Source of the DNA: Dicyema japonicum
Lineage: Eukaryota > Dicyemida > Rhombozoa > Dicyemidae
Direction: 5' to 3'
Assembly (NCBI GenBank): GCA_011109175.1
Contig: RDEW01000035.1
Span: forward strand, 263,564-327,563
DNA length: 64,000 nt
In this document: positions 1 to 64,000 of the stretch, in pieces
Position numbering within the stretch: the first letter of the stretch is position 1
Layout of the letters: the number at the start of each line of letters is the position of its first letter
The notes under the pieces: generated by a model
Databases searched by the model: none
Told to the model about the DNA's origin: nothing
Seen by the model: the letters and a program-made list of their open reading frames with translations, nothing else
Made by a program: the position numbers and the translations under genes

Positions 1-1139
1 CATTGGTAGAATAAGCATTATTCAATTACGGATTGAGCCTAATGGATCTCGGAAATTAATTTCCATTTTCAACATCTACTTTCCGCATAGTTGTAGTGTA
101 TTGAAGGATCCGGAAGAGCTAGATATTTTCTAAAAGAATCCTTCAAACCGTTACGTAATTGGGTTCTTCCATACTTATTGCGAGTAATTGGAATTCCAAA
201 GGAGGGGCGTAAGGAATTTCCAGGGTCAGTATTGGCGTACATTTGATGCACCTTTGACCCACTTTTTTAACCATAGTTTCAAACGTTCTGCATGCCATGA
301 ATAACTTGGACTAGCTCCTGTCATCCTGATAAATATTAATAATCTGATCGACTAAATAATTTCTGCCGTAAAAGACATCTCTTTTATGCGACTCGAGATC
401 TTAGAGTAGACTAACAGTAAACAGTGACCACAAATTTGTCTCTACTAGATTTGCCTTGATTCACCTCAAGTTGGCGCATGTGAATAAAAATAATCCCATG
501 GTATCAAGGAAAAAAACACCTGCACATGCGGTAACGGTTTCAAGAGTCTGTATCTACATGGATCGGGAGAATAATGACGGACTTCTTTCCAACCAAAACA
601 TGGTTCACTACTGTGAACGGAATCCTACCTTCGGCTACAAACATATTTTAGAATCTATTTATCTCTTAATATAGTGAAGAAATCAAAAATTCTGAAATTT
701 AAAAAAGAGAAAATAATTAAAAAATATTGTTAATAATTTTTTAATAAAAAAATTAAAAAATAAAATTTAAAATTGAAAAAAAATCGTAACTTAACTTAAA
801 GTCCCTCGCTATGCCACTTCGATAGAGTAGAGCGAAAGGGTATGAGGATATACACTTGAAAATACAGAATCAATAACCGAGAAAAAATTATTAAAAATTC
901 CTTTATAACAAATTTCGTGAAATCAGCGATAGGATATGAACCTGGAGTGAAAGATCGAAAACAATGCTAGAAAAAAGCAGGAAAGTGACAGGTATATAGA
1001 TTCTCATGAACTCCTAGGGCTAACAGAATACACTCAAGAGGATGTAGAAAACCCTTTGATTTTTCGCCTCTTGTAACCTGGAAAATAAGGATTTTCTAAA
1101 TAAGATCATGAAGTAATAGTCACCTGTCTGTTTATTCCA
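1..1139. other. AT-rich region without a recognised gene
   Basis: Short open frames lie at 69-251 (minus) and 456-674 (plus), but neither resembles a family I recognise and neither continues through micro-introns that I could find. An almost pure A/T tract lies at about 690-790. The stretch is probably decayed repeat or intergenic DNA. Confidence 0.4.
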
Positions 1140-1420
1140 CATAAGAGGTTTTAGTTACCATTTTTGTCCATCAAATGCAAGAAAGACGCTACCACAATTT
1201 TTATCAACGTCAACCTATTCCATCGTATAGGATTCTATTGAACCTCTTCCTGAACAATATCCCAATAGTTCTCGCGTATGCTGAAGATTTAATTATTGCA
1301 TCGAGAGACCAGTATGTTCACACTGAGGTTGCCTAATATAAAATTTATTAGAACACCTGTCTAGTCGGCTAATTAATATGCAAGCCATGAAAAAATTGTT
1401 CACAGTGATATTCACCTCAC
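1140..1420 (+). mobile_element. Jockey-like LINE, reverse transcriptase fragment
   Basis: The plus strand reads LLNLFLNNIP, then a degenerate catalytic box AYAEDLIIASRDQYVH, then stops. The same peptide, with ADE in place of AED and followed by the same RDQY(V/I)H, occurs on the minus strand near 51.6 kb, so both are copies of one non-LTR family. In a working reverse transcriptase this box is (F/Y)xDD and binds the catalytic metal; here the second position is already E. Only the palm core survives, with no endonuclease or 3' end. Family placement rests on the shared peptide and is moderately secure. Confidence 0.6.
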
Positions 1421-2924
1421 TTATGTAGTTCTGTTTATTGCCATTCGTATTTTCTTAATAAAAAAATAATAGCGTTCCACCATATTCCGAAAACATAAAA
1501 AAATGTAAAATTAAAATCAAATAGGGATATCGTCAGAGGTTTCTCTTCTAAAAAACCCGAAATCTTTAAATCAACATAATTTAAACTATTTCCAATGAAA
1601 TAAAATTTCAAATCATTCCGGAAAATTTGAGCTTTAAATAATATAAAATGAGCGTGAATTTTGTAAATTTTACGAGGGACCGTGATAGAATGCATTTCAC
1701 AGTAACAATAATTTCCAACTTTTATATATTTCCGATTATTTGGATACCATAACCCAAAATACGTTTTATTCTACATAAAACCAATCTCCGATATATAATA
1801 TTCATTTTGAGTCAAATTGAATACAAAAAATATTTCAACTAAACTTTTTTTAGAAATAACTTAATTCTATCGCTTTCAAAATCAATTTTTGTAATTACAG
1901 TCTTTAATATCATTAGAATAGCTCATCTACACTTAAAGTTAACAATTTACGTTGTGAAGATTTTTGTAACTGAGATATTCCCACTTAATATAGCCTTGAG
2001 TATATTTTCGGAGACAAATACCAATTTTGAGAATATGGATCATTTGACAAAATAATTTTCGATTTTTTTTCATTTTTAATTTTTTTAAAAGAAAAATTTT
2101 TTTAACAATTAAATTTTCGATTTTTACCAATTTGAATAAATATTTCTTACTCAAAAATAATTATTAGATTAATGGACATACTTTTTGTTCGATTTGGAAA
2201 GTATGGAGAGTATCAAAACTACGACATGTAACTCTAAAATGTAATCTCCCTATTCAAGTATGTTTTCCACCTTCATTATAATAAATTATTATAAATATCT
2301 ATACAATAGAAAGTAATATTATAAACCAGGTCATTGCCCTCATTGGAAATTTATCATTCAAAACAGTTGAAAAAAAAAAAATAATGGAAAAACAAACAGT
2401 ATAACTGAATTGAAGCAACGTGGTTAACCCGATAAATACGTTTGTGGGCACGAGTAGTGTCGTGGTGCCTATTTAATAGCAGAAGTCTTCCAATATTGTA
2501 GAATATAAGAAACAGTCTTACCTATTATAATAAAGACAAAAAACCCCATTTTAGACTTAAACTCCAGTACTACTTTTCCAGTAACTCTAGAGACGTCGAT
2601 GGCGGGCCTTTCTTTGGAAATTTTTATACGGGCACCATCTCAGAATTTGTCGCAAAAAAGCACACACACATATAGATAAATGGTAAGACATACAGTTTAT
2701 TTCCGGCACTCCATAGCTTTTCAGAAAGTTTTTCTTGATGATTACGCTTTTGAAGTAGTGAAAAAATCACATGTGCACGTTAAAGGTGATACCCAGAATT
2801 TTCTGTTTGCAAGCTAAATGGAATTTTGATATTATCCATTTTAAGCTTCATCATTTGTCGCCTAATGCAGTGTTCTCAACGAGGGGCGATTCGAATTTTA
2901 CTTGTCAGGAAATGACCAGATGGG
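1421..2924. other. AT-rich region without a recognised gene
   Basis: The stretch is very AT-rich. Minus-strand open frames at 1435-1695 and 1939-2154 are low-complexity (K/I/F/N-rich), as expected by chance at this composition. I see no element termini or tRNA-like boxes. Confidence 0.4.
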
Positions 2925-3225
2925 ATGAACATCTTCCCCTTTAAAGCCGGGAAACCTCTTGTCTGGGAAGTCACCTTCAACGACACGTTTGCCCCTTGCA
3001 ACCTCTACAGACTGCCTCTTAAACGGGCGGTCCTACCCTATGATTTTTTGTTTGTTCCACTAGCCATTGAGATGTCTAATTACTTTACGCTTGCAAAGAT
3101 GAAATTCTTGAATCGTCTAAGGAATCAGATTTCTACACAATCAGGAGATCCCCGTGAGCGCTGCTTAATATTTGAGTGAATCTCGCTCGCCATCATAAAA
3201 GGGAATAGCCACAAAGTCAAGGCTG
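2925..3225 (+). mobile_element. Retroelement C-terminal nuclease-like domain, fragment
   Basis: The frame reads FPFKAGKPLVWEVTFNDTFAP and later FLFVPLAIEMSNYF, then SGDPRERC and, after a stop, ISLAIIKGNS. This is the second half of a domain also present at 15.7, 31.8, 55.6 and 59.5 kb: (R)PDGMTxFPF - WDVTCVDTxAPS - PxAxETSG - DxRExxW - SLAxxRGN. The PD...(D/E)xT spacing resembles the restriction-like nuclease folds of some retroelements. The N-terminal half, including PD, is missing here. Identity to the other copies is clear; the nuclease reading is inference from the motif. Confidence 0.6.
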
Positions 3226-3372
3226 TATGATTATTTGATCACTTTTTCTGTAATAAATTGTTAATATTTATTAAAAATAATTAAAAATATATTTTTTATG
3301 ACAAAAATATTTCAGTGTCAAATTATCGGTTAACCATAAATTAAATAAATTGTTATTCATTTATAGGTCATA

Positions 3373-3847
3373 ATGGTTTGGATTTGATATATTTATTTAG
3401 ATTTTCCTACTTTTTTCATCTCTCATTCTTTCAAATAATCCAATCGACTTGGAAATTTATTTTGGCAACAATGATGAACTCAACGGCTACAAGAAGGAAT
3501 CTTTTCCTGTTGATAATCAAATTATTGCAATTGAAAATGACAAAATATTTAACCCTGATGTTCTCAGACAATCAAAGGTGAAACAAGAATTCCACAAGGC
3601 CGTGTTATGGGTAATCTTGTTAAATCAAAGTTTAGTACGCAAAGAACAACTTTTACATAACATTTTTCATAGGGATCGGACATGTTCTAGTTCTAGTGGC
3701 CTCTTTAATTTCTTATGCTGCAAAATTCAGTAGATGGGTTGGTTTACGTTCGATATTTTAGCTATCAAGGAAAAACAAGACAGAAGACTGCGAAGAAATA
3801 AATGTATTGGGTTTGTTCAATTTTAGTTTATTGAGAAAGATATTTAA
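3373..3847 (+). CDS. Small membrane protein gene with four micro-introns
   Basis: Five exons (3373-3375, 3401-3610, 3636-3737, 3762-3803, 3827-3847) are separated by GT...AG introns of 25, 25, 24 and 23 nt, all phase 0. Spliced, they give an uninterrupted 125-residue protein. It starts MIFLLFSSLILSNN, a signal peptide or first membrane segment created only by removing intron 1, which lies directly after the ATG. A polar region of about 60 residues follows, then a hydrophobic segment at about residues 80-103 (FYITFFIGIGHVLVLVASLI), and a charged tail ending EEINFIEKDI. The segment FHKAVLWYAKNNFYI faintly recalls the third membrane region of BAP31-type ER proteins, but I would not assign that. 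An AATAAA-like site lies near 4000. It is the best candidate for a functional gene in the window, because four independent joins would all have to preserve frame by chance. Intron 4 could be retained, giving a different tail that ends at 3851. Confidence 0.6.
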
Positions 3848-4379
3848 TTAGTTCATGGTGTCACAGTTTTTGTTATGGGTTTTGCCTAATTTTTGTCTAA
3901 TCGTGTAGTATTAAGTAGCTAACCGATCCTAAAAGTGTTCTGATTTGCTACTAAGCTAATATTTAGATTTGCTTCCATTTTCAAATCGGACTTTTATTCA
4001 ATAAATGATGTTTGTGAATTTTTCTGAGAGACTCAACACCTATTTTATCTGAAATTATTTATTTAGAGGGTAGAAACATGATTCCGTTGTTTTAACTAAT
4101 ACTCTATCTATGGCTCCGCAAACAGAATGTAGACTTCTCGAACAGTTAAGAGCCTGAAAGTGTAATCCAAGTCAATTCTCTCCAAAAATTATTTTTGTTT
4201 AACTACAATCTCTGTTTACTTGCAAGTAAGAGAAGTAATCTTTAAGTAATAAGCAGTTGACATATTTGTCATCAATATTAATAAAATAATAAAGAAAGTG
4301 CTCATTGATGGAATAAATTAACTGAATTCAACTTTGTCTTAGAAAGTTCACTTATTATTCTATTAACATTAAATTGTGG

Positions 4380-4600
4380 AAACCCCTCCTGCGGAGTGGG
4401 GGTGAGCAAATGATCCTTTTTCGTTCCGGCCTGGCACTTCGCCACCTGCAAATATGGACGTCTTTTACCCTTTATGTTGATTCCGGATAGACTCTTTTTG
4501 TGGAAGTGGAAACTGGATACACTTAATTAGTTGTTTACTTTAACTTCTTTCTCGGTGTATCCGGGGTTATCATTTTATTTTTTATTAACATTAAATTATA
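4380..4600. repeat. SINE-B copy with inverted 5' half
   Basis: Positions 4380-4447 carry the SINE-B body in reverse orientation (ACCCCTCCTGCGGAGTGGGG, then CAAATGATCCTTTTTCG). Positions 4455-4580 carry its tail in forward orientation (TTACCCTTTATG, ACTTAATTAGTTGTTTACTT, TTCTTTCTCGGTGTATCCGG). In the 53-kb copy both halves lie in one orientation. The inversion with a near-contiguous breakpoint resembles twin-primed 5' inversion by a LINE machinery. Confidence 0.6.
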
Positions 4601-4765
4601 TTAGTTAGTTAGATAAGTGACCCCAGTCTCACGAACTTGTAGGAGACCAACGGCTATTAAGTAAGACGCATCGTAGACGTATGTCCCTCGGGAAAGAGGA
4701 TTCCGATTGATCTGTCGATAGAGGAACCGGCTTAGTGTCAAAATGCGACTGAAAAACGCTGGTAA

Positions 4766-5765
4766 CTTTGACGACAAAAATAACTTGTGGATCACCAGAT
4801 GATTTGCGCCCAATCACGTACATGTCTATATTATATAAATTACTCACTGTTAATTCCAATCTTACTGATTATTTGAAAACATTCGATCTCGTCTCTGACA
4901 ATCAGATGGGAGCGAAGAGGTGGTATCAAGGCGCCAAAGTGGTCTGTATCAACCAGTGTATAAACAATAAATATGAGAATAATTTTATTTGCAACTTGGA
5001 TCGACCTTAGGTAAGTATATGATTCAGTCGACCATGATTTTCTGTGTCATGTATTGGAATGTTCGGGACTTCCAAATTAAATAAGAAATTTCGTGAAGAG
5101 TTTAACTACCAAATGGAGAGTACTAAACTTAAACATGAAGAGGATTGGGACAGTTGTATCGAAACGTGGAATACTCCCCGAGACTATGTCTCCCCAACTT
5201 TTAGTTTCAGTCATGGATCCTTAAGCATAATTCTAAATAATAAATTTCCAAAATTGTCTATATCCCAAAGTTATTCATAATTGATGCCGCATACAACCAA
5301 TCACTTACTTTTTATTGATGATATAAAAATATTTACTGAGAAGGCAGATATAACGGTGAAGATAATAAATGAAATTGATGAGCATTTCAATGTGGTTGGG
5401 ATTAAGAAGAGTTTTGAGAAGACTGCCACTAATCTGGAATGTATGAAAGATGCAAAACCTCTGGATGGACATGAAGGCTATCAATACCTCGGATTGTTAG
5501 AGATCGTACAAGCAACATCATGAAGCATAATGTTTTGAGAACAATCGTGGAAAACGTAAAGAAGATTGTGAGATTGATGCATACTAAACTCAATACTACA
5601 AACCTATTTAAAGCGAACGTCTGGGTTGTGTCCTTTCTATTTGTCTTGACTGATTATCGCGTAAGGCTCTCCAGTCAAAGTCATACCTATTGTTCTAACT
5701 TGGGACGGAGTAGTTTCTAAGGCTCATGAATCTCACTTGAAAGCCATCGCAATAGATGCGCCGAC
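4766..5765 (+). mobile_element. R2-like non-LTR element, decayed, internally deleted
   Basis: The order of pieces is GSPDDLRPITYMSILYKLLT (reverse transcriptase motifs 1-2), DNQMGAKRWYQGAK, LLFIDDIKIFTEKA (the catalytic box as IDD), and GYQYLGLLE (thumb). After a short stretch at about 5600-5665 comes VKVIPIVLTWDGVVSKAH. The last peptide belongs to the extreme C-terminus, as in the separate copy at 23.9-24.5 kb, where it follows a KPDIFVYDK nuclease-type motif. The region between thumb and C-terminus is therefore deleted here. Several frameshifts and stops make it inactive. The R2-type assignment rests on PITYMS..YK, the IDDIK box and the PD-type C-terminal domain of the sister copy. Confidence 0.7.
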
Positions 5766-6720
5766 CAGAACATACATCTAATCCGTGGTCCTTTAAAAAG
5801 ACGTTGGAGAGCATGTTAGTGGAATATAAGTACGGGTGCACAATTTCGAAGAAGAGTTGGTTACTGGTGGAGTTGACAGTTTAGTCTTGAGTAAGGTGGA
5901 AACAGGTAGAATTCAGGTTACCTATTCCTCCTCTAAGAGGAGAGGGTTTCGAAGCGAGTAGTAATTTTCGATTTAATTGTGTTTTCCGTAAAAATAAATC
6001 TCCTTTTTGTCGAAACGATTATTGATCAGAAACCAAATACAGTCGACCTTCGCAAATTGGCCAATCTTTAAATTGGCCACAGTTTTTAAATTAATTTTTA
6101 ATACAAAAAATTTTATTAACACATCGAATGCTACTCGTAGGCTCGCCTACTTTTAATGAAAAAACTCAAATTAGTTTGTTAGTTAATGCACGTCCGCGTT
6201 GCTAGTAAACAGTGTTTATGGTTTCGCTTGTGCCATGTTTTTAACTATTCTTGCCGTTAGCCTTCTCCATCCCTTTCGTCTTGCTCGCCTCCTGATTTCG
6301 TCCAGATCGTCTGCACCCATCAAACGGCCTTCGATCACAGCATAATCATCTGCAAGTGTCCTGGGAAGACAAACTCTTGGACGTCCTCAGAGTGTAGAAA
6401 ATTCAGTATTCCCGAGAAATTCTTCCATGGGGCATTGCAGGGTGTGTCTTTAATGATCGCGACAATCTTCAGTGAGACGCCTTCATGCTTTAAATTAATA
6501 TCAAAGATAATAATCAAATAGCGACCCAGTTAAATTATTGACAATAAGGAAGTGGTCAATTTATCTTGCAATCTCTTCTTCCATACGAAACATTATTTTC
6601 TTTTCTTTTACAAGGTAGAACATTTTTCTTTCTCTTTTAACTCAGTGGTCCTAAACCAATAATAATGATAACTTTGATTAAAAATTAATTATACAAAACA
6701 AAATAAATTTAAATAAAATT
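5766..6720. other. Region without a recognised gene; LINE-tail-like repeat at 6595-6670
   Basis: No convincing coding sequence is visible; the minus frame at 6335-6517 is unassigned. The stretch TTCTCTTTTAACTCAGTGGTC followed by ccaataataat near 6625-6670 recurs near 8975-9010 and looks like the 3' end of a LINE with a short AAT-repeat tail. Confidence 0.35.
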
Positions 6721-6965
6721 GGAACAAAATACCACAAGGGTTATCTGAAGCAGTTGGTGGTAGATAGGAAGCTCCAGGCCTATCTACAGTCCACTGTGTT
6801 AAAGCGGATCCTAGAGAGCCTGACACTGGAGTATAGGAGGCAGAGCCCTGAGATGCCATATGGGCAGAGGGTTCAATTAGACAAGGAGCCCTAGGAATTG
6901 TTTCAGCAACCAGAATCGAACTTGCCTGAGGACTGGCGAACAGGCAGGCGAGGAAGGTTGTTGAT
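6721..6965 (+). pseudogene. Unassigned coding-like fragment upstream of BCAS2
   Basis: A frame with richer GC than its surroundings is open from 6721 to a single TAG at 6892 and then to about 6965. It reads KYHKGYLKQLVVDRKLQAYL, with later SPEMPYGQRVQLDKEP and LFQQPESNLPEDW. Charged and helical, it looks like real protein, but I do not recognise the family. It ends next to a GT-starting, AG-ending AT-rich segment (about 6957-7027) that precedes the BCAS2 reading frame. It may be an unrelated block placed next to BCAS2, or an N-terminal extension. Confidence 0.35.
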
Positions 6966-7027
6966 TATTAAATATATTCATTTTTTTATTGTTTGTTAAA
7001 TAAAGTGGGATTATATTTATATTATAG

Positions 7028-7560
7028 AACAAGTGGTTCTAGATGCTATACCCTATTATGAGCAGGGATATGACAATGTCCTCGTAAAAGAAGCTGTAGA
7101 CTAAATAATTATTTTGTAGGTATTAAATCTAATCGAGGAGGAAATGAAAACCTTTCCTCACACAAAAAACTACCTCGGAAAATTTCCCCCACTTGACTTC
7201 AGCTTATTTGAGGTTTGCCAAAAAGTCACGTGCGAGACTCAAATTCTAAAAAAAAGTGGAGAGGATCAAATCAGGTATTCCAATGGAAACCCTTTCCACA
7301 AAATGATACGATTTCCCGAAATCGGCTCAAAGCAGACTTGAGGACCCGTCCGTCTTGGAGGAATGCGTGAACAACGCAATGGCCCAAACCAACCATCAAA
7401 GACTGAGGTTAGGGATTTTTAATACTCGTAGAATTCAAAAGTTAATATTATGAGGAAAAATGCTCAGATTGAGGCTGGAAATCATATTAAAAGTTTGGAG
7501 AATCAGTTTGGCCTTTGGTGGTTTTTTGTTGGATGAATCTTGTCAGGAAGAATTATGATT
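7028..7560 (+). pseudogene. BCAS2: BCAS2/SPF27-like gene, decayed, two 24-nt introns retained
   Basis: BCAS2/SPF27 is a core subunit of the Prp19 (NineTeen) splicing complex. The frame reads EQVVLDAIPYYEQGYDNVLVKEA, then a 24-nt GT...AG segment (7096-7119), then VLNLIEEEMKTFPHTKNYLG. This matches the family pattern VVDALPYxDQGY..VREAxxxLVEEE..xPTKNYL without a gap only if those 24 nt are removed. Downstream, after an A-run frameshift near 7255, come RIKSGIPMETLSTK, a stop where the family has R, YDFPKSAQSRLEDP, and ECVNNAMAQTNHQRLR. A second 24-nt GT...AG segment (7408-7431) then joins to IQKLIL, again gap-free against HQAVRIENLEL. Later sequence is frameshifted and shortened. Stops and frameshifts show it is dead. 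Retained introns rule out a processed pseudogene from fully spliced mRNA. Confidence 0.8.
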
Positions 7561-9030
7561 TTGAATAGATAAATGGAATATGGACAGAATAATTAATTTT
7601 TTAATAAATTTCGGTTTTTTTAATTTTTATTGATTCCTCGATGTTGGAATATTTTTGCTTGTATGAGCGGTCTAGAGCCACTTTTATAGCAACCAATGGG
7701 ATTTTTGGGGAAAGGTCCCTGAGGGGAAATGCTAATGACTCTAAAAGACATATATGGGCGCCCAATAATCTCAGCTGGTCTCTTGATAGCAACCGGGCTT
7801 ATATTAGTGGGCTCTTAGTAACTAACTATCTCTTGCTATAAAGAAAACATGTGCACATTAGTTGCGCGGGATTTTTTATGAAAATTTGCTATTTAGTGTA
7901 ATTACATGATTACGTCGATTTCACATTGGGCATATTCTTTATTAACTTATGATCCTCTCGTTGGTTGTAGAGCTCCATTGATAATCTTCAGTGAGACGTC
8001 TTCACGCTCTTTTCGAGGATTAGATTTTGCGTAGAGCATCTTGGTTTTCTGCTTCATCTAGTTTTATTTTTGAATTCCTTAGAAAATATATTAACCCTGA
8101 CATATCTGAATGATGAATGGAAAAAAAATTTTATTTATTTATTCAAAACATCATAACTGAATACCATTTCAGAAGACAAATTGGTTCTATCATCGTCTCT
8201 CCACTTTAGAATCAACCAATTCTTCTCTTCCAACATTCACTGAAGCAAAAATGAAATCTTTATCAAGACCTTGACCCGTGCTTTACTCAACTACCGTACT
8301 TTCAAGAGTTCTGTTCAACATAACTGATTGGATGCGAGTCCCCGTTTTTTTGTCGATATATAGTTTATCCATGTAATTCTTAAATCATTTTGAGAATACT
8401 CCGTCCCAGTTCATAATCAATCTTTATTCAGTGGTTGTAGAGAAGAGAGAACTGTCTTGCAAGAGGTTCATACTCTTGACACTTTTCTTTTCACTCACAG
8501 CCTGTTTATGACGATTCCGTAATTAATTCTCCATGTTGTCATTTTTTCAATCTTGCAAACGAAAAAATCAAATATCGTCGTATTAATACGTATCTCAACA
8601 TATTTTGTGATATTTAATTCTGACAAGATGACAGCATTTATTATAAAATAAATTCATTAATATTTTTATTATTAAGAACATTCAATACTTCAATGATAAT
8701 TACCCTCTTCAATCCCAAGGTATGAGGTTCTTACCAATTTTTCTAAAGTCTGGGTCAGACGAGAATTGAACCAAGACATTGATGCATAAGATGCTTCATC
8801 ATTTCGAAACTTCAGTTCTTTTTGGATTCTTACCACCCATTGTCAATTCAACCAAAATAGACTAGATCATCAATGTACTTACCCGAAATATGAGAAGACT
8901 CCGATCCCGCTTCAAGATCCCCGCCTGATCATCCTCCCTCTTGTTAGTCTGGGATAGTTTAGTTAGAAGGTATGTTTTTTCTCTTTTAACCCAGTTGTCT
9001 TGCGGCAATAATAAATAAATAATCACTACA
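7561..9030. other. AT-rich region without a recognised gene
   Basis: Overlapping open frames at 7601-7841 on both strands are unassigned. GATAATCTTCAGTGAGACG at about 7979-7997 recurs, slightly changed, at about 6462-6480, so this is repeat-derived. Nothing else is supportable. Confidence 0.35.
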
Positions 9031-9135
9031 GTCTACATAATTGCATCAAGAGATCAAAAGCTGAGTATAGACAGACTTCTAATTGAGGCACACCTCCGAA
9101 GTGGGGCATTTCTATTTTTGGAGAAACCCTGTTTT
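9031..9135 (+). mobile_element. Possible Jockey-like RT scrap
   Basis: The plus strand reads VYIIASRDQKLSIDRL, echoing the DLIIASRDQYVH peptide at 1.3 kb. The downstream nucleotides (agacttctaattgaggcacacctccgaag... tggagaaac) recur in degenerate form at 12070-12140. It is too short for firm placement. Confidence 0.35.
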
Positions 9136-9271
9136 TGAGGGCTTATAAATTTTCTACAAAAAGATGACAAATCGATTAAATTTGACACCTCTTTTCAAGA
9201 CATTAATTTTTATTATATAAAATTAATTATGTGATTTTATTAAACAGATTTAAAAAATTAATATTTTAAAA

Positions 9272-9590
9272 GTCTCGTTGTGGCATAGTGGTTAGGTGTC
9301 GGGCTAAAAGTGACTTAGATTACGGGTTCGATTCTCGCTGCTGTTCACCTGGTGGAAGGTTCCACGCATCTACAATGCTAAAAAGGCTTGGACGAGTGAC
9401 TCCGTCATCAGTGGACTCTCACTGCGGAACTGAATAGTCAAAAAGGACCCACACACAAAAAAGAAAATAGAAGTGAGGATCATTACTTCGTTCTACGATT
9501 AGTTAAAATTAACTGTTATTTACTTAAATAAAGTGTGTCCTGCCTATGCGGAGCTAATACCACGGCTCCGTGAAAAAGGCTGTTATTATT
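9272..9590 (+). repeat. SINE-A copy 1 (tRNA-derived)
   Basis: The copy has a pol III A-box-like TGGCATAGTGGTTAGGTGTC at 9281-9300 and a B box GGGTTCGATTC at 9324-9334. A conserved body follows (CTGGTGGAAGGTTCCACGCATC ... CCGTCATCAGTGGA ... CACTGCGGAACT) and then a tail GCGGAGCTA...GTGAAAAAGGCTGTTATTATT. It matches 17564-17875 over its full length. The A and B boxes would drive internal transcription; the short TTA repeat tail suggests mobilisation by a LINE that recognises its 3' end. Confidence 0.85.
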
Positions 9591-10574
9591 AAGTCACGTT
9601 GTATTTCAAATTTTTTGTTGATTATAATGCCTATGAATCGTGAAACAAAATTATGATTACAGATTATCTCTCATAAAAGTAACCTTGTAAAGATCTGATT
9701 TTTTGTTTGTTCGTCCAGGACATATTTTTTGACTCTAGAAATCAACATGGTTATTTGCTTATCCAGTGAGGATAGTTCTCTTTGATGATCAATCTTCGAT
9801 CTCTTTAAGCGTCTCTTCTCTCACGAATGAGGTGGAGGATTTCACTATTAAAGCAAGGTTAGAGTCCCTGATGAAGCCTTTGAGGATAATTTCTTACTCA
9901 GCCTATAACATAGCAGAGTTGAAAAGGCCACGGCTTTTCTGAACTCGTGAATTTGTAAATTTGTGTGACTTATAACATCTTTACATGACTAAATGAAAAA
10001 ATCATGAAAAAAATAAACAGTCCCAATTTTAACGTAGAGTCTAGGTGGTCCAGATCAAGCAAAGAGCTCATGAACAATATTTAAGCCAGAGATGGATGAT
10101 TCTACAATGCAGACATGAAATTCAACTCTTTAAACCTTCTGGAGTAGCCGTTCTATAGAGGTAATCTCAGGTGGTATGTATTCTAGTATCTTGTTCATTT
10201 GAGGTTCGTATAAATAGCGAAGGCATAATGCCGTGTATATTGATAGTTCAGGTACAGTCTTTGTACGGAGATGTAATTTTCCAGAGAGATTTTTGGAGGT
10301 CAGTGAGGTTTATCTGATGCAGCGATCCGATTAATGGTAAATTAGGATTATTGGGTCTAGTATTGTTGGAGATATTGAATCTTTTGCATTTCAAGTTTAC
10401 CTAACAGTAAACTAAAGGTCATTTAAATTGATGTTACTTATGATATATTTACATTCCTAGAACTGTATTTTTAGATAAAAAAATATTAATTAATTCTTTA
10501 TTTTATTTAAAATATTAATTTCAATTTTATTTAAATAAAACAAATTGCTTCATAATTAGAACAATTGCAGTGAG
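9591..10574. other. No recognised gene; shared repeat and AT spacer
   Basis: TATCTCTCATAAAAGTAACC with the following TTGTAAAGATCT (9664-9696) recurs at 12146-12178, marking a dispersed repeat. A nearly pure A/T tract occupies about 10465-10545, just before the LAMP-like gene. Confidence 0.35.
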
Positions 10575-11418
10575 ATGTTCCAATTACTAGGTTTATAAAG
10601 TAAATTAAAAATAGGAAAATATACGTGTTTAGCAAGCAATAAATTATTGGGGAGGAATATTACTACTTTTGAAATGTTGTATAATAATGTAACTATGTGG
10701 GGTGCGACAAAGAACAACCACGTCGTAACGTTATTTAGTGGAACAATTGAAGTTGAATATAAATTGAAATACAGTAAATACATTAAATTAAATAAAAGAT
10801 GAAATATGAAAATTTAAATGACGCAATTTTTGATTTTTATTTACGTGAACATTTTGGTGCGCTTAAGTGGATGAAAAATGATATAAAATTCACATTACTA
10901 TTTTCCCGTATATCAAATTATATACATGTATGGGGATTAGAATTGAATTCTTTCATGGACTTATGTACACTACAATCCGAATTTCGACTAACGGCTATTA
11001 TAACTGCAGTGAACTAGTTATAACTATTCCTAATTATGGAACTATAAAAATAAAAGATATGAAAATGCAGCTATCAAAAACAGATAATAACACTAGGTTT
11101 ACTGGAAATGGTAACTTTATTAACCGACATTTAGCACTCGGATGTGATTTCAGAAAAAAAAAGAAAAAATATTTTAATATAATAATGACAAATACAACTC
11201 GAAGTTATACAACAACTCATCGTACTCTAAAAACAATAAAGTCTCATGCAATCAGTAATATTAATTTAAATTTAGAAAACAAATATATATTATCAATTTG
11301 TGTAATTGGTGTAATTATTGTTGCCATTGTTATCACTTACTTAATAAAATATAAAAGAAGAAGACGTTTTTTTCATTACAGATTGGGATTTTCAATTATT
11401 AATATTATTTTATATTAG
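10575..11418 (+). pseudogene. LAMP-like type I membrane protein gene, micro-introns, one unexplained frame break
   Basis: The pieces in order are MFQLLG, then a 24-nt intron (10591-10614), KYTCLASNKLLGRNITTF, NNHVVTLFSGTIE, NDIKFTLLFSRISNYIHVW and GLELN. A frame change near 10945-10955 is followed by TNGYYNCSELVITIP, IKIKDMKMQ and ALGCDF. A membrane segment (ILSICVIGVIIVAIVITYLI) and a basic YKRRRR tail close it. The YxCxSE...MQ...C layout is that of lysosome-associated membrane proteins. Removing the 24-nt GT...AG segment at 11111-11134 brings the Cys-Cys spacing to 37 residues, the usual LAMP range; a 21-nt segment at 11255-11275 is another candidate intron. N-glycosylation sequons are present. 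A stretch at 10752-10867 (116 nt, GT...AG) must be skipped to keep frame. Either it is a diverged real gene with one unresolved junction or a young pseudogene. The LAMP identity is moderate. Confidence 0.45.
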
Positions 11419-13469
11419 ATTATAATAATGACTTACAAATTTATTTTCGTTAATATTTAGTTCATAATTTAAGAAACTTGGACGCCTGGCTAAACTAAAA
11501 AGCCACGACGCACATGAAACCCGATAGCTTCTCCAGTTGATCACTATTACACTCAATCCCATAAATGTTGACCCAATTCCCATAAATGATGACCCAATTC
11601 GCATAAATGATGTCTAAGTTATATATATTATACTAATAAATAATTTAGTAAAAAAGTATTTTATTCAATTAATCTGTTATTAATTCCATTTACCCTTATA
11701 TATTAAGGTGCTGCTAGATTTGATGTCTATTATCCTTCTCAAAACTGAAATTTAGTATTGGAGATATTCAGAAATGCTTGAGTAGGAGAAGTATCCGTAT
11801 TGGAACTTGCAGCCTTCATTTTAAAACCTCTAAACCTGTGCAATCTTTGCTATAACGAGATTTATCATGAAATAATACTTGAAGATAAAAATCCTCATGA
11901 ATCAGTAATCCAATGCTCACAAATACATACAGGAAAGTAACTACCATATATAGACACTCCATAGATCCGAAAGGTTGATCCAATGTAGAGGAAAAAACGA
12001 AGGGGCCTTGACTCAAGAAAAGAAGATATGTCCCGTGGTCATCAAGTGACGACTTACCTATTCGGTCTTCATAGTCAGACTTCTATTTGAGACGACCTTC
12101 GAGGTGGGGCATTTTTATTATTGGAGAAACTCCGTTTTGCAGAATATCTCTCATAAGAGTAACCTTGTAATGATCTTATCTACCATGTACAATACAAGCA
12201 AGGAACTATTTTTCGTATAAAATATTCTACAATTATCTAAAAAGGATTCATTTATTCAAGTTCAAATAATTGGTTAATATTTGTATCTCTATTTAAAAGT
12301 GAAAATAAAAAAAATTAGACGAAAATTCAAGTATATTTTTTAGCGTTTAAGGGAGCAGAATCTTCCACTTTTCGGAACTCTTAAAAAATATCACTAACTG
12401 TTACTTCGAGAATTGACTTGAAAATTTTATGACAACCATTAATAATTGGAAGATACGTAAATGATTCAAAAATTTATCTCCTGAAATTTATGGAATTTTA
12501 TACTCTTGCGTGTATGACAGAAAACATTTTTTCTAGGTTTCAAAAAATTAACGAAAAATGAATTTTCAAAAAAATCTTAATGTAATTGAATAACGCTTCC
12601 TGCCACAAAATATAAAAGAGTAGTAATATTAGTTTTTTATCGAATCTCTATCCAAATTTAATTTACAAATTATTTCTAATGGATATCTCTATGATGATAT
12701 AGACTATGAACAATCAATATCAACCCATCTCCACGTGTACTTTTTACTTGTTAGATCTTATTGTACTTCTTGATTCCAAATTTGTCGCTCTGTCCTTTCT
12801 TTTCTCGATGGATCACCTCAAGTCTGCTTTAAATTCCTCCGCAACACTGGATCATATAATCTGTTCGTGAGAGCGTATCTCGTGGATTTTATATTATTGT
12901 TAGACTCCAATTTCTTCCACTTGAGAGATCGGGGGTAAATAACCAATGTATAGTTTAATTGAATTATTTGTAGAGCCCTTTTCGATTGTTTTCACTAATT
13001 TCTGATTATAGCACAAATTTTACATTTCAGTGGAACATTGGAATTTTAGATTAGAGCTTCTAAATGTGAACAATTCCTCTAAAACAGTACTCACTATGCG
13101 CCTACAATATTATAAATTCCACATGCCACAATAATTGGGGATAACTAAGAAAATAATAATTAGTTGTTCTGAATTAATTATTTATTATTATTTAAAATAT
13201 TCGGGTATTAATAATTTGACTAGAAATTACAAATCTTTTCTCAAAGTAGACATGTTAAAGTTATAAATTTGGCGCTATACAAGATTTTATATAGATGCTT
13301 CCTAGTTTCGAAACATCGTATATGCAATGCCTCCCAGGTCCATCATTTTGTCGATCACACAAGAAAAAGAATAAAGATCACATCCATCTTGAGAGATGAA
13401 GAAATTTAATTCAGTCAAACAAAAATACGATAAATGAAAAAAAAATATTTAATTATAAAATTCCCGAAA
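11419..13469. other. AT-rich region without a recognised gene
   Basis: A short tandem of CCCAATTCCCATAAATGATG-like units lies at about 11560-11612. Repeat fragments shared with 9.05-9.70 kb lie at 12070-12178. The minus frames at 11410-11604 and 11816-12016 are unassigned. The remainder is low-complexity. Confidence 0.4.
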
Positions 13470-13665
13470 ATGTCCAATTTGTTCCGCTTGCTATGGAGAC
13501 TTCCGGATCCTACTCCCCCTCTACACTGGAATTTCTCGGACGTCTTGGAAACCGGATCACCTCATACTGGAGATCTCCGCGAACGCCGCTGGCAGAATTT
13601 CTCTCGCAATTCTGAGAGGTAACAGGGCGGCAGCAACTGATGTTTTGTCCTTTTTTAATTTGATT
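13470..13665 (+). mobile_element. Nuclease-like domain, C-terminal scrap
   Basis: TGDLRERRWQNFSRNSER matches the DLRETRW..RLSLA.xRGN end of the domain at 16.5 kb. It is followed by GGCAGCAACTGATGTTTTGTCCTTTT, which recurs inverted at 50.64 kb. Only the last ~50 codons remain. Confidence 0.5.
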
Positions 13666-13794
13666 TAATAAAATTATTTAATAAAATAAATAAATAAAAA
13701 AATGATTTTATATATCTAGTGGTTAATGACTATTTTGGTTGTTATTTTAATATGGTAGAATAAATACATATCTAAAAATATTGGAGGGTCAAAG

Positions 13795-15460
13795 TTATTC
13801 AACATCACTCCTGTTTTTTCCCTGATTCCAGGTAATCTATTTCCATATTCTAGATGACTATATATTGCAAGCTATAATAAATTTCATTCATTCTTGTGTT
13901 ATCGGAAAACGAATTTTAACCTCAACTAGGAACGATTATGAAATCACGTGCATTCGAATAAACCAAGAAAATGAAGTTCTCTTAAACTTTAATTTCAGTT
14001 AATGTCATAAGATTCTGACGGAAACTTAATTATTCGGGATTACAATGAGAATTGTCTTAACGTGAATTTTGCTTTTTATTTAAAAATTAAAATTTGAGGT
14101 ATCAAGACATTTATAGTGATTTCAGATAAGTCAGGAACTCCTCGACGACGATGACGAAAAAAGCTCAAAGATAGCCTTAATATTGAAATTGGAGGTATTT
14201 TTGCCGATTTACGTGATTAGAGAAAATTTCGATAACTGTTCTGCTGGATGAGGGGAAATATTATAAATGCAGGAATCTTGACTTGGAAGGATCAACTCAC
14301 ATTCTAAACGCGGTTTCTAATGGATCTCATCTTGTACTTACTGGAAAACATTCAGTACGCATTATCGACACAACAGCTTTAGTTGTAATTTCCCGGTATA
14401 TTATTATTTTAAATATTTAAATAAATAATTCATTATTCTTTAATTTTTAGAATAAAGTTTAATAAATCGGAAATTATTTGCGATTTGTGAGCTCATCCTA
14501 CGATCTACGACTCAATAGCAGTGTCCTTCAACTCCGGAAAATTCTCGTAGTATCCAACATCATTGATCCTGACAATTCCCGCTAGAACTAAAATGGCACG
14601 TGGGGTCTAACACATGCCTTGCGTATCATCCTAATGGTAGTCTCTAATAAGCATTAAAGGTCTCTACCTGTAGTTTGCAGGATGTAGTGTGGCCTCGTCA
14701 AGTGGAAGGTTGATTACCATAGCAACGAATTCTTCCGAGATTGTCCGCTCTAATTAGACAAATGGCTGTAGCACCAAACTCCCATGACATTTGCCTAATC
14801 CACTTAGACAACAGTAAGGCTTATATTTATTGCAGCTATCACGTTTGGTAACAGCAATAAACAAGTAATTAACTCTGTGAAGTTATTTCTACGCCAATGC
14901 TGAAACAGGGATTAGAGGACATGTCCAGTGTGAGTACCCAATTGGCATATTCACTGGGTATTCAGATGAGGTTTTAATGACAAATGGACGGTTGTATTCA
15001 GTTTTTCTCTTTTGAAGAATCGCAGAAATTCTTTGAAGTTTTATTAAATTTTAATTTTTTGGTCGATATATCCCGCCAAAACTACGTTGTTGCTATTGAC
15101 GACGAGAGGGAGGTTTTTTTCCTGTTTGATGACTGGCTTATTACCTTCTGAATATTACCAATGTGACATCTGAGAGTAAGTTGAAGTTTGGGAATTAGAT
15201 AAATCTGCCAAATCGTTAGGATCTTAATTTGATTTAGAATAAACTGGCTAATTATGTCGATTTGTTGGACAGAATCTACTCAATATTGGCTCGAAAAAAT
15301 TGGATGATTTTTTGTACACTGTTTTGTATTGCTAAAATCTCGTACAAATTTGGGAGTTTGCGAGCTGTTGTGCACCTTTGTTATTTATTGTAGATTGGAA
15401 ATGTACGAGAGAACTGGACGTGGATTTTGAGTGATGAATCTGAGATTGAGTGATGATTGC
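13795..15460 (+). pseudogene. WD-repeat-like gene remnant with several candidate micro-introns
   Basis: Coding-like blocks continue across short GT...AG segments. NITPVFSLIP, then a 22-nt segment (13832-13853), then DDYILQAIINFIHSCVIGKR and RNDYEITCIRINQENE. A 23-nt segment (13976-13998) joins LMS*DSDGNLIIRDYNENC, where DSDGNLIIxDYN has WD-repeat shape. QELLDDDDEKSSKIALILKLE joins KISITVLLDEGKYYKCRN across 28 nt (14194-14221), leading to HLVLTGKHSVRIIDTTAL. Later come APNSHDICLIHLDN (then 22 nt, 14814-14835) and YVDLLDRIYSILARKNW with a 27-nt join into IGNVRENWTWILSDESEIE. Some in-frame stops and an AT tract (14396-14450) remain unexplained. The WD assignment is weak; that it is a broken multi-intron host gene is more secure. 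Confidence 0.4.
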
Positions 15461-15717
15461 TCAGTAATGATGGGTGTTGTAACCAAACCCCACTTTGATC
15501 AAATAACCATATGGGATTTTGAGAATCTCTCCGTTTCCCCACCTTTAATTGCATTTCCAATATTACGGATTTAGGTTGGTTTTCGATTTTATATTTAATA
15601 TTATTTAATTTCCTAATAATTTATTTTTTTTAATATTTCGTAATTTTTAGTTGTATTAAATTTATTTTTTTTATTTAAATATTTAAATTTATTAATTTCT
15701 AGACAAACTTTCATGCA

Positions 15718-16588
15718 AAAACCAAGTGGACTCAATTCTTTCAAAGCTTCCATCTCGGAAACTGTCCAATGACTTGGTTGAATACATGGACGTGTGGCGA
15801 AGTGAAGGGCTTAGCGAGCCGCGTAACCCAGACCAACAATCGTCTTGGATGATCCATAGATGGAATGCTCTGGCATCCAACCTAGTCAGCCGGCTCTCTG
15901 GACATCGCCTGGATTGTTTCCAAAATTCGAGGGAGGCGGTTGATGGATCTTGGCTTGGGGTTTACCCATGTCAAGAAGTTGGTGGATTGTTGGATGATGA
16001 CTCACTTCGTACAGCTGTATGTCTACACCTCGGATTGCCTGTTTGCACCAAATCGAAGTGCAAATGTGGCTGTCTATCGGACGAACTGGGTCTCCACCTC
16101 CTCTCATGCCGGAGCGGAATTGGCAGATCTTCTCGACATTCGGCAATGAACGGCATCATTAAGAGGGCATTAGAATCGGCTGGATTCCGTTGCCGGATCG
16201 AACCGACTGGTCTATTTGACAACGGAAGACGCCCTGACGGCATGACCTCCTTTCCTTTTGAGCGAGGGCGAAACCTTGTATGGGATGTGACCTGTGTCTG
16301 CTCTTTCGCCCCAAGCAAAAAAAATTATTCACCGGGCAGACCTTCTTCTCAAGCAGAGGAAGTAAAAAATGCTAAATACTCGGATATCAGCGACAGGTAC
16401 ATTTTCGCACCTGTCGCGATTGAAACTTCGGGGAACTTTGGCCCTAAAACACTGAAGTTCCTGAACCATTTGGAAAACTACTAACTGACAAAACTGGTGA
16501 TCTTCGTGAGACGAGATGGCTCAAGGAGAGGCTCTCGTTGGCTGTTGTCCGTGGGAATAGCTTGTGCATCTCCCAACAGCTGAATTAA
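15718..16588 (+). mobile_element. Retroelement C-terminal zinc-finger/nuclease-like domain, near full length
   Basis: This is the best copy of the family. It is open from about 15726 to 16484, with one frameshift near 16480 before LAVVRGNSLCISQQLN. The order is SWLGVYPCQEVGGLLDD, then AVCLHLGLPVCTKSKCKCGC and LGLHLLSCRSGIGRSSRH (a Cys/His cluster, probably zinc-binding). RRPDGMTSFPFERGRNLVWDVTC (PD and a downstream D, as in restriction-like nucleases), PVAIETSGNFGP and DLRETRWLKERLS follow. In other animals such a segment lies at the C-terminus of reverse-transcriptase proteins. No reverse transcriptase is visible upstream, where a 100-bp A/T tract begins. At least nine fragments occur in this window. 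Confidence 0.7.
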
Positions 16589-17563
16589 AATTAACTATTC
16601 TTTTTCCTTTTTCCTTATAATAAATAAGTATTTTATGTTTAGTGGAGTTAAAGATACTTTTACTTTAAAGCGGGAAATTTTATCGGAAAACATTTTTGCT
16701 ATGTATGCTGGGTTTTTTGGAAAATTGAGTGGACTTTGATGGAATCAGAATTTAATCAAAATTTGTCCACGTGACAAACTTAGGCTGGAAAATTGTACTC
16801 AAATCACTGATATGCCGAAGCAGAGCACGTTTACTAGTTATTTGGATGAAGAGTCAAAAGTGGTGAAGACGGTTTATTTCGTTACTGTTAGTAGTGGTTA
16901 TAGTGAATATGTATGTTGTTGTGTTATTGTAGTTGATGACGCTGTCCTCACATATGCTTCCTCCTGCTGATGTTATGTGGGCCAAACAGTATTTTGATGA
17001 CTTGATTAAAATGAAATGTGGAATCTGATTTTTATAATAAATGATTTTATACTTTTTTAATAATATTTTTTGATTCCATTCAAAAAAAAACTTGGTGTTT
17101 TCTCTTCTTAAGTCTACCGTTTCCTATCTTATATTAGTCCGTAAATCGAACTGTATTAAAGGCACTCATTTCTAGTGTGGCATCATTTGGTTCCCATAAT
17201 TGCAGGGACTGGTTCTAGATGTTTTCTTCTTTTCCTCTGGTTCTGGCATGAAGTTATTTGATATTGGAAAGTCTCTGCTTGGGTCATTATTGGAACTGGA
17301 TACGTTTATTAATTGTTTACTGTTAACTTTTCCTCTGTGTATCTTGACCAATCTAGAAACGATCAGTATTTGGAAATATTTTGAGTCCATCAAGTCTATT
17401 ATTCAAAGTGACACGCTAAAATCTCATTGGTCGCATTTTGACTTGGATACAAGCACGCCAAAAAAATATCGCTTAAATTTAATTCCAGAAATTTTCATGC
17501 CTAAGTTGGTAAAAGTTGCATAAATCTGTTAATACTATGAAATTTAAATGACAATTAAAGAAC
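16589..17563. other. Region without a recognised gene
   Basis: Both strands have small open frames at 17172-17523 with no family match. TTTAAAGCGGGAAATTT at about 16660 is shared with the 5' flank of the coiled-coil remnant (minus strand, about 31725-31740). Positions 17270-17350 vaguely resemble the SINE-B tail (ACTGGATACG...TTGTTTACTGTTAACTT). Confidence 0.35.
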
Positions 17564-17875
17564 GGGTGCATAGTGGTTAGGTGTCGGCTAAAGTGACTTA
17601 GGCTACGGGTTCGATTCTCGCTGCTGTCCACCTGGTGGAAGGTTCCACGCATCTTCGATTCCAAAAGGGTTTGACGAGTGACGCCGTCATCAGTGGATAC
17701 TCACTGCGGAACTAGATTGTCTAGATAGGACCCACACACACAAAAAAGTGAAGATTATCCCTCGCTCTACGATTAGTTAAAATTAACTGTTCTTTATTAA
17801 TTAAAGTGTGTGTCTTGCCTTTGCGGAGCTATAAATTTTATGGCTCTCGTGAAAAGGCTGTTATTATTATTATTA
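17564..17875 (+). repeat. SINE-A copy 2 (tRNA-derived)
   Basis: This is a full-length copy of the 9.27-kb SINE: an A box within GCATAGTGGTTAGGTGTC, B box GGGTTCGATTC, the same body, and a tail GTGAAAAGGCTGTTATTATT with extra ATT units. Substitutions and small indels relative to copy 1 show independent ageing. Confidence 0.85.
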
Positions 17876-17904
17876 GAGAACTGCCTGTATTTTTGTCATT
17901 ACTT

Positions 17905-18145
17905 ATTAACCCCGAATACACTGGAAAATAAGTTAATATTTAATAACTAATTAAATGTCTCCCATTCCCACAGAGTCATTCTAATATTTCACTCAGAACC
18001 AACAAAAAGGAAAAAACATATCCAGCATGTGCAACCTTAAAAATCCTTTCAATTGGATGTAAGAAAGCAAGTGATCCATTTTCATTCTATCCCGGTACCT
18101 GAGATAGATGGATCACATGAAGCCACTCTATTAGAACGAAAGAAG
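17905..18145 (-). repeat. SINE-B copy, degenerate
   Basis: Read on the minus strand, 18115-18075 gives CATGTGATCCATCTATCTC and 17990-17905 gives the tail with ATTTAATTAGTTATT and CCAGTGTATTCGGGGTTAAT. The order matches the 53-kb copy, but the middle is diverged. Confidence 0.45.
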
Positions 18146-18239
18146 ATAATAAATTACAACAAGTAGGAGGCTAGTAAGGAAAATCGATCCCGTGGCCAAT
18201 TGCTGTGAATTATTAGTTAGTTTTTACAAAGGCTGAGGA

Positions 18240-18620
18240 ACAGGAGATGGACTCCTTTCATCGAAGGAAGCAGAGAAGAATTCTCAGTTTGAATTGGGAA
18301 ATGAAAATAAACAAGAAAGCTTTATATAATATCTCTGCCACTGGTCATTTGAGTCTCGAGATCCTGATCTAAGATGGAGACTCTTCAGACATATACTGAG
18401 ATTGAAAACGGATTACCCAGCTAATATAGAGATGGAGGAGTACTTCGTCGTTAATGGATCACGTTTCTGTGGACGCCCGCGAATCACACTCCTTGGTATA
18501 CTTGATAATGATCTCAAGAATGCCAAAAGGAAAATGAAATGCGGAAATCATCTGGACGACTCGAGAGAGGTTGTGCATGACCACGGAAGGTGGAATCACT
18601 TGTTTGATAGTTTCTAACCA
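18240..18620 (+). mobile_element. LINE 3' ORF end (RWRLFGHILR family)
   Basis: Pieces in two frames read MDSFHRRKQRRILSLNWEMK, RWRLFRHILRLKTDYPANI, MEEYFVVNGSRFCGRPRITL and HGRWNHLF. The block (K)RWRLFGHxLR...PAN.AMEEY...RGRPRTTLP..DL marks the end of ORF2 in a LINE family with further copies at 19.7, 22.0, 32.3, 44.4, 46.4, 47.8 and 56.2 kb. The part with the catalytic palm is missing. The tail runs into attataactatta. Confidence 0.65.
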
Positions 18621-19310
18621 AACGAGTAAAATTATAACTATTACTGTCTTACAAATGTTATTTTTAAAAATATCAGTTAGTTTTAATTGCCATCAGTAAA
18701 TTTGTAACTTTTTCTAAAAAAACTTACAATTTTTTTAAATGGAGCTTTCACATAACATCGCCTCATTTTCTCACTACGGGATGCCTAGTGTTGGTGATAA
18801 TTGAAGTTACTCATGGAGAACTTGTTGCCGCTTAATATGCCGTATAATTAGAGCCCCTCTGACTCAACGAAACTAAAAAAGTATAATAAGACGACTTCTT
18901 TTCGCTGAATAGTAGGAATTTGGCCTTGTATCGAAAGTTTTTGATTTTCTAACGTTTTTTTAGCCACAAAGTTCTTTCAAACACTGAAAAATTGTCTATT
19001 TAATGGTTAGATCGAAGAAATACGATAATCAAACTGTGATTATCTATTGTGGGTTATATTATAATTAGAACAGTAAAAACTTATATATAATCTGTAATGT
19101 ATTAAGCCTGGTCTAATATTCATGAGATATTACAAGATTGCACGTGGAGATCAGACAATCGAATTGTTTTTAAAAATGACACTTTTATCTTTAGGAACTC
19201 ACATAATTGCATTACATTACTACATATAACTAATTCAGACTCATGATTTACTTCAATGATAGTAATATCATTCTCTAATTTCATTTGTTGTATTAACCCT
19301 CAGTGATTAT
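18621..19310. other. AT-rich region without a recognised gene
   Basis: Low-complexity sequence with no supportable open frame, element end or tRNA-like box up to the hAT terminus at 19311. Confidence 0.4.
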
Positions 19311-21019
19311 TAGGGCAAGTTGTTTCTAGCACTTAAAAAAATTTTTTAGCGCTAAAAAATCACAAAATCTAGCAATTATAATTAAAAAAGTTAGCACTTA
19401 AAATGATAAAATCTAGCATTTAAAATTGTAAAATCTATAACTTAAAATAATAAAATAAAACATTTAAATTTTATTTATTGTAATATAATAAAAGTTAATG
19501 CTTGATATTGTCTGGATGGAAGTTCCTATCCTTTTTTAAAAATTTTTTAGCATTTTAATAGCTCTTTCAACAGATGCATAGGATGCCTGACAGCGTGCAA
19601 GAGAAAAATAATCTTGTTGGCTAATTTTTGGTTCAGTCATTTCAATAATAAGTTTAAATCCATTTTCCTCCATTCTTTTATTTATATAATTTTTGATATT
19701 TGCCTTGTCATTATCAAAATGTAGTCCTTGTATAATAGTAATCTTCCATCATTTGATTGCAAGGAATCACTTCGTCCATTCTCAGAACATGTCCGATAAG
19801 TCGCCAGCGTGAGGTAATTACTTCTCTGCTTATCGGTTTGCATTTACATAATTTGTAGAGAGTGTCTTTTTTGATAATCTGTGGCCATTTAATTCCCGCA
19901 ATTTTTCTCAATTGATTTCTATGAAATGTGTCTAGTCAGTCACGGTCCGTTTTTGATGTTCTCCATGTTCCCGAGTTGTATAATAGGACTGGTTGTATGA
20001 ACGTGCTATATAAGCGCATCCGAAGATTTAAGGAGATAAGTTTTCTGCGAGTCCAAATACTCCACATCTTTTCAGTGCACACGATACCAACATCTTTCTG
20101 CGAGCAATGACCTCAGCATCACCCAAAAACGAGCCGAGCCTTTTAGTAAACTTTCATTTTTCATCGAACCGCTGAATCGAAGTTAACTCCGTTTTTCTGA
20201 ATTGATCTTCAAAGACCACCTCGCCAGAACTGTTGTGGCTTTATCTATTACAGTTCTTAGTACCACCACATCCTCAGACACAAAATCGATGTCATCAGCA
20301 TACATTAATTTAACAAAATGATTATTTAAGTGACCTAATTCTTTCCTAACGTCCCTCAACGCAGCTTCCAAATAGATTGCAAGGAGAACTGGCGAAAGCG
20401 AGTCCCCTTGCAGAATACCAATGCCGGTCGTGAATTTTTCCGAATAGCCCTTCCCTACTTTCACTATGAGGCTCGTGTCAGCCAGCAAAAAACGCACAAT
20501 CATCAAACAGTCCTCATCAATTATGTCCTTGAGAACTTGCAATATTTATCTCTGCAGACACAGTCGAATGCTTTTGATTAGCCGACTCCCAGAGTATATA
20601 TTGATTTTCTGTACTTCTGACATATTGACGCAAGCTACCGATGACTCCATACTATATCAGCAGTTGATTTTCCTGGTTTGAATCCGCTTTGACTTTGTGA
20701 CAAGTATTGGTCAACTGAATTTGATATTCAATTCAATGTTGTAATCGACAATGTTTTTCGCAAAGTGGTCAAAAGTACGATCGGTTTGAAATTTTCGATT
20801 GGACCTGCAGGTTTCAGAATCCGTAAACACATTATTAACTGCAATTTAAATTAGCATTTAAACAAAAATTAGCATTTAAAATTAAAAATAGCACTTATAG
20901 CATTTATAATGTATGTTTTTTTTAACAAAATTAAAAAATAATTATTCCAAATTCAAATTTATATTTAAAAAAGTATAAAAAAAATAAAAATAGCATTTTA
21001 GCACTTAAATTGCCCCTCA
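19311..21019 (-). mobile_element. hAT element interrupted by a LINE
   Basis: The left end TAGGGCAAGTTG and right end AATTGCCCCTCA are imperfect inverted termini. Both are flanked by GTGATTAT (19303-19310 and 21020-21027), within a longer direct repeat CCCTCAGTGATTATT; this 8-mer fits the Ac-like hAT target pattern. Subterminal TAGCACTT/TAGCATTT motifs recur at both ends. On the minus strand at 19720-19530 the frame reads ENGFKLIIEMTEPKISQQDY and QASYASVERAIKMLKN, the hAT C-terminal dimerisation signature. The middle of the transposase is absent: the interior holds a LINE (19721-20825). Confidence 0.6.
19721..20825 (-). mobile_element. LINE reverse transcriptase nested in the hAT element
   Basis: The minus strand reads FLLADTSLIVKVGKGYSEKF, ILQGDSLSPVLLAIYLEAAL and FVKLMYADDIDFVSEDV (YADD at 20302-20291, intact). 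Then come PVLLYNSGTW, FHRNQLRKIAGIKWP and SRWRLIGHVLRMDEVIP. This is the RT palm and C-terminal region of the family also at 22.0-23.0 kb. Frame breaks near 20180 and 19920 and the absence of the GRPRTTLP end make it dead. Insertion inside the hAT gives a relative age: hAT first, LINE second. Confidence 0.75.
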
Positions 21020-22021
21020 GTGATTATTCACTAAACTAACTAAAATTCTACATAGGTCAACTATTTCAGCAACAGTGATACAAGAGACTATGAATTATAA
21101 TTATTTAACATCAAGTAAACCAAAAATTCCCATTTTAATCATAAGTTAACCAGACGATTAATTTTTGTAGGTTAATAACCTAATTTGCCTCCTCTATGGC
21201 ATAACTAATTACCGTGATTTTCAATACCAAATCAGGAAATCAACGACACAGCAAAGAATGGATATTATGACTTTCTTGGTTACTCTATGATGGTGTAATA
21301 ATAAGAATTATCACTTTTCGTGTAGACAGTTTAGTTTTAATTTTAGTTTGCTTTATATTTGGTGAGACTGTCTTATAAGTCGAATTTTCACAATAAAGCC
21401 CTAAAATAATAATAACCAAAAGAGCTAAATTTAATAGTATCTCTATTATTGACTATTTTGGGCATTAACCAAGAAAATTTAAAAAATAGTTTGACAAGCA
21501 CCCTAAATAGCCTTATTATAATGCATATTCGCAATAAGGAAGTAATATTCTTCCCGTAGCTTATGGAACTCCCTGATTATCCAGTTTGGTAGACTCTTCC
21601 AAACTCGTCTTGAGATTACAATTTTTCAGAGACTTTCTTGATTACATTCTAATGTAATTTTAACATGTTTTAGATCGATTTTCAGTTTTGATGGCGAAGT
21701 TGTTCGTGGCTTACTTCTAAAACCCCCTAGGCAGAACAAGTATGATTCAATAATGTAGTGAGCAGGAACGGCATGAGTCATCCATAATATGTGCCCAAAT
21801 AATCCCAAGTGCTTTGATTTAAAAACTGTGTATATGTCTTGGTTTTTGATAAGTATGATTTGTCCAGGATGTGTTTTAGACATACGTACAATTGAGGGAC
21901 GTCACCACCTCAGCCAATCAAATTTAATAATTTAAATATTTTGTAAATTAACGTATAAAAACAACAATTAAAAAATAAAAAAGAATTTAATGTTAGTAAG
22001 AATTAAAGTTCATAGACGAAT
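21020..22021. other. Region without a recognised gene
   Basis: The minus frame at 21883-21626 contains FKSKHLGLFGHILWMTHAVPAHYIIESY, which looks like a worn version of the LINE (R)LFGHILR..PA...E.Y block, so 21626-21890 is probably another LINE tail on the minus strand. The rest is AT-rich and unassigned. Confidence 0.45.
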
Positions 22022-23037
22022 TTAATGTTGTCCTTTCCTAGACGCTTCCACTGTCAGTATGGCCACCACCCTCCTAGCTGATACTTGGCTCACTGTAAGA
22101 GTCAGGGGGAGCCTGTCTCGCCGATTTGAGACGACTGTTGGCACTCCACAGGGAGACCCATTATCACCTATCATTTTTGTCATATACCTTGAAGCTGCTT
22201 TACGGGAGTCAAAACTGATAATGGGTGAAATGACAAACATTATTGCGTATGCTGACGACGTAGACTTTATTTCAAACGACAAAATATCGCTCACCGCTTG
22301 ATGGAAGAAGTGTTTAATTGCTAAAAGTAAATCCGGACAAGACTGAGGGAACTGAACACAAGAGGGAAGAAACAAGGAAGAAGGAGCACTGGCGCAAGTG
22401 CAAAAAGTTTGGCTTCCTCCTAGGAGACCGTGAAGAAATTACAAGGAAAACCCTAGCACAAACTGCCTTCTCCAGATTAAAGAACACCTGGCTCTACAAA
22501 AAGGGCCTTGATATTATAACAAAAACTCGATTATAAAACTCACTAGTGAAACCCATACTACTGTATAACGCTGGTACCTGGACCTGCTCAAGAAATGAAC
22601 TGAAGAAGCTTAATGGGTTTCATAGAGACCAACTACGGCATATGATGTTTGAAAGAAGTGATACGAGAATGTTATCTAATCATTTTTATAAGAGGACGAA
22701 GACCTCAGAAATTTCTAATGAGATTCTGGATACACGATAGAGGCTTTTTGGTCATATTCTGCGACTGGACCTAGATTCACCCGCGAACGTAGCCATGGAG
22801 GATTATATCATGTTGGAGGCCCCCTGTTTCCGTGGTCGCCCAAGGACGAAACTGTCAGTCGTTTTCGACGAGGACCTCAAAGAAATGGGACGGCATTTTG
22901 GAAGTGGAGAAGATCTTGACTGGTTACGCACTACGGCTTTGAATAGGAGAAATAGATGAAACTAACCAGTGTTTTGCTAACTCGTGTTGCATATGTTTTG
23001 TCAAGTCCTATGACATAGCGATAAGTGAAAATAATAA
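22022..23037 (+). mobile_element. LINE ORF2, reverse transcriptase to 3' end
   Basis: TTLLADTWLTVRVRGSLSRRF, TVGTPQGDPLSPIIFVIYLEA and IIAYADDVDFISND (YADD at 22248-22259, intact) are followed in other frames by FGFLLGDREEITRKTLAQ, VKPILLYNAGTWTCSRNE, FHRDQLRHMMF and RLFGHILRLDLDSPANVAM. It ends EAPCFRGRPRTKLSVVFDEDL. Four pieces in three frames, with stops at 22302, 22534 and 22738, show inactivation. The sequence ends gacatagcgataagtgaaaataataataa, like the gataagtgctaataataa ends at 44.6 and 48.1 kb: a short AAT-type microsatellite tail. The BCAS2 fragment starts directly after this tail. Confidence 0.8.
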
Positions 23038-23290
23038 TAAGTGGTTCTAGAAGGTCTACCGTATTATGAGCAGGGATATGACAATGTCTCGTAAAAGAAG
23101 CTGTAGACCAAATAATTATCTTGTAGGTATTAAATCTAATCGAGGAGGAATGAAAACCTTTCCTCACATAAAAACTACCTAAAAAAATTTTCCCGTTAGA
23201 CTTAAGCTTGTTCGAGGTATGCCAAAAATTCACGTGCCTAGACTAAAATTCTAAAAAACGAAATGAAGAGGATCAAATCAGGTATTTCAA
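23038..23290 (+). pseudogene. BCAS2: Second BCAS2/SPF27-like fragment, same 24-nt intron
   Basis: This fragment is homologous to 7035-7290. GTGGTTCTAGAAGGTCTACC begins within exon 1, directly after the LINE tail. The intron (23103-23126, GTAGACCA...TTGTAG, 24 nt) sits at the identical codon boundary, followed by GTATTAAATCTAATCGAGG. Here the A-run frameshift of copy 1 is absent: the frame reads ILKNEMKRIKSGI, closer to the family (IMRNEFERLAA). It has its own one-base deletion in exon 1 (GTCTCG versus GTCCTCG). Two copies with different lesions and a shared intron imply duplication from an unspliced source followed by independent decay. Confidence 0.75.
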
Positions 23291-23429
23291 TTTTATTCAC
23301 ATCCAGTTATGCAAATAAGTGAGTGTCTCATCCTCCCTCAGAATCGACCTTAACATTTCTGTTGTGTCCATGGGGAAACGAAATCTTAACGTTCCCTGAT
23401 GATTCTTCGTTCCGTTGTTATCTGAGATG

Positions 23430-23640
23430 CTGCACGTTTCAATTATAGATTGTTAAAAGGAGTGCGGGCAGAGCACCCCGCCATGCTTCTATGAACAACA
23501 TTGTCATGCGTGCTCTTGAAGCTGCAGGCTTCCCAGCAGTACTGGAGCCCATAAGATTGGACCGCGGAGACGGGAAAAGACCGGATGGGTTAACTATCTT
23601 TCCGTTCACTGAGAGAAAATCACTCTATAGGACTGCACTG
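23430..23640 (+). mobile_element. Nuclease-like domain, middle fragment
   Basis: VKRSAGRAPRHASMNNIVMRA, then LEPIRLDRGDGKRPDGLTIF and PFTERKSLYR, after which homology stops abruptly. This is the PD-containing centre of the 15.7-kb domain; the WDVTC part is missing. Confidence 0.6.
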
Positions 23641-23929
23641 TTGTGGATTCTTTGTCGAACTCGATTTACATTATTTGGCATGTTCTGCCTTTTGACACGT
23701 TTCTGTCCTTTAACACGTTGGTTTGGTCCCGTATTTTGTTTTACATTTATTTCATATATTTCTATTATATTGTCGCACATTTAGACAAATATTATTTATG
23801 TTATTGTTTCATCAAATAGTGTTGAAGGTCTTTTATCAAAATGTCTAATATATATTTTGGAACCTATAAATATGAATTGAAAGGACATTCGGTTCAGTCA
23901 ATATTGACGAATCAAAATGTCGAAATTAG

Positions 23930-24484
23930 AGTTGACACGTCGATTTTGACAGAAACAAAAGTTCCAATACAATAAACCTGATATTTTCGTGTATGACAAA
24001 ACAAAGAAGGAAGTAACTTAATTGAAGTGGGATTACCTCACAAGACCGACTAAAGCAAGTTGAAGTTGAGAAACTTCACAAATATGACTTGCTAGCAAAT
24101 AAACTTTCGCTGCTCTATGAATGCCAAGTGAAGATTATTCCAGTGGTTTTGACATGGGATGGAGTTGTCTCAAGATGCTTCAAGAATCATATGGATAAAT
24201 TATCTATTGAAGAATCAACGAGGGCTTAAATCCAATCGGTTGTGCTGAAGAGAACGCTCGAATGTATGCTCATTGAACATAAGCATGGGATGAAGGTATA
24301 CGATGAAGAGTACGCCTCTGCTACCTCCCAACTTGTGGAACTGGCATGCCGTGAGAACAGCCCATTGGACTCTAACGGAGATATTTTGACTGAATCTGAT
24401 GTGGAGATGCGGAGTAACAGAGAGGTTATGGCACATTCTTCTTCTAAGAGAAAAAGAGGGATTACCAACAATCTGGATTAAAAT
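23930..24484 (+). mobile_element. R2-like element, C-terminal nuclease region
   Basis: The plus strand reads NKPDIFVYDKTKKEV (PD motif), then TSQDRLKQVEVEKLHKYDLLA and YECQVKIIPVVLTWDGVVSR. It continues IQSVVLKRTLECMLIEHKHG and stops after NNLD at about 24481. This is the C-terminal domain missing from the middle of the 4.8-5.8 kb element, and the two copies share VLTWDGVVS. Stops occur at about 24018 and 24228; the last 80 codons are open. KPD...IEVG is the PD-(D/E)xK-like signature of restriction-like LINE endonucleases. Confidence 0.65.
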
Positions 24485-25557
24485 ACGCTTAATTAGTTGA
24501 TTTACTCGTTTATTTACTATTATTAAATTTATTTTTTTATCAATATTTTGAAAATTTATTGTAATTTTTCTGAAATGTTATCATTATTGCTAACTGAAAG
24601 CTCATTCAATTATTTTTTTCTCGTCGGTGGGTATTATAAATGCACGAAACTATTTACGTCCCCATGAGAAGGGAGTTTGCTTTTCTTTTATCACATCCAG
24701 TTTGAAAGGCAATGTCAAGACATTCCAGATCGACTTGACTTTGATCTGGCATTACTTGTTGACCTTCAAATAATCAATATTTTGGTTATGTAATCCAAAT
24801 TAAGTCGTGTCTGACCCTTGGAGATATCATGAGCCAATTTTCTCCACTCTCCCCGATCCGTCGCAATTTGGAGTGCCTTGATATGGGCATTCTCTGAAAG
24901 ATTATCATTATTGCTAACTGAAAGCTCATTCAATGATTTTTTCTCATCTACGGATTAGTTTTGTGTGATCATTTCAGAATTTAGAAATTCTTTTTTTACA
25001 CCACTCCCTATGAATCCCTCATTCCTTATGTTACAACGGTATTGTCTATATATTCATCCGTATGATTATCGAATAACCATATTTTTTAGATCGTTACGAC
25101 AATTTGAGGAAGGTTCAACTTTATCTTCAAGATTTTAATTGACTCTTGGTTGTTCTACTGATAAAATTGAATAAGAGGGGAGATAAAATGGGAAGGAACT
25201 GTATTTTCTGGTGTACGAGATTATTCATTTCTTCAAGTAATCCTTTGTGCCAAGTACATTGAAGGATCCAAGAGTAAATGATAAGAGATGGTATAGACAT
25301 TTTTTTACTTTTACTCTCAATACTTGTTATTACTCCAGTAGGTGCCTTCACATATCTGGAATTCTCATTCCTTTTGTAACTCTTCCATGTAAGCATCTGC
25401 CACTTTCTTCTCCAAAAGACGAGATAACAACCACGGCAATAAATTAATTCAAATTTACCAAATTTCAAAATATTTGTAAATAAACTAATTTTTATTATTT
25501 AAATAAAATTTAAAAAAAATATCTAGGTCCTCCTCAAAATATGAGAAGAAATCTTTT
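24485..25557. other. Region without a recognised gene
   Basis: A direct repeat of TTATCATTATTGCTAACTGAAAGCTCATTCAAT lies at about 24578-24611 and 24902-24935. The minus frame 25468-25127 (113 codons) is coding-like but unassigned. An A/T spacer at about 25460-25530 ends in ATATCTAG before the next LINE fragment. Confidence 0.4.
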
Positions 25558-25584
25558 ATGAAGATTAATGCCAAAAAGACATTA

Positions 25585-26170
25585 CTATCACCATTCTTAT
25601 TCAACTTATTTACGGCTGACATTCCGACGCCGAATGGAAATGACGACCTGCTCCTGGCTCATGCAGTCGAGGTCGTCTTGGCCTTACGGGATCAGACATC
25701 TAAACAGCGACGTAAAGAATACAACAACACTTCGATCGACTACTTGAGTAGTTTAATGAAAATCGGATGTCAATCAACACCAAAAAATCTGCTACAACTA
25801 TCTATACCTCGGACAAAAGATTGTCAAACAGACAATAGAATTTACTGCGAAGGTGTGAGAAAAAAATCAACCTTCTGAAATGCCTAACAGGTCTATGGAA
25901 AATTGGACATCACCCTATACTTAAAACGCTCTACTCACAGTACATCGAACCATGCATTTCATCTGCGTGTGCTTCATGGGGACCATTGGCCTCTTGTACG
26001 AACACTCAGAAAATTTCCACAACCCAGAAAAGGCCTTCAAACTAACTCAAAGATGGTATACAGGGGAAAATATCAAAATCACCGACGCCCTTGGAGACAC
26101 TAATTAAAAAATGAGAAAAAACACCAACGCCAAGAAGAAAGTGCTCGCCCGAAGCGAACTTCTGTAGGCT
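25585..26170 (+). mobile_element. Jockey-like LINE, palm and thumb fragment
   Basis: LSPFLFNLFTADIP, then LAHAVEVVLALRDQTSKQ (YADD worn to HAVE) and, in other frames, EKKINLLKCLTGLWKIGHHP, LKTLYSQYIEPCISSACASW. The spacing from LSPxLFNLF to the degenerate active site and on to the C.KxW.P...TLY..Y thumb matches Jockey-type ORF2. Three frames are used, so it is dead. Confidence 0.65.
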
Positions 26171-27529
26171 CAAGGATCAACACCGAGCAAATATGAGACC
26201 CATGATTCAATTCGTCGGATCACTTAGTTAGTTTTTTTCCGTTTAACAGTAGTCTTTGAATTAATTTTAATTTTTTTATTTAATGCAAGATTCCAAGAGA
26301 AACCTTAGGACCAAGCCATGTATGGACACTGAAATCACTTTATTAGATTATAACTCTTGCCTCTTAGGGTTCCAGTATTTATCAATTAAATTAAGCAATT
26401 CAATCTACTTTGGGCAATTATCAAGATCTGGATCATTGAGAGATAATAACCAAGACCACTCGGAATATTTGAATGAATATTTAAAATAGATGCGCGTAAA
26501 TTTCTCCTTATTGACGATAACAAGCACGAGTCTAAAAGGGCATTAATAGTTTTTTATAGTCGATGAAGCTAAAATCGAATTATCGGAAAAGTAATGTCCG
26601 TAAAGAACGAGGCGCATCATTAAAATGTATAGTACCTGATGTTAAATACGGAGTGGAGCACCTGAGATCCGTATTTTATCGGTAGGATTCGACTCAATAT
26701 TTAATCTAACGGAGGACCCTTTTATTATTTTCTAAAAATTGAACCTATTTTCTGTTGTCTCCAAGAAATAACTGAGTAAATTCAATATTGGGGGAAAATT
26801 AGCGATTATTTTTTTAATTAATAAATAAAATGGCTTTTTTATTTTAACATGCTATTTAATCAAAAACTTCAAAAATATTATGAAATTATAAAAATAACGA
26901 TGCAATGAATTACTTGAAAATGACGTACTTTACCTGAAATAGGGTAATAAATAAGCTATAGTTAGTAAGTCGATTTTCAGACACAAATGGATGACTATTA
27001 TTTATTTTTGCCCGAGGATCACAAAGTTAGAAAAGAAAATCAATTTTCTCTTCTATGTGGAAGTCGATACTAGGGAAGGATTATTTCATTAACTTTAACA
27101 CACATTGTTGTAGTGGTAGGCGGTGAAGCGAGTTCCGTTAACTTGAGCTTTATCAAAAGCCGGAAAAACATATTCCCCACTATTAATAACTTCAAAAAAT
27201 AACTTCTTTAACATGAACATCTAAACAAAATAAATTTACAATCACCTCTGCTACTTATTAGAATTTTAAAAAGTAAAGCAAAATCATGATGGTTTGATTA
27301 AAAAAATAAAATTCTTATTACCTTTGCGGCCCCTGGTCAATTTATAAATTATCGATTTTGCCTCTGGTCTCAAATCGTGAGTACCTTTGCTTCACATAAA
27401 GAGAGCCACCCCCGTTTAAGTGCGACATCAGTCCTTTGAAATCAGTTAAAATACGTACTTAAGTACATCACCAAGGAAATCACGTTATGAATATTCATGT
27501 GACACGTGATTTTTTGAGAACCTAACATT
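26171..27529. other. AT-rich region without a recognised gene
   Basis: A plus frame at 26283-26489 (68 codons) follows an A/T spacer and is unassigned. No element ends or repeats shared with the rest of the window were seen. Confidence 0.4.
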
Positions 27530-27740
27530 AAACTTGTAAGAACTGTTATTGGAGTGAATTCACCTAATAAGTTCCGAGTTCGAATCTCGTAGCTGTACAC
27601 TGCGGAACCGGATTGTCTAATAACACGCAAAGAAAACAGAAATGAAGAACATACCTTGTTTCCCAATGATTAGTTATTCTAACAGTTTTTACTCGAATAA
27701 AGTGTATGTCAAGCCTGGGGGAACTACTAGGGTAGTTAAC
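27530..27740 (+). repeat. SINE-A copy 3, internally deleted
   Basis: A worn B box (GAGTTCGAATC) is followed directly by CACTGCGGAACCGGATTGTCTA, so the GGTGGAAGG...CGTCATCAGTG section is deleted. The tail is ACTCGAATAAAGTGTATGTCAAGCC. Order and sequence otherwise follow the 9.27- and 17.56-kb copies. Confidence 0.65.
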
Positions 27741-27747
27741 TAATAAT

Positions 27748-28990
27748 TAGGGCAAACATTTTTAACCTTAAAATTAAAAAAATTTAACTTTATTCTCAAT
27801 TTAAACTTGTAAAATATAAATACGAAACAATAAAAGAAAAATGTTGTTTTAAAGACTATTTATTGAAAATGGACATTACGTAGTTTTCCAGATTTCGTGT
27901 ACAAAAGTATCTATTTGTTTTTAAAAAAACTCTTGAATTAAGAAAAACATCTTTCGACAGATACCGAGGATGGCTGACAATTTAGAAGGAACGAATAATC
28001 TTCAGGAAATATATTTTTACATTCCATATTAATAATTTTAGTTAGGTCGCTTTCCAAAATTCTCTTCTCCAAATATTGCTCTGACCCCTGTTTCATCTTT
28101 TCCAAAATCAATTGCACTAAGCGTCGAATATGCGTACTATAAGAACAACCTGGAATATGTGAATAGTTATGCGAAATAGCGCATAAGCTCTGTACTATTT
28201 TTTCACTTTTCATTGTATTCTTCGTAAAAATGCCTTCGTCCTCAATTAACTCGAAAATGTTAATCACTGGGATAAAATTTTTTGAATAAAAAGATGCAGC
28301 CTTCACTAGATACCCCATCTCGTCAATACGACTTTGGAAAATTCCAATTTCGGAAAACAACAATTTTCGCTTTTGGTTCTTCCTAATAGAAGCTTGTACG
28401 CTAGCTATCACATCATCTCTTCTGGACAAGATTTTCTGATCTCCATTGAACAATTATGCAAAATGTGGGCGACCTTAAAAATTATAATTTTTTTAACTTT
28501 CCCAGCTAAATCATAAATGAATTAAATCAATATCGGCTGTCATATACCATACAGCATCAGAAATGAGAAGCATAAAATTATCCCGTTCAACAATTATATT
28601 TCGGATCGAATCATCAACAATCTGTGCTATAATATTTTTTGTAGGTGCAGACTCAATTGGTTTGAATGAGACCAAATAATAATTTTAGGCAGTTTGATTG
28701 ATCCCACCAAAAAATTTGTTAATCGGAATGTCACATTTCAGAAGAGCCTTAGTCACCTTCAAATCCCAGTTTCCAACTTTAGATTCATTTAATTTTTGTT
28801 GGCTAGACGTTGTCATACGATCTATCTATATCATCGAAAAATCTTTACCAACGGAAATTTTATGTTCTTGAACGACTTGTGAAGGTTAACAAAGTGTTTT
28901 TTAGCACTTCACTGTCGTTAAGCATAGTTTAAAATAACTCATGGTTATTATGTAATTGAAACTCTCTTGGAAATTCGTTAACAATTAATG
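27748..28990 (-). mobile_element. Second hAT element with transposase remnant
   Basis: The left end TAGGGCAAACATTTTTAACC matches the terminus at 19311; its preceding 8-mer CTAATAAT fits the Ac-like target pattern. The minus strand, from an ATG at 28816, reads TTSSQQKLNESKVGNWDLKV and LLKCDIPINKFFGGINQTA, with frame breaks. Then 171 open codons (28453-27938) end LNCQPSSVSVERCFS, the hAT C-terminal signature. The right terminus was not located. The transposase would bind termini and catalyse cut-and-paste; here it is fragmented. Confidence 0.65.
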
Positions 28991-29164
28991 TTGCTTAGTC
29001 AGAGAAGACGTAGAAATACGTGGCATACAAAAAACTGTAAACTATGCTGTTTAATATTTATTTAATAATAAAATAATAATTTGTTGAAATAATTAAAAAA
29101 AATTAAGTTTAAAAAATTTTACCTTACGATTTATTTTTTTAACTTTTTTTCAAAATATAAAGGG

Positions 29165-29560
29165 AGAACGTTTAAGTTGTTTCTGCAATAATTTTTATTA
29201 GATTAAACCTTTCTATGCGTTGTGTATAGAAACCAGTACTCGGGTCAATGAGGTTATAACGATGATCGACCATCATATGTACGAAAAGCATATCTTGTTG
29301 GTCGTTAGTCGAATATCCTCGCCAACTGTCTGATGAGTGTTGAACCAACTGCCACATTTGTGATTGTAGCTTTTGTAGGGATTCCATAGTTCGATCCGGA
29401 ATTTAAACGAGGAAAAATTCTTTAGTTTCCATGCAAATTCCTCCAAAAATCCATTGCTCGGTGAATACTCGTCCATAATTATTTTTGGCTTAGAAAATAG
29501 ACTTTCATAAGTTTCTAATGGCTTCTTCAACATTCACTCTAGGATTCTCTAACCATTTAC
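29165..29560 (-). mobile_element. ISXO2-like (IS1595-type) transposase fragment
   Basis: The minus strand reads KPKIIMDEYSPSN.., then SDSWRGYSTN, HMMVDHRYNLIDPSTG and FYTQRIERFNLIK. The sequence SDxWxGY...VxHxxNFxDPxTGxxTQxIE is the C-terminal half of the ISXO2-like DDE transposase domain (second D, then N/H and E region). Two overlapping frames are needed. This family is bacterial in origin but known in scattered eukaryotes. The N-terminal zinc ribbon was not found. Confidence 0.6.
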
Positions 29561-29959
29561 CTAAGATATGTAGCCACTAAAAATACCAGATTGTATACTA
29601 ATATTTGTCATACATGTTCTCTTCAAACAAAACCACTTCGCTACTCTAAGGACCATAGAATGTCCTTTTTACAATATCTTTCCTGGGGAAAATCCCCTTT
29701 TCTTGTAAAAATTAATTGTTTTCACAGCAAAGTATATTCGTAGATAAAAAATTCAAAAACTTAATAAATAAAAATAAATTATTAATTAAATATTTAATAT
29801 TTAACTAAAAAATTGTTGCAGGAAAGTGGCAGTCAATCAACTAGATAAAACCTCAATAAGTATTATGGAACTCATGAAAAGTGCTGTTTACCCAAAAATT
29901 GTTAAATTTGGTAAATCAAGACCATCGTGTTTCCCTTCAATGTGTTTGTCCCGCATGAG

Positions 29960-30205
29960 CATCATTAATACCATTGTGGGCAGTGCTTTCGCTCGCGTCA
30001 CGGATAGTTATGGGTTCGATTCCATTACCGTTACCTACTGGCGATAGGCTACCTTCTGTTATTTGCTTTCTTCAATTCCAAGAGGTGTCATATGATAAAT
30101 CGAATCTAAGACGCCCGTGCCTATCGGTATCCAAAAAGGACCCTTTCACCCCTATTCTACTGGAGAGGTTCCCACAATGGATGGAGGAAATAGGGTTCCG
30201 TAAAT
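29960..30205 (+). repeat. Possible tRNA-related SINE head
   Basis: A B-box-like GGGTTCGATTCC lies at 30012-30023, preceded 40 nt upstream by GTGGGCAGTGCTTTCGCTCGCG as a weak A box. No second copy was found in the window, so it is a candidate only. Confidence 0.35.
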
Positions 30206-30264
30206 TGTTATAATGTTTCTGTGTTTAGATTCGCTCATTACATTGATCTCGAATGATACGGAAT

Positions 30265-30570
30265 CCCAATCATCATATTTTCTTACGTTAATCACTTTCA
30301 ACATTAACAACCGTCCTTGTGCCAAATGTCAGGGATCTAGTACGGATGAGATAAACTCTGTGCAAAGACAGAAGACAGAAAATATAACGTTGTGATCTGA
30401 TGTCTTCAAGAGACTAAATTGGCTAGTCTGACTAACCTTCCTTCCCAATAGGTCGAAGCAACATGATTTGGGGTTTTTAATGAAGAATGCTATGTTTCAA
30501 ATATATCAAGATATTGCAATATTAAAGGCAGAATTGGGGTTCTATAACTCGAAACAAATTATTCTTCCCG
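30265..30570 (+). mobile_element. LINE endonuclease start, fragment
   Basis: LTLITFNINNRPCAKC in one frame and, after a frame change, CLQETKLASLTNLPS. FNxN followed about 35 residues later by CLQET is the beginning of an AP-type LINE endonuclease (E is catalytic). The rest is not readable. Confidence 0.5.
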
Positions 30571-30787
30571 CTCTAATGTACACCACAAAATGGGTGAATT
30601 AAAAGAATTCTCAATAAATTGATGATCTCCGCATTCACTCTCAACGGTGTACTGTTAACATGAACATTCCCGATTAATATATATCGCTGGGTATCAGAAG
30701 GCAAAAGTGGGCACGTGGAGAAAACCTTCATGGGAAAGCTTTGTTTGGGAGAAAAACCTGAACTTCTTTGCTAACTTCTGCAGGCGA

Positions 30788-31125
30788 ATATTACCCTAAC
30801 AGTTAGAATGTCATACACGAACAGAGGTTTTTTCCTATGCTCTGCCCTTTTTTTTCCTTCAATTAGTGTGACGTCATGTGATCCATCTGTCTCAGGAGGA
30901 GTTCAGGATAGTATCAAAAGGACTATTCGCCTCATCTTACTCCATTGGATCATTTCTTAACTCAGTGTTTCACTGGGAGTCATCAGAGACAAGTAGATGA
31001 CGCCACAAGAGAAAAGAAACAGATAAAAAGAAAAGAAACTTCTACCGACTAGCCAGTGGGGGAATCGAACCCAGGACAAATTGCTATGTTAGTCCAAACC
31101 ACTAGGAATATAACTCAACAAGTAA
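30788..31125 (-). repeat. SINE-B fold-back copy with tRNA-like head
   Basis: On the minus strand a head with TAGTGGTTTGGACTAACA and B box GGGTTCGATTC (31072-31062) leads into the SINE-B core (GTGGCGTCATCTACTTGTC, 31006-30988). A second core then follows in the opposite orientation (GACGTCATGTGATCCATCTG, plus strand 30870-30889). The transcript would form a hairpin. The same structure recurs at 36223-36545. Confidence 0.7.
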
Positions 31126-31194
31126 GGTCAACCAAACTATAAATTTAATAACTTATAATTAGTTAATCCGGCTTCAGTATTTTATTTAAATTTC

Positions 31195-31745
31195 TTCATT
31201 CTTCTTTAGTTTATTACTAATATCATTAATGGTACAATCTATCAATCTCTTATACTCCCTCATATTATTCACGTCTTCTTCAAACTCATTTATTATATAC
31301 TTCATCTCTGCTATTCTAACTCTATCTTTACTTATTTCTCTTATTAAAACTGAATTTTCACTATCTTTAACTTTTATTTTCTTCTCGTACTTTGTCTTTT
31401 ATTATTATTATTAGTTTTACTAGCAAACAGTCGCTTTTTAACATTTGAAGCTGTTGTTCTCTGTTAAATGATGCTTTGGCGTTCTCAAATGTTTCTTCAA
31501 GTTCTTTGTACTTATTTTCGATTGTTGTCATCTATCACTTATACTCATTACCAATCTATTAACAAGATCTTGATTCTCCGACATTTTCAGTGATAGTCTA
31601 TTCTCGCATTCTTGCTGATTAATCTTTAATGATATGTTAATTTTACTCTTATATTATTTAATTTGTTTATTTTGACATTATTCTCGTTTTTAATTTCTCC
31701 AAAGAGTCCATCGGAAAAAATACGAAATTTCCCGCTTTAATAGTA
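31195..31745 (-). pseudogene. Coiled-coil protein remnant, copy 1
   Basis: Consecutive minus-strand blocks in shifting frames read MDSLEKLKTR, KINISLKINQQECENRLSLK, MSENQDLVNRLVMSISD, MTTIENKYKELEETFENAKA, FNREQQLQMLKSDCLLVK, then KVKDSENSVLIREISKDRV, RIAEMKYIINEFEEDVNNMR and EYKRLIDCTINDISNKLKKN. The heptad-like E/K/L composition is that of a long coiled coil. Three frameshifts disrupt it. The protein family is not recognised; a host structural protein or an ORF1 of an unknown element are both possible. The 3' flank carries the fold-back SINE, and the 3' part of the coil with the SINE is duplicated at 36.2-37.0 kb. Confidence 0.55.
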
Positions 31746-31812
31746 TTGTTGACAATTATTATTTATTTTTTTTAGTTTTTTAAATTTTATTATCAAATAG
31801 ATAAAAATTAAA

Positions 31813-32280
31813 TTAAGGCATCTGAATGGCCATGCTATTTCCCCTAACAATAGCCAACGAGATACGTTCTCGGAACCAACCAGTCTCTCGCGGATCTTTG
31901 GTCACAGCTTGAATCATGGAGCCGATCTTACGAACCAACTCATCTGCTTGGGGGCCAAGGATTCCTGACGTTTCCACCGCGAATGGAACAAAAAGATACT
32001 CCTCCGAAATTCTCTGGTACTTCCTCCTCTTTCGTTCCTCGGCCTGCTTCGAAACATGTCCTGGGTCTGAAGCACAAGCAACCAAATTAGACGGGGAATA
32101 AGTATCAACACACGTCGCTTCCCAGATCAGGTTTCGTCCATTGGCGAATGGAAAAGTCGTCATCCCATCAGGGCGTTTTCCATCGTTTCGGGAAAGACCA
32201 GCAGGTTCTAACAGGCAATGGTGTCCAGCAGAGGCAAGGGAATTCTTTAATGTCATGTTAAGACAGGAGTGCCTGGGGAA
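31813..32280 (-). mobile_element. Nuclease-like domain, C-terminal two thirds, open frame
   Basis: The frame is open from about 32280 to the stop just below 31816. It reads FPRHSCLNMTLKNSLASAG, LLEPAGLSRNDGKRPDGMTT, FPFANGRNLIWEATCVDTYSP, RRKYQRISEEYLFVPFAVET and GILGPQADELVRKIG, then DPRETGWFRERISLAIVRGN. This is the most intact C-terminus of the family; WE replaces WD at the position of the second acidic residue. No reverse transcriptase is upstream, because a plus-strand LINE derivative starts at about 32285. Confidence 0.7.
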
Positions 32281-32284
32281 AATA

Positions 32285-32700
32285 GTGCATGGAAAGAAAA
32301 GAACTTTATAACGACCTTCCAAAATACAAGATATCAATCGGATGTCTCCAAGAGACAAAAGTATCGAAGGAGTTTGAAATCTTATACAAGAGAACAGGAA
32401 CTGAGCCAATATTATGTGAGATTACTGATTCAAGATGGAGGCTCTTTGGACACATACTCCGCCACGATATGGGGACCCCTGCCAACATAGCAATGGAGGA
32501 GTATTTTGTCTTAGAAGCTTCTCGTTTCCTCGGCCGGCCGAGGACAACACTGCCGGTTATTTTAAATAAAGATCTCAGGATATGCTACGGAACTTGGCAA
32601 CGGATCGAAAAAGATGGGGGACGTTAATTAGATTGTTAACTTTTCGTGTTGCACATGCTTTGTCATGATCTTGGCATCGCGTACGTGCCTATAATAATAA
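32285..32700 (+). mobile_element. LINE internal-deletion derivative (EN start fused to ORF2 end)
   Basis: One open frame (32289-32627) reads KELYNDLPKYKISIGCLQET, the beginning of an AP-type endonuclease. It passes within about 20 residues into ILCEITDSRWRLFGHILRHD, TPANIAMEEYFVLEASRFLG and RPRTTLPVILNKDL, the extreme end of ORF2. Everything between, including the whole reverse transcriptase, is absent, yet the frame is continuous. The 3' end is gcgtacgtgcctataataataaaa. It could be a non-autonomous LINE derivative. Confidence 0.7.
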
Positions 32701-32819
32701 AATGAATTATCATGCCTTTCATTGAAAAATTTATGTTTATGAAAACATGAAACACATATCTTTTTGCCGTTATTCTCGCACAATAATATATAAACTCCAC
32801 TTTTTTTCAGAATGGTTCA

Positions 32820-35640
32820 AAAAGTTAACACATAAAAATCTAAAAGAGCTGCAGTGAAAGTCACAACAATGAAAGCCAGTAGCTCTTCTCGTCCTCCGGG
32901 AAGTGCTACAGCTGAGTCATTCTCTTTGGATAACAAGACGTCGCATAAGGCAGAACCTGTTAAACCAGAGAATGTTCTTACAAAACACAACCCACGGAAG
33001 TGTCCAAACCTACGGATGAACCAATGAAAGCTGATTCTTTAGAGAACAAGACTATATTAATCACAGTGGATTCTACTATGAATGCGATAAAGATTGCAAA
33101 CGTTTTACAATACTATACCAATATCTGAGAATGAGCCACAGAGGACCGGGCTCATTCCGACTGGATTTCCAGGACAACTCCCACGTGACCACCTATATGG
33201 AGGCTGTGAATGAGACCTGTCCCTTTGGTCATGACAATCACTTTTTCAAGACAATCTCAACAAAACCGTCTGAGATTGTCCTCAGGAACCTTCCCTTCTG
33301 GGTGAAAGAGACGACCTCTTGGTCTACCTCCAGGAGATGGCTCCTTCAGTCACGAAGGTTACCCGAATGACCAGAGGATCGCAGGCCATGCTAATGGCGA
33401 AGGCCTCGATCAATAGTAAATCGGAGGCCACATCACTAATACGCTGTGGCTTCTACATCGGAACGAACAAATCTCTTGTAAGTGGATGAGAAGAGGGCCG
33501 CCGATCTGCTACAACTGTCAGCAGGTCGGTCACTTTGCATACCAGTGCACGGGAAAGAAGAAATGTTTCCGTTGCGCGGGAGAGCATGACACCCCCAGGT
33601 GCAATGCGGATCCGGGTCATGAACCTACGTGTGTTAACCGCTGATCAACAAAACACGGTGCAAGATATGGAGGATGCCCTGTGCTCATGAAGGCCAGGCG
33701 AAAGTTAAATCCCGAATCGACAATACGGAACCAAAACAGATGAATGTTATACCCAACAAAGTGGAACCGCCATCCCAAAAAAGAATAATTAGCCCAAAGA
33801 CTAACAAGAATGAAGCTGCTCCTCTTGCACGAGAGTCGGCCTGGCTACCCTGCAAAAGTTATCAGGGAGAATTGCAAAAGAACTGGAGGAAATAATATCA
33901 AGACTGTAGGAACTAAGCGGCATACTCTGGGTGGATTTACGAAGAATGGTGGACCTGGCCATGGAGAGCCCGGGCCACCAAAAAGAAAATTGAAAAGAAA
34001 CCTGAAGATAGTGCTGGTGAACGCCCGATCCCTGAGATGACCTGGCACTACTCTTATCGTCTACCAAGATTGACATCCTGATGGTCAACGAGACCAAGGT
34101 AAAAAAGACCAACACTACAATGTACAGGGATACAATTCTATAGAAATACCATGGGTCGAAGCTGCAGAAGCTTGTACTGGAACCACATTGTTCAGTGATG
34201 TTCTAAAGATACGTGATCCAAAAGTTGTTATGAATACTCATTGTGAATTTGTTTCCGTCGAGGTGAGATGCTGTGGCCGTTGGATATACGTTGGAGGAAT
34301 TTATTCAAAGGACCTCAGAAAGTGCTCCACAGAAATTGAATAATTCTTCACAAGAAACGATATGTCTGTCCTAGTAAGAGATCTAAATGCTAAGAACATT
34401 AAATATGGATGTCTCGGAACCAACGAGGATGGAATCAGGCTAAGAAAATTGAGTGATAAGACTGGCTTCGAGATTTTGACGTCGGAGAAGCCGAATCACT
34501 ACTCGCACCACGGTGGAGACATGCTTGGGGTGTTCCTGGTGTCACCACTGCTCTACACTTATGTGGAGAGACCGATGATCATGTGAGACATCGGGAGCGA
34601 CCACATCCCCAAGAGATGTTACTGAACCTGGCTCCGGACACTACGGAGTCAGTGTTTACAGGATACGACCTATCAAGACTAAATTAGGAACACTATAGAA
34701 GATACATATCTAGAAACCTTAAAAACTGGAAGGAGGGACCTTATTCCCGAAGTGATATTAACAACATATACTTTTCAATTGTGATGGAGAGATACTTATT
34801 ACTTTACGCAAGGAGCACCCTCAAGGACCAATTATGGGAAGAGCATCAATCTCTCCCCTTCTACATTATCTATGATTAATAAAAGAAACCGCCTGAGGAA
34901 CAAACTCAGAAAATGTGTCGACTGGATGTACTGAATTGTATTGACCGGTCAACTGAAGGTAATCAAAAAACCATTGAAGAAGGAACAAGACTGTCTCAAA
35001 AACAATGTTTGAGGGTCGAGGCAAGCAAACTAAACACCGAAGACCCCTCGTTCTGGAAGTTCTACAAAAGAATAACTGGCCAGAAAATGAATGACATGAA
35101 AATCTCTTTGACCAAGCCAGAAGGTTGATCATGTTCTATGGAAAGAAGCCCCAGATATTTTTAAGAAGCAACTAGAGCGCATTCAGGGGGTCAGCTGATC
35201 CCGAGGTAAAAGTTAGATGCTTCACAGAAATTCTAACGTACTCTTTGGATGATCTCAAAGATACTGAAATGAAGATAACGACAGAGGACGTCATGATTAG
35301 CATCAAAACATGCAAAGCTAACGCCCCTGGACATGACCATATTAGCATGAGATTGTTCAAGGTAGGCCCAGAGGATCTACTGCTCGTAATGAAGAATTTA
35401 TTCAACGCGAGCATAGATTATGGCTACGTCCCCGAACGCTGGAAAACCTCCATAGTCAGAATTATCTTGACACAGGGAAAGTCGGGGAGGGACCCTTTCA
35501 GCTATTAGCCGATCAGCCTCATCTGCTCTATTTCCAAGATTGATGAGCGAATTATCTTCGAGAGGCTAAACGACCACATGGAAGAGAGTGGTTTCTTCCT
35601 TGCAGAGCAACGTGGCTTCAAAATTTGCAGAGTTCACAAT
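32820..35640 (+). mobile_element. Jockey/I-type LINE with gag-like ORF1 and ORF2, 3' truncated
   Basis: ORF1 (about 32870-33900, several frames) is Ser/Pro/Lys-rich at first, then carries two CCHC knuckles: CYNCQQVGHFAYQC (33507-33548) and CFRCAGEHDTPRC (33564-33602). ORF2 starts near 34010 with an AP endonuclease: LKIVLVNARSLR, VNETKV, YVGGIYS, VRDLNAKNIKYGCLGTN, TSEKPNHYSHHGGD and SDHIPK. It reaches the reverse transcriptase start (ISKIDERIIFERLNDHMEES, LAEQRGF) and stops at about 35635 before the catalytic boxes. Numerous frameshifts make it inactive. It is the longest element in the window. Confidence 0.8.
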
Positions 35641-36222
35641 TTCGAATGAATTTTCTGATAATCTCATTCTTTAAAGTGAAGTATCTTTGTCGACATTCAT
35701 ACTCAATTTTATTGACTCCTCCGTGTGAAAACTCGTGCAACGATTTCGCAACATATTCCATTTCGGTTTCATTATCCAGGAATATGACTAACTTGAAATC
35801 AGTTGATTTAAGATACAGTCTAAAATTATTGTAAATTTACAATACCTGTCATTGATAATGGAAAAATTCTCTATCTTCTTTACAAGCCTATATTTTCGGT
35901 GCCTCGGAAGATTTTCGGGAAATTTATCATGCAAAGCATCTTTTAAAGTCTGATATTCAACGCAATCTTTCGCAAAACCCTTGTAAGAAGCCATTGCAAC
36001 AAAACAATCTTCCATGCTATAAATCACGTAGAAATCTAGGTTTACCGCTATAAAAAATAAAATCTTTATAATCATAATATTTATGAATAAAAAACTAATT
36101 TAACAGGATTAAATCACGATATAAATCGGATATACAAAATTAGATGTCGGATAATCAAAAAACCTTTTCAAGGTCGAAAAAATGTAACAGGCTGCCCATG
36201 CTTTACGCGCCGCCCATGTGAC
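35641..36222. other. Region without a recognised gene
   Basis: The minus frame 36075-35788 (95 codons, KILFFIAVNLDFYVIYSMEDC, SYKGFAKDCVEYQTLKDALHD) looks coding-like, but I cannot assign it. It ends where the duplicated SINE block begins. Confidence 0.35.
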
Positions 36223-36545
36223 ATATTACCCTAACAGTTAGAATGTCATACACGAACAGAGGTTTTTTCCTATGCTCTGCCATTCTTTTTCTTCTTCCAA
36301 TCAATGTGACGTCATGTGATCCATCTGTCTCAGGAGGAGTTCAAGATGGTATCAAAAAGGACTATTCGCCTCATCTTAGTCCATTGAATAATTTCATAAC
36401 TCAGTGTTTCACTGGGCGTCATCCGAGAGAAGTAGATGACACCACAGGAGAAAAGAAACAGATAAAAAGAAAAGAAACTTCTACCGACTAGCCAGTGGGG
36501 GAATCGAACACAGGACAAATTGCTATGTAAGTAAGTCCAAACCAC
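36223..36545 (-). repeat. SINE-B fold-back copy 2
   Basis: Near-identical to 30788-31125, including both opposed cores, the B box and the terminal TTACCCTAACAGTTAGAATG. Small indels distinguish the copies. Confidence 0.7.
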
Positions 36546-36639
36546 TAAGAATATAAATCAACAAGTAAGGTCAACCAAACTATAAATTTAATAACTTATA
36601 ATTAGTTAATTCGGCTTCAGTATTTTACTTAAATTATTT

Positions 36640-37012
36640 TCATTCTTCTTTAGTTTACTACCAATATCATTAATGGTACAATCCATCAATCTCTTATACT
36701 CCCTCATATTATTCACTTCTACAAACTCATTTATTATATACTTCATCTCTGCTATTCTAACTCTATCTTAACTTATTTCTCCTATTAAAACTGAATTTTC
36801 ACATTCTTTAACTTTTATTTTCTTCTCGTACTTTGTCTTTTATTATTATTATTAGTTTTACTAGCAAAAAGTCGCTTTTTAACATTTGAAGCTGTTGTTC
36901 TCTGTTAAATGATGCTTTGGCGTTCTCAAATTCTTCTTCAAGTTCTTTGTACTTATTTTTGGTTGTTGTCATCTATCACTTATACTCATTACCAATCTAT
37001 TTACAAGATCTT
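36640..37012 (-). pseudogene. Coiled-coil protein remnant, copy 2 (5' truncated)
   Basis: Homologous to 31571-31195. It lacks the N-terminal part, has a 3-nt in-frame deletion in the EEDVN region and a TAA in place of a lysine codon in EISKD. Its 5' edge (37012) abuts a reverse transcriptase fragment. The shared 3' end with copy 1 at the SINE terminus, and the differing 5' edge, fit LINE-type retroposition of a coil-plus-SINE transcript. Confidence 0.55.
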
Positions 37013-37016
37013 AGCA

Positions 37017-37240
37017 CTATCAAGTTCGTTGAAACACTTGGTCGACTAGATCAAGTGGATCAAGAATAACTTTGTTACTGTTATGTCGAGCCTCCGCGTC
37101 GAGAGCATAGTTCCAGCTTATCAAGCATTTGTTAGCAGACTGAGTCGCTGATTGAATGCTTCTGTTTTTGAAAGAAAGAATGATATCGTCTGCATAGGAA
37201 AGGATTATGCAGTTTTCATTACAGGTTTGTGGCATGTCGT
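37017..37240 (-). mobile_element. Jockey-like RT, isolated YADD segment
   Basis: NCIILSYADDIILSFKNRSI and CLISWNYALDAEARHNSNK: the catalytic box is intact. It lies downstream (minus strand) of the thumb of the adjacent element rather than upstream, so it is a separate fragment. Confidence 0.65.
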
Positions 37241-37249
37241 TTATTTTTA

Positions 37250-38672
37250 TTTTACTTTATTGAACCAAAAAACCACCGTCATATCCAAAATATACAAATT
37301 CAAGTGATCCCAGCCTCCCTTAACAGTCTCCGCATCATTTCTTGGCCTTCCGACTGCGTTCCTGCGCATTTCCGATATGGACGGTGTCCGCATTCCAGAG
37401 TCCTTCGCAGAGGCACTGTTCCAGTCGCCTCTATCACATTTTCTAGGTTTCTAGGCAGGATTTCTACTCGGGAATATTTCCTTAGTAGGTTTGCTGCCTT
37501 CACTTGAATGTTGCATATCTTGTCCAAATTCGTTGCAGAAAGGTCAGATCCCCAGATATTACATGCATATCCTATTGTAACCTCGATGTACTGTTTGTAT
37601 ATGACATCCAGACCACTCAACTCTTTTATGTCTCTTAGGTTTCTCAAGAACGCCTTCAGGAAGTTGATTTTCCTCGTACAAGTCAATAACATATTTTCGA
37701 CATGTTTTGTAAAAGTTAAAGTTTCAAAGGTAACTCCCAGGATTTTCTGGTATTTTTTGCGGGATATTCTTCCCATCAGTGTGACGTCAATCGATACTTT
37801 CCCTAGTCTCTGTTTGTCGTGAATAGGGTCAACACGACTTCTCCAAGCTAGCAGTCATTTGATTTTCCCAAAGCTGTAGAGATTGAAGAGTGGGGTGACA
37901 GTGGAGAGCCTTATGGGACTCAATTTGGAACGTAACGAGATCTTGATTTGATGTGCAAAGTGCCTGTGCTCGTCTTCCATTTAAGAAGTTTCCAAGCCAA
38001 AGTTTCAAGTTCGAATGCATTTTGGTTTCAAATATCTTATTTGTAAGGAGTTTCCTGGGGACTGAGTCGGACGCATTTGTGATGTCCACGGATATAAGTA
38101 CTGTCCTCTGATGGGGTTTGGGGGAGTTAAATTTTTCCGCAATGAATTATGTGAGGGTTGTTGTGTTCTAATGGTTACCCCGGAATCCGTGCTGGGTCGA
38201 AGGTATTGAGATTGAGTCTTGTACTTTTTCTAGAACAAACCTTTAAGGGATCCTTGAGACCGGACCCAGAATGGATATTGGGCGATAGGATTATGGTTCA
38301 TTTATTTGTTAGGTTTTCAAATAGGTTTGATTAGAGACTTCTTCCATATTTCCAGCCTCCAACATCTCTCGAATTATCTTCGAATGCTCCGCCAATAAAC
38401 CAACAACGTTCTTGAAGTGTCTTTTATTTCGCCATAGGAATTCTATCGGAGTGCACTTTTTTAATGCCGATCTGTATTTCTCCGCATGAACCGCCCTCTC
38501 TCTGAATGGGTTTCCTATCTCCTTGCACATACGTAGGAAGCCCTGGCCATTTCTCAAGGGGATGGATGGTGTCTGATTGCATATGCTGCATGAGGGCAAA
38601 GCTCCCAGTTTATTTAAATAATTAAAAGAGCAAATTAAAATAAATTTTAAATTATTCGCGTAACTCTGAATC
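37250..38672 (-). mobile_element. Jockey-like LINE ORF2, deleted across the catalytic box
   Basis: Minus-strand order: EKYRSALKKCTPIEFLWRNK (linker, from 38600), SYRPISILGPVSRI, STQHGFRGNH, VDITNASDSVPRKLLTNKIF, LKLWLGNFLNGRRAQ, then directly SIDVTLMGRISRKKYQKILG, LRDIKELSGLDVIYKQYIEV, GYACNIWGSDLS and an end GQEMMRRLLREAGIT with a stop. The segment expected to hold YADD is missing between NGRRAQ and MGRI. The 3' end GGATCACTTGAATTTGTATA...TTCAATAAAG follows. On its 5' side it is cut by the Buster hAT at 38681. Confidence 0.75.
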
Positions 38673-38680
38673 ATTTAGAT

Positions 38681-40704
38681 CAGGGGTTCTCAACCTGGGG
38701 TCGATTCGACCCTCAGGGGTCTAAAATCAATCCAGATCGATCGTAAGGGGGTCGAAAATAAATTTAATATATTTAATCTTTTTCATTTTAAATTAAGTTA
38801 GTTTATTTTTAAAGTGGTAAACCTTTGTTCTTTAAAATTTTTAAAATTACCATGCATGTTTTTGTTCGTGTATGAGTCGTCCTTCTACATTAAAAATTCG
38901 TCAATATAAAAATGAATATTTGGAATTTGGATTTATAAAATTTTTTTTGATAATAGACCATATTGCTTACTGTGTAACAAGTTATCAAATGATGCAATGA
39001 AACCGTCCAAATTGTTGGATCATCTTAGGAGTAAACATTCGGATAAAAAAGATAAACCATTAGAGTATTTTGAAGAATTAAAGGATTCTTTTCGTAAACA
39101 AAAAACGATTGACAGTTTTTACAAATAGTATTGAAAGAAACAAAAAATACTATTTTTTTCGCTTCAAATTGACGAAAGTCATACATGTGACAACCAATAA
39201 ATTCTAATGGGATATGTCAGGTTAATCTTATTAGAAGCTTACCTTTTAAGATATTTTGACGATCATGCTATTCCTACAGAAGCTTTATTATTCGTCAAAT
39301 ATTTGGAAACTGATATGACTGGATTTTCTATTTTTTCCGTAGTCAAATTATTTTTGGATGACAAGAAGATTCCATATGAAAATTTGGTTTCTTGTGCCAC
39401 AGATGGTGAATGTCTATGGTTGGAAAATATAAAGGATTTGCGCATATTTGACAAAAATATGTCCAAATGTGATTCATATACATTGCGTCCTACATATACA
39501 ACATTTGGTTTCAAAAGCTCTTTCGCCAATTCTACATGAAACGTTAAATATAGTTATTAAAACCATAAACAAAATTAAAGCAAACAGCAAGTATGACCGT
39601 CTTTTTAGAAAATTTTGCTATGAGGCTAAAGAAACATATGTCCGTCTTGTGCTTCACACTGAGGTTATAGTTTCCAATTTTATTTTATAGGTACGATGGT
39701 TATCAAAGGGAAATGCATTAGAACGATTTTCAATATTATTTGACACAATCGTAAATTTTCTTACTTCTGGGTGATAAAACTTTAGCAGATTTAATTGTAT
39801 CGAAAAAGAAAGAAATTGTTTATTTGACTTGGATTTTTGGAAAATTTAATGAAGTTTCATTAGAACTTCAGGGAAAGTATGTGACGTTAATAGATTGTAA
39901 AAGAATTATTCAAATATTTATCGAAAAAATTAAGTTATATAAATATAACTTGGAAAAAAGAAATTATTATAACATTCCCGAATTCCACTCAATTGGTCAA
40001 ACATTTGATAATGAAGATATTAACAACTTTTTGCAACATTTATTACGTGTAGAAAAAGATTTGATTCTTCGATTCCAAGATATTCTTGAATTTGAAATTT
40101 CATTTTAAATGTTTAATCTGTTTTTGTCAAAGCCAGAAGAACAAAAAGAAAATATTAAAGAGGAATTAATTATGTTAAAATTCAATCCAGAATTAAAACT
40201 ATTTTAGAATGATTCACAATCACCTGCTATTTTTTGGCAAAATATGAAAGTGAAGGAGAGTTATCCAAAATTGTGGACATAAATAGCACAATTGCTACTC
40301 TATTTTCCGACATCATACTGTGTTGAATGCGGATTTAGCATTCTACATCGAATTGTAAATAAAGAACAAAACAGATTGGAAGTGTCCATTAGAGGAGATA
40401 TTCGTTTAAAAATAACACAAATAGATCCAGATATCGAATCTTTGGTCAAAAAACATCAGTCACAGGGATCCCATTGGTATTTAATTTTTTTATTATAGAT
40501 TTATGCTAAGATACCAACTTAACATCGAGTATATACTTTTTTTGTTTGATTTGATTATTAACAATGAATTCATTTTAGATAGTTAACTAATTTTACTTAA
40601 AATTATCTGTTCAAAATAAAAAAGTTTTAAGGGGTCGATTAAATATTAGGGGGGTCGAAAAAAAAGTCATGGGGTCGACGAGTAAAAAAAGGTTGAGAAC
40701 CCTG
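38681..40704 (+). mobile_element. Buster-type hAT transposon, complete termini, 8-bp TSD
   Basis: Termini are CAGGGGTTCTCAACCT (left) and AGGTTGAGAACCCTG (right). The perfect target duplication ATTTAGAT lies at 38673-38680 and 40705-40712. Subterminal GGGGTCGA motifs repeat at both ends. The length is 2024 bp. The termini and the central TA of the duplication match hAT-Buster/Charlie-type elements related to ZBED5. The insertion lies in a Jockey-like LINE. Confidence 0.9.
38872..40498 (+). pseudogene. ZBED5/SCAND3-like hAT transposase, frameshifted
   Basis: Starting MSRPSTLKIRQYKNEYLEFG, it has a BED-type finger (CLLCNKLSNDAMKPSKLLDH, RSKH) and then LKDSFRKQKTIDSF. The first catalytic region is FSLQIDES, followed by MGYVRLILLEAYLL, KYLETDMTGFSIF, SCATDGE, IHCVLHIQHLVSKALSP, GKYVTLIDCKRIIQIFIEK and LLYFPTSYCVECGFSILHRI. 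It ends SRxDIRLKITQIDPDIESL. The C-terminal YCVECGFS...R block is the hAT dimerisation region. About six frameshifts or stops separate the pieces, so no active enzyme is made. High similarity to the 62.5-kb fragment suggests relatively recent activity of the family. Confidence 0.85.
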
Positions 40705-40712
40705 ATTTAGAT

Positions 40713-42185
40713 GGTTGATGTTGGCCATAAAACTGGTTTAGTTGACCCCCTCAAAATTATACTTTAACAGAAGAATTAGCAAATTTAGGCCAAAAAACAA
40801 CGAAGTGGAACTATAAATAAAGAAATAGATGTTTCTGTGCGATCCCGACAAATTTGAAATTCTGAGATATGTAGGCGAATGTTTGAAAATATAATTATTC
40901 CAACAGGTAAATCTGATGACGTGGACACCTCTGTAAGGTTATTATCAAAAAGCTCCGTACCGACTACCGGGAAGGGCTTCTATTACGTTTCTCCAGGTAC
41001 AGAAATAAGATGTAATATTTTTCTAAAATTCAAGGATTGACTCCGTAATTCGAAGATTTAAGGATAATTCTGGGGGTTTTGCATAATAATTTGCAGAAAC
41101 TCTTCACAACATCATGTTTGGGGACAAAATTATAACACACGTTCCCTCCACAGCTATCAGGTCATACCTCTTAATCATTAGACGATCTACACCGTTTCCT
41201 GATACTGTTTTCAGATCGGAACGACCCATATAGGGCCTTGCACTATAACCTTCCCGGATGAGATAGTACGACATTACTGAATTAGTAAGAATACGACTGA
41301 GGCGTGTGACACAAACGGACTTAGTTAACATAACGTTCAATGGTCTGTGAAAGTGCTTTAATAAAATACACTGATTCCTACGTCAGATTAGTCCCTGAAC
41401 TTATGTAACAAACGCTCACTTGATCAGCAATTCGGCTATTGGCTGGTAAATGAAGCATATAACTGTTTGTGTTTCTCTGATTAACCAAGGTGATGAGAAT
41501 TTATAATTAGAAGAGAAGCAATGTGAGTATTTGATCGCTTGAGGGGTTGAGAATTGTTCGTGTTAAAGGATGTCCAAACGAGAAAGAAAGACCAAGTCCT
41601 TAACCCACGTGGATATTTGAAGGAGGTACTTGTTAAGAATGAATCTCCATTGAGAAACAATGTCGACCACTAGCAAATTCTTCAAGGAATAATAGTCACG
41701 TGGATGATGAAGCTTATGGCTTATCACAGGAAGCATTTACGACTCGCTCCAGCAAATTGATGATTTTGTGAACTACCTACGAGACTGAGAGCTCTGAAAC
41801 TGTTATTTCTGCGAAACCGTACAAACCGATAGCGTGAAGCAAAGAATTCTGAAAAAGTTTTTGAAGCTGAGATCCGTGAAACTGGAGATTTTTGAAAATT
41901 GGAGAATCCTAGGGTCAAGTCTAAAAAAGACGAACTAACTGACGGATCTGTCACTTAAAGGAAGAAATCGATTGATACAATAAAAGGAGACTCAGGGGAG
42001 CTGAAAAGTCTAGAAAACGGAAAAAATTAGTAAATTTGTCAACTTAAACGAGCAGTGGATGATTCACTCACTGAGAAAGGGAATAAAGAGTGTTCACAGA
42101 AAAATAAAAAAATCCCCACGTTTATGTATCATTTACTGAACCTCCTAGAGGATGAGACTATCTATGGTATTTCTTATTAACTGTT
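40713..42185. other. Region without a recognised gene
   Basis: Minus frames 41340-41104 (78 codons) and 41954-41724 (76 codons) are coding-like but unassigned. Nothing else is supportable. Confidence 0.35.
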
Positions 42186-42189
42186 AACA

Positions 42190-42700
42190 CTCTTACGGAA
42201 ATATTTTCGTGAAGAGTGGCTTATGTTCAAAGCTGAACCACGTGACTACACGTTTGACACGACTCGACTCAACGCATTAGTGGTCTTTTGACCATACTTT
42301 CGTGAAGTAGTGGATTTTGGCTGAAGGCTTGACTAGAAATCACGGAATAACACGTAGTAAGTAGTGGCTTTTGGCTTAGAGCTTAACTTGAAATCACCCG
42401 ATAAACCGTGGAAATTATCGTCTTTGCTCAAATTTGATTGGAAATTCTTGGATCCACGTGGAAGCAGTTGTTTATGTCTCGAAGCTTCTGGACCGACTTG
42501 ACACTACGTTTGGACACTACTCGCTATTAACTCACACTTTAGTGGTCTCCCGGACCATATTTTCGTGAAGTAATGGTTTGTGTGTCAAGGCTTGACTGGA
42601 AATCATCTATAACAAGTGTGAAGTAGTGGCTTATTGCTCAACGCTTCATTTACCCGCGTTACTTCACTTTTAAACTCTACTGACTATTGATCAACTCCTT
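42190..42700 (+). repeat. Degenerate tandem array
   Basis: Units of about 50-60 bp resembling CGTGAAGTAGTGG..TTTTGGCT..AGCTTGACTTGAAATCAC occur near 42207, 42300, 42356, 42410, 42460, 42563 and 42621. A second level repeats ACGTTTG.ACACGACTCG...TTAGTGGTC...ACCATA.TTTCGTGAAG at about 42246 and 42507, roughly 265 bp apart. No coding potential is visible. Confidence 0.55.
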
Positions 42701-42949
42701 ACTGGAGTCTCCTGACTTACTCAAAACAACAAAATTCGTATCAAAGCGAAGTGACTTACAAACCGGTGTTCTTTATACGAGTTGAAAGGATCATATTCTG
42801 CAAAGGCTCAAAAGTCCCTTTCAGAATATCAGACTTTTGCCACATACAACACTTGAAGTTGTAGCTAGATGAAACCACATGAATTCTTTCATACTCAGTA
42901 TTCATTCTGAACGCATAGAGAGTTCCGTGAAGGTCTCCACTTTTGAGTA

Positions 42950-43860
42950 TGATGAAAGAACGCTTAGTAAATTATCTCAACTTGCTTTCTTCTCTTTTAT
43001 TGTTAACAAATTTGTGCAACTAGACAGAAACTTGTTCAGGAAATGCTTCTCATTGATGGATTTTGGGGAGTAACTCAGACCTTTTAGTCCGACAATATCA
43101 ACGGGATATGTTGATTTCACCTTCTCCGAGTCTTCCACATAAGTAATGTGGGAAATTGTATATATTTGGTCGATTTTGACAAAACTAGTAGTATTGGCCG
43201 TCTGTAAAGTTATCTCTGTATCCGTGAATTCCACAAATAGCATGTTCACGCTTTAAAACGCGGGAAATATCATACAAACTCATTTTCAAAAAGCCTCTTC
43301 GAACTTTGGATAGGAACAACATGACAAATTCAAATTAGCATCCCTCAACCAAAATTCCAGAGTGAAATCTCAGCTTAATAGTAAAAAATACAGCTTCTGT
43401 GGTCTTTTCCAACTTTATCAACCCTTAAAGACGTCTCTGCTCGCTTGAAGGTAAATATTCTTCAACAGGATCCCAATATCAGCCGAATGACGCCATCTTT
43501 CAAAACATCCGAGAAGTATGGAATGATGCAATACTGAGTAAAGGCAGCCCTGTCTGGCAATCTTGGAGATCAAAAAACGACTGAACTGCGTTTGGGACAA
43601 CAAAAATGAGTTTATACGTTTGATCAGAGTAAGAAGGATGCCAGTATCCAAATGGTCATTTTCAAATATCGAATTAAAGCACATGCATGTCAAATGGAGC
43701 ACAAATTCCATGCGGTCCTTCAAGCCGTAGTCAAATAAAGACAGAAATACAGAGCACGTGTCGTGAAGTTGATTGAAAGTCAAAATATCCTGGAAATTAG
43801 TAAGAATTCACTTCTGACCTCCCTACTGTCCTTTTTACGCGCCACGTTTAAAATGTGAAG
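42950..43860 (-). pseudogene. Unassigned multi-exon gene candidate
   Basis: Two consecutive minus-strand open blocks. Block 1 (43786-43418) reads ILTFNQLHDTCSVFLSLFDY, then GLKDRMEFVLHLTCMCFNSI and FLISKIARQGCLYSVLHHSI. Just upstream is a plausible 3' splice site (TTACTAATTTCCAG). A 26-nt GT...AG segment after VFK would join to AVFFTIKLRFHSGILVEGC. Block 2 (43249-42977) reads NMLFVEFTDTEITLQTANTT, SFVKIDQIYTISHITYVEDS and TYPVDIVGLKGLSYSPKS, ending in KEKK. Composition and length look like genuine protein, helical in block 1. I do not recognise the family, and the join between the blocks is not resolved. Confidence 0.35.
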
Positions 43861-43865
43861 CATTA

Positions 43866-44380
43866 TTGTACTTTGAAATCTTTCCTTTCAGAAAAAAAGA
43901 AACTTTAAACCACGGAACATTGCAGGAGCTGAATTATAATGTCGTTGGTCCGCTAACCTTTCTCTGGGTCTTTTTAGCCTCTTTTAGGGAAAATCCAGTA
44001 AAGAGCACTTTTATAACAATTTTACTAAATAATCACACAAGTCAAATTCTTCTTCATTCATTTGAAAGTGCTATTTAATCCGTGAAACAACATTTAATTG
44101 GCTGAAGCTTAGATAAATGGCCAATTTTTGCCCCAAATATAACAAAATCAACGATTCTACTCAGAGGCAGCTTATACTAAGTGGGCAGAATAAAGTCAAT
44201 GAGAGAAATAAAGTGTACAAGAAAAAAATTAGATATACATTTTCTTCTCAGTCCCCTCTTTTTCTCCCGGGCTGTTCTGTCCCTATAATTTCTTCACAAG
44301 GAGTATCCACTCGAGATCCGCCAATTTTGATTTCAACACTTTATGGCTAAACTTTCATCGTGATATCAACATTAGATACT
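43866..44380. other. Plus-strand open frames, unassigned
   Basis: Frames at 43866-44078 (NYNVVGPLTFLWVFLASFRE) and 44117-44350 are open but not recognised. The first has a hydrophobic stretch. Confidence 0.3.
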
Positions 44381-44399
44381 GATTTTTCCGTGAACCCGG

Positions 44400-44660
44400 G
44401 ATTTTAAGTGGCCTGCCAGGATCTAAATGCTGGAAGATCACTTCCTGTTAGAGTGAAAATACTTCTGTGGCCGACCAATGGTTAAACTCCCTATCACACT
44501 GAACAAAGACCTCCAAAGATTGAAGAAATGCCTCTGGACGAGTTGATATCAATTGCGTGTAACCGTGAAGGATGGAAGAGGATACATTATTTGTTGCACA
44601 TTCTTAGCTATAACCATTATGACAAGGCGATAAGTGCTTATAACAATAGTTCCCATCAGA
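44400..44660 (+). mobile_element. LINE 3' end (RWRLFGHILR family)
   Basis: Pieces read PTNG.TPYHTEQRPPKIE, EEMPLDELISIACNREGWKR and IHYLLHILSYNHYDKAISA. The end CATTATGACAAGGCGATAAG with TGC..TAACAATAG is shared with 48.04-48.09 kb. Only the last ~80 codons of ORF2 and the 3' tail remain. Confidence 0.6.
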
Positions 44661-45092
44661 GATTGTGAGTTATAGGATAGTCAGAAGTCTGAGGGATCAT
44701 CAATCTGGTAATAAACCAATTTGTTTCGAATGAGCATTAAAACGTAGTCTTGGAATGATTCATGAAACGAAAAATATGGATGTCTTTCTATATTAGAGAA
44801 ATCCCAAAAATATGACTAATCGAATATGTCACATATCATTACTAATTATGCTAATTAAAATGCCAATGCCTTTCAACATTAGATAAATCCCAAAAAATAT
44901 GGGTTAATGACTTTCTATAGTGTTTCCCTCCTAGAGAGGAGATCTCCTTCGACCTCAGCTTTCCGGACAATGCACTTTGGATCAGTCGGCATACAAAAAT
45001 ATTACTCCTTTCGACACTTTCTATGACTTTTGAGAGGGAGAAATTTTATATTAATATAATAATAATAAATTTTATAAATTAATTTTAATTAA

Positions 45093-45652
45093 AAAATTTT
45101 AAATAAATCTGAATTAAAAATAGCTTGCCTTTGGATTGACAGAATGAGCATGCAACAGTTAGTGAAAAAGTTCGGATTGCTCAATTCCTCACGTGACAGC
45201 CGTGAGTATTTGCTAAAACATCCACAACTCGTCTCGTTTGATGGTGTCTTGACCATCATCATTTGGTGTGTGGATATGATTCATGCCAAAGTAGGATATT
45301 TGATTTCTTTAGAAATTTTCCTTGGCAGATCGTGTGATTCACCAAGCCATGTTTATCGTCTTCATCCACCATATGGATGATCAGGAAGGGCAAGATCCCC
45401 TATCAAAAATTAACACATTTTTCTTGAAGTAGTAAAAGATTTGAATTTAGATATAACAACGAGAGTAAGGATCCAAGATTTTTGGATTTTAAAAGTTCAT
45501 TTAATGAGCAAGTGGAGGATTATAAAGCGAGGATCAGATCGGCAGATCAGTTCCGATCATTCTTTTTCACTCTTCTTCATGAATTACTTGACTATTTTAT
45601 AATTTTGGTTTTTGTTAGTAAGTGTGCCTATTTCTTGTGGTCGACATTGTAG
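45093..45652 (+). pseudogene. CDC37: CDC37-like Hsp90 co-chaperone fragment with two 22-nt introns
   Basis: CDC37 loads protein kinases onto Hsp90. The frame reads LVKKFGLLNSSRDSREYLLK, HPQLVSFDGVLTIIIWCVD, MIHAK, then a 22-nt GT...AG segment (45291-45312) joining to KFSLADRVIHQAMFIVFIHH. It continues DQEGQDPLSKINTFFLK and, across a second 22-nt segment (45429-45450, phase 2), YNNESKDPRFLDFKSSFNEQ and VEDYKARIR. This follows the family pattern KxFGxLRRWDDSQRYLxxHPxLV..IWCIDLxxxxKxALxxQVAHQAIVMQF..DPRxCFRxFF..FxxELExFKxRxR, gap-free across intron 1. The spliced frame is open from 45093 to a TAG at 45650-45652. Homology is lost after KARIR, and the N-terminal clamp and extreme C-terminus are absent. 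An A/T tract precedes it. A truncated genomic copy is likelier than a complete gene. Confidence 0.75.
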
Positions 45653-45829
45653 AGTTTATTGAAGGATCAATGACATCAATATGTATAGAGTGGTCTCATA
45701 TAGTAGCATCTTTTTGCTTTAAAAGAGTGATACTCTCATTTACACTTGGTTTAAGTTTTTTTGTGATGATAGGTCAACTGTCAGCGACGTCATGTCTCTT
45801 AAGATCTATTTTTGACATTCCCCACGACC

Positions 45830-45965
45830 TGAGTCATAAAGTAGTTTGGTTATACGAACGCATTAGCAGATTTATAGAAACGTGCTTCCAACATGTCCAG
45901 ATACTCCACGTCGTGCTTCCAACATGTCGAACCTGTTTAAAATAATGGATTCTCCATAATTGGAG
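45830..45965 (-). mobile_element. Possible LINE RT scrap
   Basis: TTWSIWTCWKHVSINLLMRSYN parallels MWSIWTRRKLISLNLRMRLYS in the minus-strand LINE at 20.0 kb. It is short and followed by stops. Confidence 0.4.
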
Positions 45966-46104
45966 GTGCAAGGGTAAAAGCCCACAAGAGGACAAGTTTA
46001 TCCAACTAGGCATTCCTGTGACGTTAATGGTAAATATTATGTCGCGAGCGCTAGAGTGATCGAGCGCTGAGAAAGACAAGTCCATAAGGAACCAGCAGAA
46101 AAGG

Positions 46105-46275
46105 TAAAAGACGTTATTCTTGCAGTTGTGGAACCCCTTCAGTTGTGTGGGGGAGAGCAAATGACCTTTTTTCGTACCAGCTTGCATGGGTGCCACCTGA
46201 GACAAGTGGATGACATCGCAGTAGGAAAAGATGAGGAAAAGATGAAAATAGAAAATTTCAAACGACTTGGCATAA
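46105..46275 (-). repeat. SINE-B copy, partial
   Basis: The plus strand shows TGTGGAACCCCTTCAG, GGGGAGAGCAAATGACC, GGTGCCACCTGAGACAAGTG and GATGACATCGCAG, matching the 53.2-53.4 kb copy in the same orientation. The 3' tail is replaced by unrelated sequence beyond about 46100. Confidence 0.55.
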
Positions 46276-46424
46276 TAATCAGCCGAATGAAGGTTAAATA
46301 ATCAGTGAAATGATCGTAGTTTTTTTAAATTAACATTTTTTTATTAAAAAGTCAAAATCTTTATTAAAAGATCTTTAAATGATTATTCAATCGGTCCCCG
46401 CGGCATTACGAGACCTTCGTTAGT

Positions 46425-47265
46425 TCTATGATGACAGCATCGTCGAAATTGCTTACGGGACGACGTTGACTTTATGTCAGAAGACAAATCGGCCTACTTC
46501 GACTCTCGAGGTGGCACCTGATGAGCTGACAGATGGTTCCTCGGAATGAACACCGCAAAAACCGACATTGTGGAAATCCAGAGAATGGAAAGCAGATCAA
46601 GTGAAACGTGGCTTTACTTGGAGACTAACAAACTTGGCTTTTTACTTGGAGACAGCCAAGATATTGCCAGAAGGAAGGCCCTCGCTTGGGTAAAAAAGAT
46701 GAACAAGTTGAAGAAAGAGTGCCACATCTCTTCATTGTGACTCTATGAAGCCTTTGTCAAGCCGATCCTAATGTACATTTCATCGACCTGGGGGATGTCA
46801 AAAACCGAACAACTTGGACTAGACTCTTTCCATTGACGACAATTTAGATCCATACTAGGACTGAACTGACCAACTAGAATAAACAAGGAATCACTATATA
46901 AGAGATGTTGTACGGGTCCACTGAGTCTCGAAATTGTTGATATGCGTTAGAGGCTATTTGGACATATCTTGCGAATAGACTTGAGTGCTCCAGCCAACAT
47001 AGCAATGGAGGCTTACTTAATTAGACAAGGGCCGTGTTTCCGTGGACGCCGGCATATTACACTCCATATACACTTATGGAGATCTAAAGCTTGTGAACAA
47101 AAGTCTAAGAAGTGGGGACGATCTGGACGAGTTGAGTAAACTGTCTTACGATCGAGGAGGTTGGAAGAAGTTGGTTCGGAGGATTGTTTCGAATGCTGTA
47201 CGAAAGAAATTATAACTGTTATGATTTTACGCATGTTGCTTATAATAAATGGTCCCGCTAATATA
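46425..47265 (+). mobile_element. LINE ORF2 C-terminal half, decayed
   Basis: ETNKLGFLLGDSQDIARRKA, then SLYEAFVKPILMYISSTWG, RQFRSILGLN, RLFGHILRIDLSAPANIAME, FRGRRHI and DLKLVNKSLRSGDDLDELSK with SYDRGGWKKLVRRIVSNA. It is homologous to 22.4-22.9 kb, with a 3' end TTATGATTTTACGCATGTTG then cttataataaatgg shared with 56.34 kb. Frame changes occur every 100-200 nt. Confidence 0.65.
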
Positions 47266-47414
47266 ATTGATGTTGCATCTCACGATGACAGCGAAGATCA
47301 GCTGTAGATGTACTTAAGAAATTTGATAGTCTGATTTAATGTGTAAATTGATGTGTGATTTGAGTCTCCAATTGTGAGAAACTAATTATGGAATTTCCGC
47401 CCACAAATTGCTTT

Positions 47415-47650
47415 TTACAAGTTCATGTCGTCTCCTTCATCGGCGGCCTTCTGGTATTGCTGGTATTCGGCGACCAAATCGTTCACGTTAGAGTCAGCTT
47501 CAGTAAAATCTATTTCATCCATTCCCTAGCCAATGTACCATTGAAGGAAAGCTTTTCTTCTGGACATAGAAATAAATTGCTTTGATAAACGCTTGAAAAG
47601 TTCCTGGAGACTTTTCTAGGAACAGGGAAACAGATGACATCTAACATTGT
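47415..47650 (-). pseudogene. TUBB: Beta-tubulin C-terminal fragment
   Basis: The minus strand reads LQELFKRLSKQFISMSRRKA, FLQWYIG, a stop where the family has E, then [20 protein letters not shown] and [16 protein letters not shown] with a stop at 47417-47415. This is the universally conserved end of beta-tubulin ([51 protein letters not shown]) plus the variable acidic tail. Upstream homology fades beyond about 47650. The stop, substitutions and lack of the GTPase body make it a dead 3' fragment. Whether it is processed cannot be decided, because no intron position lies in this stretch. Confidence 0.85.
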
Positions 47651-47749
47651 TTCTTTTTTTAATGTTTACACCATATTATTTCTGATTGGCCTTTAGCCGC
47701 TTAGAGTGTCATTTGGCATGCAGTAGCCTGCCAGGATATCAAATGCTGA

Positions 47750-48095
47750 AATTTATAAAAATGCAATAGTAGGCCTCTAAGGGTGCACATCACTGACGCC
47801 AGATGGAGACTGTTTGGACACATCCTGGGTATGCTCCCTCAGCTAATGTGGCGATGGAGGATCACTTCATGTTCTATGGGAAATGCTTCCGTGGATGACT
47901 AAGGATAACACTCCCTATAATACTGCACAAAGACTTCCAAAGAGTGAGGAAATGCCTAAATACGGAAGACAATCTGGAAGAGCTGAGATCGATTGCATGT
48001 AACCGTGGAGGATGAAAGAGGCTAACTAATAACATTGTGTTGTACATGCTTTACTATAACCATTATGACAAGGCGATAAGTGCTAATAATAATAT
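47750..48095 (+). mobile_element. LINE 3' end (RWRLFGHILR family)
   Basis: VHITDARWRLFGHILGYAPS, ANVAMEDHFMFYGKCFRG, LRITLPIILHKDFQRV, LNTEDNLEELRSIACNRGG and a tail CATTATGACAAGGCGATAAG followed by tgctaataataat. Two frames; homologous to 44.4-44.66 kb. Confidence 0.7.
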
Positions 48096-48199
48096 CATTG
48101 ATCTCGTTCCATTTAAAATTAATCGCAGTTATCAGTCCGATCTCGAGGTTGTTCCAAAAATCTAGGTTGTAAATGAAATAATAATCTATAATAAAAAAA

Positions 48200-48895
48200 C
48201 TTAAAAAATTTTATTATGGTGTACAAAAATGTTTAACTCTACTCTCAAATCCATATTCTTTTTCAGGTTTAGCTACAGTTTTTTCCTAAAGAGTAAAACT
48301 CAGGGAATCCGGAGCGATATTTAAAATGGATTCTTCCAAATCATTATTTGTTTGGTTTTTTTATTGTTTCATTTTGTCTTGATTCACCATAATATTTCAT
48401 CATAGATTTATTCCTAATAATTCCTCCTATACATCGCTTTGATCATTGAGGCTGTTTTTTGGTGTAAATACTGTTCCAGCATTTTATAGCAGATTCACGC
48501 CATGCCTCATATTAAAATCAGTGTCGTAAATTAATTTTGTTAAGGGATTCCAACAAATAATCTTCTTGTCGATAAAGCATATAAACTCCATAATTTTGAA
48601 TAATTAAAAGATTTTAAAACTCCAATGGCTGAAGAATCGGAGAATATTTGGCAGGAAAAGTAATTCAATGTTTGAATGAATTTGTTTTCATGACATCGTC
48701 GAGGAGAACAAGGGTCTTTTTTTGATTTTTCAATTTTTTCGTTAATTCGACATAACCATGAATTAAAAAAGTCCTATGTCATCCAAGCATTCTGGGATGA
48801 TGAATACATAACGATACAAGAGTATTTCATGTTTTTCTTGGTATTTTAGGCTCATCTTAAGAACGCCACGAGGATATTAAGTCAAAGTGAAATTT
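48200..48895 (-). mobile_element. pogo/Tigger-type transposase fragment
   Basis: The minus strand reads MYSSSQNAWMT, DFFNSWLCRINEKIEKSKK, TLVLLDDVMKTNSFKH, then FPAKYSPILQPLEF, YYRQEDYLLESLNK and EAWRESAIKCWNSI. DN/DD followed by LPxxxSPxLQPL(D/E) and W..v....I..CW is the DDE/D core and C-terminus of pogo-type transposases. Frame changes are frequent. Upstream the VPS15 remnant starts at about 49.1 kb, so the two abut. Confidence 0.65.
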
Positions 48896-49951
48896 TCTTT
48901 TTAATTTAAACCAATAAATAAGTTATAATTAATTTTGTTCCACGTCGACGTTTTTGGTCTTCTCCATTTCTACTAAATCCTACCAAGCGTTCAAAAAATC
49001 TGGGGGTGTTCCAAAAACCAAGGTGAGGTTTTCTCCGAATCGAGGTCTGACTGTAATATAGTCCGCAGTGAGGCTATTGATATAATTTCATTATTTTCAT
49101 CAAATATGAGTAATGTGACTTAGGGAAATGATGGGAAATGTAGTATTCAGCTCTGTCGCTAGGGTTTTCAGAGTTCATTCACCAATATTTTCATATTTCG
49201 CGAATTTAGCTTTCCATTTTCGGTCGTATTTTCCTGACATATTTCTTGAAGAGAAGTCACAGAGAGGTTTCCCGTCAATACAGAGCTCGGCAATAACACA
49301 AACAAACTATAAATGTTTATAGAATGCCCCTTTTCTTCATGGTTTTTAAAAAAAACTCAAAGATGTCGACATCATCCGACTAATAGAATCTCTCAGGGGC
49401 CGTATGTAACATCTTTCCGTTATAAATGTCGAATAGAAAGATGTAGTAGGAAAAATTGGTCTCCGACAGGTACACAGTCGTGTAGCTATCAAAATCAATG
49501 ATAAACACGAAATTCCAGCCGGTGAACATGTTCTCTGGTTTAAATCACCATGGTAAATCTAATTATTACATAATAGTCTCTGTTATGCCTGCATAAATTC
49601 CAAGCACACAATAGCTGGAAAATAATCGAGTTTTTCAATCCACAAAGCGTTGGATTTGAGTACATTATGTCGAATAGACTGATGTACATGAAAGGCCGCA
49701 TGAGAACAGCCATTCTTTCTTTTATTATAGTCTCCAGTCAAAATTTGGATTACTTAGTATGGAGGACAGTTCATGGAAGACAAGAGAGCCCAATCGATGA
49801 AATTGTTGTTTTAGTGGGCTTTTCTTATTGTTTGAAATTTCGGGATTAAATGAAGTGAATTTTGCAACATAAAATTCTCATTCGAATTTAATTTTTGCAG
49901 TTTTAAAGAAAATTGTACTTCCCAAAGGCTTGAATAATGTAAAGTAAAATA

Positions 49952-50885
49952 CAGTAAAACCTCTCGAATCCGCCAAATTTGGGACCTGGAAATTACGGCG
50001 GATTCGAGAGGCAAATTTGAATTTTTTATAAATTATTAAAATGCATTTTTCCTAAATTTAAAGACTAATTATAAAATGAAAACATTAATTTTTTTTAAAT
50101 AAAAAATAATAATAATCAGTTATTCTTGTTTTAATGTTCGCTTTGATGTTTCTACTAACATCATCGAGGACATTGAAGACATTTAAGTTAACCTCATCCT
50201 TCTGTTTAAAGTACTTCTTCAATGTATAGACAGGATTCATTGCATCATAGTCTAAAACGACTTGTTATATTCTTTTGTTTTCCATCATTAATGCATTCTT
50301 TGTCTTCATCATTTTCATCCAAATTTTCCAGGATCTCTTCATTCTCTGTATACTCATAGAGAAGAAACTCATCTTCTGAATTGAATCATTTATTTGCAGC
50401 CTTGACACGAATTCTTGATAAGTTTCAGGCGGAAACTCGTCATTAATTTTTCAATAAAATCTTCGGTCCATTTAGCATGTCGAAAACAGTTTATAATTGT
50501 TGTATTATTCAGCTTTTTCCATGCTTGATAGGTATAAATTATAGGCTTTTTTCTTTACATGCTTCGGTTGATGATTTTCTGAGTTCAATTTTTTTCAGTT
50601 TTTTTATAATTGAAATTTATTAAAAAAGGACAAAACATCAGTTAGCTGCCGCCCTCACTGCGTGGCTGTTCCCTCTCAGAATTGCGAGCAAATTCGCTTA
50701 AAAGCCAGCGGAGATCTCCAGTGCATGAGGTGATCGGTTTCCAAGAATTAAAAATTAAAAATAATAAGAAAATGAAAAAATTATTTTTAAAAATGCGGCA
50801 GATTCGAGAATTTCTCATAAGGAATTTTGTATTTTTGAAAAAATGTGGCGTATTCAAGAGGTGGCGGATTCGAGGGGTTTTACTG
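49952..50885. mobile_element. Tigger-like element, TIRs and TA duplication
   Basis: Inverted termini CAGTAAAACCTCTCGAATCC... and ...GGATTCGAGGGGTTTTACTG (one mismatch over 23 bp) are flanked by TA on both sides (49950-49951, 50886-50887), as for pogo/Tc1-type insertion. An internal copy of the terminus lies at about 50005-50013 (GGCGGATTCGAGAGG). On the minus strand (50540-50180) AWKKLNNTTIINCFRHAKWT is the pogo C-terminal signature. A nuclease-domain scrap (50632-50745) is nested inside. It is inactive. Confidence 0.8.
50632..50755 (-). mobile_element. Nuclease-like domain end, nested in Tigger-like element
   Basis: LETDHLMHWRSPLAFK and LAILRGNSHAVRAAAN in two frames, followed by CTGATGTTTTGTCCTTTT, the same end as at 13.6 kb. 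It dates after the DNA transposon. Confidence 0.5.
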
Positions 50886-50959
50886 TATTTGGCAATATTC
50901 TCAAGGTTTCTGATCTTTGATTTGTGCGTAGGCTTGGACTGTCTCCCATTTATTTAAAA

Positions 50960-51745
50960 CCAAGAATCACCGGGAATGGGTAGCCGTCAGGTGATCTCGG
51001 TTTCCTTTAGCAGTCTTCTCATCCTTTCTCCGAGTTCCTCCCGGGAGCCTACGCACTTCATGTATGAATGAGACACTTTTCGGAATTTTGGAGATTTCAA
51101 TTGGTCTCCCGTTCTCCTCACAAGTTCCTCAAACGAAGTTGGGATTAATGACGAGGAGAACCTTTATAGGGCCCTCGTGGCTGTTTCTTGGAAGACATTG
51201 ATCTTCTTTAGATTCGTATTGGTTTGTTCCCCATGCCGCACAGCAGTAGCTGATTGTCAGTTGAATGTATAGAGTTTAAAAGTGGCTTGTTGTGTAGAAG
51301 CAGCCTTTGTAGTATCCGAGTAGTGTTTTTACAAAATTTAGTTTTCGTTGGAAGAAATGACGTTGCTGGCATGTTTTTGAAAGTCATAAGGAAGTCTAAT
51401 ATGATCCCCAGTATTTTGATAGAGTTGGCGGAGGGGATTGACATTTCATTAAGTGTACAAAAATAATGCTGAGTTTTTTAGTCTTCTGTTTGAAGTAAAA
51501 AATCATTGTGTTAGAGTTTTCAGGAGTGTGTGTAATAAGTTCTTCATAATCCAACAGCTCAGATTGTCCAGTAAATTTTGTAAGCGAGTACCCGCTATGT
51601 GAATATACTGGTCTCTTGTTGCCAAGATTACTTCGTCAGCATAAGCGAGGACCAGAGTTTCGTTGCTGCTATGGAAAGTCAAATCGCTCATAAAGAGGTT
51701 GAAAAGACTGGGTGACAGTCGGGATCCATGTAGTACCCCATTTTG
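50960..51745 (-). mobile_element. Jockey-like LINE, RT core to 3' end
   Basis: GVLHGSRLSPSLFNLFMSDL, ETLVLAYADEVILATRDQYI (active site AYADE), NLLDNLSCWI, SANSIKILGIILDFLMTFKN and the C-terminus CVGSREELGERMRRLLKETE then IT and a stop. The 3' UTR carries GGTGATCTCGG...CCGGGAATGGG. It is the counterpart of the plus-strand scrap at 1.2 kb and shares its C-terminal pattern with 37.3, 58.0, 58.3 and 62.3 kb. Confidence 0.75.
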
Positions 51746-53105
51746 TAAAAATTTATTAACAGCAAATATGTACTATGGAATTACTGTAACCACATACAAA
51801 TTTAATTGCTACTGATTTCTCTCCAACTCGGAGGAATGCTTGTTAGAAAGAAAAGGGATCAACGAAAAGGATTATGACTAAGACAAAAGATTGGAATGGC
51901 TATACACTGATGGAATTCGTTCGCAATCCACGCAGCAAGCTTCCTTAACTGACATTTTTTTAATTGTTAAAAAAATATTTAAAAAATTACTATTATAACT
52001 TTAAAGTTAGTTAGGTTAAAAAATAAAATTTAAATATTCAATTTTAAAAACATTAAAATTTTGGTACTTATTAAAAAGGTGGTATTCTTCGAGTAATCGA
52101 ACAATATATTGTGAGTAATTGGTAGTGGGAACAAACGGGGGACCACAGACGTTGGATGACTCGACTAATTGCGAGAATTGGTATTGCCTAACTGTTTAAC
52201 CTTTCTCTATTTTCTTTATCAGTGATCCCGGGGTTCTAAATATATAAATACATTATTTGGGATTCACTGTATGAAAAACAGTTATTTAAAAAATTTATGT
52301 AGTTCAATAATTTGAAGTTTATGTATAGTTCTTCGAAGTTCTGTAATTAAAGGGACATGATAATTTAACAAATAGCTTTTTATATAACTATTCCCTAATT
52401 TTGTGAAGTGAAATATCGGCATTTAAAAATGCTTTAACCAAAAGATATCTATTTTTCTTCGTTATCTTAAGTAAGATAAAGTTGAGTGGTCTCTATTCTT
52501 TTAGCATTTAGTCTGACGTCTTTTTTCATTAAGAGGTAGAGCGGTGTAGTATTGTTAGATGATTTTACTATCTTACAACATTTTGGCAAAATAAATCTCC
52601 TTTACATGTTATTGTAAATATGTATTAGTTTTTAGAAATTGCTTTTGAAATTCGTTACTTATTTTGTCCTGATTTCTAGTACTTTTAATTATTGACAAAA
52701 TGCAAACCTGTCATTAAATGAAGACTGCTAGTACCCAACAAAAAACAATTTATAATTTTTAATTTAAAAAGAAATGAAAAAATACTTACAAAATTAAAAA
52801 AAATCAAAATAATTCTGTCCTATTTTAGGACAATTTTACCTTTGAAATAGGACAAATAGGACAATGTCCTAATTTTTTGTCCTAAATAAAACAATTTCCG
52901 CCCTAATAATTATTTTTAATTTTTTACTCTTTTAAATTAATTATACCAAAAAATGTAAATAAATTTATTCAAATTTGTAATTGGCTGGCGGCACACCGTT
53001 TGACAATTTCTGGCCTAACTGCATCCAAAAGAAATCTCTCTACTAAATGAAGGGCTTCTCACAATGGTGGATATGGATGGACTACGACCACTTCGACTGA
53101 AGTAA
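51746..53105. other. AT-rich region; hAT-like right end near 52.9 kb
   Basis: No gene recognised. Positions 52808-52905 contain repeated GTCCTATTT/AGGACAA motifs and end AACAATTTCCGCCCTAATAA, whose complement (TAGGGCGGAAATTGTT) resembles the TAGGGCAA hAT termini at 19.3 and 27.7 kb. The partner end was not found. Confidence 0.4.
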
Positions 53106-53109
53106 ATTT

Positions 53110-53425
53110 AAATTTATTAACTCGGATACACCGAGAAAGAAGTTAAAGTAAACAACTAATTAAGTGCATCCAGTTTCCACACAGAAACAGAGTTCATCCG
53201 GAATAAGCATAAAGAGTAAAAGAAGTTCATAGTTGCAGTTGTGTAAACCCCTCCAATGGAGTGGGGGAGATCAAATGATCCTTTTTCGTGCCAGCCAGGC
53301 ACTGGGCGCCACCTAGACAGGTAGATCACATGACGCCAGTCTAATAGGAAGAGAGAGGAAGAACAGACAAACAATCAGAAAACTTCAACCAATTAACCAC
53401 ACAGCACCACATGACACCACGCGGC
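53110..53425 (-). repeat. SINE-B reference copy
   Basis: Minus strand: TTGGTTGAAGTTTTCTGATTG, CTGGCGTCATGTGATCTACC, TGTCTAGGTGGCGCC, GATCATTTGATCTCCCCCAC and CCATTGGAGGGGTTTAC. Then TTACTCTTTATGCTTATTCC and a tail ACTTAATTAGTTGTTTACTT with TTCTTTCTCGGTGTATCCGA and gttaataaattta. The tRNA head is truncated. The tail matches the 3' end of the minus-strand LINE at 62.15 kb. Confidence 0.7.
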
Positions 53426-53584
53426 TAATATTTAATTCTTTAACTGAAGGAACTAGATGCACCTTAATTAAAAGCTAATTAACCTCTATCCAGTGTATAC
53501 AGGTTTATTAAATAAAATAGAAAATAATTATAGATACTATGATTAGAGATAATTTTCAAAATTAGTAGAAACATTAATTAATAC

Positions 53585-55460
53585 ATGCGTATGTGGTTCG
53601 CCGTTTTTGCAGGCGCAAGTTGTGGATTCAACTTCACAATCAAAAAGGACCCACTACCCTTTCCAATCCAAGAAGAGTATCTTTCCTGGTCTGCCTTACC
53701 AATCTTGGTCGAAGCTTTGCTGATGCTCTCAGGGGAGATAAACCAAAATCCCGGTCAACCAAAACCCATCGTCCTCTTAGAACTAAACATTAACGCAATA
53801 AGAAGGAAAGTTCTGGAGCTCAGAGACCTTCTAAAAAACAGGACACAGACATTTGCCTACTTCAAGAAACAAGATTGTCTTTCTCCACTTGCTCCCCAGT
53901 CTTCCCAGGCTACAACATTATTCGGTGTGACCGCCCTTCTGATCGCGGAGGTGGAGTAATCACACTTATCAAGAAGGAAATCTCTTTCACGGAGAGGGCA
54001 CACCTCTACTTCCCCATCCCGTTGAATACATCACAATTTCAACCAACATTGGATGCCTCAGTGAATTGAACCTTTATGTACCTCCTCTCGGTTCGTGCCA
54101 CAGCTTTTCACTTCCAGACATCGTCCAACCCGATAACCTATTAGTGTGTGGAGACCTGAACGCGAAACATCCGATGTGGTTCAAAAACCAACCGAAAGAT
54201 GCCAGAGGAATCCACTTGCTATTGACGCTGAATAAACTTGTGATATTAAAGAACCTATATTCAACACAAGAACCCCTCACAGATCAAACGACAGAACGTC
54301 CTACCCCGACCTGACGCTTGCTTCCCAAAAATCGCCGCCTTAATCAATTGGTCAGTATCATACGACACTACCAGTGACCATAACCCCATCATCACGTTCA
54401 AATGAAGATTGTCCATTGAAAGGAAAACAATGTTACGGCCAGACTACAAAAATGTCAACTGGAGTTTGTTCTCACACTACGTCGATTATAACTTGTATGG
54501 TTTTGACCCTAACAACTTCAACTCTCTCGATAATGCTTTAATACACTTCAATGGTGTATTGCGTGAGAGCATGAGGACTTTTATCAAAAGAAAGCCAAAT
54601 CTATCTCACGAAGAAGCCTTCTTGCACATCCGACTCGATTAAAAGAAATTGCCTAAAAAGCCTACAGAAACAATCTTAGGAAACCAGGACGAGGATCCGA
54701 GCCTTGGAGAGATCAGATACAAGGCTAAGATGAAACAGGAAAGAGACTGGAATAACCTTATGTAAACCATTAAACAAACAGTCCTCCCTCACGAAGATGT
54801 GGAACAATCTTCGGGCTTTACCAAGTCATTGAGACCGCCTCCTTGCGAAGACCTGGAAACAAGATTTAAAAGTTTACTTTTCCGTGAGCTTTATCCCACA
54901 TCAGAAAATTGAGGTTCCTCCCATCCTCAATAAAACCAAAACGCGAGGCAATCTCGAACAGCCTTTCAATGGACGTCTGTGGAAAGATATTCAAAACCAG
55001 AAATCGTCTTACCCAAGTGGTCCAGATGGAATAACTCTATTGTACTTAAGAAGATTGGCCCCTACACATCTTGGCCTTGACCAGAATTTACAACCTCTCC
55101 ATCAGTAGGAACTCGATCTACTCTATGGAAATTATCTCATATTAGGCCCATCTTAAAACCTGGACGGCCGAAGGACTCACAGACCAATATCCCACATTTG
55201 TGCCACATCCAAAATCGTGGAAAAACTCACTCTCGGTCAGATTAAACCTCACCTCCCAGACGTATCATTCAAGCATGGTTTTAAGAAAGCTCGTTCCACA
55301 ACTACCCACCTTACTTGCTTGACAAAATTCATCAAGGAAGGCCTTCAACTTACGGGGGACGACTAGATGGTTTTTTACACAAACATGACATCAAAAGACC
55401 ATTATGTGTTCCATTGACATTTTTGGTTGAACTGGTGACGTGTTCTTAAATTATGTCTTT
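53585..55460 (+). mobile_element. Jockey/CR1-type LINE ORF2 with degenerate 2A-like motif
   Basis: The first frame (53585-53959) carries ALLMLSGEINQNPGQP at residues 44-59, a worn 2A-like (D(V/I)ExNPGP) sequence as found before the endonuclease of several invertebrate LINEs. NINAIRRKVLELRDLLKN begins the AP endonuclease. Other frames give SPVFPGYNIIRCDRPSDRGG, LLVCGDLNAKHPMWFKNQPK, SYPDLTLAS and YDTTSDHNPIITFK. The RT start follows (VRPILKPGRPKDS, SHICATSKIVEKLTLGQIKP, SFKHGFKKARSTTTHLTCL), ending near 55390 before the catalytic box. It has many frameshifts and is 3' truncated. Confidence 0.75.
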
Positions 55461-55599
55461 ATCACACATGTCGAATAATCTGTTCACATAATGTATTTTA
55501 GAAATAATAGACAATAAATTAATTAGTATCAAATATCATTGAAATTTACATGATAAATTTAATTTTTTTATTAAAAAAAGAAAAGAGAGTAAACGGTTA

Positions 55600-55992
55600 T
55601 ATAGCGGCTGCCCTGACTGCGTGGTTATTCCCTCTCAGGATAGCGAGCGAGATTCGCTCAAATAACCAGCAGCGCTCACGAGTGTCTCCTGTTCATGTCT
55701 CCTCTAGATTGACTAAAGAATGACTCAAGCATCCAGCGTCGCAAGTGCAAGGGAACCAGACGTCTCAACGGCGAGAACAAAAAATCTTGGTAGGACCGCG
55801 ACTTTTCCCGTTTCAATCTATCTCGGCCTTCTCAGCGGAAAAAACAGGCTGCAGAAGCAACATGGATTAGGTTGCAGAGGCAAATGTGTCGGTGCAGGTA
55901 ACGTCCCAGACAAGAGGTTTCTCAACTTCAAAGGGAGGATGTCATCCCATCTGGTCGTTTCCCGCCTGCAAAGACCGACAGGTTGAGCATGG
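55600..55992 (-). mobile_element. Nuclease-like domain fragment
   Basis: LSVFAGGKRPDGMTSSL, then SCLGRYLHRHICLCNLI (frame-shifted WDVTCTDTFAS...) and KKSRSYQDFLFSPLR, VLESFFSQSRGDMNR and a C-terminal WLFERISLAILRGNNHAV-like end at about 55660-55610. It follows the 15.7-kb domain in order. Confidence 0.6.
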
Positions 55993-56179
55993 AGGGGTGT
56001 CCGGCGGCGTCAAAGCTCGTAATTTCAATACTTACAAATTAATAATATTTCAATACACAATAAATTTTTTTTTTTTCACCAAAAAAAATACACAATAAAT
56101 TGTAATTTCAATACAAAATTAATTATCTACTTTTTAATTTTTTCATTAAACCAAATCAGAGAATTACACTAGGGCGATT

Positions 56180-56375
56180 TACACTATCTGAAACACTTGA
56201 CAGAGATCTAAAGCTCGTGAACAAACGTCAAAGAAGTGGGGACGAGTTGAGGAAACTTTTTTACGATCGAGGAAGTTGGAAGAAGTTGGTTCGGAGGATT
56301 GTTTTGAATGCTGCACAAGTGAAATTATAACTATTATGATTTTACGAATGTTGCTTATAATAATAATAACCATCA
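56180..56375 (+). mobile_element. LINE 3' end
   Basis: RDLKLVNKRQRSGDELRKLF, YDRGSWKKLVRRIVLNAAQ, then TTATGATTTTACGAATGTTG with cttataataataat. Near-identical to 47080-47265, so a second copy truncated just upstream of DLKLV. Confidence 0.7.
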
Positions 56376-57149
56376 GAGAAATTCTATAACATTGCAATAA
56401 AATAGAATTAAATTCAATTAAAGATAATAAAATCCTGAGAATATAGAAATTTTCCTTCACATAAAAAAAGGAGAATATTACAAGCGTCTATGGTTTCTAT
56501 TGATTATTTAAACGCTATTCTGCTTTTTTGTACCAAAAAGAGCCAAAATGTTTGGAATTGAGTGGTTTTTGACGTTTTTCATGCTTGAGAATCGTTCAGC
56601 ATCATTATCAGTGATTAAGCGAGTCATCGAGCAGAGATGTCGATGTTAAGTCTTATAATCACACATATTGAATATCATCCTGATTTCTGACAACATACTA
56701 AAATAACATTTTCGTAACTTCAAATCCTTAGAGATCAATCGTTAGGAAATCAACCCTACTGTCTCATCAAGACTGCGAATCGATATATTTCGCAGTCATA
56801 ACAGCTATAATAGAGACTTCTTTAACGTAACCAATAGCTAACAGCAATGTGACAACTAAAGTCGTGCGCTCTGTTACGTATATCTGTTATGACGAGGAAA
56901 TCGAAGGCGAATCGGGACAAAACAAGATGGCCCAGTTTCCACTCCTCTAGAAAGCAGAAGAGGTACAGCAACAAGGTCAATCGTCGAATTATGTTCAAAT
57001 AGTCTTTTAAACCAGTGATAGAAACTTGATAGTGGACATGAACTTCCAACCATCGAAAAGCAGCTTTTTTTACCAGGGATTTGATGACATTAGTAGAAAC
57101 CCAGTCGTTGATCATTATGAGAGACGACTAGATGTCTCCATTAATTAAA
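56376..57149. other. Mostly unassigned; open minus frame 57115-56822
   Basis: The 97-codon minus frame (FRWLEVHVHYQVSITGLKDY, LLLYLFCFLEEWKLGHLVLS) is not recognised. It lies downstream of a Jockey-like RT fragment on the same strand and may be its worn continuation. Confidence 0.3.
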
Positions 57150-57620
57150 AAGCTGAGTTATTTGTTTAACAACCCAAGGCCAAGGTAAAACCAATCTAAT
57201 TATACGTGGTCCTGATGCATTCTAAGGTGACTGACTGCCTTCCGAATTTTTTATCAGAGGTAAAAAGGCGTAAACGACTTCTCTGCATTCGCCATGAATT
57301 GGTTTTCCAGCATCCAGCATTAAGCTAATCCAAGTTAACTGCATCTTTTATGTGACCTTCTGGCGAAGCTAACACAAGATCATCCTCAAAGGAGAGTAAA
57401 AAATCATTATCATATTCTAGAGTCAGGATATCTACCAGAGAGAAGTCAAACAGAGCAGAAAATAAGGAAGATCCTTGAGGGACTCTGTTGGAGAAAAACG
57501 TGAGATGAAATCCGAGGCATAAACGTCCCCATCGTCCACTTAGAATTGAAGCAATCCAAGTAACAATTCTTCATTTTGTCTTCAGAGATTGTGCGATACA
57601 ATTTCCGGTTAGCATTTTGT
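57150..57620 (-). mobile_element. Jockey-like LINE RT fragment
   Basis: LGFHLTFFSNRVPQGSSLFS, ALFDFSLVDILTLEYDNDF and LLSFEDDLVLASPEGHIKDA (active site FEDD), then a jump to the 3' UTR (CACCTTAGAATGCATCAGG...GGTTTTACCTTGGCCTTGGG). The thumb is deleted. Confidence 0.65.
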
Positions 57621-57861
57621 AATTGTAGCTGCTAGGAATTCATGAGATCTTTAAGGGTCGGACGCGACTTAATTCGATAACATACATAACATAGGAACTC
57701 TCATCAAGTTGACCTCTTTCTTGATCTTCACCACAATCGGATATACGTAGAAAGATGACCAATTAGTTTTGGATAACAGTGACAAGGAGCAGAATGTTAC
57801 GTTCTGTGAGGTAGGTGATCCGTCATTAGCAACGAAAGCTGGTAGTAATTTATTTTTATTT

Positions 57862-58030
57862 AACACCCAAGACCACGGTAAAACCAAAACTAACTATCAC
57901 GTGATCCCGATGCGCTCCGCCAAAATTCTCATTCTTTCCCGGTACTCCTCCTTCGTACTCACACAAGCTCGTACAGGGCTGCTGACTGTATTTGCAGGGC
58001 CACCTTCCCGCATGCCGGAGTAATGATAAG
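57862..58030 (-). mobile_element. Jockey-like LINE 3' end
   Basis: REGGPANTVSSPVRACVSTK, EEYRERMRILAERIGIT and a stop, then GGGATCACGTGATAG...GGTTTTACCGTGGTCTTGGG, matching the UTR at 57.18 kb. ORF2 C-terminus and tail only. Confidence 0.65.
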
Positions 58031-58129
58031 AACTTTTTTGAATTAAAAAAATAATCAAAATCTTATTAAAATAAAAAAATAATATGATTTAAAAATTTTT
58101 TATGTTGAAGATCTAAGCTTCTTAGAAAG

Positions 58130-58350
58130 GCCTTTTAAAATTAAGGAACGATGGACTTTTGAAAGTTCTAATCTCCAATGCCTCTGGTATCCTTTATAGG
58201 GAAGAACCGAGTATCGTCCTGTTGTGACTACAAAGATCCAGTTATATGGCTAATATGGGCTTGTGTGGGCTCGAAGGAGGAGCAACGGGCCAAGTTGAGA
58301 TATTTGTTAGAGCGTACTATGATCACATGATTGGTTAGTTTGAAGTTACC
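58130..58350 (+). mobile_element. Jockey-like LINE 3' end
   Basis: CVGSKEEQRAKLRYLLERTM then IT, with a stop a few codons further on, followed by GAAGTTACCGTGATCTTTGG. Same C-terminal pattern as at 51.0 and 58.0 kb, on the opposite strand. Confidence 0.55.
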
Positions 58351-58959
58351 GTGATCTTTGGAATATTTTCGTTTCATTTTTCCGGTTTAAAATTCTGGTG
58401 TTAAATTGATCATTTTTCCAATAAAGAAAAACTTTTTTCAACAGGAATAATGTAGAAAGACACTTTATCAGAAACTTGTATATATGGAGAGAGAGAGAAA
58501 TAAATGCTTTTTCCGTTCTAAATAGAAATAACTTGATCGACAGAAAACCTAAATTCGCAATATTTCTCTAATCTTCACTGAAATGCATTTTTGAATGTCT
58601 TCTATGGTAAATAAGTCTTTTGTACGATCTTTGTTCAATTGTTTATCTCAACTTGTCTTGTTTTTCATCGTGGAACCACCATCGAAGGAAAAAGAAGATC
58701 AACGTCTTCCAAATATCTACTGATTTTAGACAACAGTTGTGAAGTTGTAGAACTCAAATTCTCATGAGATGAAGCTATTACAAAGATCATGGGTAAACCA
58801 AACTACCTGACTTTGAAGTGTTACAGTATACCCCTTATCCAAGTACAGTGATCCAGAGGATATTGTCTGGGAACCTGAAATTGAAACCAAAACTCGTCGA
58901 CTGTGAGCGAAAAGTATTTCTGTGGAATGAAAAGATTTAATGGTGGATCCGATCCTTAA

Positions 58960-59430
58960 TTTATTCAATTGCCTTTTTGATTGAACGTGTCATCACAATT
59001 TATCATTTATTAATTTGAAAGCACAAGACCACCAAAAAAGAAAGGTTAAACACGCTAATTAGGCGATCCCAGAACTGGACTATTTCCCGAATTTATAGAA
59101 AGCGTGTTGGATCGCGGGAAGTACATCGAGAAATGTTGAGAAAATTACTAAGTGAACCTAGTGAATATGTTTCCTCCATAACTTAGCGAGATTTGTTGTT
59201 TTNCCTTCTTGATTGAACGTGTCATCACAATTTATCATTTATTAATTTGAAACTACAAGACCACCAAAAAAGAAAGGTTAAACACGCTAATTAGGCGGTC
59301 CCAGAACCGGACTATTTCACGAATTTTTAGAGAGCGTGTTGGATCGCGGGAAAAACATCGATAAATGTTGATAAGACTACTAAGAGAACCTATTGGACAT
59401 GTTTCCTTCATGACTTAGCGTGATTTTTTG
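58960..59430. repeat. Near-duplicate segments joined by a single n (59203)
   Basis: TTGATTGAACGTGTCATCAC through GGCGATCCCAGAACTGGACT and GAGAAAATTACTAAGTGAAC (about 58968-59185) recurs after the n (about 59207-59420) with scattered differences. The content resembles Jockey-like LINE 3' UTR on the minus strand (GATCGCCTAATTAGCGTG). The single n suggests assembly joining. Confidence 0.65.
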
Positions 59431-59547
59431 TTTTTAAAATAAAAAAATAATTTTTGATTTATTAAAAGAAAGATTTAGATAATTAATTTTTTGCAGACAG
59501 GATTGCGCATGCGTTTCCACGTAATACGACATTCCCGATTCATTGTC

Positions 59548-59940
59548 TTAGCAAGAACGATCGTGGAATTCTATTTTTTGGCCTGCTAATTTCTCTCTTA
59601 TTTCTTTCAGAAAGGCCGCAGTGAAAGATCCTACTCCAATAGCCGAGTACTTCTGGATTTTGACCATTTCTGCTGCGTTGGTAACAGATCCACGTTTATG
59701 AGCAGATCTCAGGAGTGAAGTGGAAAAGGTATCCACACAGGTTACATCCCAGACCAATGATTTTCCGTGTTAATATGCAAAAGCNATCCAGGTTTATGAG
59801 CAGATCTCAGGAATAAAGTGGATAAGGTAACCACATAGGTTACATCCCAGACCAATGATTTTTCGTCTTAATATACAAAAGCGTCATTCCGTCTGGACTC
59901 TTGCCATCTCCACGATCCAGTCCGACAGGCTCTTTGATTT
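59548..59940 (-). mobile_element. Nuclease-like domain, duplicated around an n (59785)
   Basis: Downstream part: MVWDVTCVDTFSTSLLRSAH and VKIQKYSAIGVGSFTAAFLK. The upstream part beyond the n repeats KSLVWDVTYVVTLSTLFLRS and SAHKPGS, preceded by ACRTGSWRWQESRRND (frame-shifted DxGDGKSPDG). Two overlapping versions of the same segment flank the n. Confidence 0.6.
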
Positions 59941-60044
59941 ATATAATATTTTCTATTAAAAACTATATTTTTATAAGTTTAAACAATTTTAAAGAACACA
60001 TTGATTTTTGACCTTATTTACAATTTTTTTGGCTTTGGGTATGA

Positions 60045-60112
60045 CTAGTGACATGTGTGTTCTGTCTGTGCGAAGCTACAAGTATAATGGTTTTCGCAAA
60101 AAGTATTGTTTT
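60045..60112 (+). repeat. SINE-A tail scrap
   Basis: TGTGTGTTCTGTCTGTGCGA, AGCTACAAGTATAATGGTTT and TCGCAAAAAGTATTGTT parallel the SINE-A 3' end (GTGTGTCCTGCCTATGCGGAGCTA...GGCTCCGTGAAAAAGGCTGTT). Confidence 0.45.
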
Positions 60113-60528
60113 TTGAGAAAAATCGCCTTAGTTATGAAACGTACATAATTAGCAATGTGAACGGTTTAGGAAGTTTTTTGCGATATAAGAGTTATTTTCA
60201 GAGTTTTAGCACAATTCATCTCATAGAACGTCAAAACAGACCAACTTCCTCCCCCAATCAAAATTTATCAATCATTATTGCTTCATAAAACTTGTTTTTT
60301 ATAACCAACGCACGTAATTTTCAATGTCCTTTTAAAGACAGTAACCTGGAAGACGACATTTATAAAACAAAATATTTGCTCTGCTGTTTTTTTATCGACC
60401 TCCGATCTCAGTATGGGTCATCTCTACTAAGTACCCTTAGCTTGTATGACCATAATTTAAAACTAATTTGCGAGGTTCTATTTTTCATTTTAAAAGCTAA
60501 TATAAGTGTTCCGCGGCATATCGATTGA
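60106..60528 (+). pseudogene. Unassigned open frame, one internal stop
   Basis: A 141-codon frame is broken only by a TAA at 60286-60288. It includes NRLSYETYIISNVNGLGSFL, then STIHLIERQNRPTSSPN, and after the stop YKTKYLLCCFFIDLRSQYG, DHNLKLICEVLFFILKANIS. Leucine- and serine-rich with hydrophobic stretches; not recognised. No micro-intron removes the stop. Confidence 0.3.
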
Positions 60529-60529
60529 C

Positions 60530-61155
60530 AATCTCTGATCTTGTCTAATTAGTGAGATAATTGACCTTGCATTTCCTTCACCAATAGTGAAATTGCAGAA
60601 GCTAACTGAAGGTAATCAACTTGTTGCATCGTCACACTGCAAGGCATCTTATTAGTTTTATTCGCAATTGTTTTTGCGAATAACATTTTATTTTTAGTTT
60701 GATTTAAAATCTGTTTTATTCGTAAAATTTTGGAATAGATTTTGTGACTATTTAGTTTGCAAGATTTAATGCATTAACCATCTGTGAATGGTTTTCCCAT
60801 TTTGCTATCTCATGACTGACGATGAAGTTTCCAATGTTAGTAGTCTTAGCAGACTGCCTCCAATAATTAAATGTTGAACTTTGAATTTTAATATTTTTGG
60901 AGTTTTTCGCAGCTAGTTTTCGTGCATCGCCATTTGGATATTTTTTTGAAAAATCATGTTTTCTCTCCAGATTTGACTTTTTCTTCTGGTTGAATGTTTC
61001 GTGGGAAAAGAGACATTTTGGAAAGTTATCTGAGCTTAATATGATGGCAAAAGTCCATTGAGGTTAAAAAACGTTTTCTATCCGTTTTTTACTAATTTTC
61101 TTATTCATAATAATAAATAATAGTGCAAATTTGCCACAACATTATAGTTAATCAA
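60530..61155. other. Region without a recognised gene
   Basis: AT-rich, with no supportable open frame or repeat. Confidence 0.35.
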
Positions 61156-61156
61156 T

Positions 61157-62050
61157 TAACGCCGCTTGTGCCGTACCCGGGATAATTTTTACTGTCAGAT
61201 GCCTCCACTTTCCTCTTGAGATTTTACGGAAGTCGTCTAAGTTTTGGTTTTATGGTTAAAGTGGTGACGTCCCTCTTTTTCACTGTCTTATACAAACTCT
61301 GGAGAACTCGTCTTAGTGACATTTAATGTGAGAAGAATTGTGACCTCAATGCAAAGACACAACTGAATGAAGACCTCACTCGTTATGAAGTTTCTGNTGT
61401 CAGATGCCTCCACTCTCCTCTTGAGATTTTACGGAGGTCGTCTAAGTTTTGGTTTTATGGTTGAAGTGGTGACGTCCCTCTTTTGCACTGTCTTATACAC
61501 ACCCTGGAGAACTCGTCCTAGTGACATTCAATGTTAGAGGAATTGCGACCTCAATGCAAAGACACAACTGAATGAGGACATCACTCGTTATGAATATTCT
61601 GTAGCCTGCCTTCAGTTAACCAAAGTGAAAAGGAGACTTGATGAAGTCGTGGAAACACACAAAGTCATCTGCTAGAACCATTCAACTGAAGTTGTGCAAA
61701 ACTCTGACTACTGTTATCAACGCATATGCCTCGACTATGGGCTTAGCAATGAATTGTCCAGATGAAGTTGAAAACTTCTACACGTAACTCGCGATGACAA
61801 TGGACGATATTCTTGCTTCCCCCCTAGTTTTTCTTGCCGGTGACTTGAACGCAAAAGTTGGAACACGTAGCACGGACGAAAACTTCATTGGAAACCATAG
61901 TAGAAGGAAGAGAAATTCTAATGGTACTGCAGTCGAGGATTCTGCTGTGCATTTGACCTCTTTCTATGCAACACAGCGTTCAAACACCCCTCAAAATACA
62001 TGAAGACATAGGTCTGACAGAGAAATATCAGAGTGGTGCCGATTTACAAT
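61157..62050 (+). mobile_element. LINE AP-endonuclease, 5' part duplicated around an n (61397)
   Basis: The segment from GTCAGATGCCTCCACT to ACTCGTTATGAA occurs twice (about 61195-61390 and 61399-61594). It encodes LVTFNVRRI, then LNEDLTRYEVSVACLQLTKV (FNVRG...CLQET of AP-type endonucleases, Q-L in place of Q-E). Downstream comes RLDEVVETHKVI and an open frame MTMDDILASPLVFLAGDLNA, KVGTRSTDENFIGNH, RKRNSNGTAV. GDLNAKVG..E..IG.H..G.RN.NG is the RTE-like endonuclease signature. This is the 5' half of the RWRLFGHILR family. Confidence 0.7.
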
Positions 62051-62139
62051 TAAATTAATTATTTCTTGTGTAAGTGTGAATTTATATTCACAGACATAAT
62101 TGAAGAGCCACAAATTAAGCCACGCAATTTATGATTTAT

Positions 62140-62345
62140 TTATGTTAATAACCCCGGCAACACCGAGAAAGAAGAACAAAAAAGTCAGACAGTTAGGTGA
62201 TCCCAGTCCTCGCAATCAATTGTGCCATTAGAGTCTGTGATCTTCCATCGTCCCCACTACTTTCCGGAAGAGCCTTCTCTCGGTCTTTCAGAAGAATTCG
62301 ATCGGGGAGAGGAATTTCCTATCCAATCGGTATTCTCTTGCCATG
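62140..62345 (-). mobile_element. LINE 3' end sharing the SINE-B tail
   Basis: Minus strand: ESSGDDGRSQTLMAQLIART then GIT and a stop, then CCTAACTGTCTGACTTTTTT, GTTCTTCTTTCTCGGTGTTG and CCGGGGTTATTAAC. The last 30 nt match the SINE-B 3' tail. Confidence 0.55.
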
Positions 62346-62471
62346 GAAATGAACAGGCGAAATAGTAATGAAAGAAACAATAGTTGTTGTTATTTTAAAT
62401 TATATTTAGGAGGACTAATTGCATCCTATAAAATTGCAATGATTATTCCAAAAATGAGAGTTCCCAAGAGG

Positions 62472-63016
62472 AATTAATTATGTTAAAAATTCAATCCAGA
62501 ATTAAAGCTATATTATAATGATTCACAATCACCTGTTATTTTTTTGGCAAAATATGAAAATAAAAGAGAGTTATCCAAAATTGTGGACAGAAATAGCACA
62601 ATTGCTACTCTATTTTCCGACATCATACTGTGTTGAATGCGGATTTAGCATTCTACATCGAATTGTAAATAAAGAACGAAACAGATTGGATGTGTCCATT
62701 AGAGGAGATATTCGTTTAAAAATAACACAAATAGTGCCAAATACCGAATCTTTGGTGAAAAAACATCAGTCACAGGGATCCCATTGGTATTTAATTTTTT
62801 TTATTATAGATTTATGCTAAGATACTAACTTAACATCGAGTATATACTTTTTTTGTTTGATTTGATTTTTAACAATGAATTCATTTTAGATTGTTAACTA
62901 ATTTTAATTAGAATTGTCTATTCTAAATAAAAAAGCTTTAAGGGGTCGATTAAATATTAGGGGGGTCGAAAAAAAAGTCAAGGGGTCGACGAGTAAAAAA
63001 AGGTTGAGAACCCCTG
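62472..63016 (+). mobile_element. Buster-type hAT, 5'-truncated second copy
   Basis: Homologous to 40159-40704 at high identity: transposase C-terminus LLYFPTSYCVECGFSILHRI, subterminal GGGGTCGA motifs and right terminus AGGTTGAGAACCCCTG. The left part is missing from about 62470. The flank CTGTAGAC has the central TA of the 38.7-kb target site. Confidence 0.85.
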
Positions 63017-63475
63017 CTGTAGACCATTGTCTTCGAGAAGATAAATCTCCATTCAACGGAGGTATACTCAACGGCTGGCGAGATTGTTGGTTGGTAGAGA
63101 ATAGAAACAGTAAAGTCCATAGAATTTATGATTAAGTGAGTAAGATTTTTATAATTAAAAAAATATGCAAAGATTTTAGTAATTTANACATCTTAAAAAT
63201 TTAATTTTTTTATTTTTTAATGTGTGCCGTGGATTATTTTTTTTACGATTAGTGTGCCGCGAGAATTATTTTTTGAAAAGCTCTGCTGTATACCATTGTC
63301 TTCGAGAAGATAAATCTCTATGCAACGGAGGTATACTCAACGGCTGGCGAGATTGTTGGTTGGTAGAGAATAGAAACAGAAAAGTCCATAGAATTTATGA
63401 TTAAGTGAGTAAGATTTTTATAATTAAAAAAATATGCAAAGATTTTAGTAATTTAAATAAAAATAAAAATTTAAT
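63017..63475. repeat. Two copies of a ~170-bp unit behind two different hAT ends
   Basis: CTGTAGACCATTGTCTTCGA through TATGCAAAGATTTTAGTAAT (63017-63186) recurs at about 63287-63460 as CTGTATACC.... The first follows the hAT terminus ...GAACCCCTG; the second follows GTGTGCCGCGAG...TTGAAAAGCTCTG, which looks like another hAT-type terminus. An n at 63187 lies between them. Confidence 0.6.
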
Positions 63476-63599
63476 ATAAATAGACTAAGATGTACAAAAA
63501 ACTTGGCCGCGTGCTGCCATGTGGCCCTATGTGGATAGTGGGTCAAAATTTTATTATTCTTCTTCCCGATGGAGTCATTGGTTCCACCTTACTGATGAG

Positions 63600-63790
63600 C
63601 CGCCCAAGGTCTTTGGAATAAATTTAATTTAATAAAAAACATTTTTGAAGAAAAACACTATTTTGAAAATGTTTTTGTTAGAGATTTAAGTAATNCGCCC
63701 AAGGTCTTTGGAATAAATTTAATTTAATAAAAAACATTTTTGAAAAAAAACACTATTTTTAAAATGTTTTTTTTAGAGATTTAAGTAATC
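63600..63790. repeat. Near-duplicate segments joined by an n (63695)
   Basis: CGCCCAAGGTCTTTGGAATA through TTAGAGATTTAAGTAAT occurs before (63602-63694) and after (63696-63789) the n, with few differences. AT-rich, non-coding. Confidence 0.7.
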
Positions 63791-63833
63791 ATTTGCGATA
63801 ATTTATAGAGCTACATAAACAACTCAAAGAGCA

Positions 63834-63849
63834 ATGGTGGCCGACCCCT
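63834..63849 (+). repeat. hAT-type right terminus
   Basis: TGGTGGCCGACCCCTG, whose complement is CAGGGGTCGGCCACCA, is typical of Charlie-like hAT ends; the adjacent 8-mer TCCTATAG has a central TA. The left end was not found. Confidence 0.45.
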
Positions 63850-64000
63850 GTCCTATAGGACTCAAGAATTTTGGCGTCTGAACCTCGCCTAAAGACTTCG
63901 TTCAAGATCTGCCTGCAGGAGAGAGTGTCAATCTGGTCTCCGCATCAGCATGGGTCAGCACACAGACTTTTAATCCGAGTCGTAATGAGATCCCAATACT

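Follow-up and report, generated by a model that had tools for sequence, protein, structure and literature searches.

In the parts of the published dicyemid reports on which we draw, introns measure 26.2 ± 1.9 nt (n = 16; PMC2222250), 24.93 nt on average with a median of 25 and an SD of 2.51 (n = 41; PMC2483917), or 27 nt at the median (PMC6543705), figures that bear out the mean of about 26 nt given in an earlier, sequence-only reading of this DNA, and gene models of Dicyema japonicum have a mean intron length of 38.2 nt (PMC6736024). The same excerpts describe the 5' sites of Dicyema acuticephalum, D. japonicum and Dicyema sp. as the weakest known, at 0.5 bits, with 69.9% A/T, and estimate the D. 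japonicum genome at 65 Mb with 36.7% GC (PMC2222250, PMC2483917, PMC6543705, PMC6736024). The assembly analyzed here comprises 64.7 Mb in 191 contigs, and the window, the whole stretch of 64,000 nt under study, has a GC content of about 35%. The introns described below resemble those in the published dicyemid excerpts in having GT...AG ends, a length of about 25 nt, an A/T content near 70% and 5' sites of very low strength, and in occurring many to a gene, in a genome that likewise holds PAX genes; however, their mean is 23.6 nt (SD 1.7) as against 24.9 and 26.2, they include 20- and 21-nt cases, and those outside PRP8 carry a branch-like signal, whereas the sections of PMC2483917 used here report none for dicyemids.

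Among more distant systems, and as far as the cited passages go, the 15-16-nt introns of Stentor coeruleus combine tiny size with conserved snRNA recognition sites and a conserved Prp8, and their branch A, which precedes the last base by 5 nt, is comparable to the signal found here; however, Stentor is a ciliate, the length of its introns is fixed at 15-16 nt, their GTA start is strict, and its branch A lies at position 10 or 11, whereas positions of about 13-19 are suggested here (PMC9505925). The 18-21-nt introns of the Bigelowiella nucleomorph and the 20-35-nt introns of Paramecium share the size class and the weak consensus, but these organisms are not animals and, in the same excerpts, their donors are mostly GT(A), unlike those here (PMC2222250, PMC2483917). 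Human ultrashort introns (43-65 nt) likewise represent the shortest that U2-type splicing in an animal handles, but the examples in the source passages are about twice as long (PMC8363638).

The GT...AG segments of 20-30 nt in this genome are very probably ordinary U2-type spliceosomal introns near the minimal usable size, in what is likely a dicyemid animal. This reading draws on 61 homology-supported introns in 10 genes (PRP8, SF1, PKC-iota-like, MARK-like, SNRK-like, MVD, SEC11, C1GALT1, CDC37, and BCAS2), with a mean length of 23.59 nt (SD 1.68, range 20-30) and a clustering at 22-25 nt; the range of 21-28 nt given in the sequence-only reading was thus about right, and its spliceosomal interpretation of the short segments is supported by protein alignment in these 10 genes and by exon spacing. 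The set covers conserved genes exclusively, about half of it comes from one gene, and the GT...AG ends of all 61 introns are partly a product of construction, as the aligner demanded GT and AG. The PKC-iota-like kinase scores 358.6 bits after seven removals, and the MVD protein is 44-49% identical to the at least 120 matches listed, none of them from a dicyemid. The dicyemid label is based on genome size, composition, and intron traits, whereas the PAX genes, which are not known outside animals, mark the source as an animal. Profile searches for kinases, U2AF and PAX genes implied gaps of 22-26 nt in 16 of 21 neighboring exon pairs, drawn from 38 profile-table rows chosen by eye.

Several decisions define this set. 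PRP8, SF1, MVD, and C1GALT1 each have a junction where the surrounding alignment is poor, which makes at least four in all. In SF1, one ambiguous intron of 31 or 40 nt was dropped from the count and another, entered as 23 nt, might just as well stop 3 nt sooner; visual inspection set the first C1GALT1 junction to 22 nt. The aligner produced long calls of 117-887 nt at both SEC11 and C1GALT1 ends, and the 887-nt call at the SEC11 start and C1GALT1 calls of 28, 598, 613, 117, and 151 nt were set aside as poor alignments, although, given the long calls, rare long introns in this genome are possible. A 103-nt call in a CDC37 copy (L030) was left out of the 61, as were the four putative introns at 3376-3826, the 25-nt (23217-23241) and 23-nt BCAS2 introns, which were seen in single copies or in a composite only, and the other BCAS2 calls of 19-170 nt. 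Other subsets, of 54, 64, 65, and 63 introns, were used in part of the work (U1 comparison, first branch tests, composition per gene).

The largest single contribution, and stronger proof than the window itself provides, is the PRP8 gene, which lies elsewhere in the genome and has 30 introns of 20-26 nt. Its spliced protein, aligned from L049 and L050, is 86% identical to human PRP8 (1645/1920 aligned residues; 390/500, 424/487, and 831/933 by segment), and intron removal leaves open stretches of 3,654 and 2,349 nt. The alignment itself returned 28 introns, two of which were corrected by hand (from 14 and 38 nt to 23 and 24 nt), and two were added at segment borders. The PRP8 introns are 96% A/T, and their donors carry 3.16 bits over +3..+6 owing to this composition; no depletion of internal GTs was seen in them. 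Their mean pairwise match (13.29 vs. 12.92 in shuffles, SD 0.07) may be explained by A/T repeat structure rather than by descent from a single element. Gene prediction that allowed for introns, with a weak codon model (trained on 2,513 codons), yielded two GT-AG gene calls, both of them PRP8.

Introns of this size might stay short and be tolerated mainly since nonsense-mediated decay destroys the copies that retain them, an explanation reportedly proposed for Paramecium. Retention would indeed cause a frameshift or an in-frame stop for 58 of 63 introns (a set with the four putative introns at 3376-3826 but none from BCAS2), but lengths divisible by three are not scarce, the 61 introns falling into the three modulo-3 classes as 20/20/21, and in-frame stops occur in 14 of 19 divisible introns against 12.1 in shuffles (p 0.24). 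A length rule shaped by this decay was thus unsupported when tested, and we give the explanation little credence.

The window contributes the features collected in the following table. The seven single intervals for which the sequence-only reading gave coordinates are all present, with GT...AG ends and the lengths reported; an Rfam search of the whole window found nothing. The earlier observation is sound in the main, but support varies by locus, some of the loci being pseudogenes or unproven. Homology is usable at two of them, CDC37 and BCAS2, where frame and alignment are restored once GT...AG segments of 22-25 nt are taken out.

Putative and supported short introns in the window, with the evidence for each
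Feature	Position	Strand	Length (nt)	Evidence
Putative intron 1, 125-aa predicted membrane protein	3376..3400	+	25	Open frame alone
Putative intron 2, same protein	3611..3635	+	25	Open frame alone
Putative intron 3, same protein	3738..3761	+	24	Open frame alone
Putative intron 4, same protein	3804..3826	+	23	Open frame alone
BCAS2 pseudogene intron, first window copy	7096..7119	+	24	Spliced alignment with human BCAS2
BCAS2 intron, same copy	7408..7431	+	24	Equivalent intron recovered in L001 and L002 only, not in the window copy; sequences compared
Possible intron	10591..10614	+	24	Junction reads as Ig-like GKYTCLASN on visual inspection
GT...AG segment, needless as intron	11111..11134	+	24	Within uninterrupted 178-aa frame 10882-11418
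BCAS2 intron, second window copy	23103..23126	+	24	Near-identical to the 7096 intron; copy too decayed for alignment
BCAS2 intron, GTATGCC...CCTAG	23217..23241	+	25	Read directly; the composite protein, spliced here, matches human BCAS2 without gaps
CDC37-like intron 1, phase 0	45291..45312	+	22	Shifts frame; spliced protein gap-free against human CDC37 here
CDC37-like intron 2, phase 2	45429..45450	+	22	Shifts frame; spliced protein matches human CDC37

The CDC37-like copy is in agreement with the previous claim of a gap-free alignment once both segments are removed: the match of the spliced protein to human CDC37 spans both junctions (PDB E 3.4e-12), and the protein reaches 28.8 bits against Pfam CDC37_M (cut-off 25). 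A search of the whole genome with the CDC37_M profile gave no match, probably because such a search scores each exon alone, whereas the spliced window copy does match. A paralogue on C34 is 69-92% identical by piece, and its exon coordinates, compared by hand, imply about 22 nt at the place of intron 2.

The analogous claim for BCAS2 (SPF27) holds for a composite spliced protein built from several copies, which is gap-free against human SPF27/BCAS2 over 175 residues (E 7.5e-44), but every aligned copy is decayed, none of the five being intact. The segments at 7096 and 23103 are copies of a single intron, and the 25-nt intron at 23217-23241 had been overlooked earlier. Spliced alignment of the decayed copies also produced spurious intron calls of other lengths (19-170 nt). 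The copies, which were read in part, included no intact paralogue of either BCAS2 or CDC37. As for paralogues with residues in place of introns, one BCAS2 copy (L003) does read through the 24-nt segment, whose AG is mutated to TG, but it has stops elsewhere.

Such a read-through copy, and the pseudogene state of the aligned BCAS2 copies, would be expected if the segments were no introns at all. They would then be insertions that keep the frame, or GT...AG strings arisen by chance in decaying DNA, and frames would seem restorable only since short pieces may be taken out at will. The same can be said of a control in which up to four GT..AG pieces of 20-28 nt were removable from each of 1,920 random 600-nt windows, 11.6% of which opened to at least 125 aa. 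As a general account this is nonetheless highly improbable, in view of the PRP8 identity over 1,920 residues after 30 removals, the score of the PKC-iota-like kinase, and a length cluster and even modulo-3 spread incompatible with chance. It may apply at 3376-3826, where the candidates of 25, 25, 24, and 23 nt described earlier exist and their removal opens the 125-aa frame, but intron status is not established; the spliced frame matched no Pfam family, and in light of the control the open frame was rejected as proof. It does hold for 11111-11134, previously taken for an intron, where the frame is already open across the segment. No Pfam match was obtained for the pieces tried at 10591-10614, whose junction creates what we take to be an Ig-like motif, or at 13.8-14.9 kb.

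Removal by a non-spliceosomal route, or by a spliceosome that differs greatly from the usual one and whose snRNAs have changed, might be suspected from the donors, none of which starts with GTAAG (0/61) and 29 of 61 of which have T at +3, T being as frequent as A, but it is scarcely credible given the canonical recognition sequences of U1 (ACTTACCTG, in 10 of 11 loci, the remaining one being without the exact 5' sequence), U2 (GTAGTA, in 6/6 loci read, out of 25 places), and U6 (ACAGAGA, in 6/6 loci read, out of 10 places), the conservation of PRP8 and SF1, and the presence, in order, of the exons of the U2AF large subunit. The best U1 match scored 69.0, just below the Rfam cut-off of 69.5, and none of the U2AF exons reaches the whole-protein cut-off of the family. 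The genome also holds a candidate U12 snRNA (85.4 bits, cut-off 53). U12-type introns are marked by an RTATCC donor or by AT-AC ends; no GTATCC donor occurs among the 61 introns, for which the GT-AG requirement of the alignment made AT-AC ends undetectable.

For ordinary U2-type splicing, the introns offer several candidate signals. Outside PRP8, where the donors carry 0.99 bits over +3..+6 and the introns are 69.6% A/T, 14 of 31 introns have a branch-like A (motif sought, yTnAy) that precedes the last base by 5-9 nt, where 5.8 such introns would be expected (p 0.0006); PRP8 shows no excess of the motif (9/30 vs. 9.7 expected). An A at -7 is present in 34 of the 61 introns (21.5 expected, p 0.0006), and internal AGs are mildly depleted only. 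Real introns outside PRP8 (n = 26) were distinguished from exonic GT..AG decoys (n = 68) with a leave-one-out AUC of 0.93. The donors match U1 at 4.7 of 9 positions on average, as against 3.8 at exonic GTs of PRP8, and so U1 pairing is not irrelevant.

In the mechanism that we propose, the 5' end of the intron would be joined in the first splicing step to a branch A some 13-19 nt downstream, the 3' site would be the next AG, 5-9 nt past this A, and hardly any of the intron would be left free of contact with U6, with U2, or at the 3' site. The candidate cues for recognition are the distances between GT, branch A, and AG, a 3' half poor in G and rich in T, and an exonic G preceding the donor; because U1 pairing is weak, these cues rather than a strong 5' consensus may guide recognition. 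A bolder version, in which the spliceosome serves as a ruler set to these distances, with U1 pairing near-dispensable although U1 is unchanged, and in which the 30 A/T introns of PRP8 report on the removal of the shortest introns in an autoregulatory loop, is speculative and, taken as a whole, rather unlikely.

Introns of this kind are already known from dicyemids; added here are the 20- and 21-nt cases, the 96% A/T introns of PRP8, the branch signal, and the canonical snRNAs. Introns of 20-30 nt seem close to the minimum size that splicing can handle, and a fairly contiguous genome would allow both a direct test of the lower limit of intron size in animals and a test of how a standard spliceosome locates introns with almost no donor consensus, for which PRP8, with its 30 introns in one conserved gene, is a ready test set.

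PRP8 on contig C87 of the same assembly was aligned to human PRP8 with a purpose-written splice-aware dynamic programme requiring GT and AG ends, with a minimum intron length of 12 nt and no maximum. The alignment called 28 introns; a 14-nt call was corrected by hand to a 23-nt intron adjoining a stretch absent relative to human, a 38-nt call was likewise corrected to an intron of 24 nt beside a homopolymer that lacks one base, and two further introns were added exactly at the borders of aligned segments, giving 30 introns of 20-26 nt. The spliced protein matches human PRP8 at 1645 of 1920 aligned residues, and the spliced sequence contains open stretches of 3,654 and 2,349 nt. At about position 3985 of the joined PRP8 pieces L049 and L050, a T run is one base short and breaks the frame; this is probably either an error of the assembly or an allelic difference.

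Introns of 21-30 nt were also found in the genes for SF1, PKC-iota-like, MARK-like and SNRK-like kinases, MVD, SEC11, and C1GALT1. The kinase introns were initially called by eye, and the kinase sequences align to solved structures gap-free at the junctions except for one residue beside the first PKC-iota junction; the poorly aligned junctions are the second of MVD, the last of SF1, C1GALT1, and one in PRP8. Among the best 120 of 6,322 matches, the MVD protein shows 44-49% identity to proteins mainly from vertebrates; some insects and echinoderms also occur, as do a single chytrid and unnamed records. The 61 homology-supported introns from 10 genes have a mean length of 23.59 nt (SD 1.68, median 23): one each of 20 and 21 nt, 13 of 22 nt, 17 each of 23 and 24 nt, seven of 25 nt, two of 26 nt, and one each of 27, 29, and 30 nt, split 20/20/21 by remainder modulo 3. 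Since longer calls at the poorly aligned SEC11 and C1GALT1 ends were left out, this set is compatible with rare long introns. From coordinates alone, the spacing of neighbouring profile matches to PAX (four loci in the genome), kinases, and the U2AF large subunit implies introns of 22-26 nt for 16 of the 21 pairs and gives 13, 38, 47, 1, and -7 for the remaining five; the 38 profile-match rows behind these pairs were selected by eye as neighbouring.

Not one of the 61 donors starts with GTAAG; 30 have A and 29 have T at position +3, and seven have G at +5. Donors match the U1-complementary 9-mer at 4.7 of 9 positions on average, above the 3.8 of 9 for exonic GTs of PRP8 (p 7e-8 for PRP8 donors and 4e-4 for other donors, computed on a 64-intron set). 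The pooled A/T content is 96% inside the 30 PRP8 introns, compared with 67% in PRP8 exons, and 70% inside the introns of the nine other genes (52% to 89% gene by gene). Outside PRP8, 14 of 31 introns carry a yTnAy motif whose A lies 5-9 nt ahead of the last base, vs 5.8 in shuffled sequences (p 0.0006); the median position of this A is 16.5 from the 5' end. PRP8 introns show no such excess (9/30 vs 9.7). An A at -7 is present in 34/61 introns (21.5 expected, p 0.0006), and G outside PRP8 falls from 63/248 at +4..+11 to 24/248 at -11..-4. When a simple profile was used to tell 26 real introns apart from 68 exonic decoys, the leave-one-out AUC reached 0.93, which is somewhat optimistic because the same decoys trained the decoy model. 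Counting from the donor, the first AG to end at 20 nt or beyond is the 3' site in 60/61 introns; internal AGs are just mildly depleted (2 vs 6.3 expected in PRP8, 21 vs 25.3 elsewhere), and thus this rule partly follows from the short length.

The genome encodes SF1 and a conserved PRP8. U1 snRNA was found in 11 places (best 69.0 bits, below the cut-off of 69.5), with the 5' sequence ACTTACCTG in 10 of them; U2 snRNA in 25 places, with GTAGTA in all six loci read; and U6 snRNA in 10 places, with ACAGAGA in all six loci read. Contig C114 carries U2AF large-subunit exons in their expected order (best exon 82.6 bits); scored singly, none reaches the whole-protein cut-off of 310.3. One U12 snRNA candidate scores 85.4 bits against an Rfam cut-off of 53, and the minor spliceosome may therefore be retained.

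Published dicyemid introns measure 26.2 +/- 1.9 nt (PMC2222250), have a median of 25 and a mean of 24.93 (PMC2483917), or a median of 27 (PMC6543705), with longer orthonectid introns (median 57; PMC6543705); dicyemid 5' sites are described as the weakest known, with the branch signature absent (PMC2483917). The passages of the dicyemid and short-intron literature searched yielded no statement on 20-21-nt introns in dicyemids. The assembly used here, in which the window is C121:263564-327563, comprises 64.67 Mb in 191 contigs, with a window GC of ~35% on average; a D. japonicum report gives a 67.5-Mb assembly, an estimated 65 Mb, and 36.7% GC (PMC6736024). The four PAX loci indicate an animal, and with these traits a dicyemid source is likely.

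The sequence-only reading had proposed spliceosomal introns of 21-28 nt at several window loci, and the seven intervals it named singly do have the claimed lengths and GT/AG ends. The 22-nt segments that it gave at 45291 and 45429 are each frame-shifting; their removal reveals the Hsp90-binding region of CDC37, aligned to human CDC37 over both junctions, which upholds them as introns. This CDC37-like copy is one of several in the genome, and several copies start at or close to one residue. The C34 paralogue is 69-92% identical to it, piece by piece, and its exon coordinates (coordinates only) point to a ~22-nt intron at the site of the second window intron. The decayed copy on C94, whose alignment ends after the first exon, shares upstream sequence with the window copy. 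Among the CDC37 search results is also a 9,228-codon open frame, possibly a masked stretch.

For BCAS2, the claimed gap-free alignment to the known family stood for a composite protein from several copies with short introns removed (175 residues against human SPF27/BCAS2, zero gaps); none of the five aligned copies is intact, all being decayed. At least five copies exist, and the gene was duplicated several times with introns and flanks included. Some copies have lost splice sites; in L001 and L002, for instance, GG stands in place of GT and AA in place of AG, while L003 has TG instead of AG. Removal of the four putative introns at 3376-3826 leaves an open 125-aa frame with a hydrophobic segment, but 11.6% of 1,920 random 600-nt genome windows also reach such a frame, so these introns remain unproven. 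The segment 11111-11134, also proposed as an intron, sits within an open frame, and the pieces tried at 10591 and 13.8-14.9 kb gave no Pfam match. The window further contains pieces resembling non-LTR retrotransposon proteins (open frames, by eye) and four two-copy tandem duplications (units of 95-232 nt, 90-95% matches).

Locations of the discussed features in the window and in the assembly (G000; C, contig)
Feature	Window	Elsewhere in assembly
PRP8 (L049, L050)		G000:C87:1217673-1224400
CDC37-like family	45093-45643	G000:C82, C34, C127, C68, C94 (L030), C130, C13, C119
Open frame in CDC37 search		G000:C13:973320-973412
BCAS2 copies	7020-7570, 23040-23290	G000:C43 (two), C170 (one)
U12 snRNA candidate		G000:C68:163471-163599
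Non-LTR retrotransposon-like pieces	15696-16484, 20183-20545, 22026-22301, 53582-55108	
Tandem duplications	58972-59434, 59688-59882, 61193-61602, 63601-63790	

The short GT...AG segments that interrupt conserved genes are most likely U2-type introns close to the physical minimum. Branching would occur at an A approximately 13-19 nt from the 5' end, after which an AG located 5-9 nt further on would serve as the 3' site. The data favour donor choice by spacing and a G-poor, T-rich 3' half rather than by U1 pairing alone.
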